From the IMG/VR virus record IMGVR_UViG_3300030060_004475, positions 1-31,365 of that record: DNA of 31,365 nucleotides; one strand, 5' to 3'. Of the stretch, positions 1-31,365 are shown one piece after another (positions within the stretch are counted from its first letter, which is position 1; every line of letters begins with the position of its first letter). The stretch comes from a virus. The position numbers were made by a program, and so were the translations under genes. The notes under the pieces were generated by a model, which made no database searches, was not told the origin of the DNA, and was given only the letters and a program-made list of their open reading frames with translations.

Positions 1-130
1 GAAGTGAAATTTGCAGAAGTAGATAAAGACAAAAAAATATTGGTGGGCGCACTTCTGACACCTAATAAGCCTATATACAGAAAACAAGAGGACAACGAAT
101 ACTATATTTACTTCTCAAGGGAAACTGTTA
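1..130 (+). repeat. Terminal direct repeat, left copy (circular overlap)
   Basis: Bases 1-130 match 31236-31365 with five substitutions (left positions 78, 93, 102, 118, 120) and no gaps. The open reading frame continues correctly across the join, so this is the overlap of a circular or circularly permuted genome, not a duplicated gene. The two copies differ, so they must derive from different templates or from real diverged ends. Confidence 0.9.
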
Positions 131-1350
131 GAAAAGCATCTCAGCTTTTTTTAAAAGAAGGTAATCAATCAAATAGCACTTTAGAGCATAAAAAAGAAAT
201 AGAAGGATTAACTCTAGTTGAATCTTGGATTGTTGAGGATAAAGAAAAAGATAAAAGTGCTTTTTATGGAATGGAAGTACCATTGGGGACTTGGATGGGA
301 GCAGTAAAAGTTGATAATGATGATATTTGGAATAACTGGGTAAAGACAGGAAAAGTAAAAGGCTTTTCTATTGAAGGTTATTTTATAGATGCTGTTGAAA
401 AGAAAGACCCTGTGATTGATGAATTAAAAAGAATTGAAGATGAAGAAGCAGAATATATTTTATCAACTGCAAAGGCTATTATAAAAAAAGATAAAAGATA
501 TAAGAAAGGCAAGACTATTGAAATGCAAACTTATTCTGATTACCCACAAGCAGTAAGGAATAATGCAAAGAGAGGAATGGAGTTGAATAAAAAACAAGGA
601 AATAAATGCGCAACTCAAGTGGGGAAAATTCGTGGTGCAGATTTGGCAGCAGGTAGACCTGTTAGTGAATCCACAATAAAAAGAATGTTCTCGTTTTTGT
701 CAAGGGCAGAAAAATACTACGATGAAGGTGATCCAACAACTTGCGGTTATATAAGCTATTTATTATGGGGTGGGAAATCTGCAAAAAATTGGGCAGAAAG
801 TACTATCAAAAAATTTGAAGGTATAGCAGAAGATGTTGATTTAAAAGCACCTTGCTACGATGGTTACGAGATGGTAGGTTTTAAGATGAAAAATGGCAAG
901 AAGGTTCCTAATTGTGTTAAAATGGCAGAAGTAGGAAAAAGGGGTGGTATTAAAAAAAGCCCTAAAGCACCAAAATCAGGAACACCAAACCCAAACCCAA
1001 AAGGCAAAGGCACAGCAAAAGGTGATGCATCAACAGGAAGGGGTGCAAAAGTTTCTAAAAAAGATGAGGCAACCTTACAAAAAAAATCAGATGACTTTAA
1101 CGAACGTTATAAAGAAAAAAGAGGCTATGGAGTAACTGTAGGAAAATTAAAAGCAGTATTTCAAAGGGGTTTAGGTGCATTTAATGTATCAAGATCACCG
1201 AGGGTTTCTTCTGCATCCCAATGGGCATTTGCTAGGGTAAATGCGTTTTTGTATTTGGTAAAAAATGGAAGACCTCAAAACCCAAAATATACAGGTGATT
1301 ATGATTTATTACCTGCTAAACATCCTAAATCACCTTTAAATAAAAAATAA
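1..1350 (+). CDS. Capsid maturation protease (XkdF-like) with two C-terminal phage domains, 3' part
   Basis: This is residues 38-486 of the protein that starts at 31125. The first third matches the XkdF / S78-like prohead serine protease pattern: a candidate catalytic His in STLEHKKE (about residue 100) and a candidate Ser in KGFSIEGYF (about residue 160), with the PLGTWMGAVK stretch between them. The middle (about 215-320) is a second domain with DYPQAVRNNAKRG, CATQVGKIRGADLAAGRP and CGYISYLLWGGKSAKNWAES. Then come CYDGYEMVGFKMKNGKKVPNC, a Lys/Gly/Pro-rich linker, and a last domain with YKEKRGYGVTVGKLKAVFQRG and QWAFARVNAFLYLVKNGRPQNPKY, which I recall as a DUF shared by many aquatic phages (DUF5824-like). 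The protease should cleave scaffold and capsid during head maturation; the roles of the added domains are unknown. It lies just upstream of the scaffold and capsid genes. Confidence 0.85.
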   Translation, partial: EVKFAEVDKDKKILVGALLTPNKPIYRKQEDNEYYIYFSRETVRKASQLFLKEGNQSNSTLEHKKEIEGLTLVESWIVEDKEKDKSAFYGMEVPLGTWMGAVKVDNDDIWNNWVKTGKVKGFSIEGYFIDAVEKKDPVIDELKRIEDEEAEYILSTAKAIIKKDKRYKKGKTIEMQTYSDYPQAVRNNAKRGMELNKKQGNKCATQVGKIRGADLAAGRPVSESTIKRMFSFLSRAEKYYDEGDPTTCGYISYLLWGGKSAKNWAESTIKKFEGIAEDVDLKAPCYDGYEMVGFKMKNGKKVPNCVKMAEVGKRGGIKKSPKAPKSGTPNPNPKGKGTAKGDASTGRGAKVSKKDEATLQKKSDDFNERYKEKRGYGVTVGKLKAVFQRGLGAFNVSRSPRVSSASQWAFARVNAFLYLVKNGRPQNPKYTGDYDLLPAKHPKSPLNKK

Positions 1351-1351
1351 T

Positions 1352-1495
1352 ATGAAAAGAGCAGATAGAAGAACGCCTATACCATTTTCAAAAAAAAGAG
1401 GGTGTTTGTGTAGGGATGGAAAATACAGACGTAGATGTTGTGGTGAAAGTTATTTTAGCCAAGGGATAGGAAATGTAACAGGAGATGGAACATAA
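1352..1495 (+). CDS. Small Cys-rich basic protein between protease and scaffold
   Basis: This 47-residue ORF starts one base after the protease stop. The product begins MKRADRRTPIPFSKKRGCLC and continues with RDGKYRRRCCGESYFSQGIGN. It has four cysteines as a C-x-C and a CC pair and many Arg/Lys residues. I recall very similar tiny proteins beside head genes of other Bacteroidota phages (KRGCLC, DG.Y, CC.G, AQGIG pattern), which supports it being real, but I know no function. The Cys spacing could bind a metal or form disulfides; this is inference. It is co-directional and tightly coupled to the protease gene. Confidence 0.65.
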   Translation: MKRADRRTPIPFSKKRGCLCRDGKYRRRCCGESYFSQGIGNVTGDGT

Positions 1496-1510
1496 AATGC
1501 AAAATTTAAT

Positions 1511-1530
1511 TTAAAATACGTTATTATAAT
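1511..1530 (+). promoter_or_regulatory. Putative late promoter: ACGTTAT element 13 nt before ATG
   Basis: ACGTTAT at 1518-1524 is followed by TATAAT and the ATG at 1531. Upstream is TTTAAAAT. The same heptamer occurs at the identical distance before the genes at 4224, 20118 and 22128. It leads the scaffold-decoration-capsid group. The spacing leaves almost no room for a 5' leader. Confidence 0.65.
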
Positions 1531-2145
1531 ATGAATCAATCAACGGATATCTTAGAGAAGTTAAAAACTCTATTAGGAATGCAGGTCACGCTTGAGGAGA
1601 TTGAACTTGCAAATGGCACTATACTTGAAGCTGAGGAATTCACCAAAGGGAATGAAGTCTTTATAAAAAACGAAGATGAGGAAAAAGTACCTTTACCAGA
1701 AGGATTGTATGATTTAGCTGAAGGAAAAAAACTCGTTGTAATAGACGAAGGTATAATTGATGAAATCAAAGAAATTAATCAAAAAGAAGAAAATAGTATG
1801 GAAGATCAAACTTTAAGTACTGAACAAGTTTTAGAAGAAAACGAAGACAAAAAAGAGGAAATGCAGTACGCAAAAAAAGAAGATGTTGACAGACTTGAAA
1901 AAGATGTCAAGGAAATTAAAATGATGGTCGAAAAAATGATGGATCAAAAAGAAGAGAAAAAGGAAATGGCAAAAGTAACTGAAGAGGTTGAGGAACTTAA
2001 AGAAGAGTTATCAAAACCTGCTGCAACTGCTATCAAACATTCTCCAGAAAGCAAACCTGCTGTTAAGCAAGTTCTTCATTCACAAAACAGATCATTAACA
2101 ACTTTGGATAGGGTAATGGCAAGAATATCAAAAATTAATAATTAA
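1531..2145 (+). CDS. Putative capsid scaffold / head assembly protein
   Basis: A 204-residue, highly charged protein with no Cys. The N-terminal part (1-85) is beta-like with LANGTILEAEEF and PLPEGLYDLAEGKKLVVIDEG. From about 95 to 160 there is a Glu/Lys-rich helix likely to form a coiled coil (KKEDVDRLEKDVKEIKMMVE). The C-terminus ends in a basic tail (SLTTLDRVMARISKINN). Charged composition, coiled coil, and position between the capsid protease and the capsid genes are typical of tailed-phage scaffolds. The assignment is by context and composition, not by a catalytic motif. It is preceded directly by the ACGTTAT element and is followed at 2 nt by the next gene. Confidence 0.6.
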   Translation: MNQSTDILEKLKTLLGMQVTLEEIELANGTILEAEEFTKGNEVFIKNEDEEKVPLPEGLYDLAEGKKLVVIDEGIIDEIKEINQKEENSMEDQTLSTEQVLEENEDKKEEMQYAKKEDVDRLEKDVKEIKMMVEKMMDQKEEKKEMAKVTEEVEELKEELSKPAATAIKHSPESKPAVKQVLHSQNRSLTTLDRVMARISKINN

Positions 2146-2147
2146 AA

Positions 2148-2558
2148 ATGGCAACAACAACAACAATTTCAAATGACGTCACGCGTATTTTTCCAAAATA
2201 TGAGGCGATCACAGTTGGCTCTTCTTTGACAAGTGCCGATAGTGGAAAGGTTTTTAAAGTGAGTGGTAGCGGTGGTACAGTTACCTTACCTGCACCAAAA
2301 GCAGGATTTAACGCAAGATTTGTGACAACAGGTGCAATGGATACTGCTAATACAGTAATCGCAGGTGGTACTGCAGATAAAATGGAAGGAAGTTTAATTG
2401 TAGCTGGGGCCGTTGTAGACGTAGATGCAGCTGATCAGATAAATTTCGTTCACGGAAGTTCAAATCTTGGTGACTTTGTGGATATTTGGTCTGATGGTAC
2501 AAATTACTACGTATTTGGAAACGCATTAACAAGTGGTGGAATAACAGCAACAGGATAA
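2148..2558 (+). CDS. Putative capsid decoration / head fibre-like protein
   Basis: A 136-residue Gly/Ala/Thr/Val-rich protein without charged clusters, predicted to be nearly all beta (SGKVFKVSGSGGTVTLPAPK, DFVDIWSDGTNYYVFGNAL). Its place directly upstream of the capsid gene, its size and its composition fit a small head decoration or head fibre protein. The first codons (ATGGCAACAACAA) are the same as those of the next gene. It starts 2 nt after the scaffold stop, so it is part of the same operon. No enzymatic motif is present. It could instead be a minor structural protein. Confidence 0.55.
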   Translation: MATTTTISNDVTRIFPKYEAITVGSSLTSADSGKVFKVSGSGGTVTLPAPKAGFNARFVTTGAMDTANTVIAGGTADKMEGSLIVAGAVVDVDAADQINFVHGSSNLGDFVDIWSDGTNYYVFGNALTSGGITATG

Positions 2559-2570
2559 AATTTATAAAAA

Positions 2571-3518
2571 ATGGCAACAACAAATTCAATAACAACTACG
2601 TATGCGGGCGAGTTTGCAGGTGAATACATCTCCCCTGCTTTGCTTTCAGGAATCACACTTGATTCAGGTGGGGTAACAATAAAGCAAAACGTAAAGTTTA
2701 AGGAAGTAATTAAAAAAGTAGATACAAACGCAATAATTAAGGACGCTACGTGCGACTTCGATCCTACGTCAACGGTAACGATTACCGAGCGTATTTTACA
2801 ACCAGAATTTCAGCAAGTAAACCTTCAATTGTGTAAGGATGATTTTCGTTCAGATTGGGAAGCAGCGTCAATGGGTTTTAGCGCCTTTGATTCTCTACCC
2901 CCAAAATTTGCAGATTTCTTGATTGGTCACGTTTCAGCAAAAGTTGCAGAAAAAACTGAGCAGAATCTTTGGAGAGGAACAACAGCAACAAATGGAGAGT
3001 TTGATGGATTAACAACTCAAATTGCAGTTGATGCAGGTTTGCCAACAGGACAAGAAGTAAGTGGCACAACGGTGACTTCGAGCAATGTAGTTGGGCAGCT
3101 AGGCAGTATCGTTGATGCGATACCTTCAGCAGTTTTATATAAAGAGGATTTACATATATATGTTGCAACAAATATATTTCAAGCGTATAAAAGAGCGCTT
3201 GGGGGTTTTGCAAGTAACGTAGGTGCTGCAGGTGTAAGAGATTTAGGGCCAAATCAAGATATTAATATTGATATGTTTGATGGTATTAAAATATTTAGAG
3301 CACCTGGCCTTTCTGACAATACAGCCGTGGCTGCAGAAAAATCCAACCTTTACTTTGGCACAGGCTTGATGGCGGATACAAACGAGGTGAAAGTGATTGA
3401 TATGGCAGACATCGATGGCTCGCAGAATGTAAGAATTGTAATGCGATTTAGTGCAGGATCACAATATGGAAATATTGAAGATATTGTTACTTATGGAATT
3501 ACAAATTCAGCTAACTAA
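2571..3518 (+). CDS. Major capsid protein (HK97-fold expected)
   Basis: A 315-residue protein following protease, scaffold and decoration genes, the usual place for the major capsid protein. Features include an N-terminal arm (AGEFAGEYISPALLSGITLD), a central region with a helix (FADFLIGHVSAKVAEKTEQNLWRG), and a C-terminal beta region with DNEVKVIDMADIDGSQNVRI-type strands before YGNIEDIVTYGI. Size is normal for HK97-type shells. It is spaced 12 nt from the upstream gene with TAAAAA before the ATG, and an intrinsic terminator follows within 20 nt, consistent with a very highly expressed last cistron. The fold itself is inferred from context and not proven by a motif. Confidence 0.75.
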   Translation: MATTNSITTTYAGEFAGEYISPALLSGITLDSGGVTIKQNVKFKEVIKKVDTNAIIKDATCDFDPTSTVTITERILQPEFQQVNLQLCKDDFRSDWEAASMGFSAFDSLPPKFADFLIGHVSAKVAEKTEQNLWRGTTATNGEFDGLTTQIAVDAGLPTGQEVSGTTVTSSNVVGQLGSIVDAIPSAVLYKEDLHIYVATNIFQAYKRALGGFASNVGAAGVRDLGPNQDINIDMFDGIKIFRAPGLSDNTAVAAEKSNLYFGTGLMADTNEVKVIDMADIDGSQNVRIVMRFSAGSQYGNIEDIVTYGITNSAN

Positions 3519-3536
3519 GAGTATTTAATAACATAA

Positions 3537-3572
3537 GGGGTGGGTGTGGTTTGAACCTGCCTACCCTTTTTT
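3537..3572 (+). terminator. Intrinsic terminator after the capsid gene
   Basis: GGGTGGG (3538-3544) can pair with CCTACCC (3560-3566) with one G-T pair, enclosing an inner GGTT/AACC pairing, and is followed by T6. It ends the protease/scaffold/capsid transcript. Confidence 0.75.
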
Positions 3573-3584
3573 AATAAGAAGACT

Positions 3585-4145
3585 ATGGCGTGTAATTTAA
3601 CAAAAGGACGTAAGGAACCGTGCAAGGATTCGGTAGGTGGCATAAAAGCGGTGTTTTTTATAGAACATCCTGCAACCGCAACATTTGATAGTACAGATAC
3701 TGATGTGATTGAAGATTTGCAAACATCTGCAGGTGGGGGTGTGACAGCTTTTAAATATGAAGTAAAAGGCAATAGTAGTTTTGAACAAGCAATAACATCT
3801 TCAAGAGAAAATGGAACAACGTTTTTCGATCAAACATTGAATTTAACACTACATAAATTAACAGTTCAAGATCATAAAGAAATTAAACTGATATCTTTTT
3901 CTCGACCTGTGATTGTGGTTCAAGATTATAATGATAACGCTTTTGTAATGGGCAGAGAGCACGGAAGTGATGTAAATGGTGGCACAATTGTAACTGGTGC
4001 AGCTATGGCTGATTTAAGCGGATATACCCTGACATTCAACGCACAAGAATTGCAACCTGCAAACTTTTTAGAAGGAGCAACAGGAGCAAATCCATTTGCA
4101 GGAATGACAACAAGTGTTACAATAACGGAAGGCACAAACTCTTAA
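3585..4145 (+). CDS. Putative major tail (tube) protein
   Basis: A 186-residue protein starting MACNLTKGRKEPCKDSVGGI, with FFIEHPATATF, an ENGTTFFDQTLNLTLHKL strand pair and SRPVIVVQDYNDNAFVMGRE. I recall this pattern (CxL-T.G....C.DSVGGIK, ENGT.F..QT, V.D.NG....GR..G.D, ELTF) from abundant structural proteins of Bacteroidota phages, where it fits a tail tube subunit. It forms its own transcription unit, bracketed by terminators at 3537-3572 and 4167-4193, as expected for an abundant virion protein. No ACGTTAT element precedes it, so it may rely on read-through or an unrecognised promoter. A neck or decoration role is the main alternative. Confidence 0.5.
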   Translation: MACNLTKGRKEPCKDSVGGIKAVFFIEHPATATFDSTDTDVIEDLQTSAGGGVTAFKYEVKGNSSFEQAITSSRENGTTFFDQTLNLTLHKLTVQDHKEIKLISFSRPVIVVQDYNDNAFVMGREHGSDVNGGTIVTGAAMADLSGYTLTFNAQELQPANFLEGATGANPFAGMTTSVTITEGTNS

Positions 4146-4166
4146 TTTATAAAGAAGGGGTTTTAA

Positions 4167-4193
4167 GGGGAGCATTCGTGCTCCTTTTTTTTT
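4167..4193 (+). terminator. Strong intrinsic terminator with TTCG tetraloop
   Basis: GGAGCA (4169-4174), TTCG loop, TGCTCC (4179-4184), then T9. Perfect stem. It separates the tail tube gene from the portal operon, whose ACGTTAT element begins 17 nt after it. Confidence 0.9.
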
Positions 4194-4201
4194 CAAAAGA
4201 T

Positions 4202-4223
4202 TTAAAATTTACGTTATATTAGT
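4202..4223 (+). promoter_or_regulatory. Putative late promoter: ACGTTAT element 13 nt before ATG
   Basis: TTTAAAATTT then ACGTTAT at 4211-4217, then ATTAGT and the ATG at 4224. It lies directly downstream of the terminator at 4167-4193, so a new promoter is needed here. Same heptamer and same distance as at 1518, 20105 and 22115. Confidence 0.7.
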
Positions 4224-4571
4224 ATGATGATACTTTCTACAACAGCAAGTGCGCAAACAATAAAAATCATACCTAGGAATTACGTCACGTCAGCTACGAT
4301 GAAATTGCGTGATGATACAGCAAATACGGAGGTTTCTTATAGCGTGTCGGCAAGTACTGATAAAAATTATTTGCAAATAAGCCAAGCATTATCTTTAAAA
4401 GAAGGCAGATATTATGATCTCACAATCTTGGATGGCAGTAATGTAATTTATAAGGATAAAGTTTTTTGTACTGCTCAAACGGTAAATCAGGCAAATAATG
4501 ATTATTATAAAATAAATAATGGTGTGTTTACAACTGACACATCTTTTGACAATGACTTTATAGTATTATGA
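4224..4571 (+). CDS. Conserved-looking small structural protein, portal operon leader
   Basis: A 115-residue beta-rich protein without recognised motifs for activity (TIKIIPRNYVTSATMKLRD, YYDLTILDGSNVIYKDKVFC, NNDYYKINNGVFTTDTSFDN). I recall similar proteins immediately upstream of portal genes in flavobacterial phages, so a head-neck or virion role is plausible, but I cannot name the function. It starts at the first of two adjacent ATG codons, the one placed 13 nt after ACGTTAT. Its stop overlaps the portal start by 4 nt (ATGA), so the two are translationally coupled. Confidence 0.6.
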   Translation: MMILSTTASAQTIKIIPRNYVTSATMKLRDDTANTEVSYSVSASTDKNYLQISQALSLKEGRYYDLTILDGSNVIYKDKVFCTAQTVNQANNDYYKINNGVFTTDTSFDNDFIVL

Positions 4572-6448
4572 ATGATATCAGAGTTGTAAATCTATCAAAC
4601 TACACAACGCCTAAAATCACTGAAGAAAGGCAGAAAGATTGGGTGAGATATGGTGAGGATAATGATTATTACAGTTATCTGATAGGCAGATATAATGGCA
4701 GCCCTACAAATAATGCAATAATCAATGGTTTATCAGAAATGATATATGGCAAGGGTTTAGATGCAACTAACAGCGCAGAAAAGCCAGATGCTTATGCGAA
4801 GATGAAAACTTTATTTACTGCAAATTGTGTTAGAAAATTAGTTTTAGATTTAAAACTTATGGGGCAATGTGCTATGCAAATAATATATTCTAAAGACAGG
4901 AAAAGCATTGCTAAAGTTGAGCATTTTCCTATAGAAACTTTAAGGATGGGAAAAGCTGATGATGGTGAAATAAATGATTATTATTATCATCCTGATTGGA
5001 AAAAAATCAAACCAAGCGAACAGCCTGAGAGAATCCCTGCTTTTGGCAAATCAAATGAAGCAATAGAAATTTATTGTGTGAAGCCGTATCGTGCAGGATT
5101 TTATTACTATTCACCTGTAGATTACCAAGGCGGTCTACAATATGCAGAATTAGAAGAAGAGATTGCAAATTATCATTTGAATAATATTAAAAATGGTCTT
5201 GCACCTAGTATGCTACTGAATTTCAACAATGGCATACCGAATGAGGAAGAAAGGCAATTAATTGAAAATCGTATTTATGAAAAATTTAGTGGCACTTCTA
5301 ATTCAGGAAAATTCATTCTTTCTTTTAATGATAACACAGATACTCAAGCAAGTATTGAGCCTGTGCAATTATCAGATGCGCATTCACAGTATGAATTTTT
5401 ATCAAATGAATCTGCAAGGAAAGTATTAGTGAGTCACAGAATTGTAAGTCCAATGCTATTTGGTATCAAAGATCAAACAGGCTTAGGAAATAATGCTGAT
5501 GAATTAAAAACAGCTTCTATTCTAACAGATAATATTGTTGTGAAACCATTTCAAAATTTATTAATTGAAGCTTTTAATCAAATACTTGCTTTTAATGATA
5601 TTTCTTTGAGGTTGTATTTTAAAACACTTCAGCCTTTAGAATTTACTGATCTTGAAAATGTAGATGATGAAGAAACAAAAGAAGAAGAGACAGGAGTAAA
5701 AATGGCATCTCAAAAGGTTTCTGAAGATGTTGCAATAATAGATGATAGATTGGCTTATTCTACACAAGAAAAAGCAGAAGAAATTGCAAAGGATTTAGGT
5801 TGTGAAGGATTTCATACGCACGATTATGAAGGACAGACTTGGTATATGCCCTGCAAAGAACATAATTTAAATGATGTTGCAGATGATTTAATTGCGCTTG
5901 GTGAATCGGATGATGATTATGCTGATTGGGAGCTTGTTGATGAAATGGAAGTAAATTATGAAATGGAAGAAAAGCTAGATAAAATGATCGGTTTGGCTTC
6001 TGTTGGTCAAGCATTGCCTAATAGGAAATCTAAACAAGATAAAGAAATTGATGGTGTTCAATATAGGGTGCGTTATAGATATAGCCCACTTAAAGCAACG
6101 ATGAGAGATGGCAAAAATGTTTCTAGGGATTTCTGTAAGAAAATGATAGCTGCAAATAAATTATATAGAAAAGAAGATATTATAAAAATGGGTGAGCGGG
6201 TTGTAAATGCAGGATGGGGACCGAGAGGTGCTAACACTTATTCAATTTGGAAATACAAAGGCGGAGGATCGTGTCATCATAAATGGCTCCGACAGACATA
6301 TAAAGGCATTTTTGATAAAAGCATTGCAAAAGAAAAATCCAATATATCCACAAATAAAAGTGAAAGAGAAGGATATAGAGTTAGAAATCCTAAAGAGGTT
6401 GCAATGAAGCCTAAAGATATGCCGAACAAAGGGTTTTTACCAAAATAA
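4568..6448 (+). CDS. Portal protein with long C-terminal extension
   Basis: 626 residues. The first about 370 residues look like a tailed-phage portal: WVRYGEDNDYYSYLIGRYNGSPTNNAIINGLSEMIYGKGL, a long wing/stem region, and SHRIVSPMLFGIKDQTGLGNNADELKTASIL followed by the helix NIVVKPFQNLLIEAFNQIL. The dodecameric portal is the DNA gate and head-tail junction. After an acidic linker (about 370-385) come two extra segments: about 390-450 with EGFHTHDYEGQTWYMPCKEH, and about 490-600 with YRVRYRYSPLK, FCKKMIAANKLYRKEDIIKMG, GANTYSIWKYKGGGSCHHKW. The extension has Cys/His positions that could bind metal and is not needed for a normal portal; its role is unknown. Typical portals are about 400-550 residues. 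Confidence 0.85.
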   Translation: MNDIRVVNLSNYTTPKITEERQKDWVRYGEDNDYYSYLIGRYNGSPTNNAIINGLSEMIYGKGLDATNSAEKPDAYAKMKTLFTANCVRKLVLDLKLMGQCAMQIIYSKDRKSIAKVEHFPIETLRMGKADDGEINDYYYHPDWKKIKPSEQPERIPAFGKSNEAIEIYCVKPYRAGFYYYSPVDYQGGLQYAELEEEIANYHLNNIKNGLAPSMLLNFNNGIPNEEERQLIENRIYEKFSGTSNSGKFILSFNDNTDTQASIEPVQLSDAHSQYEFLSNESARKVLVSHRIVSPMLFGIKDQTGLGNNADELKTASILTDNIVVKPFQNLLIEAFNQILAFNDISLRLYFKTLQPLEFTDLENVDDEETKEEETGVKMASQKVSEDVAIIDDRLAYSTQEKAEEIAKDLGCEGFHTHDYEGQTWYMPCKEHNLNDVADDLIALGESDDDYADWELVDEMEVNYEMEEKLDKMIGLASVGQALPNRKSKQDKEIDGVQYRVRYRYSPLKATMRDGKNVSRDFCKKMIAANKLYRKEDIIKMGERVVNAGWGPRGANTYSIWKYKGGGSCHHKWLRQTYKGIFDKSIAKEKSNISTNKSEREGYRVRNPKEVAMKPKDMPNKGFLPK

Positions 6449-6454
6449 AATATT

Positions 6455-6955
6455 ATGGCAACAGCATTATTTATTTCAAGGACAGATTTAGTTAAAAATT
6501 CAATCATTGATGGAAACGTTGATACTGATACTTTTATCCAGTTTATCAAACTTGCACAGCAGATTCATATACAAAATTATTTAGGAACGGATTTATATAA
6601 TAAAATTAGTGCTGATATTGTAGCAAGTAACCTTTCAGGCGCATATTTAACGCTTGTTAACAGTTATATTCAGCCTATGTTAATACATTATGCAATGGCA
6701 GATTATTTGCCCTTTGCTGCATATAAAATAAAGAATGGGGGTGTTTTTAAACATACAAGTGAAAATTCAGAGACTGTTGATAAAACAGAAATAGATTATC
6801 TAGTAAATAAGCAAAGGGACTTTGCAGAATATTACACAAGAAGATTTATTGACTTTATAACATTCAATATAAGCAGTTATCCGGAATATAATACAAATAA
6901 CAATGAGGACGTTTATCCTGATAAAGATGCACTTTTTCACGGATGGGTGTTATGA
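6455..6955 (+). CDS. Putative head-tail connector / adaptor protein
   Basis: A 166-residue, mostly helical protein (VDTDTFIQFIKLAQQIHIQNYLGTDLYNKI, NSYIQPMLIHYAMADYLPFAAYKI, QRDFAEYYTRRFIDFI). Size, helical content, the LAQ...YLG..LY pattern and its position 6 nt after the portal gene fit the gp6/gp15-type head completion adaptors that dock under the portal. No catalytic motif is present. Its stop overlaps the start of a small basic ORF (ATGA). Confidence 0.6.
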   Translation: MATALFISRTDLVKNSIIDGNVDTDTFIQFIKLAQQIHIQNYLGTDLYNKISADIVASNLSGAYLTLVNSYIQPMLIHYAMADYLPFAAYKIKNGGVFKHTSENSETVDKTEIDYLVNKQRDFAEYYTRRFIDFITFNISSYPEYNTNNNEDVYPDKDALFHGWVL

Positions 6956-7056
6956 AAAACTTTAAACCGAAGAAAAAAAACGTTATTAAGTTAGAGCGTT
7001 ATTTAAAAAAAGTAAATTATGCCAGCACCGATAACAGATTGGTACGGAAGAAATGA
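6952..7056 (+). CDS. Small basic peptide overlapping neighbouring genes
   Basis: A 34-residue ORF whose ATG overlaps the connector stop (ATGA) and whose 3' end overlaps the next gene by 38 nt. The product is Lys/Arg-rich (MKNFKPKKKNVIKLERYLKK). ATGA coupling is the normal junction style in this genome, and this is its only argument. It might be a chance ORF in an A-rich stretch. It also contains an ACGTTAT (6980-6986), not placed 13 nt before a start. Confidence 0.35.
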   Translation: MKNFKPKKKNVIKLERYLKKVNYASTDNRLVRKK

Positions 7057-7225
7057 CATTGGATGGGGGCAAACCTATGAAGTTTGTTATGCAGGAAATG
7101 TAAATGAAGCGAATTATTGGGGTTATATTTACCCTTTCAATTTTGATGGAAGCGTTTTTACATCTGATAGTTCATTAATAAAAGCAGATAATTCAAGAAA
7201 TACAGCAGATCAGACACAATTTTAA
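7019..7225 (+). CDS. Small hypothetical virion-region protein
   Basis: A 68-residue aromatic-rich protein (MPAPITDWYGRNDIGWGQTYEVCYAGNVNEANYWGYIYPF). No membrane segment or known motif. It starts within the preceding small ORF, 10 nt before the fibre gene's leader, and is co-directional with structural genes. I do not recognise it. Its composition (Trp, Tyr, Gly, Asn) is that of a virion surface or fibre-associated protein, but this is inference only. Confidence 0.5.
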   Translation: MPAPITDWYGRNDIGWGQTYEVCYAGNVNEANYWGYIYPFNFDGSVFTSDSSLIKADNSRNTADQTQF

Positions 7226-7234
7226 ATTTATAAT

Positions 7235-7807
7235 ATGGCAAGAATAGCAATTAACACAGGAACGACAGCGGACGATGGCACAGGCGATCCCATCCGCACC
7301 GCCTTTACATCTGTGAATACAATGACAACAGAAATTTATGCAGATGATTTTGTAACAACAGCAAGAATTGCAGATGATGCTGTCACCTCAGCATTAATAG
7401 CAGATAATGCAATAACAAATGCTTTGATGGCAGATGATGCGATAGATCACGCAGAACTTGCAAACCGTTACACAGCAAAAGCAACGAGCAGTGCAACAGG
7501 AAGTCAAAATTTAGATGCATCTGCAGCAACAACTTTTTTGCTTACAGGGAATGTAGCGACTGCAACTCTTACGATTCAGAATATGAAACTGGGTCAGGTT
7601 ATCGATATTCATATGACAGGAACTTTGAGTAGTGCAGCAATAACCCTTGCAACAAATTTTTCAAGTACAACAATTAATAAGATTGGAACAACAGATTTTG
7701 ATACGTCAGAAAAAAACTTAATTCAAGTTGTTTGCGTAGATGATACAGATGGCGCAGCAATTGTAAATTATTCAGTAGGAAAAATAACAGCTGATACAAC
7801 ACCATAA
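7235..7807 (+). CDS. Putative tail fibre / appendage protein
   Basis: 190 residues. The start (MARIAINTGTTADDGTGDPIRTAFTSVNTMTTEIY) is a common opening of phage fibre and appendage proteins. Residues about 40-77 hold a ten-residue repeat: TTARIADDAV, TSALIADNAI, TNALMADDAI, a pattern typical of trimeric fibre shafts. The rest is a beta-rich C-terminal domain (ATTFLLTGNVATATLTIQNMKLGQVIDIHMTG). Probably a short fibre or fibre-base subunit in host contact. The next gene follows within 3 nt and is a fibre-chaperone-like protein. Confidence 0.65.
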   Translation: MARIAINTGTTADDGTGDPIRTAFTSVNTMTTEIYADDFVTTARIADDAVTSALIADNAITNALMADDAIDHAELANRYTAKATSSATGSQNLDASAATTFLLTGNVATATLTIQNMKLGQVIDIHMTGTLSSAAITLATNFSSTTINKIGTTDFDTSEKNLIQVVCVDDTDGAAIVNYSVGKITADTTP

Positions 7808-7809
7808 TT

Positions 7810-8280
7810 ATGAAAGCAATAAAATTAGATAGCGGAGAAATAAAGGTATTTGCAAGTACGCCTAAAAATTGGGGTGCAGTAATATGTGGATTTGATACTT
7901 TTTCAGATGAAAAACTTGCAACTTATGGTTTTTATAATGTTGTGACACCTTCTATAAAATCAAGCCAAGAATATGGAGATATTGAGTGGGATGAAGATAA
8001 CAAAGTATTTACTTATCCTGTAAAAAATAGAACTTATAGCAAAACAGTTGCTCAACTCAAAACAGGAAAAATACAAAATTTAAAAAGTATTTATGGAGTA
8101 GAATTATCCAAAACTGATTGGTACGTGGTAAGGGCAGCAGAAGGTGGAAAAGCAATACCAGAAAGCATTAAAACAGAAAGAAGTAATTTAAGAACAGAAT
8201 GTGCTACGAAAGAAGCTGAAATAAATGCACTTAGCACAAAAAGTTCTATTGCTGATTATGAACTCCCAAATTATAGATAA
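7810..8280 (+). CDS. Tail-fibre-assembly-like protein
   Basis: 156 residues. The C-terminal half carries TDWYVVRAAEGGKAIPESIKTERSNLRTECATKEAEINAL, the pattern (L..TDWYV.R..E.G..IP..I...R..LR) of phage tail-fibre-assembly and DUF4376-type proteins, which help fold or attach fibres or form a fibre-linked N-domain. It lies between two fibre genes. The stop overlaps the next start (TAATG). Confidence 0.6.
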   Translation: MKAIKLDSGEIKVFASTPKNWGAVICGFDTFSDEKLATYGFYNVVTPSIKSSQEYGDIEWDEDNKVFTYPVKNRTYSKTVAQLKTGKIQNLKSIYGVELSKTDWYVVRAAEGGKAIPESIKTERSNLRTECATKEAEINALSTKSSIADYELPNYR

Positions 8281-9392
8281 TGGGTTTAGGTAAAAGAATT
8301 ATTTCTGCTGATGCAGGGGGCGTTGTGGGAACTGAACATTTTAATCCGTACACTTATACAGGTAATGGTTCAACACAAGCTTTTTCAAACGTTGGATTTA
8401 GACCAGATTGGGTGTGGATCAAGCCTCGTGAAACAACCACAAACCACGGTGCGTATGACTCTATAAGGGGCGCAAGTCAATATTTGGCTCCAGATGTAAA
8501 CGGTGCAGGGGTAAGCTTAGCACCAAACGGTGTTACTGCTTTTGGTTCTGGTGGTTTTACGGTTGTAGATGATTCTGGCGGAAATAACAACGCAAATGGC
8601 GCTCCGGGTGGTGCAAACTCAGGAACAAATGCGACTTATATAGCTTGGGTATGGAGAGCAGGTGGTGCGCCCACAGCAACAAATAGCGGTGGGTCAAGCC
8701 CTACTTCAGGAAGTGTAATGATTGATGGAGTTGCTTCAAGTGCAAGTTTATCAGGATCAAACCCACCAAAAAAGTTGTCAGCAAATACAGTTTCAGGTTT
8801 TAGTATTGTACAAGCAACTGCAACAAGTGCATCAAGTTCAACAATAGATCACGGACTAACTGTCGCACCTGAACTAATTATTGAAAAAAACTTTAGTAAT
8901 GTGGATAGTTGGAATACATTTGTTTCTGCTTTAGGAAATACAAAAGCACTTTTTTTAGACACAGACGCTTTGCCATCAACAAATTCTAGTTTTTGGAATA
9001 ATACTTCACCTACTTCAGATGTTTTTACAGTTGCAAGTAGAACAAATGCAGAAAACTACATTTACTATTGTTTTCATAGCGTGGCAGGATATCAAAAAAT
9101 TGGTACGTACACAGGAAATAATAGCACTTCTAATGTTGTGACAACAGGTTTTCAACCACGTTTTTTATTATTAAAAAAAACAACAGGTTCTACAGGGGAT
9201 TGGAAAATCATTGATAGTGGCAGAAGCTCATCTAATCCTAGAGATAAAGCTTTGGAAGCAAGTTCAAATGGTATTGAGGATAGTGGTTCAAATTTTAATG
9301 TAAATTTTAATTCAAATGATTTTACAATAGCAACGACAAATGTTGAATATAATGACGACGGAGAAACATATATTTATTTAGCTATAGCGTAA
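8280..9392 (+). CDS. Receptor-binding tail fibre protein with repeated beta modules (DUF7483-like)
   Basis: 370 residues, Gly/Ser/Asn/Thr rich. Related segments recur: YTGNGSTQAFSNVGFRPDWV (about 26-45), DHGLTVAPELIIEKNFSNVD (about 195) and YTGNNSTSNVVTTGFQPRFL (about 275), each followed by a W-containing strand and a D.-R/G turn. This matches the DUF7483-like modules found in tail fibres of aquatic phages, e.g. GF.P..v..K. It is the best candidate for the host-range determinant. The ATG overlaps the previous stop, and the stop overlaps the next ATG, so it is translated in a coupled series. Confidence 0.7.
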   Translation: MGLGKRIISADAGGVVGTEHFNPYTYTGNGSTQAFSNVGFRPDWVWIKPRETTTNHGAYDSIRGASQYLAPDVNGAGVSLAPNGVTAFGSGGFTVVDDSGGNNNANGAPGGANSGTNATYIAWVWRAGGAPTATNSGGSSPTSGSVMIDGVASSASLSGSNPPKKLSANTVSGFSIVQATATSASSSTIDHGLTVAPELIIEKNFSNVDSWNTFVSALGNTKALFLDTDALPSTNSSFWNNTSPTSDVFTVASRTNAENYIYYCFHSVAGYQKIGTYTGNNSTSNVVTTGFQPRFLLLKKTTGSTGDWKIIDSGRSSSNPRDKALEASSNGIEDSGSNFNVNFNSNDFTIATTNVEYNDDGETYIYLAIA

Positions 9393-9532
9393 TGGAAAAT
9401 ATAAGACTTTATTTTATTAATAGTATGGCAGTAGGGTTTTCGCTAATTAATATTAATATGATATTGTCTACGCTTGTTTTAATTGCATCTTTAATATGGA
9501 CTATAATACAAATAAAAGATAAGTTAAAATGA
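9392..9532 (+). CDS. Small single-span membrane protein (lysis cassette)
   Basis: A 46-residue ORF, too short for standard ORF cut-offs. It starts on the fibre stop (TAATG) and ends on the next start (ATGA). A hydrophobic stretch from about residue 13 to 40 (MAVGFSLINI, LVLIASLIWTII) and a basic end (KDKLK) suggest one inner-membrane helix with a cytoplasmic C-terminus. The position at the head of the lysis genes suggests a holin accessory or antiholin role; this is inference. Confidence 0.55.
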   Translation: MENIRLYFINSMAVGFSLININMILSTLVLIASLIWTIIQIKDKLK

Positions 9533-9936
9533 ATATTCCTCGCAATGGCGTTGCAAAAGATATAAGGCACTATGTAGGATCATTAATAGTGTTTTTTCTT
9601 GTGGTTGTGATTTTGTACTATTTGACAAAATACACTATACCTACAGAGAATGCACAAATAGTAAACACATTAATAGGAATGATTGCAGCAAGCATAGCTA
9701 TGGTAATCAGCAGTATCACGGGATCAAAGCCAGATGATGTGCAATCGCTTAAAAATCAACTTGAAAGGAAAGAAAATCAAATTGACTTGCTTGTAAAAGA
9801 AAAAGATAGATTAGAAAGTATGATAATACAATTGCAAAAGCAGATGCTTGAAAATCAAGATAACATTATGGATAAAGTAATCCTAAAGGCTGCAATTGAT
9901 TTTGATGAAAGAAATAACCCACCAAAAAATAAATAA
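9529..9936 (+). CDS. Membrane protein with two helices and coiled coil (holin/spanin-like)
   Basis: 135 residues. Two membrane helices at about 16-34 (VGSLIVFFLVVVILYYL) and 44-65 (VNTLIGMIAASIAMVISSIT), then a long charged coiled coil (70-115; LKNQLERKENQIDLLVKEKDRLE) and a polar tail. Two helices near the N-terminus plus coiled coil is a common layout for phage holin-associated or inner-membrane lysis proteins. The position before the endolysin supports this. It could also be a spanin-like or structural membrane protein. Confidence 0.55.
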   Translation: MNIPRNGVAKDIRHYVGSLIVFFLVVVILYYLTKYTIPTENAQIVNTLIGMIAASIAMVISSITGSKPDDVQSLKNQLERKENQIDLLVKEKDRLESMIIQLQKQMLENQDNIMDKVILKAAIDFDERNNPPKNK

Positions 9937-9937
9937 T

Positions 9938-10015
9938 ATGAAAGATACACAATGCCAATGTGGCAACACTTCGGATGCTAACGGTTACTGTGATGGTAGC
10001 CACATTAATTCTTAA
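9938..10015 (+). CDS. CDGSH-like miniprotein (25 residues)
   Basis: The ATG at 9938 lies 1 nt after the previous stop, and the TAA at 10013-10015 is 1 nt before the next ATG. The product contains CQCGNTSDANGYCDGSH. The C-x-C-x2-T-...-CDGSH arrangement carries the three Cys and the His that ligate the 2Fe-2S cluster in CDGSH (mitoNEET-type) domains. The canonical spacing is C-x-C-x2-[S/T]-x3-P-x-C-D-G-[S/A/T]-H; here there is one extra residue and no Pro. Normal CDGSH domains have about 35-40 residues, so this is minimal. Exact fit between neighbouring genes argues for a real gene. Cluster binding and function are unproven. Confidence 0.65.
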   Translation: MKDTQCQCGNTSDANGYCDGSHINS

Positions 10016-10016
10016 T

Positions 10017-10184
10017 ATGGAAACTTTGACAATTTTACTTATAATTGTTTTGATTATAAGTGGTATAATGATGCTTTTAACATCCTTTGGACTTTTTACG
10101 GATAAGAACAAAAACAATATACCAGATTATTTAGATAAAAAATTTGAGGATTTAAAAGAAGAGATCAACAAATTAAAAAAATGA
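10017..10184 (+). CDS. Small membrane protein of the lysis cassette
   Basis: 55 residues from the ATG at 10017. A hydrophobic helix (about 3-25, TLTILLIIVLIISGIMMLLT) is followed by DKNKNNIPDYLDKKFEDLKEEINKLKK, a charged helix likely to be cytoplasmic. A longer frame opens upstream at 9960 but would overlap the CDGSH miniprotein and have no leader, so 10017 is preferred. Its stop overlaps the endolysin start. A holin or antiholin role is possible. Confidence 0.6.
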   Translation: METLTILLIIVLIISGIMMLLTSFGLFTDKNKNNIPDYLDKKFEDLKEEINKLKK

Positions 10185-10549
10185 TTTATTTTAAATTAGA
10201 TGAATTTGACTCTCCTGATTTACCCAACTCAGGCATTAATATGGATAAAAACTTCCTTAATATGCTTGATGATGCAAGAAAATATGCAGGGGTACCCTTT
10301 AAAATCAATTCAGGATATAGAACAGAATTGCATAACGATAAAGTTGGGGGTAAGCCTAAAACAAGAACATCAAAGGGAAGTAGCCATATGTATGGATTTG
10401 CTGCAGATATTTCTGCCAACTCAGGAAAGGAAAGATGGACGATTATTGAAGCGCTTATATTTGCAGGGTTTAAGCGTATCGGAGTTGCAAAATCCTTCAT
10501 CCACGTTGACAATGACCCTGATAAACCCAACGCAATTTGGAGTTACTAG
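10181..10549 (+). CDS. Endolysin, peptidase M15 family (D-Ala-D-Ala carboxypeptidase-like)
   Basis: 122 residues, a single-domain M15 peptidase (VanY/peptidase M15A type). Conserved elements: INSGYRTELHN (43-52), SSHMYGFAADI with zinc ligands His69 and Asp76, and FIHVD with His108. The enzyme should cleave peptide cross-links or stems in peptidoglycan at the end of infection. No signal peptide is visible, so release depends on a holin. The start overlaps the preceding membrane gene by 4 nt, and a holin follows 18 nt downstream. Confidence 0.85.
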   Translation: MIYFKLDEFDSPDLPNSGINMDKNFLNMLDDARKYAGVPFKINSGYRTELHNDKVGGKPKTRTSKGSSHMYGFAADISANSGKERWTIIEALIFAGFKRIGVAKSFIHVDNDPDKPNAIWSY

Positions 10550-10567
10550 AACTGTAGGTAATACTTT

Positions 10568-10987
10568 ATGCCTAAAAAGAAAATTAAAGACACAGCAGTA
10601 GGGAGATTTTTGCTTGAGAAAATTCCAGATGTAGTTGGCGCAATTGCTGACAATACTGCTGTTGGTAGTGTTTTAAATGCTATTATTGGTGGATCAAGTA
10701 TGTCAGATGCAGACAAAGAAGTTGCATTAAAAAAATTAGATTTAGAAAGAGCAGAAATAGACGGAACAACCCGCAGATGGGTTGCAGATGCAAGGTCGGG
10801 AAGTTGGCTAGCACAAAATGTAAGACCCTTAACATTGGCATTTTTAACAATCAGTTATGTAGTGGGATGGTATTTAGGATATCCCCTAGACTCTATTACA
10901 GGGCTTTTAAGCGTTGTTATAGGCGGTTATTTTGGTTCTAGGGGGGTAGAGAAGGTTTTTGGAAATAAGATGCACAGGGATGCTTAA
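10568..10987 (+). CDS. Holin, 3-TM type (GTA_holin_3TM-like)
   Basis: 139 residues. The motif TRRWVADARSGSWLAQNVRP (about 68-87) followed by two or three hydrophobic helices (LTLAFLTISYVVGWYLGY, SITGLLSVVIGGYFGSRG) matches the 3-TM holin family described from gene transfer agents and many aquatic phages. An N-terminal helix (VGAIADNTAVGSVLNAIIGG) may be the first membrane or amphipathic segment. It should make the inner-membrane lesion that releases the endolysin encoded just upstream. Confidence 0.75.
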   Translation: MPKKKIKDTAVGRFLLEKIPDVVGAIADNTAVGSVLNAIIGGSSMSDADKEVALKKLDLERAEIDGTTRRWVADARSGSWLAQNVRPLTLAFLTISYVVGWYLGYPLDSITGLLSVVIGGYFGSRGVEKVFGNKMHRDA

Positions 10988-10988
10988 A

Positions 10989-11108
10989 ATGTCTTATAAA
11001 GCATATAGGAGTAAATCAAAGAAACGTAAGGGTGTGCATTCTAAAAAAATATCGAAGTTAAAATCTTCAAAAAATTATAAAAAAAAATATATGGGTCAGG
11101 GAAAATGA
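10989..11108 (+). CDS. Small very basic protein (KKRKGVHSK type)
   Basis: A 39-residue ORF starting 1 nt after the holin stop. It has about 16 Lys/Arg and no acidic residue: MSYKAYRSKSKKRKGVHSKK, then KSSKNYKKKYMGQGK. I recall short proteins with the KGVHSK...SKNYKK.Y.GQG pattern in many marine phages, so conservation is likely, though no function is known to me. Nucleic acid binding is possible from the charge. Its stop codon lies inside a GGGTCA/TGACCC stem-loop. Confidence 0.65.
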   Translation: MSYKAYRSKSKKRKGVHSKKISKLKSSKNYKKKYMGQGK

Positions 11109-11111
11109 CCC
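11093..11111 (+). other. Perfect 6-bp stem-loop over the stop codon at the end of the lysis operon
   Basis: GGGTCA (11093-11098), loop GGGAAAA, TGACCC (11106-11111). No T-run follows, so it is not a standard intrinsic terminator. It sits at the border of the A+T-rich spacer and could protect the 3' end or be a protein site. Confidence 0.45.
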
Positions 11112-11226
11112 CATATTATATATAACTTACAGTATATTATATATAAAGTATATTATTATATATTATTATATTATATATTATATATTATATGTATAAAATA
11201 AAAAATTAATTTAAAAATCAAAAAAA
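11112..11226 (+). other. Low-complexity A+T-rich spacer (TATATTAT repeats), possible origin or control region
   Basis: About 115 bp with only a few G or C bases, made largely of repeated TATAT/TATTA units (11115-11190), separating the lysis genes from the replication genes. It is the longest run of this kind in the window. It could be a DNA-unwinding element, an early promoter cluster, or a boundary. No iterons or clear promoter pair could be fixed by eye. Confidence 0.5.
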
Positions 11227-11469
11227 ATGAGTGAAGAAATGAGAATCCGTTTATTAGCAGAGAATATTGTAAAAGATTTTAGCATCTCAATTAGAGATCG
11301 TGTGGATTCTGTTCTTGAATTAGATGCCATTCAATATCAAAATTTAGGTATTGATTCAACAAAAACAGAAAAAAATAAAGTGAAATCAGATAGTAAATAC
11401 CTTTATAAACTTATAAAAGGCATAGACGAACAAACAGGAAAATTGTTGATAAATCATTTAGATGCCTAA
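11227..11469 (+). CDS. Hypothetical protein, start of replication region
   Basis: 80 residues, helical and charged (MRIRLLAENIVKDFSISIRDRVDSVLELDAI, SKYLYKLIKGIDEQTGKLLINHL). No known motif. AAAAAA precedes the ATG. Its stop overlaps the NinG-like gene by 8 nt, suggesting co-translation. I do not recognise it; by position it is an early protein. Confidence 0.6.
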   Translation: MSEEMRIRLLAENIVKDFSISIRDRVDSVLELDAIQYQNLGIDSTKTEKNKVKSDSKYLYKLIKGIDEQTGKLLINHLDA

Positions 11470-11851
11470 AAAAATAAAACGTTCTACAATTGTTAAAAAA
11501 CTTGATATAATATTCTCAAAATTTATAAGATTATCAAATGCAGATGCGAATGGAATGTGTGAATGTGTCACTTGTGGAAATTTATATCACTGGAAAAAAA
11601 TTCAAGCAGGGCATTTTATGTCTAGACGATTTTATGCTACGAGATGGGATATAGAAAATGTTGCTCCACAATGTTATGGCTGCAATGTAATGAGTCAGGG
11701 GCAGCAGTATAAATATTCTCTATATTTAGGAAAATCTTTAAGTGAAAAATTATATTTAAAATCTAAAAAAACACAAAAATTCTCTGATAATGATTTAAAA
11801 GATTTAATAAATTATTACACAGATCAAGTAAAAAATTATAATTACCTTTGA
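11462..11851 (+). CDS. ninG: NinG-like recombination protein (Rap family, HNH/zinc type)
   Basis: 129 residues. Metal-binding pattern CECVTCG (Cys33, 35, 38), H43, KIQAGHFMSRR (His51), and APQCYGCN (Cys71, 74), followed by a helical tail. C..CG...-AGHF.SR-...N..-QC..CN is the signature of lambda NinG (Rap), a branched-DNA nuclease helping recombination. Length is shorter than lambda NinG (about 200). It ends the short transcript before the terminator at 11897-11927. Confidence 0.8.
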   Translation: MPKKIKRSTIVKKLDIIFSKFIRLSNADANGMCECVTCGNLYHWKKIQAGHFMSRRFYATRWDIENVAPQCYGCNVMSQGQQYKYSLYLGKSLSEKLYLKSKKTQKFSDNDLKDLINYYTDQVKNYNYL

Positions 11852-11896
11852 TAAGATGTTACTTGACATCGTTTAATTGTTTTAAATTTCGGGAAG

Positions 11897-11927
11897 GGTA
11901 GTTATTTTTTATAGCTACCTTTTTTTT
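11897..11927 (+). terminator. Intrinsic terminator after ninG
   Basis: GGTAGTTAT (11897-11905) pairs with ATAGCTACC (11911-11919) with one G-T pair, loop of five T, followed by T8. It isolates ninG from the next operon. Confidence 0.85.
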
Positions 11928-11942
11928 ATTAAAAAAATTTTA

Positions 11943-11950
11943 TATATTTG
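11943..11950 (+). promoter_or_regulatory. Host-type promoter -7 element TATATTTG
   Basis: TATATTTG matches the Bacteroidota -7 consensus TAnnTTTG and lies 25 nt before the ATG at 11976 and 16 nt after a terminator. The -33 region (near 11920) is only T-rich and overlaps the terminator T-run. Likely early promoter for the replication operon. Confidence 0.6.
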
Positions 11951-11975
11951 TAAAGAATTTAAAAACAATTATAAA

Positions 11976-12119
11976 ATGGAATACAAAAAAATTTATTGGC
12001 AAAACTACACAGATGTAGAACTTCAAAAAATTGTGAGGGATGATGACTATTTAACGTCATTTCAACTTGATGCTATGCAAGAATTAAATAGAAGAGCAAT
12101 TAAAAATCCAATCAAATGA
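11976..12119 (+). CDS. Small hypothetical protein
   Basis: 47 residues (MEYKKIYWQNYTDVELQKIV...SFQLDAMQELNRRAIKNPIK), acidic and helical. It is the first ORF after the TATATTTG element, and its stop overlaps the next start (ATGA). No motif recognised. Placement directly behind a promoter and coupled junction support it as real. Confidence 0.55.
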   Translation: MEYKKIYWQNYTDVELQKIVRDDDYLTSFQLDAMQELNRRAIKNPIK

Positions 12120-12274
12120 CATATACAGAAGATATGCTTAGAATGCTTAAAATAGAAAATGCAACACTTAGAAATGAGAATGAAAAATTAATGAAAGAAA
12201 ATGATTCATTAAAACTTCAGATTGAAATATCTGACGTAAATCAAATTAGTTATAAAGAAGCAACCCAACACTAA
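12116..12274 (+). CDS. Small coiled-coil protein
   Basis: 52 residues with a heptad-like leucine pattern (MLRMLKIENATLRNENEKLM), a short leucine-zipper-like coiled coil. Starts on the previous stop (ATGA), followed 4 nt later by the OB-like gene. It might act as a dimerising accessory factor; function not known. Confidence 0.5.
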   Translation: MTYTEDMLRMLKIENATLRNENEKLMKENDSLKLQIEISDVNQISYKEATQH

Positions 12275-12278
12275 AAAA

Positions 12279-12716
12279 ATGGAAATAAAAAAAGGTAAAA
12301 TTAAATTTGTGCAACCATCTATCCCACCTCAATACTCAAACGGAACGAATACTTTCAACAAATATGATGTTGAATTTGCAGATGGGAATAAATATCAGTT
12401 TCTTTCTAAAGGAAATTTCAAAAAAGAAATTGGTGAGGAGATAGAATATACTGTTAAAAATGAAGAACAAAAAACAGCTAAATTAAATTATGTAGATAAT
12501 CAGACATATAATTCTCAAATATTACAAAAACAATTACAATTAAATTCAGGAAGCGAAATAGATTTTCAATCAAAATGGATTTTAATGCAAGTTGTATTTA
12601 AAGAGGTTTCAAATAAATACAATGTAAATACAGAAGCAGAACAACAAAATTTAATAGATTTAACTTTAAAACTAACAGATGGACTTATCAAGGGATTCAA
12701 AGAAAGAATTAAATAG
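12279..12716 (+). CDS. Putative OB-fold (single-stranded DNA binding-like) protein
   Basis: 145 residues. The N-terminal half is beta-rich with alternating aromatic and basic residues (KGKIKFVQPSIPPQYSNG, YDVEFADGNKYQFLSKG, EEIEYTVKNEEQKTAKLNY), consistent with an OB-like barrel. The C-terminal half is helical (SKWILMQVVFKEVSNKY, LTLKLTDGLIKGFKERIK). With the RecA/DnaB-type ATPase nearby, an SSB-like role is a reasonable guess, but the acidic C-terminal tip typical of SSB is absent. Preceded by TAAAAAAATGG. The next gene starts inside its 3' end (38 nt overlap). Confidence 0.5.
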   Translation: MEIKKGKIKFVQPSIPPQYSNGTNTFNKYDVEFADGNKYQFLSKGNFKKEIGEEIEYTVKNEEQKTAKLNYVDNQTYNSQILQKQLQLNSGSEIDFQSKWILMQVVFKEVSNKYNVNTEAEQQNLIDLTLKLTDGLIKGFKERIK

Positions 12717-13005
12717 CGAATATGCAAATTGGATTAGGGTTTATAATCCTCTTGCAAGTCAACCAAAAAACTTGAAAGCTACTATTGTAATTGACTTAGA
12801 TCATTTCAGGGAAGAGTTTGAAAAAATAAAAGAATACGCTTTTGAGGCAAATTGGACTGATAAAAATGGTAATAAAATAAATCATAAGAAAGTAAAAGTT
12901 GATTTGTGGTTATCCAATAAAGACAATCTTTTTTTCACGTATAATGACCACGAAAAGAAAAAACAAATTAATTCAAAAGATTTTAACCCTGACAGAGATT
13001 CTTAA
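12679..13005 (+). CDS. Hypothetical replication-operon protein
   Basis: 108 residues, no known motif. Features: a central alpha segment (LDHFREEFEKIKEYAFEANW) and a following beta segment (KVKVDLWLSNKDNLFFTYND). Its first 38 nt overlap the OB-like gene in another frame; an alternative later start is not obvious (no close in-frame ATG), so the overlap may be real. Its 3' end forms the left arm of the terminator 12985-13020. Confidence 0.5.
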   Translation: MDLSRDSKKELNSEYANWIRVYNPLASQPKNLKATIVIDLDHFREEFEKIKEYAFEANWTDKNGNKINHKKVKVDLWLSNKDNLFFTYNDHEKKKQINSKDFNPDRDS

Positions 13006-13020
13006 TGTTGGGGTTTTTTT
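12985..13020 (+). terminator. Intrinsic terminator overlapping a stop codon
   Basis: AACCCTGACA (12985-12994) pairs with TGTTGGGGTT (13006-13015) with two G-T pairs, and the T-run continues to 13020. The left arm is coding sequence. Right after it TATTTTTG (13020-13027) fits TAnnTTTG, only 5 nt before the next ATG. Confidence 0.65.
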
Positions 13021-13031
13021 ATTTTTGGTAA

Positions 13032-13940
13032 ATGCTTTCGGAATTTAAAAATGAAATACAGAAAATTCGTGATATAAGAAGTAAAAAAATCATCGAGGGT
13101 CTTTCATTAGATATTAAAGAAATCGATGAATTTATACGCTTTAAACACGGTAATCTAAATGTAATATTAGGGCACGCAAATGTGGGAAAAACAACAGTTG
13201 TTTTATTTTTGATGGTTCTATATACATTGAAACACAAAACAAAATGGCTTGTTTTTTCTGCAGAAAATGATGCATATACTCTTATAAAAAAAATTATTGA
13301 ATTTTTAGAACACAAGCCTATAAATAAAATACCTGATACAGATTTTGAGAGTAGACACGATTTTGTAAATAATCATTTTAAATTTATTTCTAATGAAGAA
13401 ATATACGACTGGAAATCTTTGAGGGATTTTGCAAAGGCTGTAAAAAAGGCTTGGAATTATGATGGGTTTATTATTGATCCTTATAATTCTTTAGCAAAGA
13501 AATTAGATAAAGGGTTAAACGGTCACGAGTATGATTATCAAGTCACAAGTGAAATGCGTTTATTTTGTAAAAAAAACAACATATCTATATGGTTATGCGC
13601 TCACGCTGCAACAGAAGCCTTAAGAAAAAGGCATAATGCAAATCATCAATATGCAGATTTACCAATTCCACCAATGGCTTCAGATGTTGAGGGCGGTGGG
13701 AAGTTTGTAAATAGGGCGGACGATTTTTGGGTAATTCATCGTTACATACAACACCCATCAGATTGGATGAAAACAATTATCCACGTAAGAAAGGTAAAAG
13801 ATATAGATACAGGCGGAAGACCAACCCCCATAGATGCTCCAATAGAAATGAAAAGCGTTATAAACAATGTAGGTTTTAAAATAAATGATGTAAATTTGAT
13901 TGCACCACCTAAGAGGGAGCAGGAGAATTTACCGTTTTGA
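13032..13940 (+). CDS. RecA/DnaB-family ATPase (helicase core or recombinase)
   Basis: 302 residues. RecA-like core with Walker A GHANVGKTT (47-55), SAEND (76-80), Walker B YDGFIIDP (143-150), and a motif H3/H4-like region ISIWLCAHA (185-191). The Q/loop region has PPMASDVEGGGKFVNRADDFWVIHR. This is the DnaB C-terminal/RecA fold used by phage helicases; the N-terminal DnaB primase-binding domain is lacking and replaced by a short helix (1-30). It is the only replicative motor seen; no DNA polymerase is encoded, so the host replisome must be recruited. A RepA/Twinkle-like or DNA-repair ATPase role is the alternative. Confidence 0.75.
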   Translation: MLSEFKNEIQKIRDIRSKKIIEGLSLDIKEIDEFIRFKHGNLNVILGHANVGKTTVVLFLMVLYTLKHKTKWLVFSAENDAYTLIKKIIEFLEHKPINKIPDTDFESRHDFVNNHFKFISNEEIYDWKSLRDFAKAVKKAWNYDGFIIDPYNSLAKKLDKGLNGHEYDYQVTSEMRLFCKKNNISIWLCAHAATEALRKRHNANHQYADLPIPPMASDVEGGGKFVNRADDFWVIHRYIQHPSDWMKTIIHVRKVKDIDTGGRPTPIDAPIEMKSVINNVGFKINDVNLIAPPKREQENLPF

Positions 13941-14131
13941 TAGAGTTTAGATTAGGAAATAATATTATAAATACACAAATTATTCCGTTATATGGAGTTT
14001 TTTTTGGCGTGGTTTATTATAATCCAAATTTAGAACCTGATTTTGATCCTGTTGATGAGGATGATTTTTTTCATCAAATTACATTTGCATTTTTTATAGT
14101 TGGCTTACATTTTACAATTTGGAAACTGTAA
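13937..14131 (+). CDS. Small conserved-looking hydrophobic/aromatic protein
   Basis: 64 residues from a TTG start (13937) that overlaps the ATPase stop (TTGA); no in-frame ATG is near. Product MIEFRLGNNIINTQIIPLYG, then YYNPNLEPDFDPVDEDDFFHQITFAFFIVG. I recall very similar short proteins (PLYG...YYNP.LEP...HQ.TF.F...G.H.T.W) in flavobacterial phages next to replication genes. One C-terminal hydrophobic helix may insert in the membrane. Function unknown. Confidence 0.55.
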   Translation: MIEFRLGNNIINTQIIPLYGVFFGVVYYNPNLEPDFDPVDEDDFFHQITFAFFIVGLHFTIWKL

Positions 14132-14601
14132 TTGAAAAAATATATAACAAACATAAACTTTGGGTTTCTATTGTAAAAAAATTCGGATGCAATAGCGATA
14201 CTGCAGAAGATATTGTGCAAGAAATGTATTTAAGAATGATTGTGTATTTAAAAAAAACTGATAATGATATAAGCTTTGGAGAAGATATAAACACTTTTTT
14301 TATCCAAAGAACATTGAATTCTATATTCATTGATCATATAAGAAAAGAAAAAAGGAAAGAAACAGTAAATTTTGATGAAGAAGCTTATCAAATAGCACAG
14401 CATTATGATTATAACTATTCAAACATTTATGAAAAGATGCAAGAAAGTTTAAAAAAAATGTACTGGTTTGATAAAAAAATCTATGATATAATTGAAAGCG
14501 GTGTAAAAATATCAGATTTGGCAAAAAAAACAACGATTCCTTATTATACTATTTATAACACTTATCAAAAGGTAGTTGAAGAACTTAAAAAAGAAATATG
14601 A
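14119..14601 (+). CDS. Phage-encoded sigma-70 family (ECF-like) RNA polymerase sigma factor
   Basis: 160 residues. Region 2: FGCNSDTAEDIVQEMYLRMIVYL (about 22-44) and NTFFIQRTLNSIFIDHIRKEKRK (58-80), matching the D.A.DI.Q.....A...R..A.D..R..KR pattern of sigma region 2. Region 4: an HTH at about 120-157 (ISDLAKKTTIPYYTIYNTYQKVVEEL). It should bind host core polymerase and direct it to phage promoters. TTG start, overlapping the previous gene by 13 nt; stop overlaps the next ATG. It is a good candidate to recognise the ACGTTAT elements (inference). Confidence 0.75.
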   Translation: METVIEKIYNKHKLWVSIVKKFGCNSDTAEDIVQEMYLRMIVYLKKTDNDISFGEDINTFFIQRTLNSIFIDHIRKEKRKETVNFDEEAYQIAQHYDYNYSNIYEKMQESLKKMYWFDKKIYDIIESGVKISDLAKKTTIPYYTIYNTYQKVVEELKKEI

Positions 14602-14765
14602 AAATCGGAGATATATTAGAAAGAATATTTTACTATACTGGGATTAAATGGATTGTAAATAAAATTGTGATAGATTTGCTTAAATATGAATCCTGCGGAT
14701 GTAATGAAAGGCAAAAAAAGTTAAATAATATACATATCAATTGGGAGAAAAAATGGAAATCCTAA
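14598..14765 (+). CDS. Small CGC-motif protein
   Basis: 55 residues starting on the sigma stop (ATGA). MKIGDILERIFYYTGIKWIV, then ESCGCNERQKKLNNIH. I recall the pattern GD.IE....TGIK....-CGC..R...LN as a recurrent small protein in Bacteroidota phages. The CGC pair may bind metal. Its 3' end overlaps the following gene by 13 nt. Function unknown. Confidence 0.55.
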   Translation: MKIGDILERIFYYTGIKWIVNKIVIDLLKYESCGCNERQKKLNNIHINWEKKWKS

Positions 14766-14968
14766 ATAAAAAAGAATACGAAGACTTCACCGAGTTGAGA
14801 AGAAAGAAAAAACTTGATGCAGATGCACAGCAAATAATAGCGTATTTGCACTCTAAATATTTTAAACATTCATTTTTTAAACCTTGTAGCTGCTCAGGCA
14901 AAACTTGGCAGCAATGGATAGCACAGCTAAATGATCTATATGAACAAGGGTATCAATCAAATTCATAG
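14753..14968 (+). CDS. Small hypothetical protein with CSCSGKTW motif
   Basis: 71 residues from the ATG at 14753; an upstream TTG at 14741 would add four residues but ATG with the A-rich leader GGGAGAAAAA is more likely. Helical N-terminus (LRRKKKLDADAQQIIAYLHSKY) then PCSCSGKTWQQWIAQLNDLYEQGY. Two closely spaced Cys may hold a metal. I recall this as conserved in flavobacterial phages; no function known. The following gene starts within its last 30 nt. Confidence 0.55.
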   Translation: MEILNKKEYEDFTELRRKKKLDADAQQIIAYLHSKYFKHSFFKPCSCSGKTWQQWIAQLNDLYEQGYQSNS

Positions 14969-15356
14969 GCTTGAAGAAGCAACTATTTTAATTCTTAATG
15001 TTTTTAATGATTGGGAACTTGAGTGGAAGGGTGATGGATATAATCATTGCGATGCTGTGGGTAAAACACCAAAAGGATTTACTTGTGCGATGGAAATGAA
15101 ATTCAGAGCAAAATATTATGAAACTAAAATGCTTGAAAAATACAAGTATGATAGGTTGATGGAAATGGATGTTGAGGTGCATTTGTATTTTGTTGCTGAT
15201 CCAAAAGGGAATTATATGTTTTGGCTTGATAACTTAGAAATGCCAGAAGTTAAAAATGTGAGATGTCCTTCAAGCACGTTATGGTCAAAAAAAAAGGAAA
15301 ATAAAGAAGTGTATATGTTAGAAGAAAATCAAGCAGCAGAGGTAAATATTTATTAG
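14940..15356 (+). CDS. Putative PD-(D/E)XK-type nuclease-like protein
   Basis: 138 residues from ATG 14940 (an ATG at 14931 is also possible). The central part has HCDAVGKTPKGFTCAMEMKFR (about 36-56), an Asp followed by E-M-K spaced like the PD-(D/E)XK nuclease core, then a helix (YETKMLEKYKYDRLMEM) and a strand (VEVHLYFVADPKGNYMFW). A small endonuclease or resolvase for DNA recombination is plausible; the active site assignment is mine and unverified. It starts inside the upstream gene and ends the operon before the promoter at 15382. Confidence 0.45.
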   Translation: MNKGINQIHRLEEATILILNVFNDWELEWKGDGYNHCDAVGKTPKGFTCAMEMKFRAKYYETKMLEKYKYDRLMEMDVEVHLYFVADPKGNYMFWLDNLEMPEVKNVRCPSSTLWSKKKENKEVYMLEENQAAEVNIY

Positions 15357-15381
15357 ATTTTTTTAATTTAAAATATCTTAT

Positions 15382-15389
15382 TATATTTG
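15382..15389 (+). promoter_or_regulatory. Host-type promoter -7 element TATATTTG
   Basis: TATATTTG (TAnnTTTG consensus) within the only gap of this region, 26 nt before the ATG at 15415. Upstream the sequence TTTAATTTAAAATATCTTATTATA is close to the 1511-1526 sequence except that the ACG of ACGTTAT is TCT here, and a true TATATTTG follows. Leads the methyltransferase/exonuclease operon. Confidence 0.6.
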
Positions 15390-15414
15390 AATATAATTTA
15401 AAACAATAAACAAG

Positions 15415-15756
15415 ATGAGCGACAAATATCTTTTTTATGAAAAAATTGATGCAGTAAAAACTGCAACTATTGATGCTGATCTTGCGTATGTTTTGACTGC
15501 TTTTAATAAACTTGTTAAAGAGAATCCTCAAAATGAAATGTATAAGGAAATAACAAAATGTTTAGTAAATATATTTGGCATTGTTTCTTCTTATCATCTT
15601 GATAGACAATTTTATCATCAAGCTATAAATGAATATAGATCAGATAAATTAAGAGCAATTGAAAGAGCAAGAAGGGCTGAAAAATTAGAGGAGAAACCTA
15701 AAAAAAGCCTTGATGATTTGACCGAAAATTTAAAAAATAAATTAGAACAATTATGA
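15415..15756 (+). CDS. Hypothetical helical protein
   Basis: 113 residues, almost all helical (KIDAVKTATIDADLAYVLTAFNKLVKE, a strongly charged C-terminal helix YRSDKLRAIERARRAEKLEEKP). First gene after the TATATTTG promoter. Its stop overlaps the methyltransferase ATG (ATGA). Possibly a DNA- or protein-binding adaptor; not recognised. Confidence 0.55.
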   Translation: MSDKYLFYEKIDAVKTATIDADLAYVLTAFNKLVKENPQNEMYKEITKCLVNIFGIVSSYHLDRQFYHQAINEYRSDKLRAIERARRAEKLEEKPKKSLDDLTENLKNKLEQL

Positions 15757-16892
15757 ATGCTTTAGAGTTAAGAGATAACGCAAAACAACAACTAGCAGAA
15801 ATCAAAACAATAGAATCAGGAGTTGAATATCTAAACAAAGTTAAAGCGATTGAGGTTTGGGCAAGAGCAGAAAAGAAAGATGCTGAATTACAAAACATAA
15901 TAGCAGAACAAAAGTTAAGAACACAAAAAATATTAGGTGGTTTATTGAAAGAAGAAGTAAAAGTTGGTAATCCTCAATTGTCACAAGCAAGTACAATTGG
16001 ATTAAATCAATTTGGGATAAGTAGAAATGGATCTTCAGCATTTCAAAAAATAAATTGGTTTGCAGAAAACTATCCAAAGGAATTTGAACAAGAAATAGCA
16101 ATAGCAAAAGAAGAAACAAATAAGAGAATAGAACTTACTACAATTAGAATGTTAAAAGTTGCTAAACATTATGATAAACTTGAAAAAAGAAAAAAACAAG
16201 GTGAAGTAATAAAAACAATTAATATATCAGATAAAATAAAAAATGGAAATAGTTTAGAAATACTTAAAACACTTCCAGATAATTGTATTGATATCGTTTT
16301 AACTGACCCTCCTTATGGCATAGATTATAAAAGCAATAGAAGTGAATTTAAAAATTCAATTACAAGCAAAGGTTTATTAAATGACAATAAAAAAGACGCA
16401 TTATTTTTATTAGATGAAACTTGTAAAATATTATTAGATAAAACATCAGAAAATTCACATTTATATTTTTTTTGCAGTTGGTCTGTATTTAGTTCTTTTG
16501 AATCTATAATTAGTAAATACTTTACAATTAAAACTCCAATAGTTTGGAACAAAGGAAATAAAGGATCAGGGGATTTAGAAAATGATTGGGGAAATCAAAC
16601 TGAATTAATTATTTACTGTACTAAAGGGAAAAAAAAGATAAACTACAGAAAAGGCAACGTTATATTAGTTCCTAAAGTACATAGCAGCAAATTGATACAT
16701 CCAACACAAAAACCAATAGAACTTATAAAAGAAATATTAGAAGTAAGTGCTTTAAAAAATGATTTTGTTGTTGATCCTTTTATGGGTTCAGGCAGCACAA
16801 TAAAAGCCTGTAATGAATATGGTTTAAAAAGTTTAGGCATAGAATTAGATGAAGAAATGTTTTTAATTGCAAATAATTATATAAATGAATGA
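15753..16892 (+). CDS. DNA methyltransferase, DPPY (N6-adenine type, beta class) with helical N-terminal domain
   Basis: 379 residues. The catalytic domain (about 160-379) has motif IV TDPPYG (184-189), a substrate region with IVWNKGNKGSG and WGNQTELIIYCTKGKKK, HPTQKP (316-321), and motif I DPFMGSGST (341-349). Motif IV before motif I is the beta order; DPPY suggests N6-adenine. Residues 1-150 form a separate helical region (ELQNIIAEQKLRTQKILGGLL) that I recall from phage regulatory/replication proteins. The enzyme likely modifies phage DNA to escape host restriction. The stop overlaps the next gene by 8 nt. An ACGTTATATTAGT copy at 16657-16669 is coding here and lacks a following ATG. Confidence 0.85.
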   Translation: MNALELRDNAKQQLAEIKTIESGVEYLNKVKAIEVWARAEKKDAELQNIIAEQKLRTQKILGGLLKEEVKVGNPQLSQASTIGLNQFGISRNGSSAFQKINWFAENYPKEFEQEIAIAKEETNKRIELTTIRMLKVAKHYDKLEKRKKQGEVIKTINISDKIKNGNSLEILKTLPDNCIDIVLTDPPYGIDYKSNRSEFKNSITSKGLLNDNKKDALFLLDETCKILLDKTSENSHLYFFCSWSVFSSFESIISKYFTIKTPIVWNKGNKGSGDLENDWGNQTELIIYCTKGKKKINYRKGNVILVPKVHSSKLIHPTQKPIELIKEILEVSALKNDFVVDPFMGSGSTIKACNEYGLKSLGIELDEEMFLIANNYINE

Positions 16893-17382
16893 ATACAGAC
16901 ATCTTGAAATTAAATTTAAAAATAAAATAAAAGAACATTTTAATAAAGCAATACCAAATTTTTTAAATGAACTTTCTGTTGTAAAATTATCTAACACAGA
17001 AGAGGACACAAAATTTTCTTTTGATCTTATATTTGAAATGAATGTGAAACTTTCTGTAAGAATAAGAGAAAACAAATATAAATTATGGAATGATTTAACA
17101 ATAAGGTCAAAAAATAAGGGATATAAAACTGAATTACATAAAATAATAGATGGTAAAGGGCAGTTTTATTTTTATGCTTATATGACAGAAGATGAAAACA
17201 ATTTAGAAAAAATATATATATGTGATGTTAAAACTATAAGAAACTTATATAAAAAAAATACTTATAATAAAGAAAGATATAATGGAGATGGTACAGCATT
17301 AATTGGATTTAATTTTAAAGATATAGAAGAAGAGTCAAAAAAAAATAATTATTTATATTATAAATCAAGAAAAAATAAATGA
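16885..17382 (+). CDS. Hypothetical protein paired with the methyltransferase; possible nuclease-like fold
   Basis: 165 residues overlapping the methyltransferase end. Central pattern SVRIRENKYKLWNDLTIRSKNKGYKTELHKI, then GQFYFYAYMTEDENN and IYICDVKTIRNLYKK. I recall phage proteins with RIR..KY....DFTIR....G..TE..KI..G...Y.FY; D and E...K spacing is reminiscent of PD-(D/E)XK enzymes, but this is weak. Coupling to an adenine methyltransferase could mean a restriction-modification pair; unproven. The C-terminus may be frameshifted: skipping one base in A6 (17370-17375) continues the frame for 27 codons, ending with KPIDFYGGN at a TAA near 17459. Confidence 0.55.
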   Translation: MNEYRHLEIKFKNKIKEHFNKAIPNFLNELSVVKLSNTEEDTKFSFDLIFEMNVKLSVRIRENKYKLWNDLTIRSKNKGYKTELHKIIDGKGQFYFYAYMTEDENNLEKIYICDVKTIRNLYKKNTYNKERYNGDGTALIGFNFKDIEEESKKNNYLYYKSRKNK

Positions 17383-17459
17383 ACTAAATAAATATAATAC
17401 AAGAAATTACAGTTATAAACATATTCAAAAACCTATTGATTTTTATGGAGGAAATTAAA

Positions 17460-18278
17460 ATGTTTAATGGTGACATATATTTAAAAGATGTTCTATTAGA
17501 AAAATTAAAAGATGATGATTTCTATTATAATAAAATAGATAGATTTGTTGCGCTTAGTGCATCATCGATCAAAGATTTAGTCCCACCTAAAAGCCCACGT
17601 TTGTGGTATTATGGAGGATTGAAAAAAGATAATGAAGCTGCGTTAAGGGCAGGAACTTTATTTCATAATGCTATACTAGAGCCTGATAAATATGAAAAGT
17701 TGCATTTTAGCAATTTGAAATCTAGGGGTGCTGCAGGATTTAAAAAACAAGAACAAGAGATTGATGATGTTCTTTATACAGACTCAGAAAAACAATTCAA
17801 TGAAGTTCTAGTAAATGCTTTCAAAAAAAACGACAGAGCAATGAGTGCAATAAAAGATGCTAAATTTGAGCAGCCTTTAGCAGGATATATTAGCAATTTA
17901 CCTTTCAGGGGTAAATGTGATATTATTACCTCAGAGAATAAAATCATAGATTTGAAGACAACAACAAAAGAAATGTCAGATTTTAAATATACAGCAGATA
18001 GTTTTGGGTACGATGTGCAATGTTATGTTTATTCTAAATTATTAGGTGTTGATTCAAGTGGCTTTGAATTTATTGTGATATCAAAAAATAGTTTAGATAT
18101 TGGGTTTTTTCCTGTTGATAAATCATTTTTAGAACAAGGGAAAGAAAAGTTTGATGCTGCTGTGGATGTTTATAAAAATATATTTTGGGGTAAAAGTAAA
18201 AAAGATATTGAAAATACTTTAACGCAAATGACGCATCAAGAAACCTTGACCGCAAAAAAGAAATATTATGATAGATGA
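17460..18278 (+). CDS. RecE / exonuclease VIII-like PD-(D/E)XK exonuclease
   Basis: 272 residues from ATG 17460 (ATG 17445 and TTG 17436 are alternatives; 17460 has GGAGG 8 nt upstream and an A-rich leader). Core motifs: ALRAGTLFHNAILEPDKY with His69, RGKCDII with Asp154, IIDLKTTTK with Asp164 and Lys166, and GYDVQCYVY with Gln187. This is the RecE/DUF3799 exonuclease arrangement (H...D...DxK...Q). It should resect double-stranded ends for single-strand annealing recombination. A dedicated annealase was not recognised; NinG and the OB-like protein may participate. Confidence 0.75.
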   Translation: MFNGDIYLKDVLLEKLKDDDFYYNKIDRFVALSASSIKDLVPPKSPRLWYYGGLKKDNEAALRAGTLFHNAILEPDKYEKLHFSNLKSRGAAGFKKQEQEIDDVLYTDSEKQFNEVLVNAFKKNDRAMSAIKDAKFEQPLAGYISNLPFRGKCDIITSENKIIDLKTTTKEMSDFKYTADSFGYDVQCYVYSKLLGVDSSGFEFIVISKNSLDIGFFPVDKSFLEQGKEKFDAAVDVYKNIFWGKSKKDIENTLTQMTHQETLTAKKKYYDR

Positions 18279-18726
18279 AAAAGTAAAAGATCAAAAGTAT
18301 CTCAATGAAACAGGAGCGAAGAGATATGCAGAAACCATAGAAATTCTAACAGGTATAAATGTGTTTCATAAATCAAGATTTAGAGAATATGTTTACAAAA
18401 GAAGTGTTTTGAATTATGCTTTAAAAACAAGTCACAATTGGGGTTTATCTAGGATATCAAGGCTTTACGTTGATAATGGTTATGATGGATATGATCACGC
18501 AACTGTGTGGCACAGCTTAAAAATGTTTGAAATTTATGTGAAATACGAGCCTAGTCTATTAGATTTGTTTAAAAATTTATGCAAAAAAGAAAAAGATTTA
18601 GGTATTTATAAAACATTTATCTTTAATAAAATGCAAGGTTTAAAATTTGAAGAGTTAGAAAAAGTAGAATTGTTGGTAAATCGTTATTATAATAACGCAG
18701 ACAAGAATGAAGATAGAGATAAATAA
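18268..18726 (+). CDS. DnaA domain-IV-like DNA-binding protein
   Basis: 152 residues. Region about 33-85 resembles the DNA-binding domain IV of DnaA: R..REYVYKRSVLNYALK (helix before the HTH), LSRISRLYVDNGYDGYDHATVWHSLKMFE (helix-turn-helix with the DHATVxHSLK signature similar to DHTTVLHA.RK). The AAA+ ATPase domain is missing. It may bind a phage origin or act as a transcription or anti-DnaA factor. The start overlaps the exonuclease by 11 nt and its stop overlaps the ParB-like gene by 20 nt. Confidence 0.65.
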   Translation: MIDEKVKDQKYLNETGAKRYAETIEILTGINVFHKSRFREYVYKRSVLNYALKTSHNWGLSRISRLYVDNGYDGYDHATVWHSLKMFEIYVKYEPSLLDLFKNLCKKEKDLGIYKTFIFNKMQGLKFEELEKVELLVNRYYNNADKNEDRDK

Positions 18727-19162
18727 AATAAAAGCAAATACTAATAATCCTAGAGTAATAAAAGATTATAAGTTTAAAAAACTTGTTCAATCAATTAAGG
18801 AGTTTCCAGAAATGCTTGAAAAAAGACCTATTGTTGTTGATGAAGATATGATTGTTCTAGGTGGAAATATGCGATTAAAAGCGTGTATTGAAGCGGGTTT
18901 ATCTGAAGTGTATATAAATATTGCTGAGGGATGGACAGAGGATCAGAAAAAAGAGTTTATTATAAAAGACAATATAAGTTTCGGTGAATGGGATTGGGAT
19001 ATATTAGCTAATGAATGGAATGTAGATGGCCTTAATGATTGGGGTTTAGACTTGCCCCCTATGTTTGATGAGCCAAAAGAACAAAAAAAAACTGATGAGA
19101 CTATTTTGTGTGATACTTGCGGATTAGAATTGAAATTTAAACTTACAAACAATCAAAAATGA
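18707..19162 (+). CDS. ParB N-terminal-domain-like protein
   Basis: 151 residues. ParB/Srx-type N-terminal domain: NTNNPRVIKDYKFKKLVQSI (11-30), EMLEKRPIVVDED (35-47), VLGGNMRLKACIEAG (50-64), which is the GGN(M/R)R nucleotide-binding signature. No ParB HTH domain follows; the C-terminus ends with WGLDLPPMFDEP and CDTCG. Phages often place such proteins beside DNA methyltransferases. It may be a small nuclease/CTPase-like modification or regulatory factor. Its stop overlaps the C5 methyltransferase ATG (ATGA), indicating a functional pair. Confidence 0.7.
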   Translation: MKIEINKIKANTNNPRVIKDYKFKKLVQSIKEFPEMLEKRPIVVDEDMIVLGGNMRLKACIEAGLSEVYINIAEGWTEDQKKEFIIKDNISFGEWDWDILANEWNVDGLNDWGLDLPPMFDEPKEQKKTDETILCDTCGLELKFKLTNNQK

Positions 19163-20085
19163 AATTAAATTTGTTGGATTTATTCAGCGGTATAGGGGGT
19201 TTTCATTTGGGTCTAGAAAGGTCAGGTTTTCAAATAAGCTCTCACTTTTCAGAGATAGATAAAAATGCAATAGACGTTTATAAATACAACTTTAAAAATT
19301 CAAACTATGTCGGATCAGTTACAGATGTTCAACAAAAAAGATTACCAAAAATTGATGCCATCACTTTTGGAAGTCCTTGCCAAGATTTTAGTGTGGCTGG
19401 AAAACGTAAAGGTTTGCAAGGAAGTAAAAGCTCCCTTATTAGTGAAGCAATTCGACTCATCTGCGAATGCAGACCAAGTTTTTTTATATGGGAAAATGTT
19501 AAAGGAACTTTCTCCTCAAACGTTGGCGAAGACTTTTGGGCAATTATCCAAGCCTTTACCAACATTGGGGGTTATCGACTTGAATGGCAACTGCTTAATT
19601 CAAACTGGTTTTTACCCCAAAACAGAGAGAGAATCTACCTTGTCGGATATCTTAGAGGAAAAAGTAGAAGACAAGTATTTCCTATCGGAGAAAGCAACAC
19701 AAAGATTAATGAGTTACAAAGACAATGTACAAATACCATTGCAGCAAGAAGAAGGGATGGCCAGGGATCGTATGTTATTGAAAGTAAACTCAATGCACAA
19801 GTCAAAGCAGTCATAGGGGACTTTAGATTTGATGAAGGATACAGAGAGAGATTTAATGGGGAATCTCCAACTCTTCATTTAAAATGTGGTGAAGATATTA
19901 TAGTTAATAAAATTAGAAGACTAACACCAGTTGAATGTGAAAGGCTCCAAGGGTTTCCTGATAATTGGACACAAAAAGGAGTTAATGGGCCTATATCAGA
20001 CTCACAGAGATACAAAATGTGTGGTAATGCTGTGACTGTTGATGTAGTGAAAGAGGTTGCAAAAAATATTTTAAAAATCTTATAG
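19159..20085 (+). CDS. dcm: DNA (cytosine-5) methyltransferase
   Basis: 308 residues with all main C5-methyltransferase motifs: I LLDLFSGIGGF (5-15), IV GSPCQDFS with catalytic Cys74, VI WENVKG (111-116), VIII QNRERIYLVG (154-163), IX RLTPVECERLQGFPD (254-268), X GNAVTV (289-294). The target recognition region (about 165-250) includes TIAARRRDGQGSY. Probably modifies phage DNA against host restriction. The last cistron of the replication/modification operon; its upstream partner is ParB-like. Confidence 0.9.
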   Translation: MKLNLLDLFSGIGGFHLGLERSGFQISSHFSEIDKNAIDVYKYNFKNSNYVGSVTDVQQKRLPKIDAITFGSPCQDFSVAGKRKGLQGSKSSLISEAIRLICECRPSFFIWENVKGTFSSNVGEDFWAIIQAFTNIGGYRLEWQLLNSNWFLPQNRERIYLVGYLRGKSRRQVFPIGESNTKINELQRQCTNTIAARRRDGQGSYVIESKLNAQVKAVIGDFRFDEGYRERFNGESPTLHLKCGEDIIVNKIRRLTPVECERLQGFPDNWTQKGVNGPISDSQRYKMCGNAVTVDVVKEVAKNILKIL

Positions 20086-20104
20086 TTTTTTAATTGTAAA
20101 AATT

Positions 20105-20117
20105 ACGTTATATAAAT
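20105..20117 (+). promoter_or_regulatory. Putative late promoter: ACGTTAT element 13 nt before ATG
   Basis: ACGTTAT at 20105-20111, then ATAAAT and ATG at 20118; upstream TTGTAAAAATT. It lies in the 32-nt gap between the modification operon and terminase. Same arrangement as at 1518, 4211 and 22115. Confidence 0.7.
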
Positions 20118-20465
20118 ATGAACAAAACCGAACAGCATAAAAAAGCAATTTTAGAGGCATTAGAAAAATCTTTAGGTGTGGTCACTACAGCTTGTAAACA
20201 AGTTGGGATAGGTAGAACGCAATTTTATGAATGGTTGAAAGATTCAGATTTTAAAAAAAGGGTTGATGATGTTCAAAACATTGCTTTGGATTTTGCAGAA
20301 TCACAATTGCATAAGCAAATTAGGAATGGAAATACTGCAGCTACTATATTCTATCTTAAAACCAAAGGTAAGTTGAGAGGATATGTAGAAAGGCAAGAGA
20401 TAACAGGTGCTGAAGGTTATCCTAATAAAATTGAATTGAATATTATTGAAAATAATGAGGATTGA
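20118..20465 (+). CDS. Terminase small subunit
   Basis: 115 residues. HTH at about 15-40 (SLGVVTTACKQVGIGRTQFYEWLKDS), then a helical region with FAESQLHKQIRNGNTAATIFYLKTKGKLRGY (about 60-95), a pattern typical of phage terminase small subunits (phBC6A51-like), and an acidic end. It recognises the phage DNA for packaging initiation. Start preceded by the ACGTTAT element; the terminase large gene starts inside its last 11 nt. Confidence 0.75.
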   Translation: MNKTEQHKKAILEALEKSLGVVTTACKQVGIGRTQFYEWLKDSDFKKRVDDVQNIALDFAESQLHKQIRNGNTAATIFYLKTKGKLRGYVERQEITGAEGYPNKIELNIIENNED

Positions 20466-21609
20466 TACAAATGTTGTATGTAAACATTTAATCTATTCCA
20501 AAAAAAAAATTATAATAGAGCAGGGCGGTACAAGGTCAGGCAAAACTTATAACATATTATTGTGGATCATATTTTATTATTGCGCTGAACATACAGGCAA
20601 GGTGGTCACGATATGCAGAAAAACTTATCCCTCACTTAGAACCTCAGCGATGAGGGATTTTATAACAATCCTTAGAGATCATAATATCTATCAAGAAGAA
20701 AATCATAATAAATCTTCTTCAGAGTATAAATTGAAAGGTAATCTTATTGAATTTATATCTTTAGATCAACCACAAAAAGTAAGGGGCAGGAAGCGTGATT
20801 TGTTATTTATAAATGAAGCAAATGAACTTTATTGGGAGGATTGGCAGCAACTCATCTTTAGAACACAGGGAAGAATAATATTGGACTATAACCCATCTGA
20901 GGAGTACCATTGGATATATGATAAAGTAATTCCTAGAGAGGATGCAGATTTTTTTCAAACAAATTACAAGGATAATCCATTTGTAGAGGATACGATCAAA
21001 AAAGAAATAGAAAGGCTCAAAGAAACAGATGAAGGTTATTGGCAGATTTACGGATTGGGCGAAAGGGGTATTTCTAAAACAACTATTTTTAAATATGTTG
21101 AGGTTCAAAATATTCCTGATGATGCTAAATTTCTTTCTTATGGTGTTGATTATGGATTTACAAACGATCCCACAGCAATTGTGGGCGTATGGATCAAAGA
21201 TTATATGCTATATATTAAAGAGTTTGTTTATCAAACAATGATGACCACAATTGATATTCATAAAAAGCTACAGAATATGGGGGTATATAGAGAGCCTATT
21301 TTTGGAGATTCAGCAGAGCCGAGATTGAATGAAGAACTACGAAGGATGGGATGGAATATAAAAGGAAGCATAAAAGGTAAGGATAGTATAAACGCAGGGA
21401 TTGATCTTTTGAAAAGATATAAGTTGCACGTGACTTCTGATTCTAACAATGTGATAAATGAATTTAGAAATTATAGATGGAAACAAGATAGATCAGGAAG
21501 AACATTAAACGTTCCAGAAGATAGGGCAAACCATACTGCAGATGCAATTCGATATGCTGCTTATTCAATGTTGAGCAGACCAAATTTCGGAAAATACGCA
21601 ATATCCTAG
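20455..21609 (+). CDS. terL: Terminase large subunit
   Basis: 384 residues from ATG 20455 (TTG at 20446 is less likely). ATPase: Walker A GGTRSGKT (24-31), Walker B LLFINEANE (116-124), coupling region YNPSEEYHW. Nuclease: SYGVDYGFTNDPTAI with Asp232, FGDSAEPRLNEEL with Asp285, and NHTADAIRYAAY with Asp363. This is the motor-nuclease that packages DNA through the portal. Length is usual for PBSX/Terminase_3-type large subunits (about 400). Overlaps the small subunit by 11 nt. Confidence 0.9.
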   Translation: MRIDTNVVCKHLIYSKKKIIIEQGGTRSGKTYNILLWIIFYYCAEHTGKVVTICRKTYPSLRTSAMRDFITILRDHNIYQEENHNKSSSEYKLKGNLIEFISLDQPQKVRGRKRDLLFINEANELYWEDWQQLIFRTQGRIILDYNPSEEYHWIYDKVIPREDADFFQTNYKDNPFVEDTIKKEIERLKETDEGYWQIYGLGERGISKTTIFKYVEVQNIPDDAKFLSYGVDYGFTNDPTAIVGVWIKDYMLYIKEFVYQTMMTTIDIHKKLQNMGVYREPIFGDSAEPRLNEELRRMGWNIKGSIKGKDSINAGIDLLKRYKLHVTSDSNNVINEFRNYRWKQDRSGRTLNVPEDRANHTADAIRYAAYSMLSRPNFGKYAIS

Positions 21610-21630
21610 AAATAAAAGTTATTAAAATAT

Positions 21631-21661
21631 TTTGATAAGTTATTTTTTTTTATTATATTAA
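21631..21661 (+). promoter_or_regulatory. Host-type promoter candidate: TTTG-N19-TATATTAA
   Basis: TTTG (21631-21634), 19-nt spacer, TATATTAA (21654-21661), close to the Bacteroidota TTTG / TAnnTTTG pair with normal spacing. It lies in the 100-bp gap before the gene at 21710, and predicts a leader of about 40 nt. Confidence 0.4.
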
Positions 21662-21709
21662 TATAAAGATTAAGTTCTTTAACGAAATAATTAATTAAAA
21701 CAATTAAAA

Positions 21710-22000
21710 ATGGAAAAAAATTTTAATGGATGGACAAATTATGAAACTTGGAAGGTGAATCTTGAATTCTTTAGTAAGAATTATGAAATGTATATTGAAG
21801 TTTTAGATTTTGAAGAAGATTCACAAAGCAAAGAACATAAAATCTGTGATAGGCTTGAAATGGATTTTGTAAACTTTATAGATGAAAAAGTAGATGATCC
21901 TGTTTTATCTTCTATATGTTATCATTTTGCAAGTAAAATAAATTATTATGAAATAGCTTTGCATATTGTTGAAGAGCATTCAGAAGATAAAGTTCAATAA
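21710..22000 (+). CDS. Small NGWTNYETW-family protein (DUF7249-like)
   Basis: 96 residues. The N-terminus MEKNFNGWTNYETWKVNLEF matches a widespread phage/plasmid family with N.GWTNYETW.VNLW. The rest is acidic and helical. It has its own promoter-like sequence upstream and a terminator downstream, so it is a single-gene unit inserted between terminase and tail genes, as moron-like genes are. Function unknown, though counter-defence or regulatory roles have been suggested for accessory units of this sort (inference). Confidence 0.7.
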   Translation: MEKNFNGWTNYETWKVNLEFFSKNYEMYIEVLDFEEDSQSKEHKICDRLEMDFVNFIDEKVDDPVLSSICYHFASKINYYEIALHIVEEHSEDKVQ

Positions 22001-22067
22001 AAATTATTATATTTGAAAGGATTTAGGTATAAATCATAATTTTTTCATTTGGTTTTTAGTGATTAGT

Positions 22068-22099
22068 AAGGGGAACAGAAATGTTCCTCTTTTTTTTTA
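22068..22099 (+). terminator. Strong intrinsic terminator before tail genes
   Basis: AAGGGGAACA (22068-22077), GAAA loop, TGTTCCTCTT arm with one G-T pair, followed by a T-run to 22098. Its core is GGAACA/TGTTCC. It closes the 21710-22000 unit and precedes the tail operon promoter by 16 nt. Confidence 0.9.
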
Positions 22100-22114
22100 A
22101 ATTAGCATAGATAA

Positions 22115-22127
22115 ACGTTATTATATT
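22115..22127 (+). promoter_or_regulatory. Putative late promoter: ACGTTAT element 13 nt before ATG
   Basis: ACGTTAT at 22115-22121 followed by TATATT and the ATG at 22128. It sits right behind the terminator 22068-22099, so new initiation is required here. Leads the tail operon (22128-31128 and onward across the join). Confidence 0.7.
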
Positions 22128-22781
22128 ATGAAGCTAGATGTATTAGTACCAACTAAAATGTCAGAAATAACATTGAAACAGTTTACGGATATTGTTTCGA
22201 TTGAAGAAAAAAATGGCACAAATGAATTTCTAATGCAGAAGGTGGTTGAAATAATTTGCGGTATAGACTTAAAATCTGTGGCATTGATTGCATACAAAGA
22301 TGTAAAAGAAATTTTTGATCACGTTCAAGCATTATTAAATGAAAAAGCAGATTTCAAGAACAAATTTTCCCTCTATGGCAAAAAGTATGGTTTTATACCT
22401 CTGCTTGATGAGATGAGTTTTGGCGAATATATAGATATCAACGATAATTTTAAATCTTGGGAAACAATACATAAAGCTATGGCAGTTTTATACAGACCTA
22501 TAATCACAGAAAAAAATGATCTTTACTCAATTGAAGATTATGATGGCATAAAAAATTCAAACGTTTATTTAGATATGCCCATCGATGTTGTTCTAGGTGC
22601 GCAATTTTTTTTTCTAAATTTAGGAATGGAGTTGATGCAAATTACCCTGAACTCTTCGATTCAGGACAAGGACTTGAGCTTGGAAGAGAAGCAGGTTTTG
22701 CTAAAAAGTGGGGATGGTTTCAAAGCATCTTTGGACTCACTCAGGGAGATATTACAAAAGTCAAAAATATTACCGAATTGA
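22128..22781 (+). CDS. Tail assembly chaperone, short (frame-0) product
   Basis: 217 residues. Contains MSFGEYIDINDNFKSWETIHKAMAVLYRPII and the DMPIDVVLGAQFFFLNLGMEL stretch, a pattern I recall from the tail-gene cluster of Bacteroidota phages. Position after terminase and before tail completion and tape measure fits a tail assembly chaperone (lambda gpG-like). The FFF is encoded by T9 (22605-22613), where a -1 shift would join the 22613-22867 frame. Both frames downstream of the run look like real protein. Function by context, not motif-proven. Confidence 0.65.
   Translation: MKLDVLVPTKMSEITLKQFTDIVSIEEKNGTNEFLMQKVVEIICGIDLKSVALIAYKDVKEIFDHVQALLNEKADFKNKFSLYGKKYGFIPLLDEMSFGEYIDINDNFKSWETIHKAMAVLYRPIITEKNDLYSIEDYDGIKNSNVYLDMPIDVVLGAQFFFLNLGMELMQITLNSSIQDKDLSLEEKQVLLKSGDGFKASLDSLREILQKSKILPN
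22605..22613 (+). other. T9 slippery run, candidate programmed -1 frameshift site
   Basis: Frame-0 codons CAA TTT TTT TTT CTA contain the heptamer T TTT TTT, a canonical X XXY YYZ slippery sequence. The -1 frame is open from before the run through 22867, whereas the frame-0 product stops at 22781. No downstream pseudoknot was identified by eye. Confidence 0.6.
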
Positions 22782-22867
22782 ATATGCACGAATGTTTATT
22801 GTGGTTATGTTTTTTGAAAGAAAAAAACGATATAGAAGCTGATAAAATAAAAAGAAAATTCAAATGA
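22613..22867 (+). CDS. Frameshifted C-terminal extension of the tail assembly chaperone (gpGT-like)
   Basis: Reading in the -1 frame after the T9 run gives 84 codons ending at the TGA 22865-22867: NGVDANYPELFDSGQG, GREAGFAKKWGWFQSIFGLTQ, ELNMHECLLWLCFLKEKNDIEADKIKRKFK. The pattern (KKWGWFQSI..L..GDI...N.T.L..HE.L..L.F.KEK) is that of a real conserved tail protein. No ATG, GTG or TTG occurs in this frame before about 22781, so it cannot easily start on its own; a fused product of about 246 residues is expected. Its stop overlaps the next gene's ATG at 22864, coupling them. This copies the lambda G/GT logic. Confidence 0.65.
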   Translation, partial: SKFRNGVDANYPELFDSGQGLELGREAGFAKKWGWFQSIFGLTQGDITKVKNITELNMHECLLWLCFLKEKNDIEADKIKRKFK

Positions 22868-23334
22868 GCAATCGAGGTTCAAGAGCATACTATTTAATTA
22901 CAGATACATTAAAAGACCAATTGATTGCAGATGAATTTGTAAATACTGTCACGTTAGGAGATATAACAGAAGTAGATTTAAACAAGCAAACTATATTCCC
23001 TTTATCTCACATTATAATAAACAATGCAACTTATCAAGGTAATGTATGGTTGATGAATGTAACTGTCTTGGCTATGGATGTTGTGGATCAAAGCAAATTA
23101 GAAACAACAGATGTATTTTTAGAAAACAACAATGAACAAGATATATTAAACACTCAACTTGCTGTAATAAATAAACTTTTGGGCGTTATATCAAGGGGAA
23201 GCCTATATAGTGATAATTACCAATTGCAGGGTGATGCTTCTTGTGAGCCTTTTGTTGACAGGTTTGAAAATATGGTTACAGGATGGGCAGCAACTTTTGA
23301 TGTAGTGGTTAAAAATGATATAGATATTTGCTAA
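22864..23334 (+). CDS. Putative tail completion / terminator protein
   Basis: 156 residues, beta-rich with helices at the ends (AYYLITDTLKDQLIADEFVNTVTLGDITEVDLNKQTIFPLSHI). The VNTV..GDI.EVDL.KQT.FPL.HI pattern recurs in flavobacterial phages next to tail genes. By position it may be the tail terminator or a head-tail joining protein. Start on the stop of the frameshift product (ATGA); end overlaps the next ATG (TAATG). Confidence 0.55.
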   Translation: MSNRGSRAYYLITDTLKDQLIADEFVNTVTLGDITEVDLNKQTIFPLSHIIINNATYQGNVWLMNVTVLAMDVVDQSKLETTDVFLENNNEQDILNTQLAVINKLLGVISRGSLYSDNYQLQGDASCEPFVDRFENMVTGWAATFDVVVKNDIDIC

Positions 23335-23843
23335 TGGAATTGAAAAGATTAAGAGAGGAACTTGAAAAATTTGGCAAATATGTTGTGCAACAATCAAGAT
23401 CAAGACTTACAAAAAATTTGGGTAAAAATCAAAAAGGCACAACCTCATCAAAAGGGCAATTATATAGAAGTATTCAATATTTTATAGATGATGATCCCGC
23501 AGGATTAAGACTGTCTTTTGAGATGGAAGATTACGGTATGTATCAAGACAAGGGTGTAAGTGGAACAAAAAAGAAATACGATACACCTTTTAGTTATAAA
23601 TCAAAACAACCACCAACAAAAGCAATTGCAGATTGGGCGTTTCAAAAAAGGCTGCTAAGAGACAAAAAAGGTAAATTCAAAAAAGGAAGTTATCAAGCAT
23701 TAGGTTTTATAATTGCAAAGAGTATAAAAGAAAAAGGTTTGAAACCTAGTTTATTTTTTACAAGACCATTTGAAGCAGCCTTTAAAAGATTCCCTGATGA
23801 TCTTTCAAGTGGTTTAGGAGAAGATATATTCGAATTATTATGA
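23334..23843 (+). CDS. HK97 gp10-like neck/tail completion protein
   Basis: 169 residues from the ATG at 23334, which overlaps the previous stop (a TTG at 23328 would add two residues). Basic, with YRSIQYFIDDDPAGLRLSFEMEDYGMYQDKGVSGT, FSYKSKQPPTKAIADWAFQ, and SLFFTRPFEAAFKRFPDDL. The MEDYG.Y.DKGV.G strand and the RPF.....K.F end are typical of gp10-like neck or head-tail joining proteins. Structural, not enzymatic. Confidence 0.6.
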   Translation: MELKRLREELEKFGKYVVQQSRSRLTKNLGKNQKGTTSSKGQLYRSIQYFIDDDPAGLRLSFEMEDYGMYQDKGVSGTKKKYDTPFSYKSKQPPTKAIADWAFQKRLLRDKKGKFKKGSYQALGFIIAKSIKEKGLKPSLFFTRPFEAAFKRFPDDLSSGLGEDIFELL

Positions 23844-25357
23844 GTACAAAAATAAATGTAAGATCGCCTTATTATATTAGCTTCACGGAGCCTACAAAAC
23901 CGTCTCCTGCATTTACCTGCGCACACGCAAACTTGCAGAATTTCGCAGTTGATAATACTGGCGCAATAACTTTACCGATAACAGATTTTGGAGAAATAAC
24001 TGGTTTTACATCTACAGCAGCAGATTTTGCAAATGATAAATTTGGTGAAGTTTCATCGGATACATCACGCACAGTTTCATTCAATATATTAGTTCCTGAG
24101 GGTTTTTCTAATACAGGAAGTACAATACAATGTCCATCAACAGCGACACAAGTAGCTAAACCTGCAAGTTGTTCAAGTATTGTAGGAACAACAGGAAGTA
24201 TTTCAACACAAAATTTGGCTCTCAATGCTTCATCAACTGTAAGCTATAATTCAAATTTTAATGGTACTACATCTAGTTTTTTAGATGTTGCGTTTAATTA
24301 TACACAAGGGGCTTTGCATATTGCTTTAGATAGGGAAAATAAACAACTTACAATAACAGCAAAAAACAAAGCAGGGTCGTATAATGTAATAATAGAAAGA
24401 AGCGATTTGCCAAGTGGGTGTTTAGCAATACTAACAGTTCCTGTTGTTGTTTCTGCAAGTACAGCTTTTGATTGTACAGCAGCTAATTTGCAAGGTGGTG
24501 CTATTGCACAAGATGGTACACTTACACAGCCTTTAGCATTAGGCACAATAACAGCAACAAAAGAAACATCTGGTGGCGGTAGCGTAACAAGCGTTGCTGC
24601 AAATTCATCAAGTAGTTCTATAAGCAAGACATTATTTTATGATGTAACAGCGCCAGATGGTTTTACAAATACAGGTGCAACAATAGAATGTAGCGTTGCA
24701 TATACTCAAGATGGCACAGCGACAAGGGCTTTTGTATGTGGTGATATTGATTTTGATGAACAAGCAATTTTAATAACAGGTGAGGTAACGGCAGGGGTTG
24801 CTAAATTTCACGGTGCACCACAAGGCAGGGACGATGCTAATTTCTTTTTAACAATTAATAGCTTTACGCCTACAAAATTTGCAGTCGTAGGATCAAGAAC
24901 AACAAGAACAGTAAATTTCAAAGTTACAGTTCCAACAGGGTTTTCCAATTCGGGATCGGAATTATCTTGTGCTGTCAATCTAAAACAACCTGCAGGAGAT
25001 GTTATAGTAAATCCTTGTGCAAATAAATTAAACACTTTTTATGTAGGGGCTTTTAGAACTGACCAAGGTTTTGCTGCCGATCCTCCTGAGTCATTTAATA
25101 CTAAACAAGGTAGTGTGGTAACTTGGGAAGTGAAATCGGAAGTATCTGAATACTCGCAACTAGGTGGAGAAATTCTGTGCAATCACGTAGGCGGAATTTA
25201 TGATGGGGGAAATAACGAGTTTGTCTTTATAAATAAAACAAGAGGGTATAGTGATTCAACAGCACTTGAATATTATATAGTATTTGGATCGGCTTTTACA
25301 ATAAAAGCAGTATATGCAAAAGATTGGAACAGTAGACAAATTAGAAGGATAAGCTAA
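23840..25357 (+). CDS. Tail structural protein with three internal beta repeats
   Basis: 505 residues. N-terminus KINVRSPYYISF is a recurrent opening of tail proteins in this phage group. Three diverged repeats of about 80-90 residues, at about 24-104, 209-290 and 297-383, each begin with an AFxC strand and end with a conserved core: TVSFNILVPEGFSNTGSTIQC, TLFYDVTAPDGFTNTGATIEC, TVNFKVTVPTGFSNSGSELSC. Between the first two lies a different region (about 110-208) which contains an Ig-like stretch. Likely a distal tail or baseplate protein, or exposed domain for adhesion. Each repeat has two Cys. The stop overlaps the next ATG. Confidence 0.6.
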   Translation: MSTKINVRSPYYISFTEPTKPSPAFTCAHANLQNFAVDNTGAITLPITDFGEITGFTSTAADFANDKFGEVSSDTSRTVSFNILVPEGFSNTGSTIQCPSTATQVAKPASCSSIVGTTGSISTQNLALNASSTVSYNSNFNGTTSSFLDVAFNYTQGALHIALDRENKQLTITAKNKAGSYNVIIERSDLPSGCLAILTVPVVVSASTAFDCTAANLQGGAIAQDGTLTQPLALGTITATKETSGGGSVTSVAANSSSSSISKTLFYDVTAPDGFTNTGATIECSVAYTQDGTATRAFVCGDIDFDEQAILITGEVTAGVAKFHGAPQGRDDANFFLTINSFTPTKFAVVGSRTTRTVNFKVTVPTGFSNSGSELSCAVNLKQPAGDVIVNPCANKLNTFYVGAFRTDQGFAADPPESFNTKQGSVVTWEVKSEVSEYSQLGGEILCNHVGGIYDGGNNEFVFINKTRGYSDSTALEYYIVFGSAFTIKAVYAKDWNSRQIRRIS

Positions 25358-26343
25358 TGGCATTTGATAGAATAGATTTACAAATACATATATACACAGG
25401 AACTTCGGATTCTAATTCTTCGGATAATCTGCGGTATAGTCTCACAAAGCAACTTATCACAGGACAAACAAAAATTAATTTTGAGATAGCAGAACTTGTA
25501 AGGGACTATTTAGATATTGAATTCAATGACGATTATGTAAGCTATGCGGTATGGGTTTTTACAAGTGCATCTTTTTTTGATGAGGATGGTGTAGAATTTA
25601 CATACGGATCACCTAGCACAAGCACATTTATAGCACTCGATGGATATGGTTTCTTTGAGGATGGTGTCAATCCTGCACTTTCTACAAATGCTCTTATAAC
25701 AACTAATAAAATTTATTTACCAGAAAATACTGCAGGTAAAATACCAATATTTGCAGAGGGTGTTGGTAAAGTGGTGATTGATTCCGCAACAACAGAAATA
25801 ACTGATAGCGGTAATACAAATCAAAAAATACAGTACATAACAATTCCTGCAAATTCTTCTACTATTCAAGTATTTGATACGGATGATACAACGGTCAGAA
25901 AAACTATTACAATTACAAATGTATGCGAACCGAAATACACGCCTTTAAAAGTAACTTTTACAAACAAATACGGCGCTTTCCAAGATATATATTTTTTCAA
26001 AAAAACAACAGAAAGTTTTAGCGTAACGGATGAAGCATTCAAAAGAAATATTTTTGAAAATGCAGGTGTAACTTATGATATTTATAGAGGTCAAAGGGGC
26101 AGATATAATACAAATGCAATATCTACTTTAACGCTTAACACAGGGTTTGTTGATGAGGAATTTAATTCAGCAGTTGAAGAACTCTTTTTGAGCGAGAATG
26201 TTTTTATAAGGTTTGAAAACAATACATTGCCTGTAATTCCTAAGTCAAAAAATCTTACACTTAAAACAAGTCTTAATGACAAGCTGATAAATTATACGAT
26301 AGATTTTGAATTTGCATTTAACAAGATCAATAATGTCAGATGA
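25357..26343 (+). CDS. Putative distal tail / baseplate protein
   Basis: 328 residues, mostly beta (RIDLQIHIYTGT, LITGQTKINFEIAELVRDYLDIEF). Middle IgG-like part (YITIPANSSTIQVFDTDDTTVRKTITITNVCEPKYTPLKVTF), then NKYGAFQDIYFFKKTTESFSVTDEAFKRNI, a pattern seen in tail proteins of these phages. Directly precedes the large tail-tip protein, overlapping by 4 nt. I cannot give a precise role; a distal-tail or hub-accessory role is inferred from position. Confidence 0.5.
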   Translation: MAFDRIDLQIHIYTGTSDSNSSDNLRYSLTKQLITGQTKINFEIAELVRDYLDIEFNDDYVSYAVWVFTSASFFDEDGVEFTYGSPSTSTFIALDGYGFFEDGVNPALSTNALITTNKIYLPENTAGKIPIFAEGVGKVVIDSATTEITDSGNTNQKIQYITIPANSSTIQVFDTDDTTVRKTITITNVCEPKYTPLKVTFTNKYGAFQDIYFFKKTTESFSVTDEAFKRNIFENAGVTYDIYRGQRGRYNTNAISTLTLNTGFVDEEFNSAVEELFLSENVFIRFENNTLPVIPKSKNLTLKTSLNDKLINYTIDFEFAFNKINNVR

Positions 26344-29210
26344 TAAACTTACAGCTTTTTGTATTAAATACTGATGGAGATTCGTTTGATGAGGTTGAAT
26401 TGTATGACAATGAATCTGTAACCTATAAACAGTCCCTGCAAGATATAAGAGATATAAATAAATTGTTCTCGGACTTCAGCAGAACTTTTAGCGTACCTGC
26501 ATCAAAAAGAAATAATAAAATATTTCTGCATTTCCATAACTATTTTATTGCAGGATTTGATGCAAAGAGAAGAGTAAGTGCAAAATTGTTTTTGAATTAT
26601 GAACTTTATAAAACAGGGTTTATAAAATTAGAAGGAGCAACGACAAAAGATAATAAAGCATTCACATATAGACTAACTTTTTTTGGAAATGGATTAGTTT
26701 TAAAAAACATATTTAAAAAAGAAAAGTTATCTAGCCTTGCCCTTCTTACAGAGAAATTCAGTTTTGATTATACGTCTGCAAATGTTGTTGCTTTTTTGCA
26801 AGATGGTAAAGATGAGGAATTATCTATACCTAAAAGCATACCACCAACAACAGGATCAGAATCAATAGATATAGAAGATGCAATTGTATTTCCTTTGATA
26901 TCGCATACAAAAAGGATGATATATAATTCTGCAACAGGATATGCAGCACAAAGTGCTTTCGCAAATCTTGCAAATGTAACCAATGGGGGTTTAGATGTTA
27001 CAGAATTAAAACCTGCTATTAGGGTTCATTCTATTATAAAAGCTATTGAAAAATCATTCACAATCACAGGACGTAAAATAAGATTCTCAAATGATTTCTT
27101 TTCGCAGACAAATCTGCCTTATTATGATCTATACTTGTGGTTAAATAACAAAACAGGGAATTTGTTTGAGGACGAACCAAGATTGGAATTTTTTCAAAAC
27201 TTTGCTTGGACAGGCAATAAAACTGCAGACGATGGGGCAGGGGATACAAAAACAGATATAAAACATTCTGTTTTAGCATTAGATGGTGGAAATGCAATTG
27301 TTCCACATCCTAGACAAGAAGAATTATTTAATGATATCCTTGCGCAAAGGCAAAGGAAAGCAAGAATCACCATTGAAACAACAACGAGCCAATCCTTTGA
27401 TTTCGTTATTTTTAAAGATGGTGAAGAATTTTTAAAAGAAACTCTTACACAAAATGATGGAAGGGCTGTCATAGAAGAGACTGTTTTGCCAGATGGCGTT
27501 TACTCTTTTGCAATAAGTACATCAGTAGCTGTGCAATTTGAACTAATAATATTAGCAAAAAGAAGAAGAAGATTTGCGGGTAAAAAAAGAGCGTTCGAAT
27601 TTTCATCAACATTAACAACTGGCACAGATCGAAAAGTGATTGCTGCATTAGGTATGCCTGATATAACAATATTAGATTTTCTTACAGGACTGTTTAAAAT
27701 GTTTAACCTAACAGCATTTCAAGATGCAGACGGAACAATAAAAGTTCAAACGTTAGATAATTTTTTTAATTCAAGTACAAAAGTATTTGATGTTACAGAG
27801 TTTATTGATAAGGACACCGTACAGATAGATTCTGTAATTCCTTATAGAAAAATAGAATTTAAATACGAAGGCACAGATACGTTCCTTGCAAAATACCATA
27901 AAGACATAGCAAAAAAAGATTGGGGTGCGTTAAGTACAGCAGGAGAAAATGATAATTATGCTAATAAATTTGGTGATGATTATACTGTTGTGGTTCCTTT
28001 TGAGCATATGAAATTTGAAAAACTTATTGATATAAATGACGATAGTGATACAGGGATTCAGATTGGATGGTCTGTAGACGATAGTCAATCTGCATTTGTT
28101 GGGAAGCCTTTACTTTTTTATGCTGTTAAAAGCCCAATAACAGAAGAGATGAAGTTAATAAACTTTGATAGTAGTGCAACAACCTTAGCTGCAGGCACTA
28201 GTGTTTATATGCCAAGTAATTCTAGGGAGTTCGGTTCTGCTGTTACTGATTCTGCAAATTTGAATTACAATGCAGAAAGAAACGAGTTTAATGCTAAAGT
28301 TTTCAAAAACACTTTATTTGAGCAGTTCTATAAAAATTATATAACTGAAATATTTGATCCACAAAGAAGGATAACGAAAACGAAAGCCTTTTTGCCTTTA
28401 CGTATTTTATTGAATATTAAGTTGAATGATAAAATCCTTATTACAGATAAATTATATAAAATAAATAATCTAACAACAAACTTCGGCGAATTGTCAACCC
28501 AGCTAGAACTTATAAACACGCAAAATATTGTTGGTGAAGTTGTTGGTGGTGAGTTGAATTTTGATGAGAAACAAATTGTAATTGAAGGTAGTTGCGCTCA
28601 AGCAGATAGCACATCTGTGAAAGCAGACAATATAAGTATAACAGTAGATTGTGCAGGAGTTGCTGCGAGTGATGGTAGGGTTGATGTAGTTCACACAAAT
28701 GAAGGAACAGATGCAGAAAACAACGAGCCTGATAGAACAGATGGTGGAACAGGTGATCCTGTAGAAGTAACCGCACCTACTTTAAATGATCCTTTTGTAA
28801 CAATAGATTCCACTAAAATAAGGGTAGATGATACAACAAACACCGCTGATGCACTTGTAAGATCGGTGACATCATCCACATATCAAATTGGATATGAAGT
28901 TTTAACACTTGGTAAAATAGGTACAGCAGATAATTTAGATGCTTATGGATTCCTTATAAGCACAACGTCAAGCAAATTAGATGGCGTTGATATTGATACG
29001 ATTGCAGGGGTAAGTGGAGTAACAAAAATAAATTATGAAACAGAAACAAATGGAAAAAGACCTACTGTACCTTTATTTGTATCCTATAAAGAGAATAGTG
29101 CATCTTCAGGTGTAACATACTTCTTTAGGTTCTATGCAAGAACAAACACTTCAATTAATTTTAAAACAGCAGATGTGATAAGTGAAACAGAACAAATAAC
29201 AACATTATGA
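26340..29210 (+). CDS. Large tail tip / baseplate hub-like protein
   Basis: 956 residues, the largest protein in the window. N-terminal segment SFDEVELYDNESVTYKQSLQDIRDINKLFSDFSRTFSVPAS (about 15-55), then FIAGFDAKRRVSAKLFLNYELYKTGFIKLEGA, which recur in flavobacterial phage tail proteins. A central beta/alpha hub-like body (IDSVIPYRKIEFKYEGTDTF, about 500) and a Thr/Asp-rich C-terminal part (about 740-956; VTAPTLNDPFVTIDSTKIRVDD, GVTYFFRFYARTN) that resembles Ig/fibronectin-type domains able to bind the cell surface. Likely central tail tip. Ends with an ATGA coupling to a small ORF. Confidence 0.6.
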   Translation: MINLQLFVLNTDGDSFDEVELYDNESVTYKQSLQDIRDINKLFSDFSRTFSVPASKRNNKIFLHFHNYFIAGFDAKRRVSAKLFLNYELYKTGFIKLEGATTKDNKAFTYRLTFFGNGLVLKNIFKKEKLSSLALLTEKFSFDYTSANVVAFLQDGKDEELSIPKSIPPTTGSESIDIEDAIVFPLISHTKRMIYNSATGYAAQSAFANLANVTNGGLDVTELKPAIRVHSIIKAIEKSFTITGRKIRFSNDFFSQTNLPYYDLYLWLNNKTGNLFEDEPRLEFFQNFAWTGNKTADDGAGDTKTDIKHSVLALDGGNAIVPHPRQEELFNDILAQRQRKARITIETTTSQSFDFVIFKDGEEFLKETLTQNDGRAVIEETVLPDGVYSFAISTSVAVQFELIILAKRRRRFAGKKRAFEFSSTLTTGTDRKVIAALGMPDITILDFLTGLFKMFNLTAFQDADGTIKVQTLDNFFNSSTKVFDVTEFIDKDTVQIDSVIPYRKIEFKYEGTDTFLAKYHKDIAKKDWGALSTAGENDNYANKFGDDYTVVVPFEHMKFEKLIDINDDSDTGIQIGWSVDDSQSAFVGKPLLFYAVKSPITEEMKLINFDSSATTLAAGTSVYMPSNSREFGSAVTDSANLNYNAERNEFNAKVFKNTLFEQFYKNYITEIFDPQRRITKTKAFLPLRILLNIKLNDKILITDKLYKINNLTTNFGELSTQLELINTQNIVGEVVGGELNFDEKQIVIEGSCAQADSTSVKADNISITVDCAGVAASDGRVDVVHTNEGTDAENNEPDRTDGGTGDPVEVTAPTLNDPFVTIDSTKIRVDDTTNTADALVRSVTSSTYQIGYEVLTLGKIGTADNLDAYGFLISTTSSKLDGVDIDTIAGVSGVTKINYETETNGKRPTVPLFVSYKENSASSGVTYFFRFYARTNTSINFKTADVISETEQITTL

Positions 29211-29362
29211 TAAACGTAATTTTGGACTTGCTTGAAGTAGCAAAAAAAAATAAACAATCAGGGCGTTATATAAGTATAGCTTTGGGTAAAAATAAATTTC
29301 CTGATTCAATAAAAGAAACAAAAAAATTGCTTAGCAGAAAATTATGGAAAGACGCACAATAG
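29207..29362 (+). CDS. Small hypothetical protein between tail tip and tape measure
   Basis: 51 residues (MINVILDLLEVAKKNKQSGR, then YISIALGKNKFPDSIKETKKLLSRKLWKDAQ). Starts on the tail-tip stop (ATGA) and overlaps the tape-measure start by 19 nt. Basic and helical. The exact ATGA junction supports it, but it has no recognised family. It could be a chaperone for the tape measure or only a translational bridge. Confidence 0.5.
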   Translation: MINVILDLLEVAKKNKQSGRYISIALGKNKFPDSIKETKKLLSRKLWKDAQ

Positions 29363-31128
29363 AAATATTAGCAAAAACCAACAAGGCTGTTAGAGAAATA
29401 GATGATCTCAAAAAGGAAATATCAAGACTAAATAAAGAAGTTGCTGATGGCAATGAAGCTATAAAAAAAGGTTTTGATAAAGTTGAAAAATCAGCTTCTA
29501 AAACAGCTAAGGGTTTAAATAAAATTGGCACTGCACTCAAAAGGGTGGGCATCGGTTTATTGATTGCGGCTTTTGCACAGCTTCAGGAAGTTTTTAGTGG
29601 CAATCAAAAAGTAGTTGACGGATTTAGAACAGTTGTAGGTACTTTGAGAATTGCTTTTAGTGATCTTTTTAAATTTCTTGATAGCAATGTTGGAACTGTT
29701 GTAGAATATTTCAAAAGTGTTTTTGATGATCCTGTACAATCAATCAAGGATTTAGGTGTGGCAATCAAGGATAATTTAGTTGAAAGAGTTCAAAGCGCAG
29801 TCAAAGTTGTGGGTTTTTTAGGTGAATCACTTTCAAAAGTTTTTAAAGGTGATTTTGAGGGAGCATTTGAATCTGCAAAAAATGCAGGAAAAGAATTGGT
29901 TGATGTTTACACAGGCGTTGATAATTCATTTGAAAAAGTTGTTGTAACAACTGCAAATTATACGAAGTCAATCATTGAGCAATCAAAAGCAACAGTTGAT
30001 CTGAACAATCAAAGAATATTAGCACAAGCAACCAATGAAAAATTATTGCAACAGTTTGATGAAGAAGCAGAAGTACAAAGAAAAATAAGAGACGATGTAA
30101 GACTTTCAATAAATGAAAGAATTGCAGCAAATGATGCATTGGGTGAAATCCTAAAAAAGCAAGAGGTTGAAATGCTAAAAAATGCTCAGATGTCTATTGA
30201 TGCAGCAAAGCAAGAACTCTTATTAGATCAAAATAGCATTGAAGCTAAGGAAAAATTAATATTAGCAGAAAAAGATTTAGCTGATGTAAAAGCAACTGTG
30301 CGAGGATTTGAAGCAGAACAACAAACAAATGAGGCTGCTTTACAACAAGAACGTATTGATCTAGAATTTAGCAAAAGAGAAAATCAAGCAGAAACGTTTG
30401 CACAAAAAGCATTATTTGATGCAGAGCAAATTGAAAATGAAGGAAAAAGATTACAAAAAATTAAACAAGTAAATGAAGAAATATTTAATAGTGAATTAAA
30501 ACTTCTACAAGATAAAGCAGCACTTTATAAACAAGATACACAACAGTTTCAAGATGCTCAAAATCAAATAGCAACATTACAAGCAGAATTTTATATTCAA
30601 AAGAAAGAAGATGATAAAGCGATATCTGAATTTGAAACAAAATTAGCTGAGGATGTGCAAATGGCAAAATTGCAAATTGCTGCACAAAGTTTTGCCTTAA
30701 TAGGTCAAATAGCAAAGAAAGGAAGTAAAATTGCAAAAGCAGCAGCATTAGGTCAAGCAACAGTTGAAGGTGTGACTGCAACAATATCAGCGTATAAAAC
30801 AGCTGCAGCATCTCCAATTACAACAGTTTTCCCTGCATATCCATTTATTCAAGCTGGGTTGGCAGCAGGTTTTGCTGCGGTAAATGTCGCAAAAATAGCG
30901 CAACAAGATATGGAAAATCCCTCACCTAGTTTGGGTGGTGGTGGCGGATCTTCAGGTGGCGCACAAGCCCCTGCATTTAATGTTGTAGGAGCATCACCAG
31001 AGAATCAATTAGCAGAAGTGATTGGTGAACAGGAACAGAAACCAGTTAAAGCGTTTGTGGTTTCAAATGAAATATCAAACCAACAAGAATTAGATAGAAA
31101 CATAACAGAAGAAGCAAGTATAGGATGA
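29344..31128 (+). CDS. Tape measure protein
   Basis: 594 residues. N-terminal coiled coil (EIDDLKKEISRLNKEVADGN), hydrophobic segment at about 70-85 (RVGIGLLIAAFAQL), a long helical middle with repeated Gln/Glu/Lys heptads (250-430), then hydrophobic Ala-rich helices (about 445-520; GLAAGFAAVNVAKI) and a Gly/Ser-rich tail (GGGGGSSGG). This is the usual tape-measure layout. By the known relation of about 0.15 nm per residue, tail length would be near 90 nm. The stop overlaps the protease ATG (ATGA), so tail and head genes form one continuous transcript across the join. It is downstream of the tail-tip genes, unlike lambda. Confidence 0.75.
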   Translation: MERRTIEILAKTNKAVREIDDLKKEISRLNKEVADGNEAIKKGFDKVEKSASKTAKGLNKIGTALKRVGIGLLIAAFAQLQEVFSGNQKVVDGFRTVVGTLRIAFSDLFKFLDSNVGTVVEYFKSVFDDPVQSIKDLGVAIKDNLVERVQSAVKVVGFLGESLSKVFKGDFEGAFESAKNAGKELVDVYTGVDNSFEKVVVTTANYTKSIIEQSKATVDLNNQRILAQATNEKLLQQFDEEAEVQRKIRDDVRLSINERIAANDALGEILKKQEVEMLKNAQMSIDAAKQELLLDQNSIEAKEKLILAEKDLADVKATVRGFEAEQQTNEAALQQERIDLEFSKRENQAETFAQKALFDAEQIENEGKRLQKIKQVNEEIFNSELKLLQDKAALYKQDTQQFQDAQNQIATLQAEFYIQKKEDDKAISEFETKLAEDVQMAKLQIAAQSFALIGQIAKKGSKIAKAAALGQATVEGVTATISAYKTAAASPITTVFPAYPFIQAGLAAGFAAVNVAKIAQQDMENPSPSLGGGGGSSGGAQAPAFNVVGASPENQLAEVIGEQEQKPVKAFVVSNEISNQQELDRNITEEASIG

Positions 31129-31365
31129 AAATAGTAGAGTTAATTTTAGATGATGGAGACAATGTGGGTGTAGATGCTATTAGCATTGTTGAGAATCCTG
31201 CAATTGAAGAGGATTTTATTGCGTTAAAATCTCAAGAAGTGAAATTTGCAGAAGTAGATAAAGACAAAAAAATATTGGTGGGCGCACTTCTGACACCTAA
31301 TAAGCCTATATATAGAAAACAAGAGGATAACGAATATTATATTTACTTCTCACGAGAAACTGTTA
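31125..31365 (+). CDS. Capsid maturation protease (XkdF-like), 5' part; continues at position 1
   Basis: ATG at 31125 overlaps the tape-measure stop (ATGA) and opens a frame that leaves the window without a stop. Its residues 38 onward (EVKFAEVDKDKK) are the same as those encoded from base 1, so this is the N-terminus of the gene that continues at 1-1350. The first 37 residues include the VDAISIVENPAIEEDF stretch typical of the N-terminus of XkdF-type phage proteases. The joined product is about 486 residues. The true start is therefore here, not the GTG at base 4. Confidence in the joining is high because the frame, the residues and the 130-base overlap all agree. Confidence 0.9.
   Translation, partial: MKIVELILDDGDNVGVDAISIVENPAIEEDFIALKSQEVKFAEVDKDKKILVGALLTPNKPIYRKQEDNEYYIYFSRETV
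31236..31365 (+). repeat. Terminal direct repeat, right copy (circular overlap)
   Basis: Right copy of the 130-base overlap with the window start. All five differences are synonymous in the protease frame: TAC/TAT, GAC/GAT, TAC/TAT, and AGG/CGA, which accounts for two of them. Removing one copy gives a unit of about 31,235 bp. Confidence 0.9.

Follow-up and report, generated by a model that had tools for sequence, protein, structure and literature searches.

The ACGTTAT box that precedes late genes in the 31,365-nucleotide viral DNA analyzed here (the window, meaning that whole stretch) is very probably the promoter of a sigma factor made by the phage itself, with late messages starting at the first AUG or only a few bases from it. 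In molecular terms, the element most probably serves as the −10 box through which an ECF-like sigma factor of the phage recognizes late promoters, an arrangement that would yield leaderless late mRNAs. The box and the predicted DNA-reading residues of the sigma factor change together across 153 related marine phage contigs. We further consider it likely that a large group of marine Bacteroidota phages makes leaderless virion mRNAs through a sigma-read promoter fused to the start codon, and that sigma factor and promoter have been switched together at least four times, which would amount to a natural code for positions −12 and −11.

Copies of ACGTTAT at 1518, 4211, 20105 and 22115 are each followed, 13 nt on, by an ATG (1531, 4224, 20118 and 22128) that opens an ORF of 204, 115, 115 and 217 codons, respectively; coordinates and reading frames thus confirm the fixed distance described in the original prediction. 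The exact spacing is far above chance, with four occurrences of ACGTTAT-N6-ATG in the window against a shuffle mean of 0.02 and none of 100 shuffles reaching four, and the bare heptamer occurs eight times where 2.4 are expected, always on the + strand (8/8). Within the window, the full arrangement is confined to the heads of late modules. PHROGs assignments of the portal (4568-6448) and of the small and large terminase subunits (genes 20118 and 20446) agree with the earlier view of the four sites as module heads; gene 22128 belongs to an uncharacterised family and is the first in the module after the terminase, and a protease-like protein is encoded at the start of the window. The predicted late promoters, the weaker candidates and the terminator-like structures next to them are:

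1518-1533, + strand: late promoter fused to the start codon of gene 1531 (ACGTTATTATAATATG), with an A-tract at 1501-1504 (−30 to −27)
4165-4193, + strand: terminator-like hairpin and T-run (pattern match; stem 4165-4188) just 5' of the 4211 promoter
4211-4226, + strand: late promoter fused to the start codon of gene 4224, ahead of the portal (ACGTTATATTAGTATG), with an A-tract at 4195-4198
6980-6993, + strand: weak candidate late promoter with a displaced start (ACGTTATTAAGTTA), with an A-tract at −29 to −27 and ATG 7019 lying 26 nt on
18681-18694, + strand: weak candidate late promoter (TCGTTATTATAATA), from which the ParB-like gene 18707 would have a 13-nt leader
20105-20120, + strand: late promoter fused to the start codon of the terminase small subunit (ACGTTATATAAATATG), without an A-tract at −30 to −27
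22068-22098, + strand: terminator-like hairpin and T-run (pattern match; stem 22068-22091) just 5' of the 22115 promoter
22115-22130, + strand: late promoter fused to the start codon of gene 22128 (ACGTTATTATATTATG), with AAA at 22099-22101 and an orthologous element in nearly all relatives

The terminators earlier proposed before the 4211 and 22115 sites are real pattern matches, and no terminator precedes the sites at 1518 and 20105. Among orthologues that carry the element, T-runs lie ahead of 96% of those of gene 4224 and 80% of those of gene 22128, and ahead of few members of the other families. The positions first given for the additional ACGTTAT copies hold, except that 15275 is really 15276, and the copy at 6980, thought to lie inside a gene, falls instead in the 63-bp gap between the ORFs 6455-6955 and 7019-7225, outside any listed ORF. 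Relatives of the ParB-like gene 18707 often have the element at their start codon.

The arrangement recurs well beyond the window. In 80 related viral contigs collected by terminase alone, 60 copies of ACGTTAT have an ATG 13 nt on, and no other spacing between 7 and 59 nt is represented by more than 13 copies. Orthologues of gene 22128, gathered by protein similarity with no use of the motif, nearly all have a GTTATA-type core at the same position. When viral contigs were scanned for the pattern, 81 of the 93 sites recovered opened an ORF of at least 60 codons, as against 24 of 80 among the matches listed for ACGTTATATANNTATG in bacterial genomes, a chance-like proportion. Three sigma scans brought together 372 loci, in which 214 of the 216 copies of the strict pattern [ACT]CGTTATN5TATG head six gene families (gene 22128, 107; ParB-like, 41; the protease-like protein of the window start, 31; gene 1531, 17; gene 4224, 12; terminase small subunit, 6), the remaining two being singletons. 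These six families head morphogenesis modules, and in the same loci the element is absent from the genes of those modules that are not heads.

The related group is a large set of uncultured relatives of the Nonlabens (Persicivirga) phages P12024S and P12024L, the only related isolates found, which were reached through the portal and gene 22128. The host of P12024S is a flavobacterium, and its gene starts were annotated by others. Like the window, these phages have the portal (40% identical), an orthologue of gene 22128, a sigma gene (gp33, which in P12024S matches Sigma70_r2) and CGTTAATATA boxes at late starts; unlike the window, their core is CGTTAA and their upstream element is AAAACAAA. 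In P12024S, CGTTA lies at −12 of six annotated starts and at −11 of a seventh, where 0.09 would be expected at one offset. Compared pairwise, gp33 and the window sigma are weakly similar (E 0.001-0.004), tblastn searches of the sigma against phage isolates returned nothing beyond P12024S/L, and tblastn of one member of the sigma family against all phage records gave no match.

The register of the box to the start base separates a promoter from a signal in the message. We scanned 415 distinct upstream sequences from the six families for CGTTA[TA], and the distance from its C to the ATG is 12 in 164 of 219 matches near late starts, a share biased upward because the families were picked for members with the element at distance 13. 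The 13-nt distance of the original prediction is thus the commonest arrangement and not a rule, the ATG lying up to 14 nt further downstream in relatives. In the 44 matches with the ATG displaced by 1-14 nt, T−1/A+1 is kept with the box in 33, compared with a background TA frequency of 16% that is in truth higher because many of these upstream stretches are AT runs; the register also holds where no AT run is present, as at the sites with CGTTATACTATTATACAAT or CGTTATACAAGTATAACATT ahead of the ATG. Since T−1/A+1 mostly moves as a unit with the box when the ATG shifts, the element behaves as a promoter carrying its own start site and not as a translation signal. With the A of AUG as +1, CGTTAT falls at −12 to −7, where a −10 hexamer normally lies, and six bases usually separate such a hexamer from the start. 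A profile of 201 promoters gives frequencies of 0.93 for A at −29, 0.96 for A at −28, 0.97 for T at −1 and 0.97 for A at +1. Leaderless initiation of late mRNAs is thereby strongly implied by sequence comparison, and the earlier proposal that late promoters place the start at the ATG or close to it is well supported, given the conserved spacing and the T−1/A+1 pair that is mostly kept.

A promoter of the phage sigma whose true start lies elsewhere would imply either a first codon other than the listed AUG or an mRNA with a proper leader. Start-site choice can vary by 1-3 nt and some relatives would have leaders of 1-14 nt, but the usual hexamer-to-start distance, the 97% conservation of +1 A and −1 T, and the homology of gene 22128 orthologues, which starts at residue 1, make this unlikely. 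As for an AAC-type −35 element, the 201-promoter profile has an A-tract at −30 to −27, closer to the −10 box than the canonical ECF −35 and missing at 20105; it may be a displaced −35 element or an AT-rich −28 signal of the kind reported for Flavobacterium promoters (PMC6847099).

The proposed reader of the promoter is encoded in the window by a gene that had been overlooked when the sites were first described:

14119-14601, + strand: phage ECF-like sigma factor of 160 aa with a TTG start, organized as sigma2-linker-sigma4, with FIDHIRKE (D-x-x-R) as region 2.4

Its product matches Pfam Sigma70_r2 (E 3.9e-6; 27.0 bits against a cut-off of 24), as do 30 of 50 family members at E 0.01, and it matches the PHROG sigma factor family (4.9e-8). 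An AlphaFold2 model, built from an alignment of the window and related loci only, has a pLDDT of 90.6 and a pTM of 0.49, so that the relative placing of its domains is uncertain; the modelled helices span residues 4-79 and 100-159 with a low-confidence linker between them, and there is no sigma1.1 and no sigma3. The best Foldseek matches of the model are ECF sigmas. VIA gave a Z of 10.2 to M. tuberculosis SigE, a value near 10 that alone is not decisive for a helical protein, together with matches to SigR and to region 2 of sigmaE, and superposed residues 98-160 on sigmaE region 4 bound to DNA (2h27) with an rmsd of 1.6 over 63 residues. Sequence profile and predicted fold agree that 14119-14601 probably encodes an ECF-like sigma. 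In the profile match, the stretch FLDMVRRR of M. tuberculosis SigE aligns with FIDHIRKE, and D and R are therefore placed in region 2.4. Every one of the 25 terminase loci whose upstream sequence exceeds 8.8 kb has a homologue, located 4.7-8.1 kb ahead of the terminase, and some relatives have a second sigma-like paralogue. The window sigma shares the sigma2-sigma4 fold and a CGT-type −10 with bacterial ECF sigmas (E. coli sigmaE, SigW, SigR, and M. tuberculosis SigE, SigH and SigL) but differs from them in being phage-borne, in its 10-21% identity to solved members and in that no anti-sigma was identified.

Loci whose late genes have a core other than CG show an altered sigma region 2.4. After two more scans, 153 loci were scored for both features, with CGTTAT, TATTAT, TGTTAT, TTATAT and AGTTAT as core variants. 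The CG core goes with D-x-x-R in 95 loci and otherwise occurs in two, L621 (D-x-x-K) and L597 (odd local sequence); all D-x-x-R loci have CG, and D-x-x-R is found in 0 of 56 non-CG loci. The TA core accompanies Q-x-x-K/N in 18 loci, TG accompanies N-x-x-I/L in 15, TT accompanies N-x-x-K in 22 (displaced CGTTATATA sites not counted), and AG is found with D-x-x-K in one. No other columns of the sigma alignment are as strongly associated with the core as those of D and R. These patterns are what would be expected of a CGT-type −10 box set by region 2.4, with CG accompanying D-x-x-R and the variants covarying. L381-like sigmas have T at −12 and A at −11 in their promoters, as predicted before the new loci were opened, and the loci L440-L456, with a CCTATTTA box and a divergent sigma, stand outside the core classes. 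A tree from which the 2.4 columns were excluded shows five changes of core class and four of C/non-C, which is too few for a sign test.

Transcription by a host sigma factor, primary or ECF, with the phage sigma uninvolved, was weighed against these data. Host ECF sigmas, too, recognize −10 boxes of the CGT type, and host-type elements are present in the window:

11943-11950, + strand: host-type −7 element TATATTTG, 25 nt before ATG 11976, likely the early promoter of an operon that includes the sigma gene
15382-15389, + strand: host-type −7 element TATATTTG, 25 nt before ATG 15415, an early/middle gene

Both fit the Flavobacterium −7 consensus TAnnTTTG, which lies 4-5 nt before the start site (PMC6847099). 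The consensus is absent from the four late sites and present before the early genes 11976 and 15415, and the likeness to the host −7 element that was originally seen in the late sites is not supported, for the published consensus differs from CGTTAT at −12 to −7. Scans of the window for E. coli sigma70-type promoters gave results that barely differed from shuffles. With a core unlike TAnnTTTG, with core variants that track region 2.4 of the phage sigma and with a single core per phage (21 of 21 loci with at least two late genes scored), we regard sole use of a host sigma at the late sites as very unlikely. By the published geometry (PMC6847099), the mRNAs of 11976 and 15415 would have leaders of about 20 nt. 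The pattern scan found no + strand terminator match between 11976 and the sigma gene, and one operon can therefore be read through the sigma gene.

A near-constant distance would also result if the element bound ribosomes or a protein at a set position from the AUG, and Flavobacteria do without Shine-Dalgarno signals and rely on the context ahead of the start, for example an A at −3 (PMC6847099). We nevertheless judge a translation signal to be extremely improbable, as the element occurs at late-module heads and is absent from inner genes, T−1/A+1 follows it when the AUG moves, two of the four sites come directly after terminators, and the core variants track the sigma factor. An operator for a phage activator or repressor is just as improbable, for although a regulator could bind such a short conserved box and a weak DnaA_C-like helix-turn-helix match (E 0.011) is encoded at 18268-18726, there is one copy per promoter in a fixed register to T−1/A+1, and the box covaries with sigma region 2.4. 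A palindromic operator at ACGTTAT was rejected, as no dyad symmetry is common to the four sites.

For the late promoter read by a phage sigma, we propose the following sequence of events. The host sigma, acting at TAnnTTTG promoters, would transcribe the early operon with the sigma gene, and the phage sigma would bind the host core RNA polymerase and direct it to promoters that combine CGTTAT at −12 to −7 with an A-tract around −28. Region 2.4 would read positions −12 and −11, pairing D-x-x-R with CG, Q-x-x-K/N with TA, N-x-x-I/L with TG and N-x-x-K with TT, possibly by direct contact of D and R with the DNA. Initiation would occur on the A after the hexamer and six bases, normally the A of AUG if the start base is correctly placed; the late mRNAs would then be leaderless, or in some relatives have a leader of up to about 14 nt, and would presumably be translated in that form. 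Use of these promoters late in infection is likewise presumed.

Parts of such a system have precedents. The sigma factor of phiEco32 is of the ECF type. Phages phiEco32 and 7-11, of enterobacterial hosts, encode their own sigmas and have phage-specific, TAATGTATA-like promoters (PMC4331800). The window would resemble them in that an own sigma redirects the host RNA polymerase to a short conserved promoter of middle or late genes, but start-codon fusion is not part of that description, and in the window the promoter is CGTTAT with the A of AUG as the predicted start; the late boxes of the group are CGTTAT, TATTAT, TGTTAT and TTATAT and not TAATGTATA-like. In T4, the sigma-like protein gp55 reads a short, −10-only late box (TATAAATA), requires gp33 and the gp45 clamp, and gives leadered mRNAs. 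A phage sigma-like protein and a short late box are thus common to T4 and the window, which differ in the box itself, in the T4 leaders and in the need for gp33 and gp45, no co-activator having been identified for the window sigma. The late promoter of phiKZ is TATG with the G as the start, and that of AR9 is AACA-N6-TA/G, with leaders of 26-491 nt (PMC5312081). These very short late motifs at the start site are like those of the window, but they are served by a phage multisubunit RNA polymerase, whereas for the window we propose the host polymerase with a phage sigma.

Phage sigmas that redirect the host polymerase, and late promoters at the start site (phiKZ, with a different enzyme), are therefore already known. 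In the literature searched, which included few subscription journals, no account of such a system turned up for ACGTTAT promoters, for phage ECF sigmas or for leaderless late genes, nor did any account of a late regulon with start-codon fusion throughout in which sigma and promoter have naturally switched together. The box provides a simple finder of late modules in uncultured marine phages, and the natural switches of core and region 2.4 lend themselves directly to testing −10 recognition by ECF sigmas. Leaders longer than 10 nt are found on 87% of the F. johnsoniae mRNAs with assigned promoters (PMC6847099), so leaderless late mRNAs would be out of the ordinary for this phylum. Across hundreds of contigs the predicted start coincides with the A of AUG at most late-module heads; if this is true, a phylum without Shine-Dalgarno signals and with mostly leadered mRNAs would be making phage virions from leaderless ones.

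Beyond the start-codon-fused late promoters, the window carries further sequences resembling the late element:
6980-7019, ACGTTATTAAGTTA with an A-tract, the ATG at 7019 lying 26 nt downstream
18681-18707, TCGTTATTATAATAACG, 25 nt upstream of the ParB-like gene
29264-29276, CGTTATATAAGTA with an A-tract, within the ORF 29207-29362

The first of these is possibly a fifth late promoter, and its place is matched in the related Nonlabens phage P12024S, which likewise has a late promoter 3' of the portal gene (5412). The second contains a perfect 16-bp palindrome, CGTTATTATAATAACG, and the late element is frequent at ParB-like genes in relatives. The predicted start base of 29264-29276 carries no ATG.

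Adjoining the late promoter at 22115 on its upstream side, a host-type -7 element, TATATTTG, immediately follows gene 21710-22000 and is separated from the terminator by about 80 nt free of ORFs; this stretch (22008-22098) is a possible small RNA. The early/middle region encodes two DNA methyltransferases, both with PHROGs matches:
15753-16892, DNA methyltransferase gene
19159-20085, DNA methyltransferase gene

Among related viral loci, L440-L456 likely represent an additional core class, with a very divergent sigma factor in which QYVRTNSKTKYY replaces region 2.4, and with CCTATTTAATAGT upstream of the orthologue of gene 22128. In the TG-class loci L028, L029, and L041, positions -12 to -7 are fixed and -13 varies between two promoters of the same genomes, ATGTTATA at the protease-like gene versus TTGTTATA at the 22128 orthologue. 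Additionally, a divergent second sigma-like paralogue is present in L055, L061, L063, L064, L066, L078, L034, L338, L343, L353, and L402, and retains the D-x-x-R motif even where the main sigma of the same genome has lost it.

Follow-up and report, generated by a model that had tools for sequence, protein, structure and literature searches.

A 25-residue CDGSH-like protein encoded in a phage lysis cassette and its relatives in viruses and bacteria

CISD/NEET proteins (PF09360), which are about 50-90 amino acids long, and the tandem type 6 proteins (MmCISD, 3tbn; CISD3, 6avj) carry the signature C-x-C-x2-[ST]...C-D-G-[ST]-H, which contains three Cys and one His. The residues of CxC..[ST]...CDG[ST]H shape the [2Fe-2S] pocket, and the CISD module has been described as depending on a dimerisation part built as a beta-sandwich, on a lid-proline strand and on the residues Phi1, P11 and Phi12 (PMC3174974). 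In type 6 CISD, about 20 residues lie between the motifs (PMC3174974). Here we describe a protein that shares this signature within only 25 residues, encoded in a viral sequence of 31,365 nucleotides (IMG/VR record IMGVR_UViG_3300030060_004475; the whole stretch is referred to as the window). Judged from titles and abstracts, the papers found to mention both CDGSH and phage apparently describe no phage mini-CDGSH protein; the word 'phage' does not occur in the text of one CISD survey (PMC3174974), nor 'virus' in the text of another (PMC5859297). The mini-CDGSH family, for which neither a family model nor a paper was found, is largely undescribed, though some members could be among the 'orphan' CISD proteins in the supplementary list of PMC3174974.

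A mini-CDGSH gene in a phage lysis cassette

The mini-CDGSH gene occupies positions 9938-10015 (+) of the window, from an ATG at 9938 to a TAA at 10013-10015, and encodes the 25-aa protein MKDTQCQCGNTSDANGYCDGSHINS. One nucleotide separates it from the stop codon of the ORF before it (9529-9936) and one from the next ATG, at 10017; these coordinates confirm the sequence-only reading of a 25-residue ORF fitted with 1-nt gaps between two membrane-protein genes. The motif codons span 9953-10003, and the putative ligands are C6, C8, C18 and H22. As had also been claimed, the three Cys and one His of the CDGSH consensus are kept in MKDTQCQCGNTSDANGYCDGSHINS, with one extra residue and no Pro. The 51-nt codon pattern for the motif matched once in the window and not once in 100 dinucleotide shuffles.

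The gene is encoded within a lysis cassette, an earlier label that is supported by an M15-type endolysin, E (10181-10549, +; PF08291, 5e-13; phrog_894 endolysin, 4.6e-26), and a holin-family protein, H (10568-10987, +; phrog_3427 holin, 4.4e-12). The first gene of the cassette encodes P46 (9392-9532, +), a weakly holin-like 46-aa protein with one transmembrane (TM) segment (Phage_holin_2_2, E 0.006, below cutoff; phrog_920 holin, E 0.005) that was found in most related cassettes. The mini-gene lies between S (9529-9936, +), a membrane protein that has a coiled coil at its C-terminus and weak spanin-like matches at best, and T (10017-10184, +), a 55-aa TM protein assigned to phrog_27828, of unknown function. 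At the nucleotide level, the cassette had no match among phages. T carries a TDKNKNNIPD loop just after its TM segment; in its homologues from L087, L106 and L443 the loop follows DxDxDGxPD (TDKDKDGIPD) and resembles a calcium-binding loop. Two M15 endolysin-like ORFs flank the holin gene, in the order E-H-E, in the related cassettes L015, L016, L093, L475 and L501. Elsewhere in the window, two DNA methyltransferase-like ORFs were noted at 15753-16892 (+) and 19159-20085 (+), with the motifs DPPYGIDY and GSPCQDFSVAG read by eye.

When compared with CISD/NEET proteins, the window protein was found to contain the four-ligand set C-x-C ... C-D-G-[STA]-H. The exact 17-residue CISD motif, with x3-P-Phi before CDG, was found neither in this protein nor elsewhere in the family: six residues rather than five precede CDG, and the place of the Pro is taken by a Gly two positions ahead of the third Cys. 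The N-strand, the lid-proline motif and the beta-sandwich dimerisation module are likewise absent, and 25 residues leave no room for them. The PF09360 score was 16.2 bits (E 0.013) against a Pfam gathering cutoff of 29.5, no Pfam, NCBIfam or PHROG model accepted the protein, and a sequence search of the PDB returned 3tbn alone, weakly (E 0.047). Because the Pro, the beta-sandwich and the CISD length are missing, and both the spacing and the Pfam score fall outside the CISD definition, the protein should on its sequence be called a CDGSH-like variant rather than an established NEET protein. AlphaFold models of a single 30-aa member of the family (pLDDT 72, pTM 0.29) and of a doublet from Opitutae (pLDDT 54, pTM 0.23) carried no fold information, and Foldseek/VIA searches with the 30-aa model gave no match.

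Conservation of the gene was examined in 80 viral loci collected using the S protein alone, blind to the motif. A mini-gene with all four ligands intact was present beside S in 23 of these loci, and all four nearest relatives by S (71-79% identity) carried it. Because the detection pattern itself demanded the ligands, a full-sensitivity HMM search for remnants served as a guard against circularity. The 23 intact copies were recovered at E 4e-12 to 4e-17, and the other 57 loci held no remnant, the next match having an E of 1.3. Three more copies were reached via the endolysin (L027, L029 and L033). Among 20 distinct sequences, the ligand codons had a pN of 0 against a pS of 0.79, and pN/pS across the whole motif was 0.27. 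Loss of the four ligands in related phages and interruption of the frame in close relatives had been named as grounds for abandoning the sequence-only reading; what was found instead was 23 of 80 loci intact without a single amino-acid change at a ligand, and no degenerate copy among the 80. The 25-aa ORF of the window is a real, strongly conserved gene.

The start of the mini-gene is A-rich and frequently overlaps the S stop. The distance from S to E is 154 nt in L448, which has one small TM gene, versus 228 nt in L482, which has the mini-gene and a TM gene of the same type; the same comparison with T gave 178 nt in L450 versus 249 nt in L474. The mini-gene behaves as a clean extra gene between the same neighbours, as if inserted or lost cleanly. 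Related cassettes showed the gene orders S-C-T-E-H, S-T-C-E-H, S-C-E-H and E-H-C, where C denotes the mini-CDGSH gene. Motif position 5, an Asn in the window protein, is a further Cys in many lysis-cassette copies (CKCGCT), including those of L443, L463 and L482, which brings their total to four Cys and one His.

Relatives in other viruses and on bacterial chromosomes

The spread of the family was determined with a codon pattern for C-x-C-G-x-[ST]-x6-CDG[ST]H, in which x6 stands in place of the canonical x5 spacing. The x6 motif was found in at least 120 viral stretches. The family is made up of proteins of about 21-33 aa with the signature C-x-C-G-x-[TS]-x-[ND]-x-x-G-x-C-D-G-[ST]-H, which the window protein fits. 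Among the viral matches listed, 67 were stand-alone, with no more than 6 residues of tail, 39 had longer C-terminal tails and 13 formed the C-terminal tails of long ORFs, including XkdF-type and WYL_2 proteins. Two positions left free by the pattern were also kept in the viral and host matches listed: [ND] at position 8 and Gly at position 11. The Gly was kept in 88 of the 92 distinct motifs from phages and in 79 of the 83 from hosts.

A lysis gene homologous to S, E or H of the window was found within 1 kb of the motif in 68 of the 119 viral x6 loci listed (57%), and a lysis-gene homologue lay within 200 nt in 49 of the 119. Compared with sites placed at random within those loci, the motif had an average rank of 0.22 (n = 73), about 8 standard errors below 0.5 for loci that are not independent of one another. 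Homologues of the window's lysis cassette were found near none of 120 canonical x5 viral motifs, a contrast rather than a controlled test, as the x5 phages differ. The lysis neighbourhood of the window gene recurs in relatives. The idea of a near-minimal CDGSH protein belonging to lysis cassettes stands as far as conservation and recurrence are concerned, but the family is not confined to them, since it also occurs on bacterial chromosomes and as tails of phage proteins.

The x5 viral set also consists of short proteins or tails in viral contigs, such as MRQCTCGRSNAYPYCDGTHK; unlike the window protein, these have the canonical spacing and usually the Pro. Phage WYL_2/SH3-barrel proteins with a C-terminal CDGSH tail carry x6 in L083 and L118 and x5 in L206, L216, L232 and L238, and the occurrence of both spacings on WYL_2 tails makes x6 and x5 look interchangeable. 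In L338, a recognisable type-6-like tandem CISD (3tbn, 4.3e-11), the first motif is x6-spaced and the second canonical. XkdF-like ORFs of other phages (L126, L107, L189 and L194) terminate in ...MSKTQCRKNGQCACGKTSNALGLCDGSHLK; the XkdF-type protease of the window (PF14550; 4-1350, +) has no CDGSH tail.

The carriers are probably phages of marine flavobacteria. No S relatives were detected as prophages in 299 Flavobacteriaceae genomes, in a search that had no positive control. Annotated phages searched with three family members yielded chance-level matches or none, and a plasmid search for the family found none.

The same codon pattern was applied to bacterial genomes, one per species, and 116 loci were listed. 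Family members on the chromosomes of Flavobacteriales, Paenibacillaceae and other groups share the length class and signature of the window protein (for example MKADRPKCGCGNTSNAEGYCDGSHLNK and MGKCACGNTQNTEGNCDGSHAKKDK); they differ in lying on a chromosome outside any lysis cassette and, within Flavobacteriales, in mostly following YceI. The Flavobacteriales version, encoded by MAGs and by isolates including Polaribacter (for instance P. glomeratus ATCC 43844, L347), is 26-30 aa long (about 27) and is exemplified by MKADRPKCGCGNTSNAEGYCDGSHLNK; Paenibacillaceae encode 25-aa MGKCACGNTQNTEGNCDGSHAKKDK-like proteins. The pattern was present in 10 of 199 Flavobacteriaceae genomes and in 16 of 59 Paenibacillaceae genomes. 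Opitutae encode mini-CDGSH doublets, and the 11-residue linker of one of these (L381) is shorter than the stretch of about 20 residues between the motifs of type 6 CISD (PMC3174974).

A YceI-family gene was located directly upstream of the mini-gene, on the same strand and mostly 20-80 nt away, at 52 of the 116 genome loci listed, and several host loci were without YceI. A representative YceI neighbour matched PF04264 at 4e-23, and the neighbours as a group were diverse (median identity 39%, minimum 19%). An NADPH-dependent FMN reductase gene directly followed the mini-gene, with a gap of -1 to 2 nt, at 13 of the loci listed; at some loci pirin came after the reductase, and at others a MarR regulator lay upstream. 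The mini-CDGSH genes of Flavobacteriales apparently sit in operons with YceI, and the neighbourhood of YceI, FMN reductase, pirin and MarR suggests, as an argument by association, a role in redox or electrophile stress. The Flavobacteriales orders MarR-YceI-mini-CDGSH and YceI-mini-CDGSH-FMN reductase-pirin (L322-L441, for example L334 and L360) are apparently unreported, and no literature linking CDGSH to YceI was found.

Candidate roles of the mini-CDGSH family

We propose that the mini-CDGSH protein is essentially one CDGSH-type loop of about 25 residues, residing in the cytoplasm, in which C6, C8, C18 and H22 would hold a single metal centre; a labile [2Fe-2S] cluster is the likeliest candidate, with Zn or Fe possible. 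A [2Fe-2S] cluster would probably be held in an oligomer. Phages would carry the gene as an optional member of the late/lysis operon, a position that would place its expression late in infection, and its product, as a small redox/metal carrier or buffer, would keep the infected cell working until lysis; the host counterpart would serve likewise in the YceI operon. For this explanation as a whole, that of a metalloprotein of about 25 residues which resides in the cytoplasm, acts as a late-made redox/metal helper of phages and belongs to a family common to hosts, we estimate a probability of about 0.45. In its favour are the evidence of coding and the purifying selection acting on the ligands, the conservation of motif positions 8 and 11, clean presence and absence, proximity to lysis genes, the host linkage to YceI, the x6 spacing inside the L338 tandem CISD and the use of either spacing on WYL_2 tails. 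Against it, the protein has no room for a beta-sandwich or lid-proline strand and lacks P11, which are described as requirements of the module (PMC3174974). Also counted against it are the AlphaFold models devoid of fold information, the associative nature of the operon argument, with several host loci lacking YceI, and the absence of S matches from the 299 Flavobacteriaceae genomes, which were searched without a positive control. Judged from sequence, metal binding is the part that is likely, while the odds that the bound centre is specifically [2Fe-2S] are even; a role in redox maintenance is a tentative proposal, and a direct effect on lysis is distinctly unlikely.

Three other explanations were weighed. 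A decayed or chance ORF, a functionless overlapping-frame or spacer sequence, would fit the very short length of the gene and the failure of every library model to reach its cutoff. However, the ligands are invariant despite saturated silent change, no degenerate copies exist among the loci, the motif recurs independently in viral and bacterial genomes, and shuffles gave zero matches; this extremely improbable candidate was dropped as ruled out by conservation. A dedicated lysis regulator, which would sense redox or bind metal, tune the holin, the membrane proteins or the M15 endolysin and so set the time of lysis, draws on the recurrent placement of the gene among S, T, E and H in several orders and on its proximity to an endolysin of a metal-dependent family, M15 peptidases being metal-dependent. 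Yet 57 of 80 related cassettes lack the mini-gene, its place within the cassette varies, homologues sit on chromosomes without any lysis gene and the motif also tails other phage proteins. A dedicated timer is the less likely because the gene is missing from most related cassettes and turns up again at sites distant from lysis genes; the earlier idea of a lysis-timing sensor is weakened in particular by chromosomal copies behind YceI and by tails on unrelated phage proteins, and we consider such a regulator improbable.

A zinc-binding knuckle in place of an iron-sulfur site would make the protein an interaction module, with the same loop acting as a docking or stabilising tail on different phage proteins. 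Consistent with this, the known [2Fe-2S] architecture is impossible for a monomer without the beta-sandwich, and the loop is used as a C-terminal tail (XkdF-type, WYL_2) and in short-linker doublets. However, CxC..[ST]...CDG[ST]H comprises the residues of the [2Fe-2S] pocket (PMC3174974), and D-G-[ST] would be needless for a zinc knuckle; this alternative seems rather unlikely.

Returning to the metalloprotein helper, we suggest as a possible but still doubtful generalisation that a family of 25-30 residues holds a [2Fe-2S] or other metal centre by the CDGSH loop alone, functions with YceI in a bacterial redox-stress operon and has been taken into phage late/lysis operons as a redox/metal helper. 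Because family models miss mini-CDGSH genes, the family is likely unannotated in many viral contigs and several bacterial groups. If mini-CDGSH proteins do bind a cluster, they would rank with the smallest iron-sulfur proteins in nature, and the view that a CDGSH module cannot do without a beta-sandwich partner would be contradicted. The linkage to YceI offers a testable way into the function of the family in bacteria.

Follow-up and report, generated by a model that had tools for sequence, protein, structure and literature searches.

The window analysed here, a 31,365-nt stretch of viral DNA (IMG/VR record IMGVR_UViG_3300030060_004475), carries a gene whose frame-0 reading begins at ATG 22128, ends at a stop codon at 22779-22781, and contains a run of nine T's that begins on a frame-0 codon (CAA TTT TTT TTT CTA). 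Positions 22544-22867 are open in the -1 frame, which encodes FAKKWGWFQSIFGLTQGDITKVKNITELNMHECLLWL..., and its TGA (22865-22867) overlaps the ATG (22864) of the next gene. An earlier sequence-only reading had described a frame 0 from 22128 to 22781 overlapped by a -1 frame that lacks an early start and whose stop overlaps the next ATG, and it was borne out, with all of its coordinates holding: the first possible starts in the -1 frame are TTG 22778 and ATG 22784, both 3' of a KWGW motif. Residues 1-162 of the frame-0 product would be common to a fusion with 84 residues from the -1 frame (246 aa; sizes read from the sequence), while residues 163-217 form the frame-0 product's own tail. The features are as follows.

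22070-22098, + strand: hairpin then T9, resembling a terminator, 5' of the recoded gene; identified by eye.
22128-22781, + strand: frame-0 ORF, 217 aa, putative unshifted (gpG-like) product; homologues, AlphaFold2 model with pLDDT 84.
22605-22613, + strand: candidate T9 slip run; length of at least nine kept in all relatives, codon register varies.
22607-22613, + strand: in-frame heptamer T TTT TTT, where the alternative ribosomal -1 slip would occur.
22613-22867, + strand: -1 frame domain with KWGW motif, 84 aa, joined to residues 1-162 in the predicted 246-aa fusion (gpGT-like); model pLDDT 76.
22614-22781, + strand: dual-coding stretch, in which the frame-0 tail and the -1 domain both appear to be under selection by substitution pattern, open-frame and identity tests.
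22864-23334, + strand: next gene, 156 aa, phrog_30964 (function unknown); its ATG overlaps the -1 frame stop.

The other T9 runs of the + strand lie at 4185 and 22090, where they follow hairpins (4165-4193 and 22070-22098) and resemble intrinsic terminators, the second just 5' of the recoded gene, and at 21643, which is intergenic. An A10 run at 20500-20509, about codon 15 of the large terminase gene, is longer than codon shuffling predicts and is a possible second slip site. The window ends (1-130 and 31236-31365) form a repeat over 130 bases with 5 mismatches; the contig is probably circular or terminally repeated, and its overlapping ends vary between strains.

IMG/VR and GTDB contigs were searched for relatives by profile and by pattern, and isolate phages by tblastn. 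The relatives are ~20-57% identical to the window proteins, and gave a main set of 310 loci in 94 clusters at 80% amino-acid identity and, after duplicates and contig-edge cases were dropped, 279 distinct junction sequences. A sample of ~790 Bacteroidota genomes yielded just two more. Relatives from MAGs that match in full belong to Bacteroidota (Flavobacteriaceae, Winogradskyella, Flavobacterium), and the family is a large one of viruses of marine and freshwater Bacteroidota. The only isolates among the relatives are the Nonlabens phages P12024L and P12024S (Inhavirus), which support a kinship with known phages: their gp40-gp41 and gp38-gp39 are homologous to the window gene (~30% identity), with the same -1 arrangement, a T9 and the same place after the terminase, but have a shorter overlap after the run (74 nt) and are annotated as two separate hypothetical proteins, the recoding going unremarked.

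Length and register of the T run

The KWGW-bearing second domain lay in the -1 frame in all 279 distinct junctions, and the unbroken T run was nine long in 222 of them, ten in 56 and twelve in one, with no run of seven or eight at any of the 279 junctions. Counted by cluster, the lengths were nine (69), ten (24) and twelve (1). Recoding at the T run, with fusion of the N-terminal part to the -1 frame, had been proposed from the window, and the arrangement is kept throughout; the alignment of homologues suggested as its check returned both frames and a run of at least nine at 279 of 279 junctions, with no homologue that combined a broken run with a separate start for the second frame.

The four codons around the run (c1-c4) were numbered as positions 1-12. 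Positions 3-9 are T in 94 of 94 clusters while positions 1, 2, 10 and 11 vary, and three registers are in use: positions 2-10 (xTT TTT TTT Txx), the most frequent; positions 1-9 (TTT TTT TTT CTx), found in the window and others; and positions 3-11 (xxT TTT TTT TTG), found in L235, L322-L323 and L324, with c1 = GGT in L322-L324. The window and L235, its nearest relative, are two bases apart in register with exactly nine T's in each. A tree of 91 clusters shows three or more gains of a C at position 10, after the run, and c1 is TTT in each case. Were c1 and c4 to assort freely, fewer than nine T's would be expected in 5.7 of the 94 clusters; none was observed and none of 20,000 shuffles matched this, although the shuffle takes no account of relatedness, which makes the tree count the more cautious figure.

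On its own, a T9 is unremarkable in the window (14.6 expected over both strands, 11 found), and conservation therefore has to carry the argument. Chance was rejected as an explanation in that the run alone is ordinary but the same junction is kept in 279 relatives without exception. A test conditioned on the amino acids was uninformative, as V/L/I/F followed by Y/W gives a T9 once the heptamer is present, and the register argument was therefore used. The V/L/I/F-F-F-Y/W sequence may be kept for the protein's sake, which counts against transcriptional slippage as the reason for the run.

From these comparisons, we favour slippage by RNA polymerase on T9, with one T added, over a ribosomal -1 frameshift, and consider it moderately probable, because a length of at least nine is always kept while the ribosome needs seven, the register moves and no conserved stimulator was found. 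One gene would then give two proteins sharing 162 N-terminal residues. Faithful messages (U9) would yield the 217-aa product, whereas stuttering of the polymerase on T9 would add one U and place the ribosome in the -1 frame, yielding the 246-aa fusion with the KWGW domain at its end. If one U were missing, the message would read TTC TAA and give a stub ending at residue 162; the presence of a stop in this third frame within a few bases was discounted as support for slippage, because encoding L-G in frame 0 and F-R in the -1 frame at once forces TTTAG.

Selection against A or T runs in a large share of bacterial genomes is evident from length nine, and eight A's have been called non-slippery (PMC1088944). 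In vivo, bacterial RNA polymerase slips efficiently at nine, a length that fits its 9-10 bp hybrid (PMC5009743). Thermus dnaX (a run of nine), Shigella mxiE and spa13, and IS elements likewise have an A/T homopolymer of at least nine at a frame junction, where a single run yields at least two products (PMC1088944, PMC5009743); these genes are cellular or IS-borne, whereas the window gene is a candidate phage tail chaperone with mRNA heterogeneity only predicted. Within the loci studied here, coding-strand T runs of at least nine are avoided in 299 other genes (1 against 7.5 expected from shuffled synonymous codons), which fits a host where such runs slip. T7 (19 against 36 expected) and T8 (5 against 15.6) are also reduced in the coding strands of these genes, which would suit ribosomal slipping, so run avoidance does not decide the mechanism.

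The strongest alternative is that two tRNA-Phe slip together on the ribosome at T TTT TTT (22607-22613), the extra T's merely raising efficiency, to give the same fusion. The sequence-only reading had taken this form, a programmed -1 shift at the canonical heptamer. The heptamer is indeed there, in frame, in every relative, but any T9 contains one in every register and it therefore says nothing on mechanism. The canonical slip did not find support, as the T count never falls below nine in 279 junctions though seven suffice for a ribosome, and the register of the run shifts while its length is kept. Nor did a stimulator emerge: there was no excess of RNA structure beside the run on either side (91 clusters; mean z between -0.06 and 0.19), RNAalifold gave no consensus pair near it (structures without pseudoknots), and Shine-Dalgarno-like 4-mers lay upstream in only 10 of 94 clusters. 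Not all ribosomal frameshift sites have stimulators. Tail chaperones as a rule use ribosomal shifts (PMC5009743), and the use of frameshifting in prfB by Bacteroidia ribosomes (PMC8710568) keeps a ribosomal shift here plausible, if less probable than slippage by the polymerase. Because both mechanisms give the same 246-aa fusion, protein data cannot decide between them, and RNA can. We infer both the machine that slips, RNA polymerase and not the ribosome, and the ratio of the products.

A possible role in tail assembly

In lambda, gpG and gpGT are tail assembly chaperones made by a ribosomal -1 frameshift. The G/GT frameshift is described as ribosomal and ranks with the best-conserved cases of recoding in tailed phages. 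The window gene resembles this pair in its one start, its short and long product, its -1 shift and its siphophage-type genome; comparative sequence across the 279 junctions points to a short and a long product made from one start by a change of frame. The two differ in that in lambda the ribosome slips close to the end of G, whereas the window gene has a T run of at least nine and a 165-nt dual-coded stretch that forms the short product's own tail. There is no detectable homology between the window gene and lambda G/GT, and the window gene has no tape-measure gene next door: it follows the large terminase gene region and precedes the tape-measure candidate at 29344 (a tentative call) by five genes, ~6.5 kb. 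The gene order in P12024L is the same. Since the gene is not directly upstream of the tape-measure candidate, we do not claim membership of the G/GT class.

The AlphaFold2 model of the shared domain was confident (pLDDT 84) and placed the slip site inside a long helix (152-179), and that of the -1 domain was helical (pLDDT 76). Fold and sequence searches of the PDB returned no relatives, only generic helical matches, and as the long helix fills the list the other parts were barely tested. Pfam and NCBIfam tail-chaperone families gave no match, and a Pfam hit to CRISPR_Cas9_WED was set aside as sub-threshold noise. In BFVD, the sole informative name was tail assembly chaperone, a weak match (E 0.012). 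Five viral proteins (A0A516L5A8, A0A6J5SVK3, A0A6J7XA66, A0A6J5N0W0, A0A6J5MY57) were matched by both the N model and the C model, the latter weakly (E 0.06 to 2.5), which suggests that the two domains may also exist as a single-frame fusion.

BFVD also returned a remote relative, a 191-aa protein of Flavobacterium phage 6H (E 6e-5) that is gp10 by length and sits a few genes before the annotated tape measure of that phage. Phage 6H was rejected as a close comparator, being too remote, with frames that seem broken or differently shifted. In its record (L315, 10047-10927, minus strand) the conserved second half of gp10 seems to run on in other frames, which suggests a different shift or an error in the record.

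We infer a G/GT tail-chaperone role from the architecture and the weak fold matches, and think it quite likely that the gene works like G/GT, its two main products probably acting in tail assembly as lambda gpG and gpGT do. The sequence-only reading had called it a G/GT-type chaperone; the two-product layout stands, while the family assignment is left with no family match, one weak fold match and a position away from the tape-measure candidate. The recoding could instead be real and serve another step, for example head completion or a connector. The place directly after the large terminase region, five genes and ~6.5 kb short of the tape-measure candidate in the window and likewise in P12024L, and the lack of a Pfam or NCBIfam tail-chaperone match speak for such a step. 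We consider it unlikely, as tail chaperones typically have such a frameshift layout with two products (PMC5009743), the BFVD match bears that name, the phage 6H relative lies near a tape measure, and weak matches to phrog_166 'tail protein' were obtained for 9 of 45 relatives.

Dual coding of the overlap

If the frame-0 protein is taken as fixed, the -1 frame stays open throughout the overlap with a chance probability of ~0.003 in the window, and of less than 0.05 in 90 of 94 clusters; conversely, if the -1 protein is fixed, the P for frame 0 being open as far as it is comes to ~0.003 in the window and is < 0.05 for 83 of the 94 clusters, the expected open length of frame 0 being 18 nt (median) against an actual 168 nt. 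Substitutions per site across 1344 pairs of relatives, at frame-0 codon positions 1/2/3, were 0.118/0.060/0.358 before the run, 0.054/0.107/0.114 in the overlap, and 0.040/0.181/0.068 3' of the frame-0 stop, so that in the overlap the frame-0 wobble (position 3) and the -1 wobble (position 2) are both depressed. Between clusters, identity in the frame-0 tail is 46%, where the -1 protein alone would predict 29%; the open-frame, identity and substitution figures all overstate independence, owing to shared history, and all agree in direction. The suspicion that both frames are constrained thus proved sound, and on this comparative evidence the 165-nt dual-coding stretch is real, with both frames under selection.

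The distance from slip to frame-0 stop is 165 nt in the window and 47-251 nt overall. Known tail chaperones have far shorter distances, with averages of 26 and 36 nt (PMC10274946). In P12024L and P12024S (L008 and L009) the frame-0 tail after the slip is only 74 nt, and in L174 it is 47 nt, the others having 161-251 nt; the long dual-coded tail marks just part of the family.

Two readings that would remove the recoding are both very improbable. Homopolymers are error-prone and mutable, and lengths of nine, ten and twelve do occur, so a sequencing or assembly error or a phase-variable run could leave a true T8 or T10 that joins the frames permanently in some genomes; but across 279 distinct junctions from many samples the second domain invariably sits in the -1 frame, with no in-frame fusion at any run length, and selection acts on both frames of the overlap. 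The reading of the -1 frame as a gene apart that starts by itself, as annotated in P12024L/S, is countered by the absence of any ATG, GTG or TTG in the window's -1 frame before 22778, that is, until past the KWGW motif, and by the 57 of 94 clusters with no start of any kind before that motif (ATG in only 6). Recoding and dual coding, as read from these alignments, are close to certain.

In the literature searched, outside which most subscription papers fall, no tail chaperone made by transcriptional slippage is described. Taken as a whole, the proposal that a large Bacteroidota phage family relies on slippage of RNA polymerase, at a T run of at least nine, to set the ratio of its two tail-chaperone-like proteins, where other phages use the ribosome, and codes two selected protein tails over the same ~165 nt of DNA, seems to us evenly balanced. 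The case also corrects an annotation, in that two hypothetical genes in Inhavirus, and likewise hundreds of environmental contigs, represent one recoded gene, and it offers a sequence-based way to tell the two mechanisms apart, which is to follow the run length and not the heptamer. If it is true that a whole family swapped the ribosome for RNA polymerase and retained the two-product logic, then evolution would keep the ratio of the products and not the mechanism, as for dnaX.
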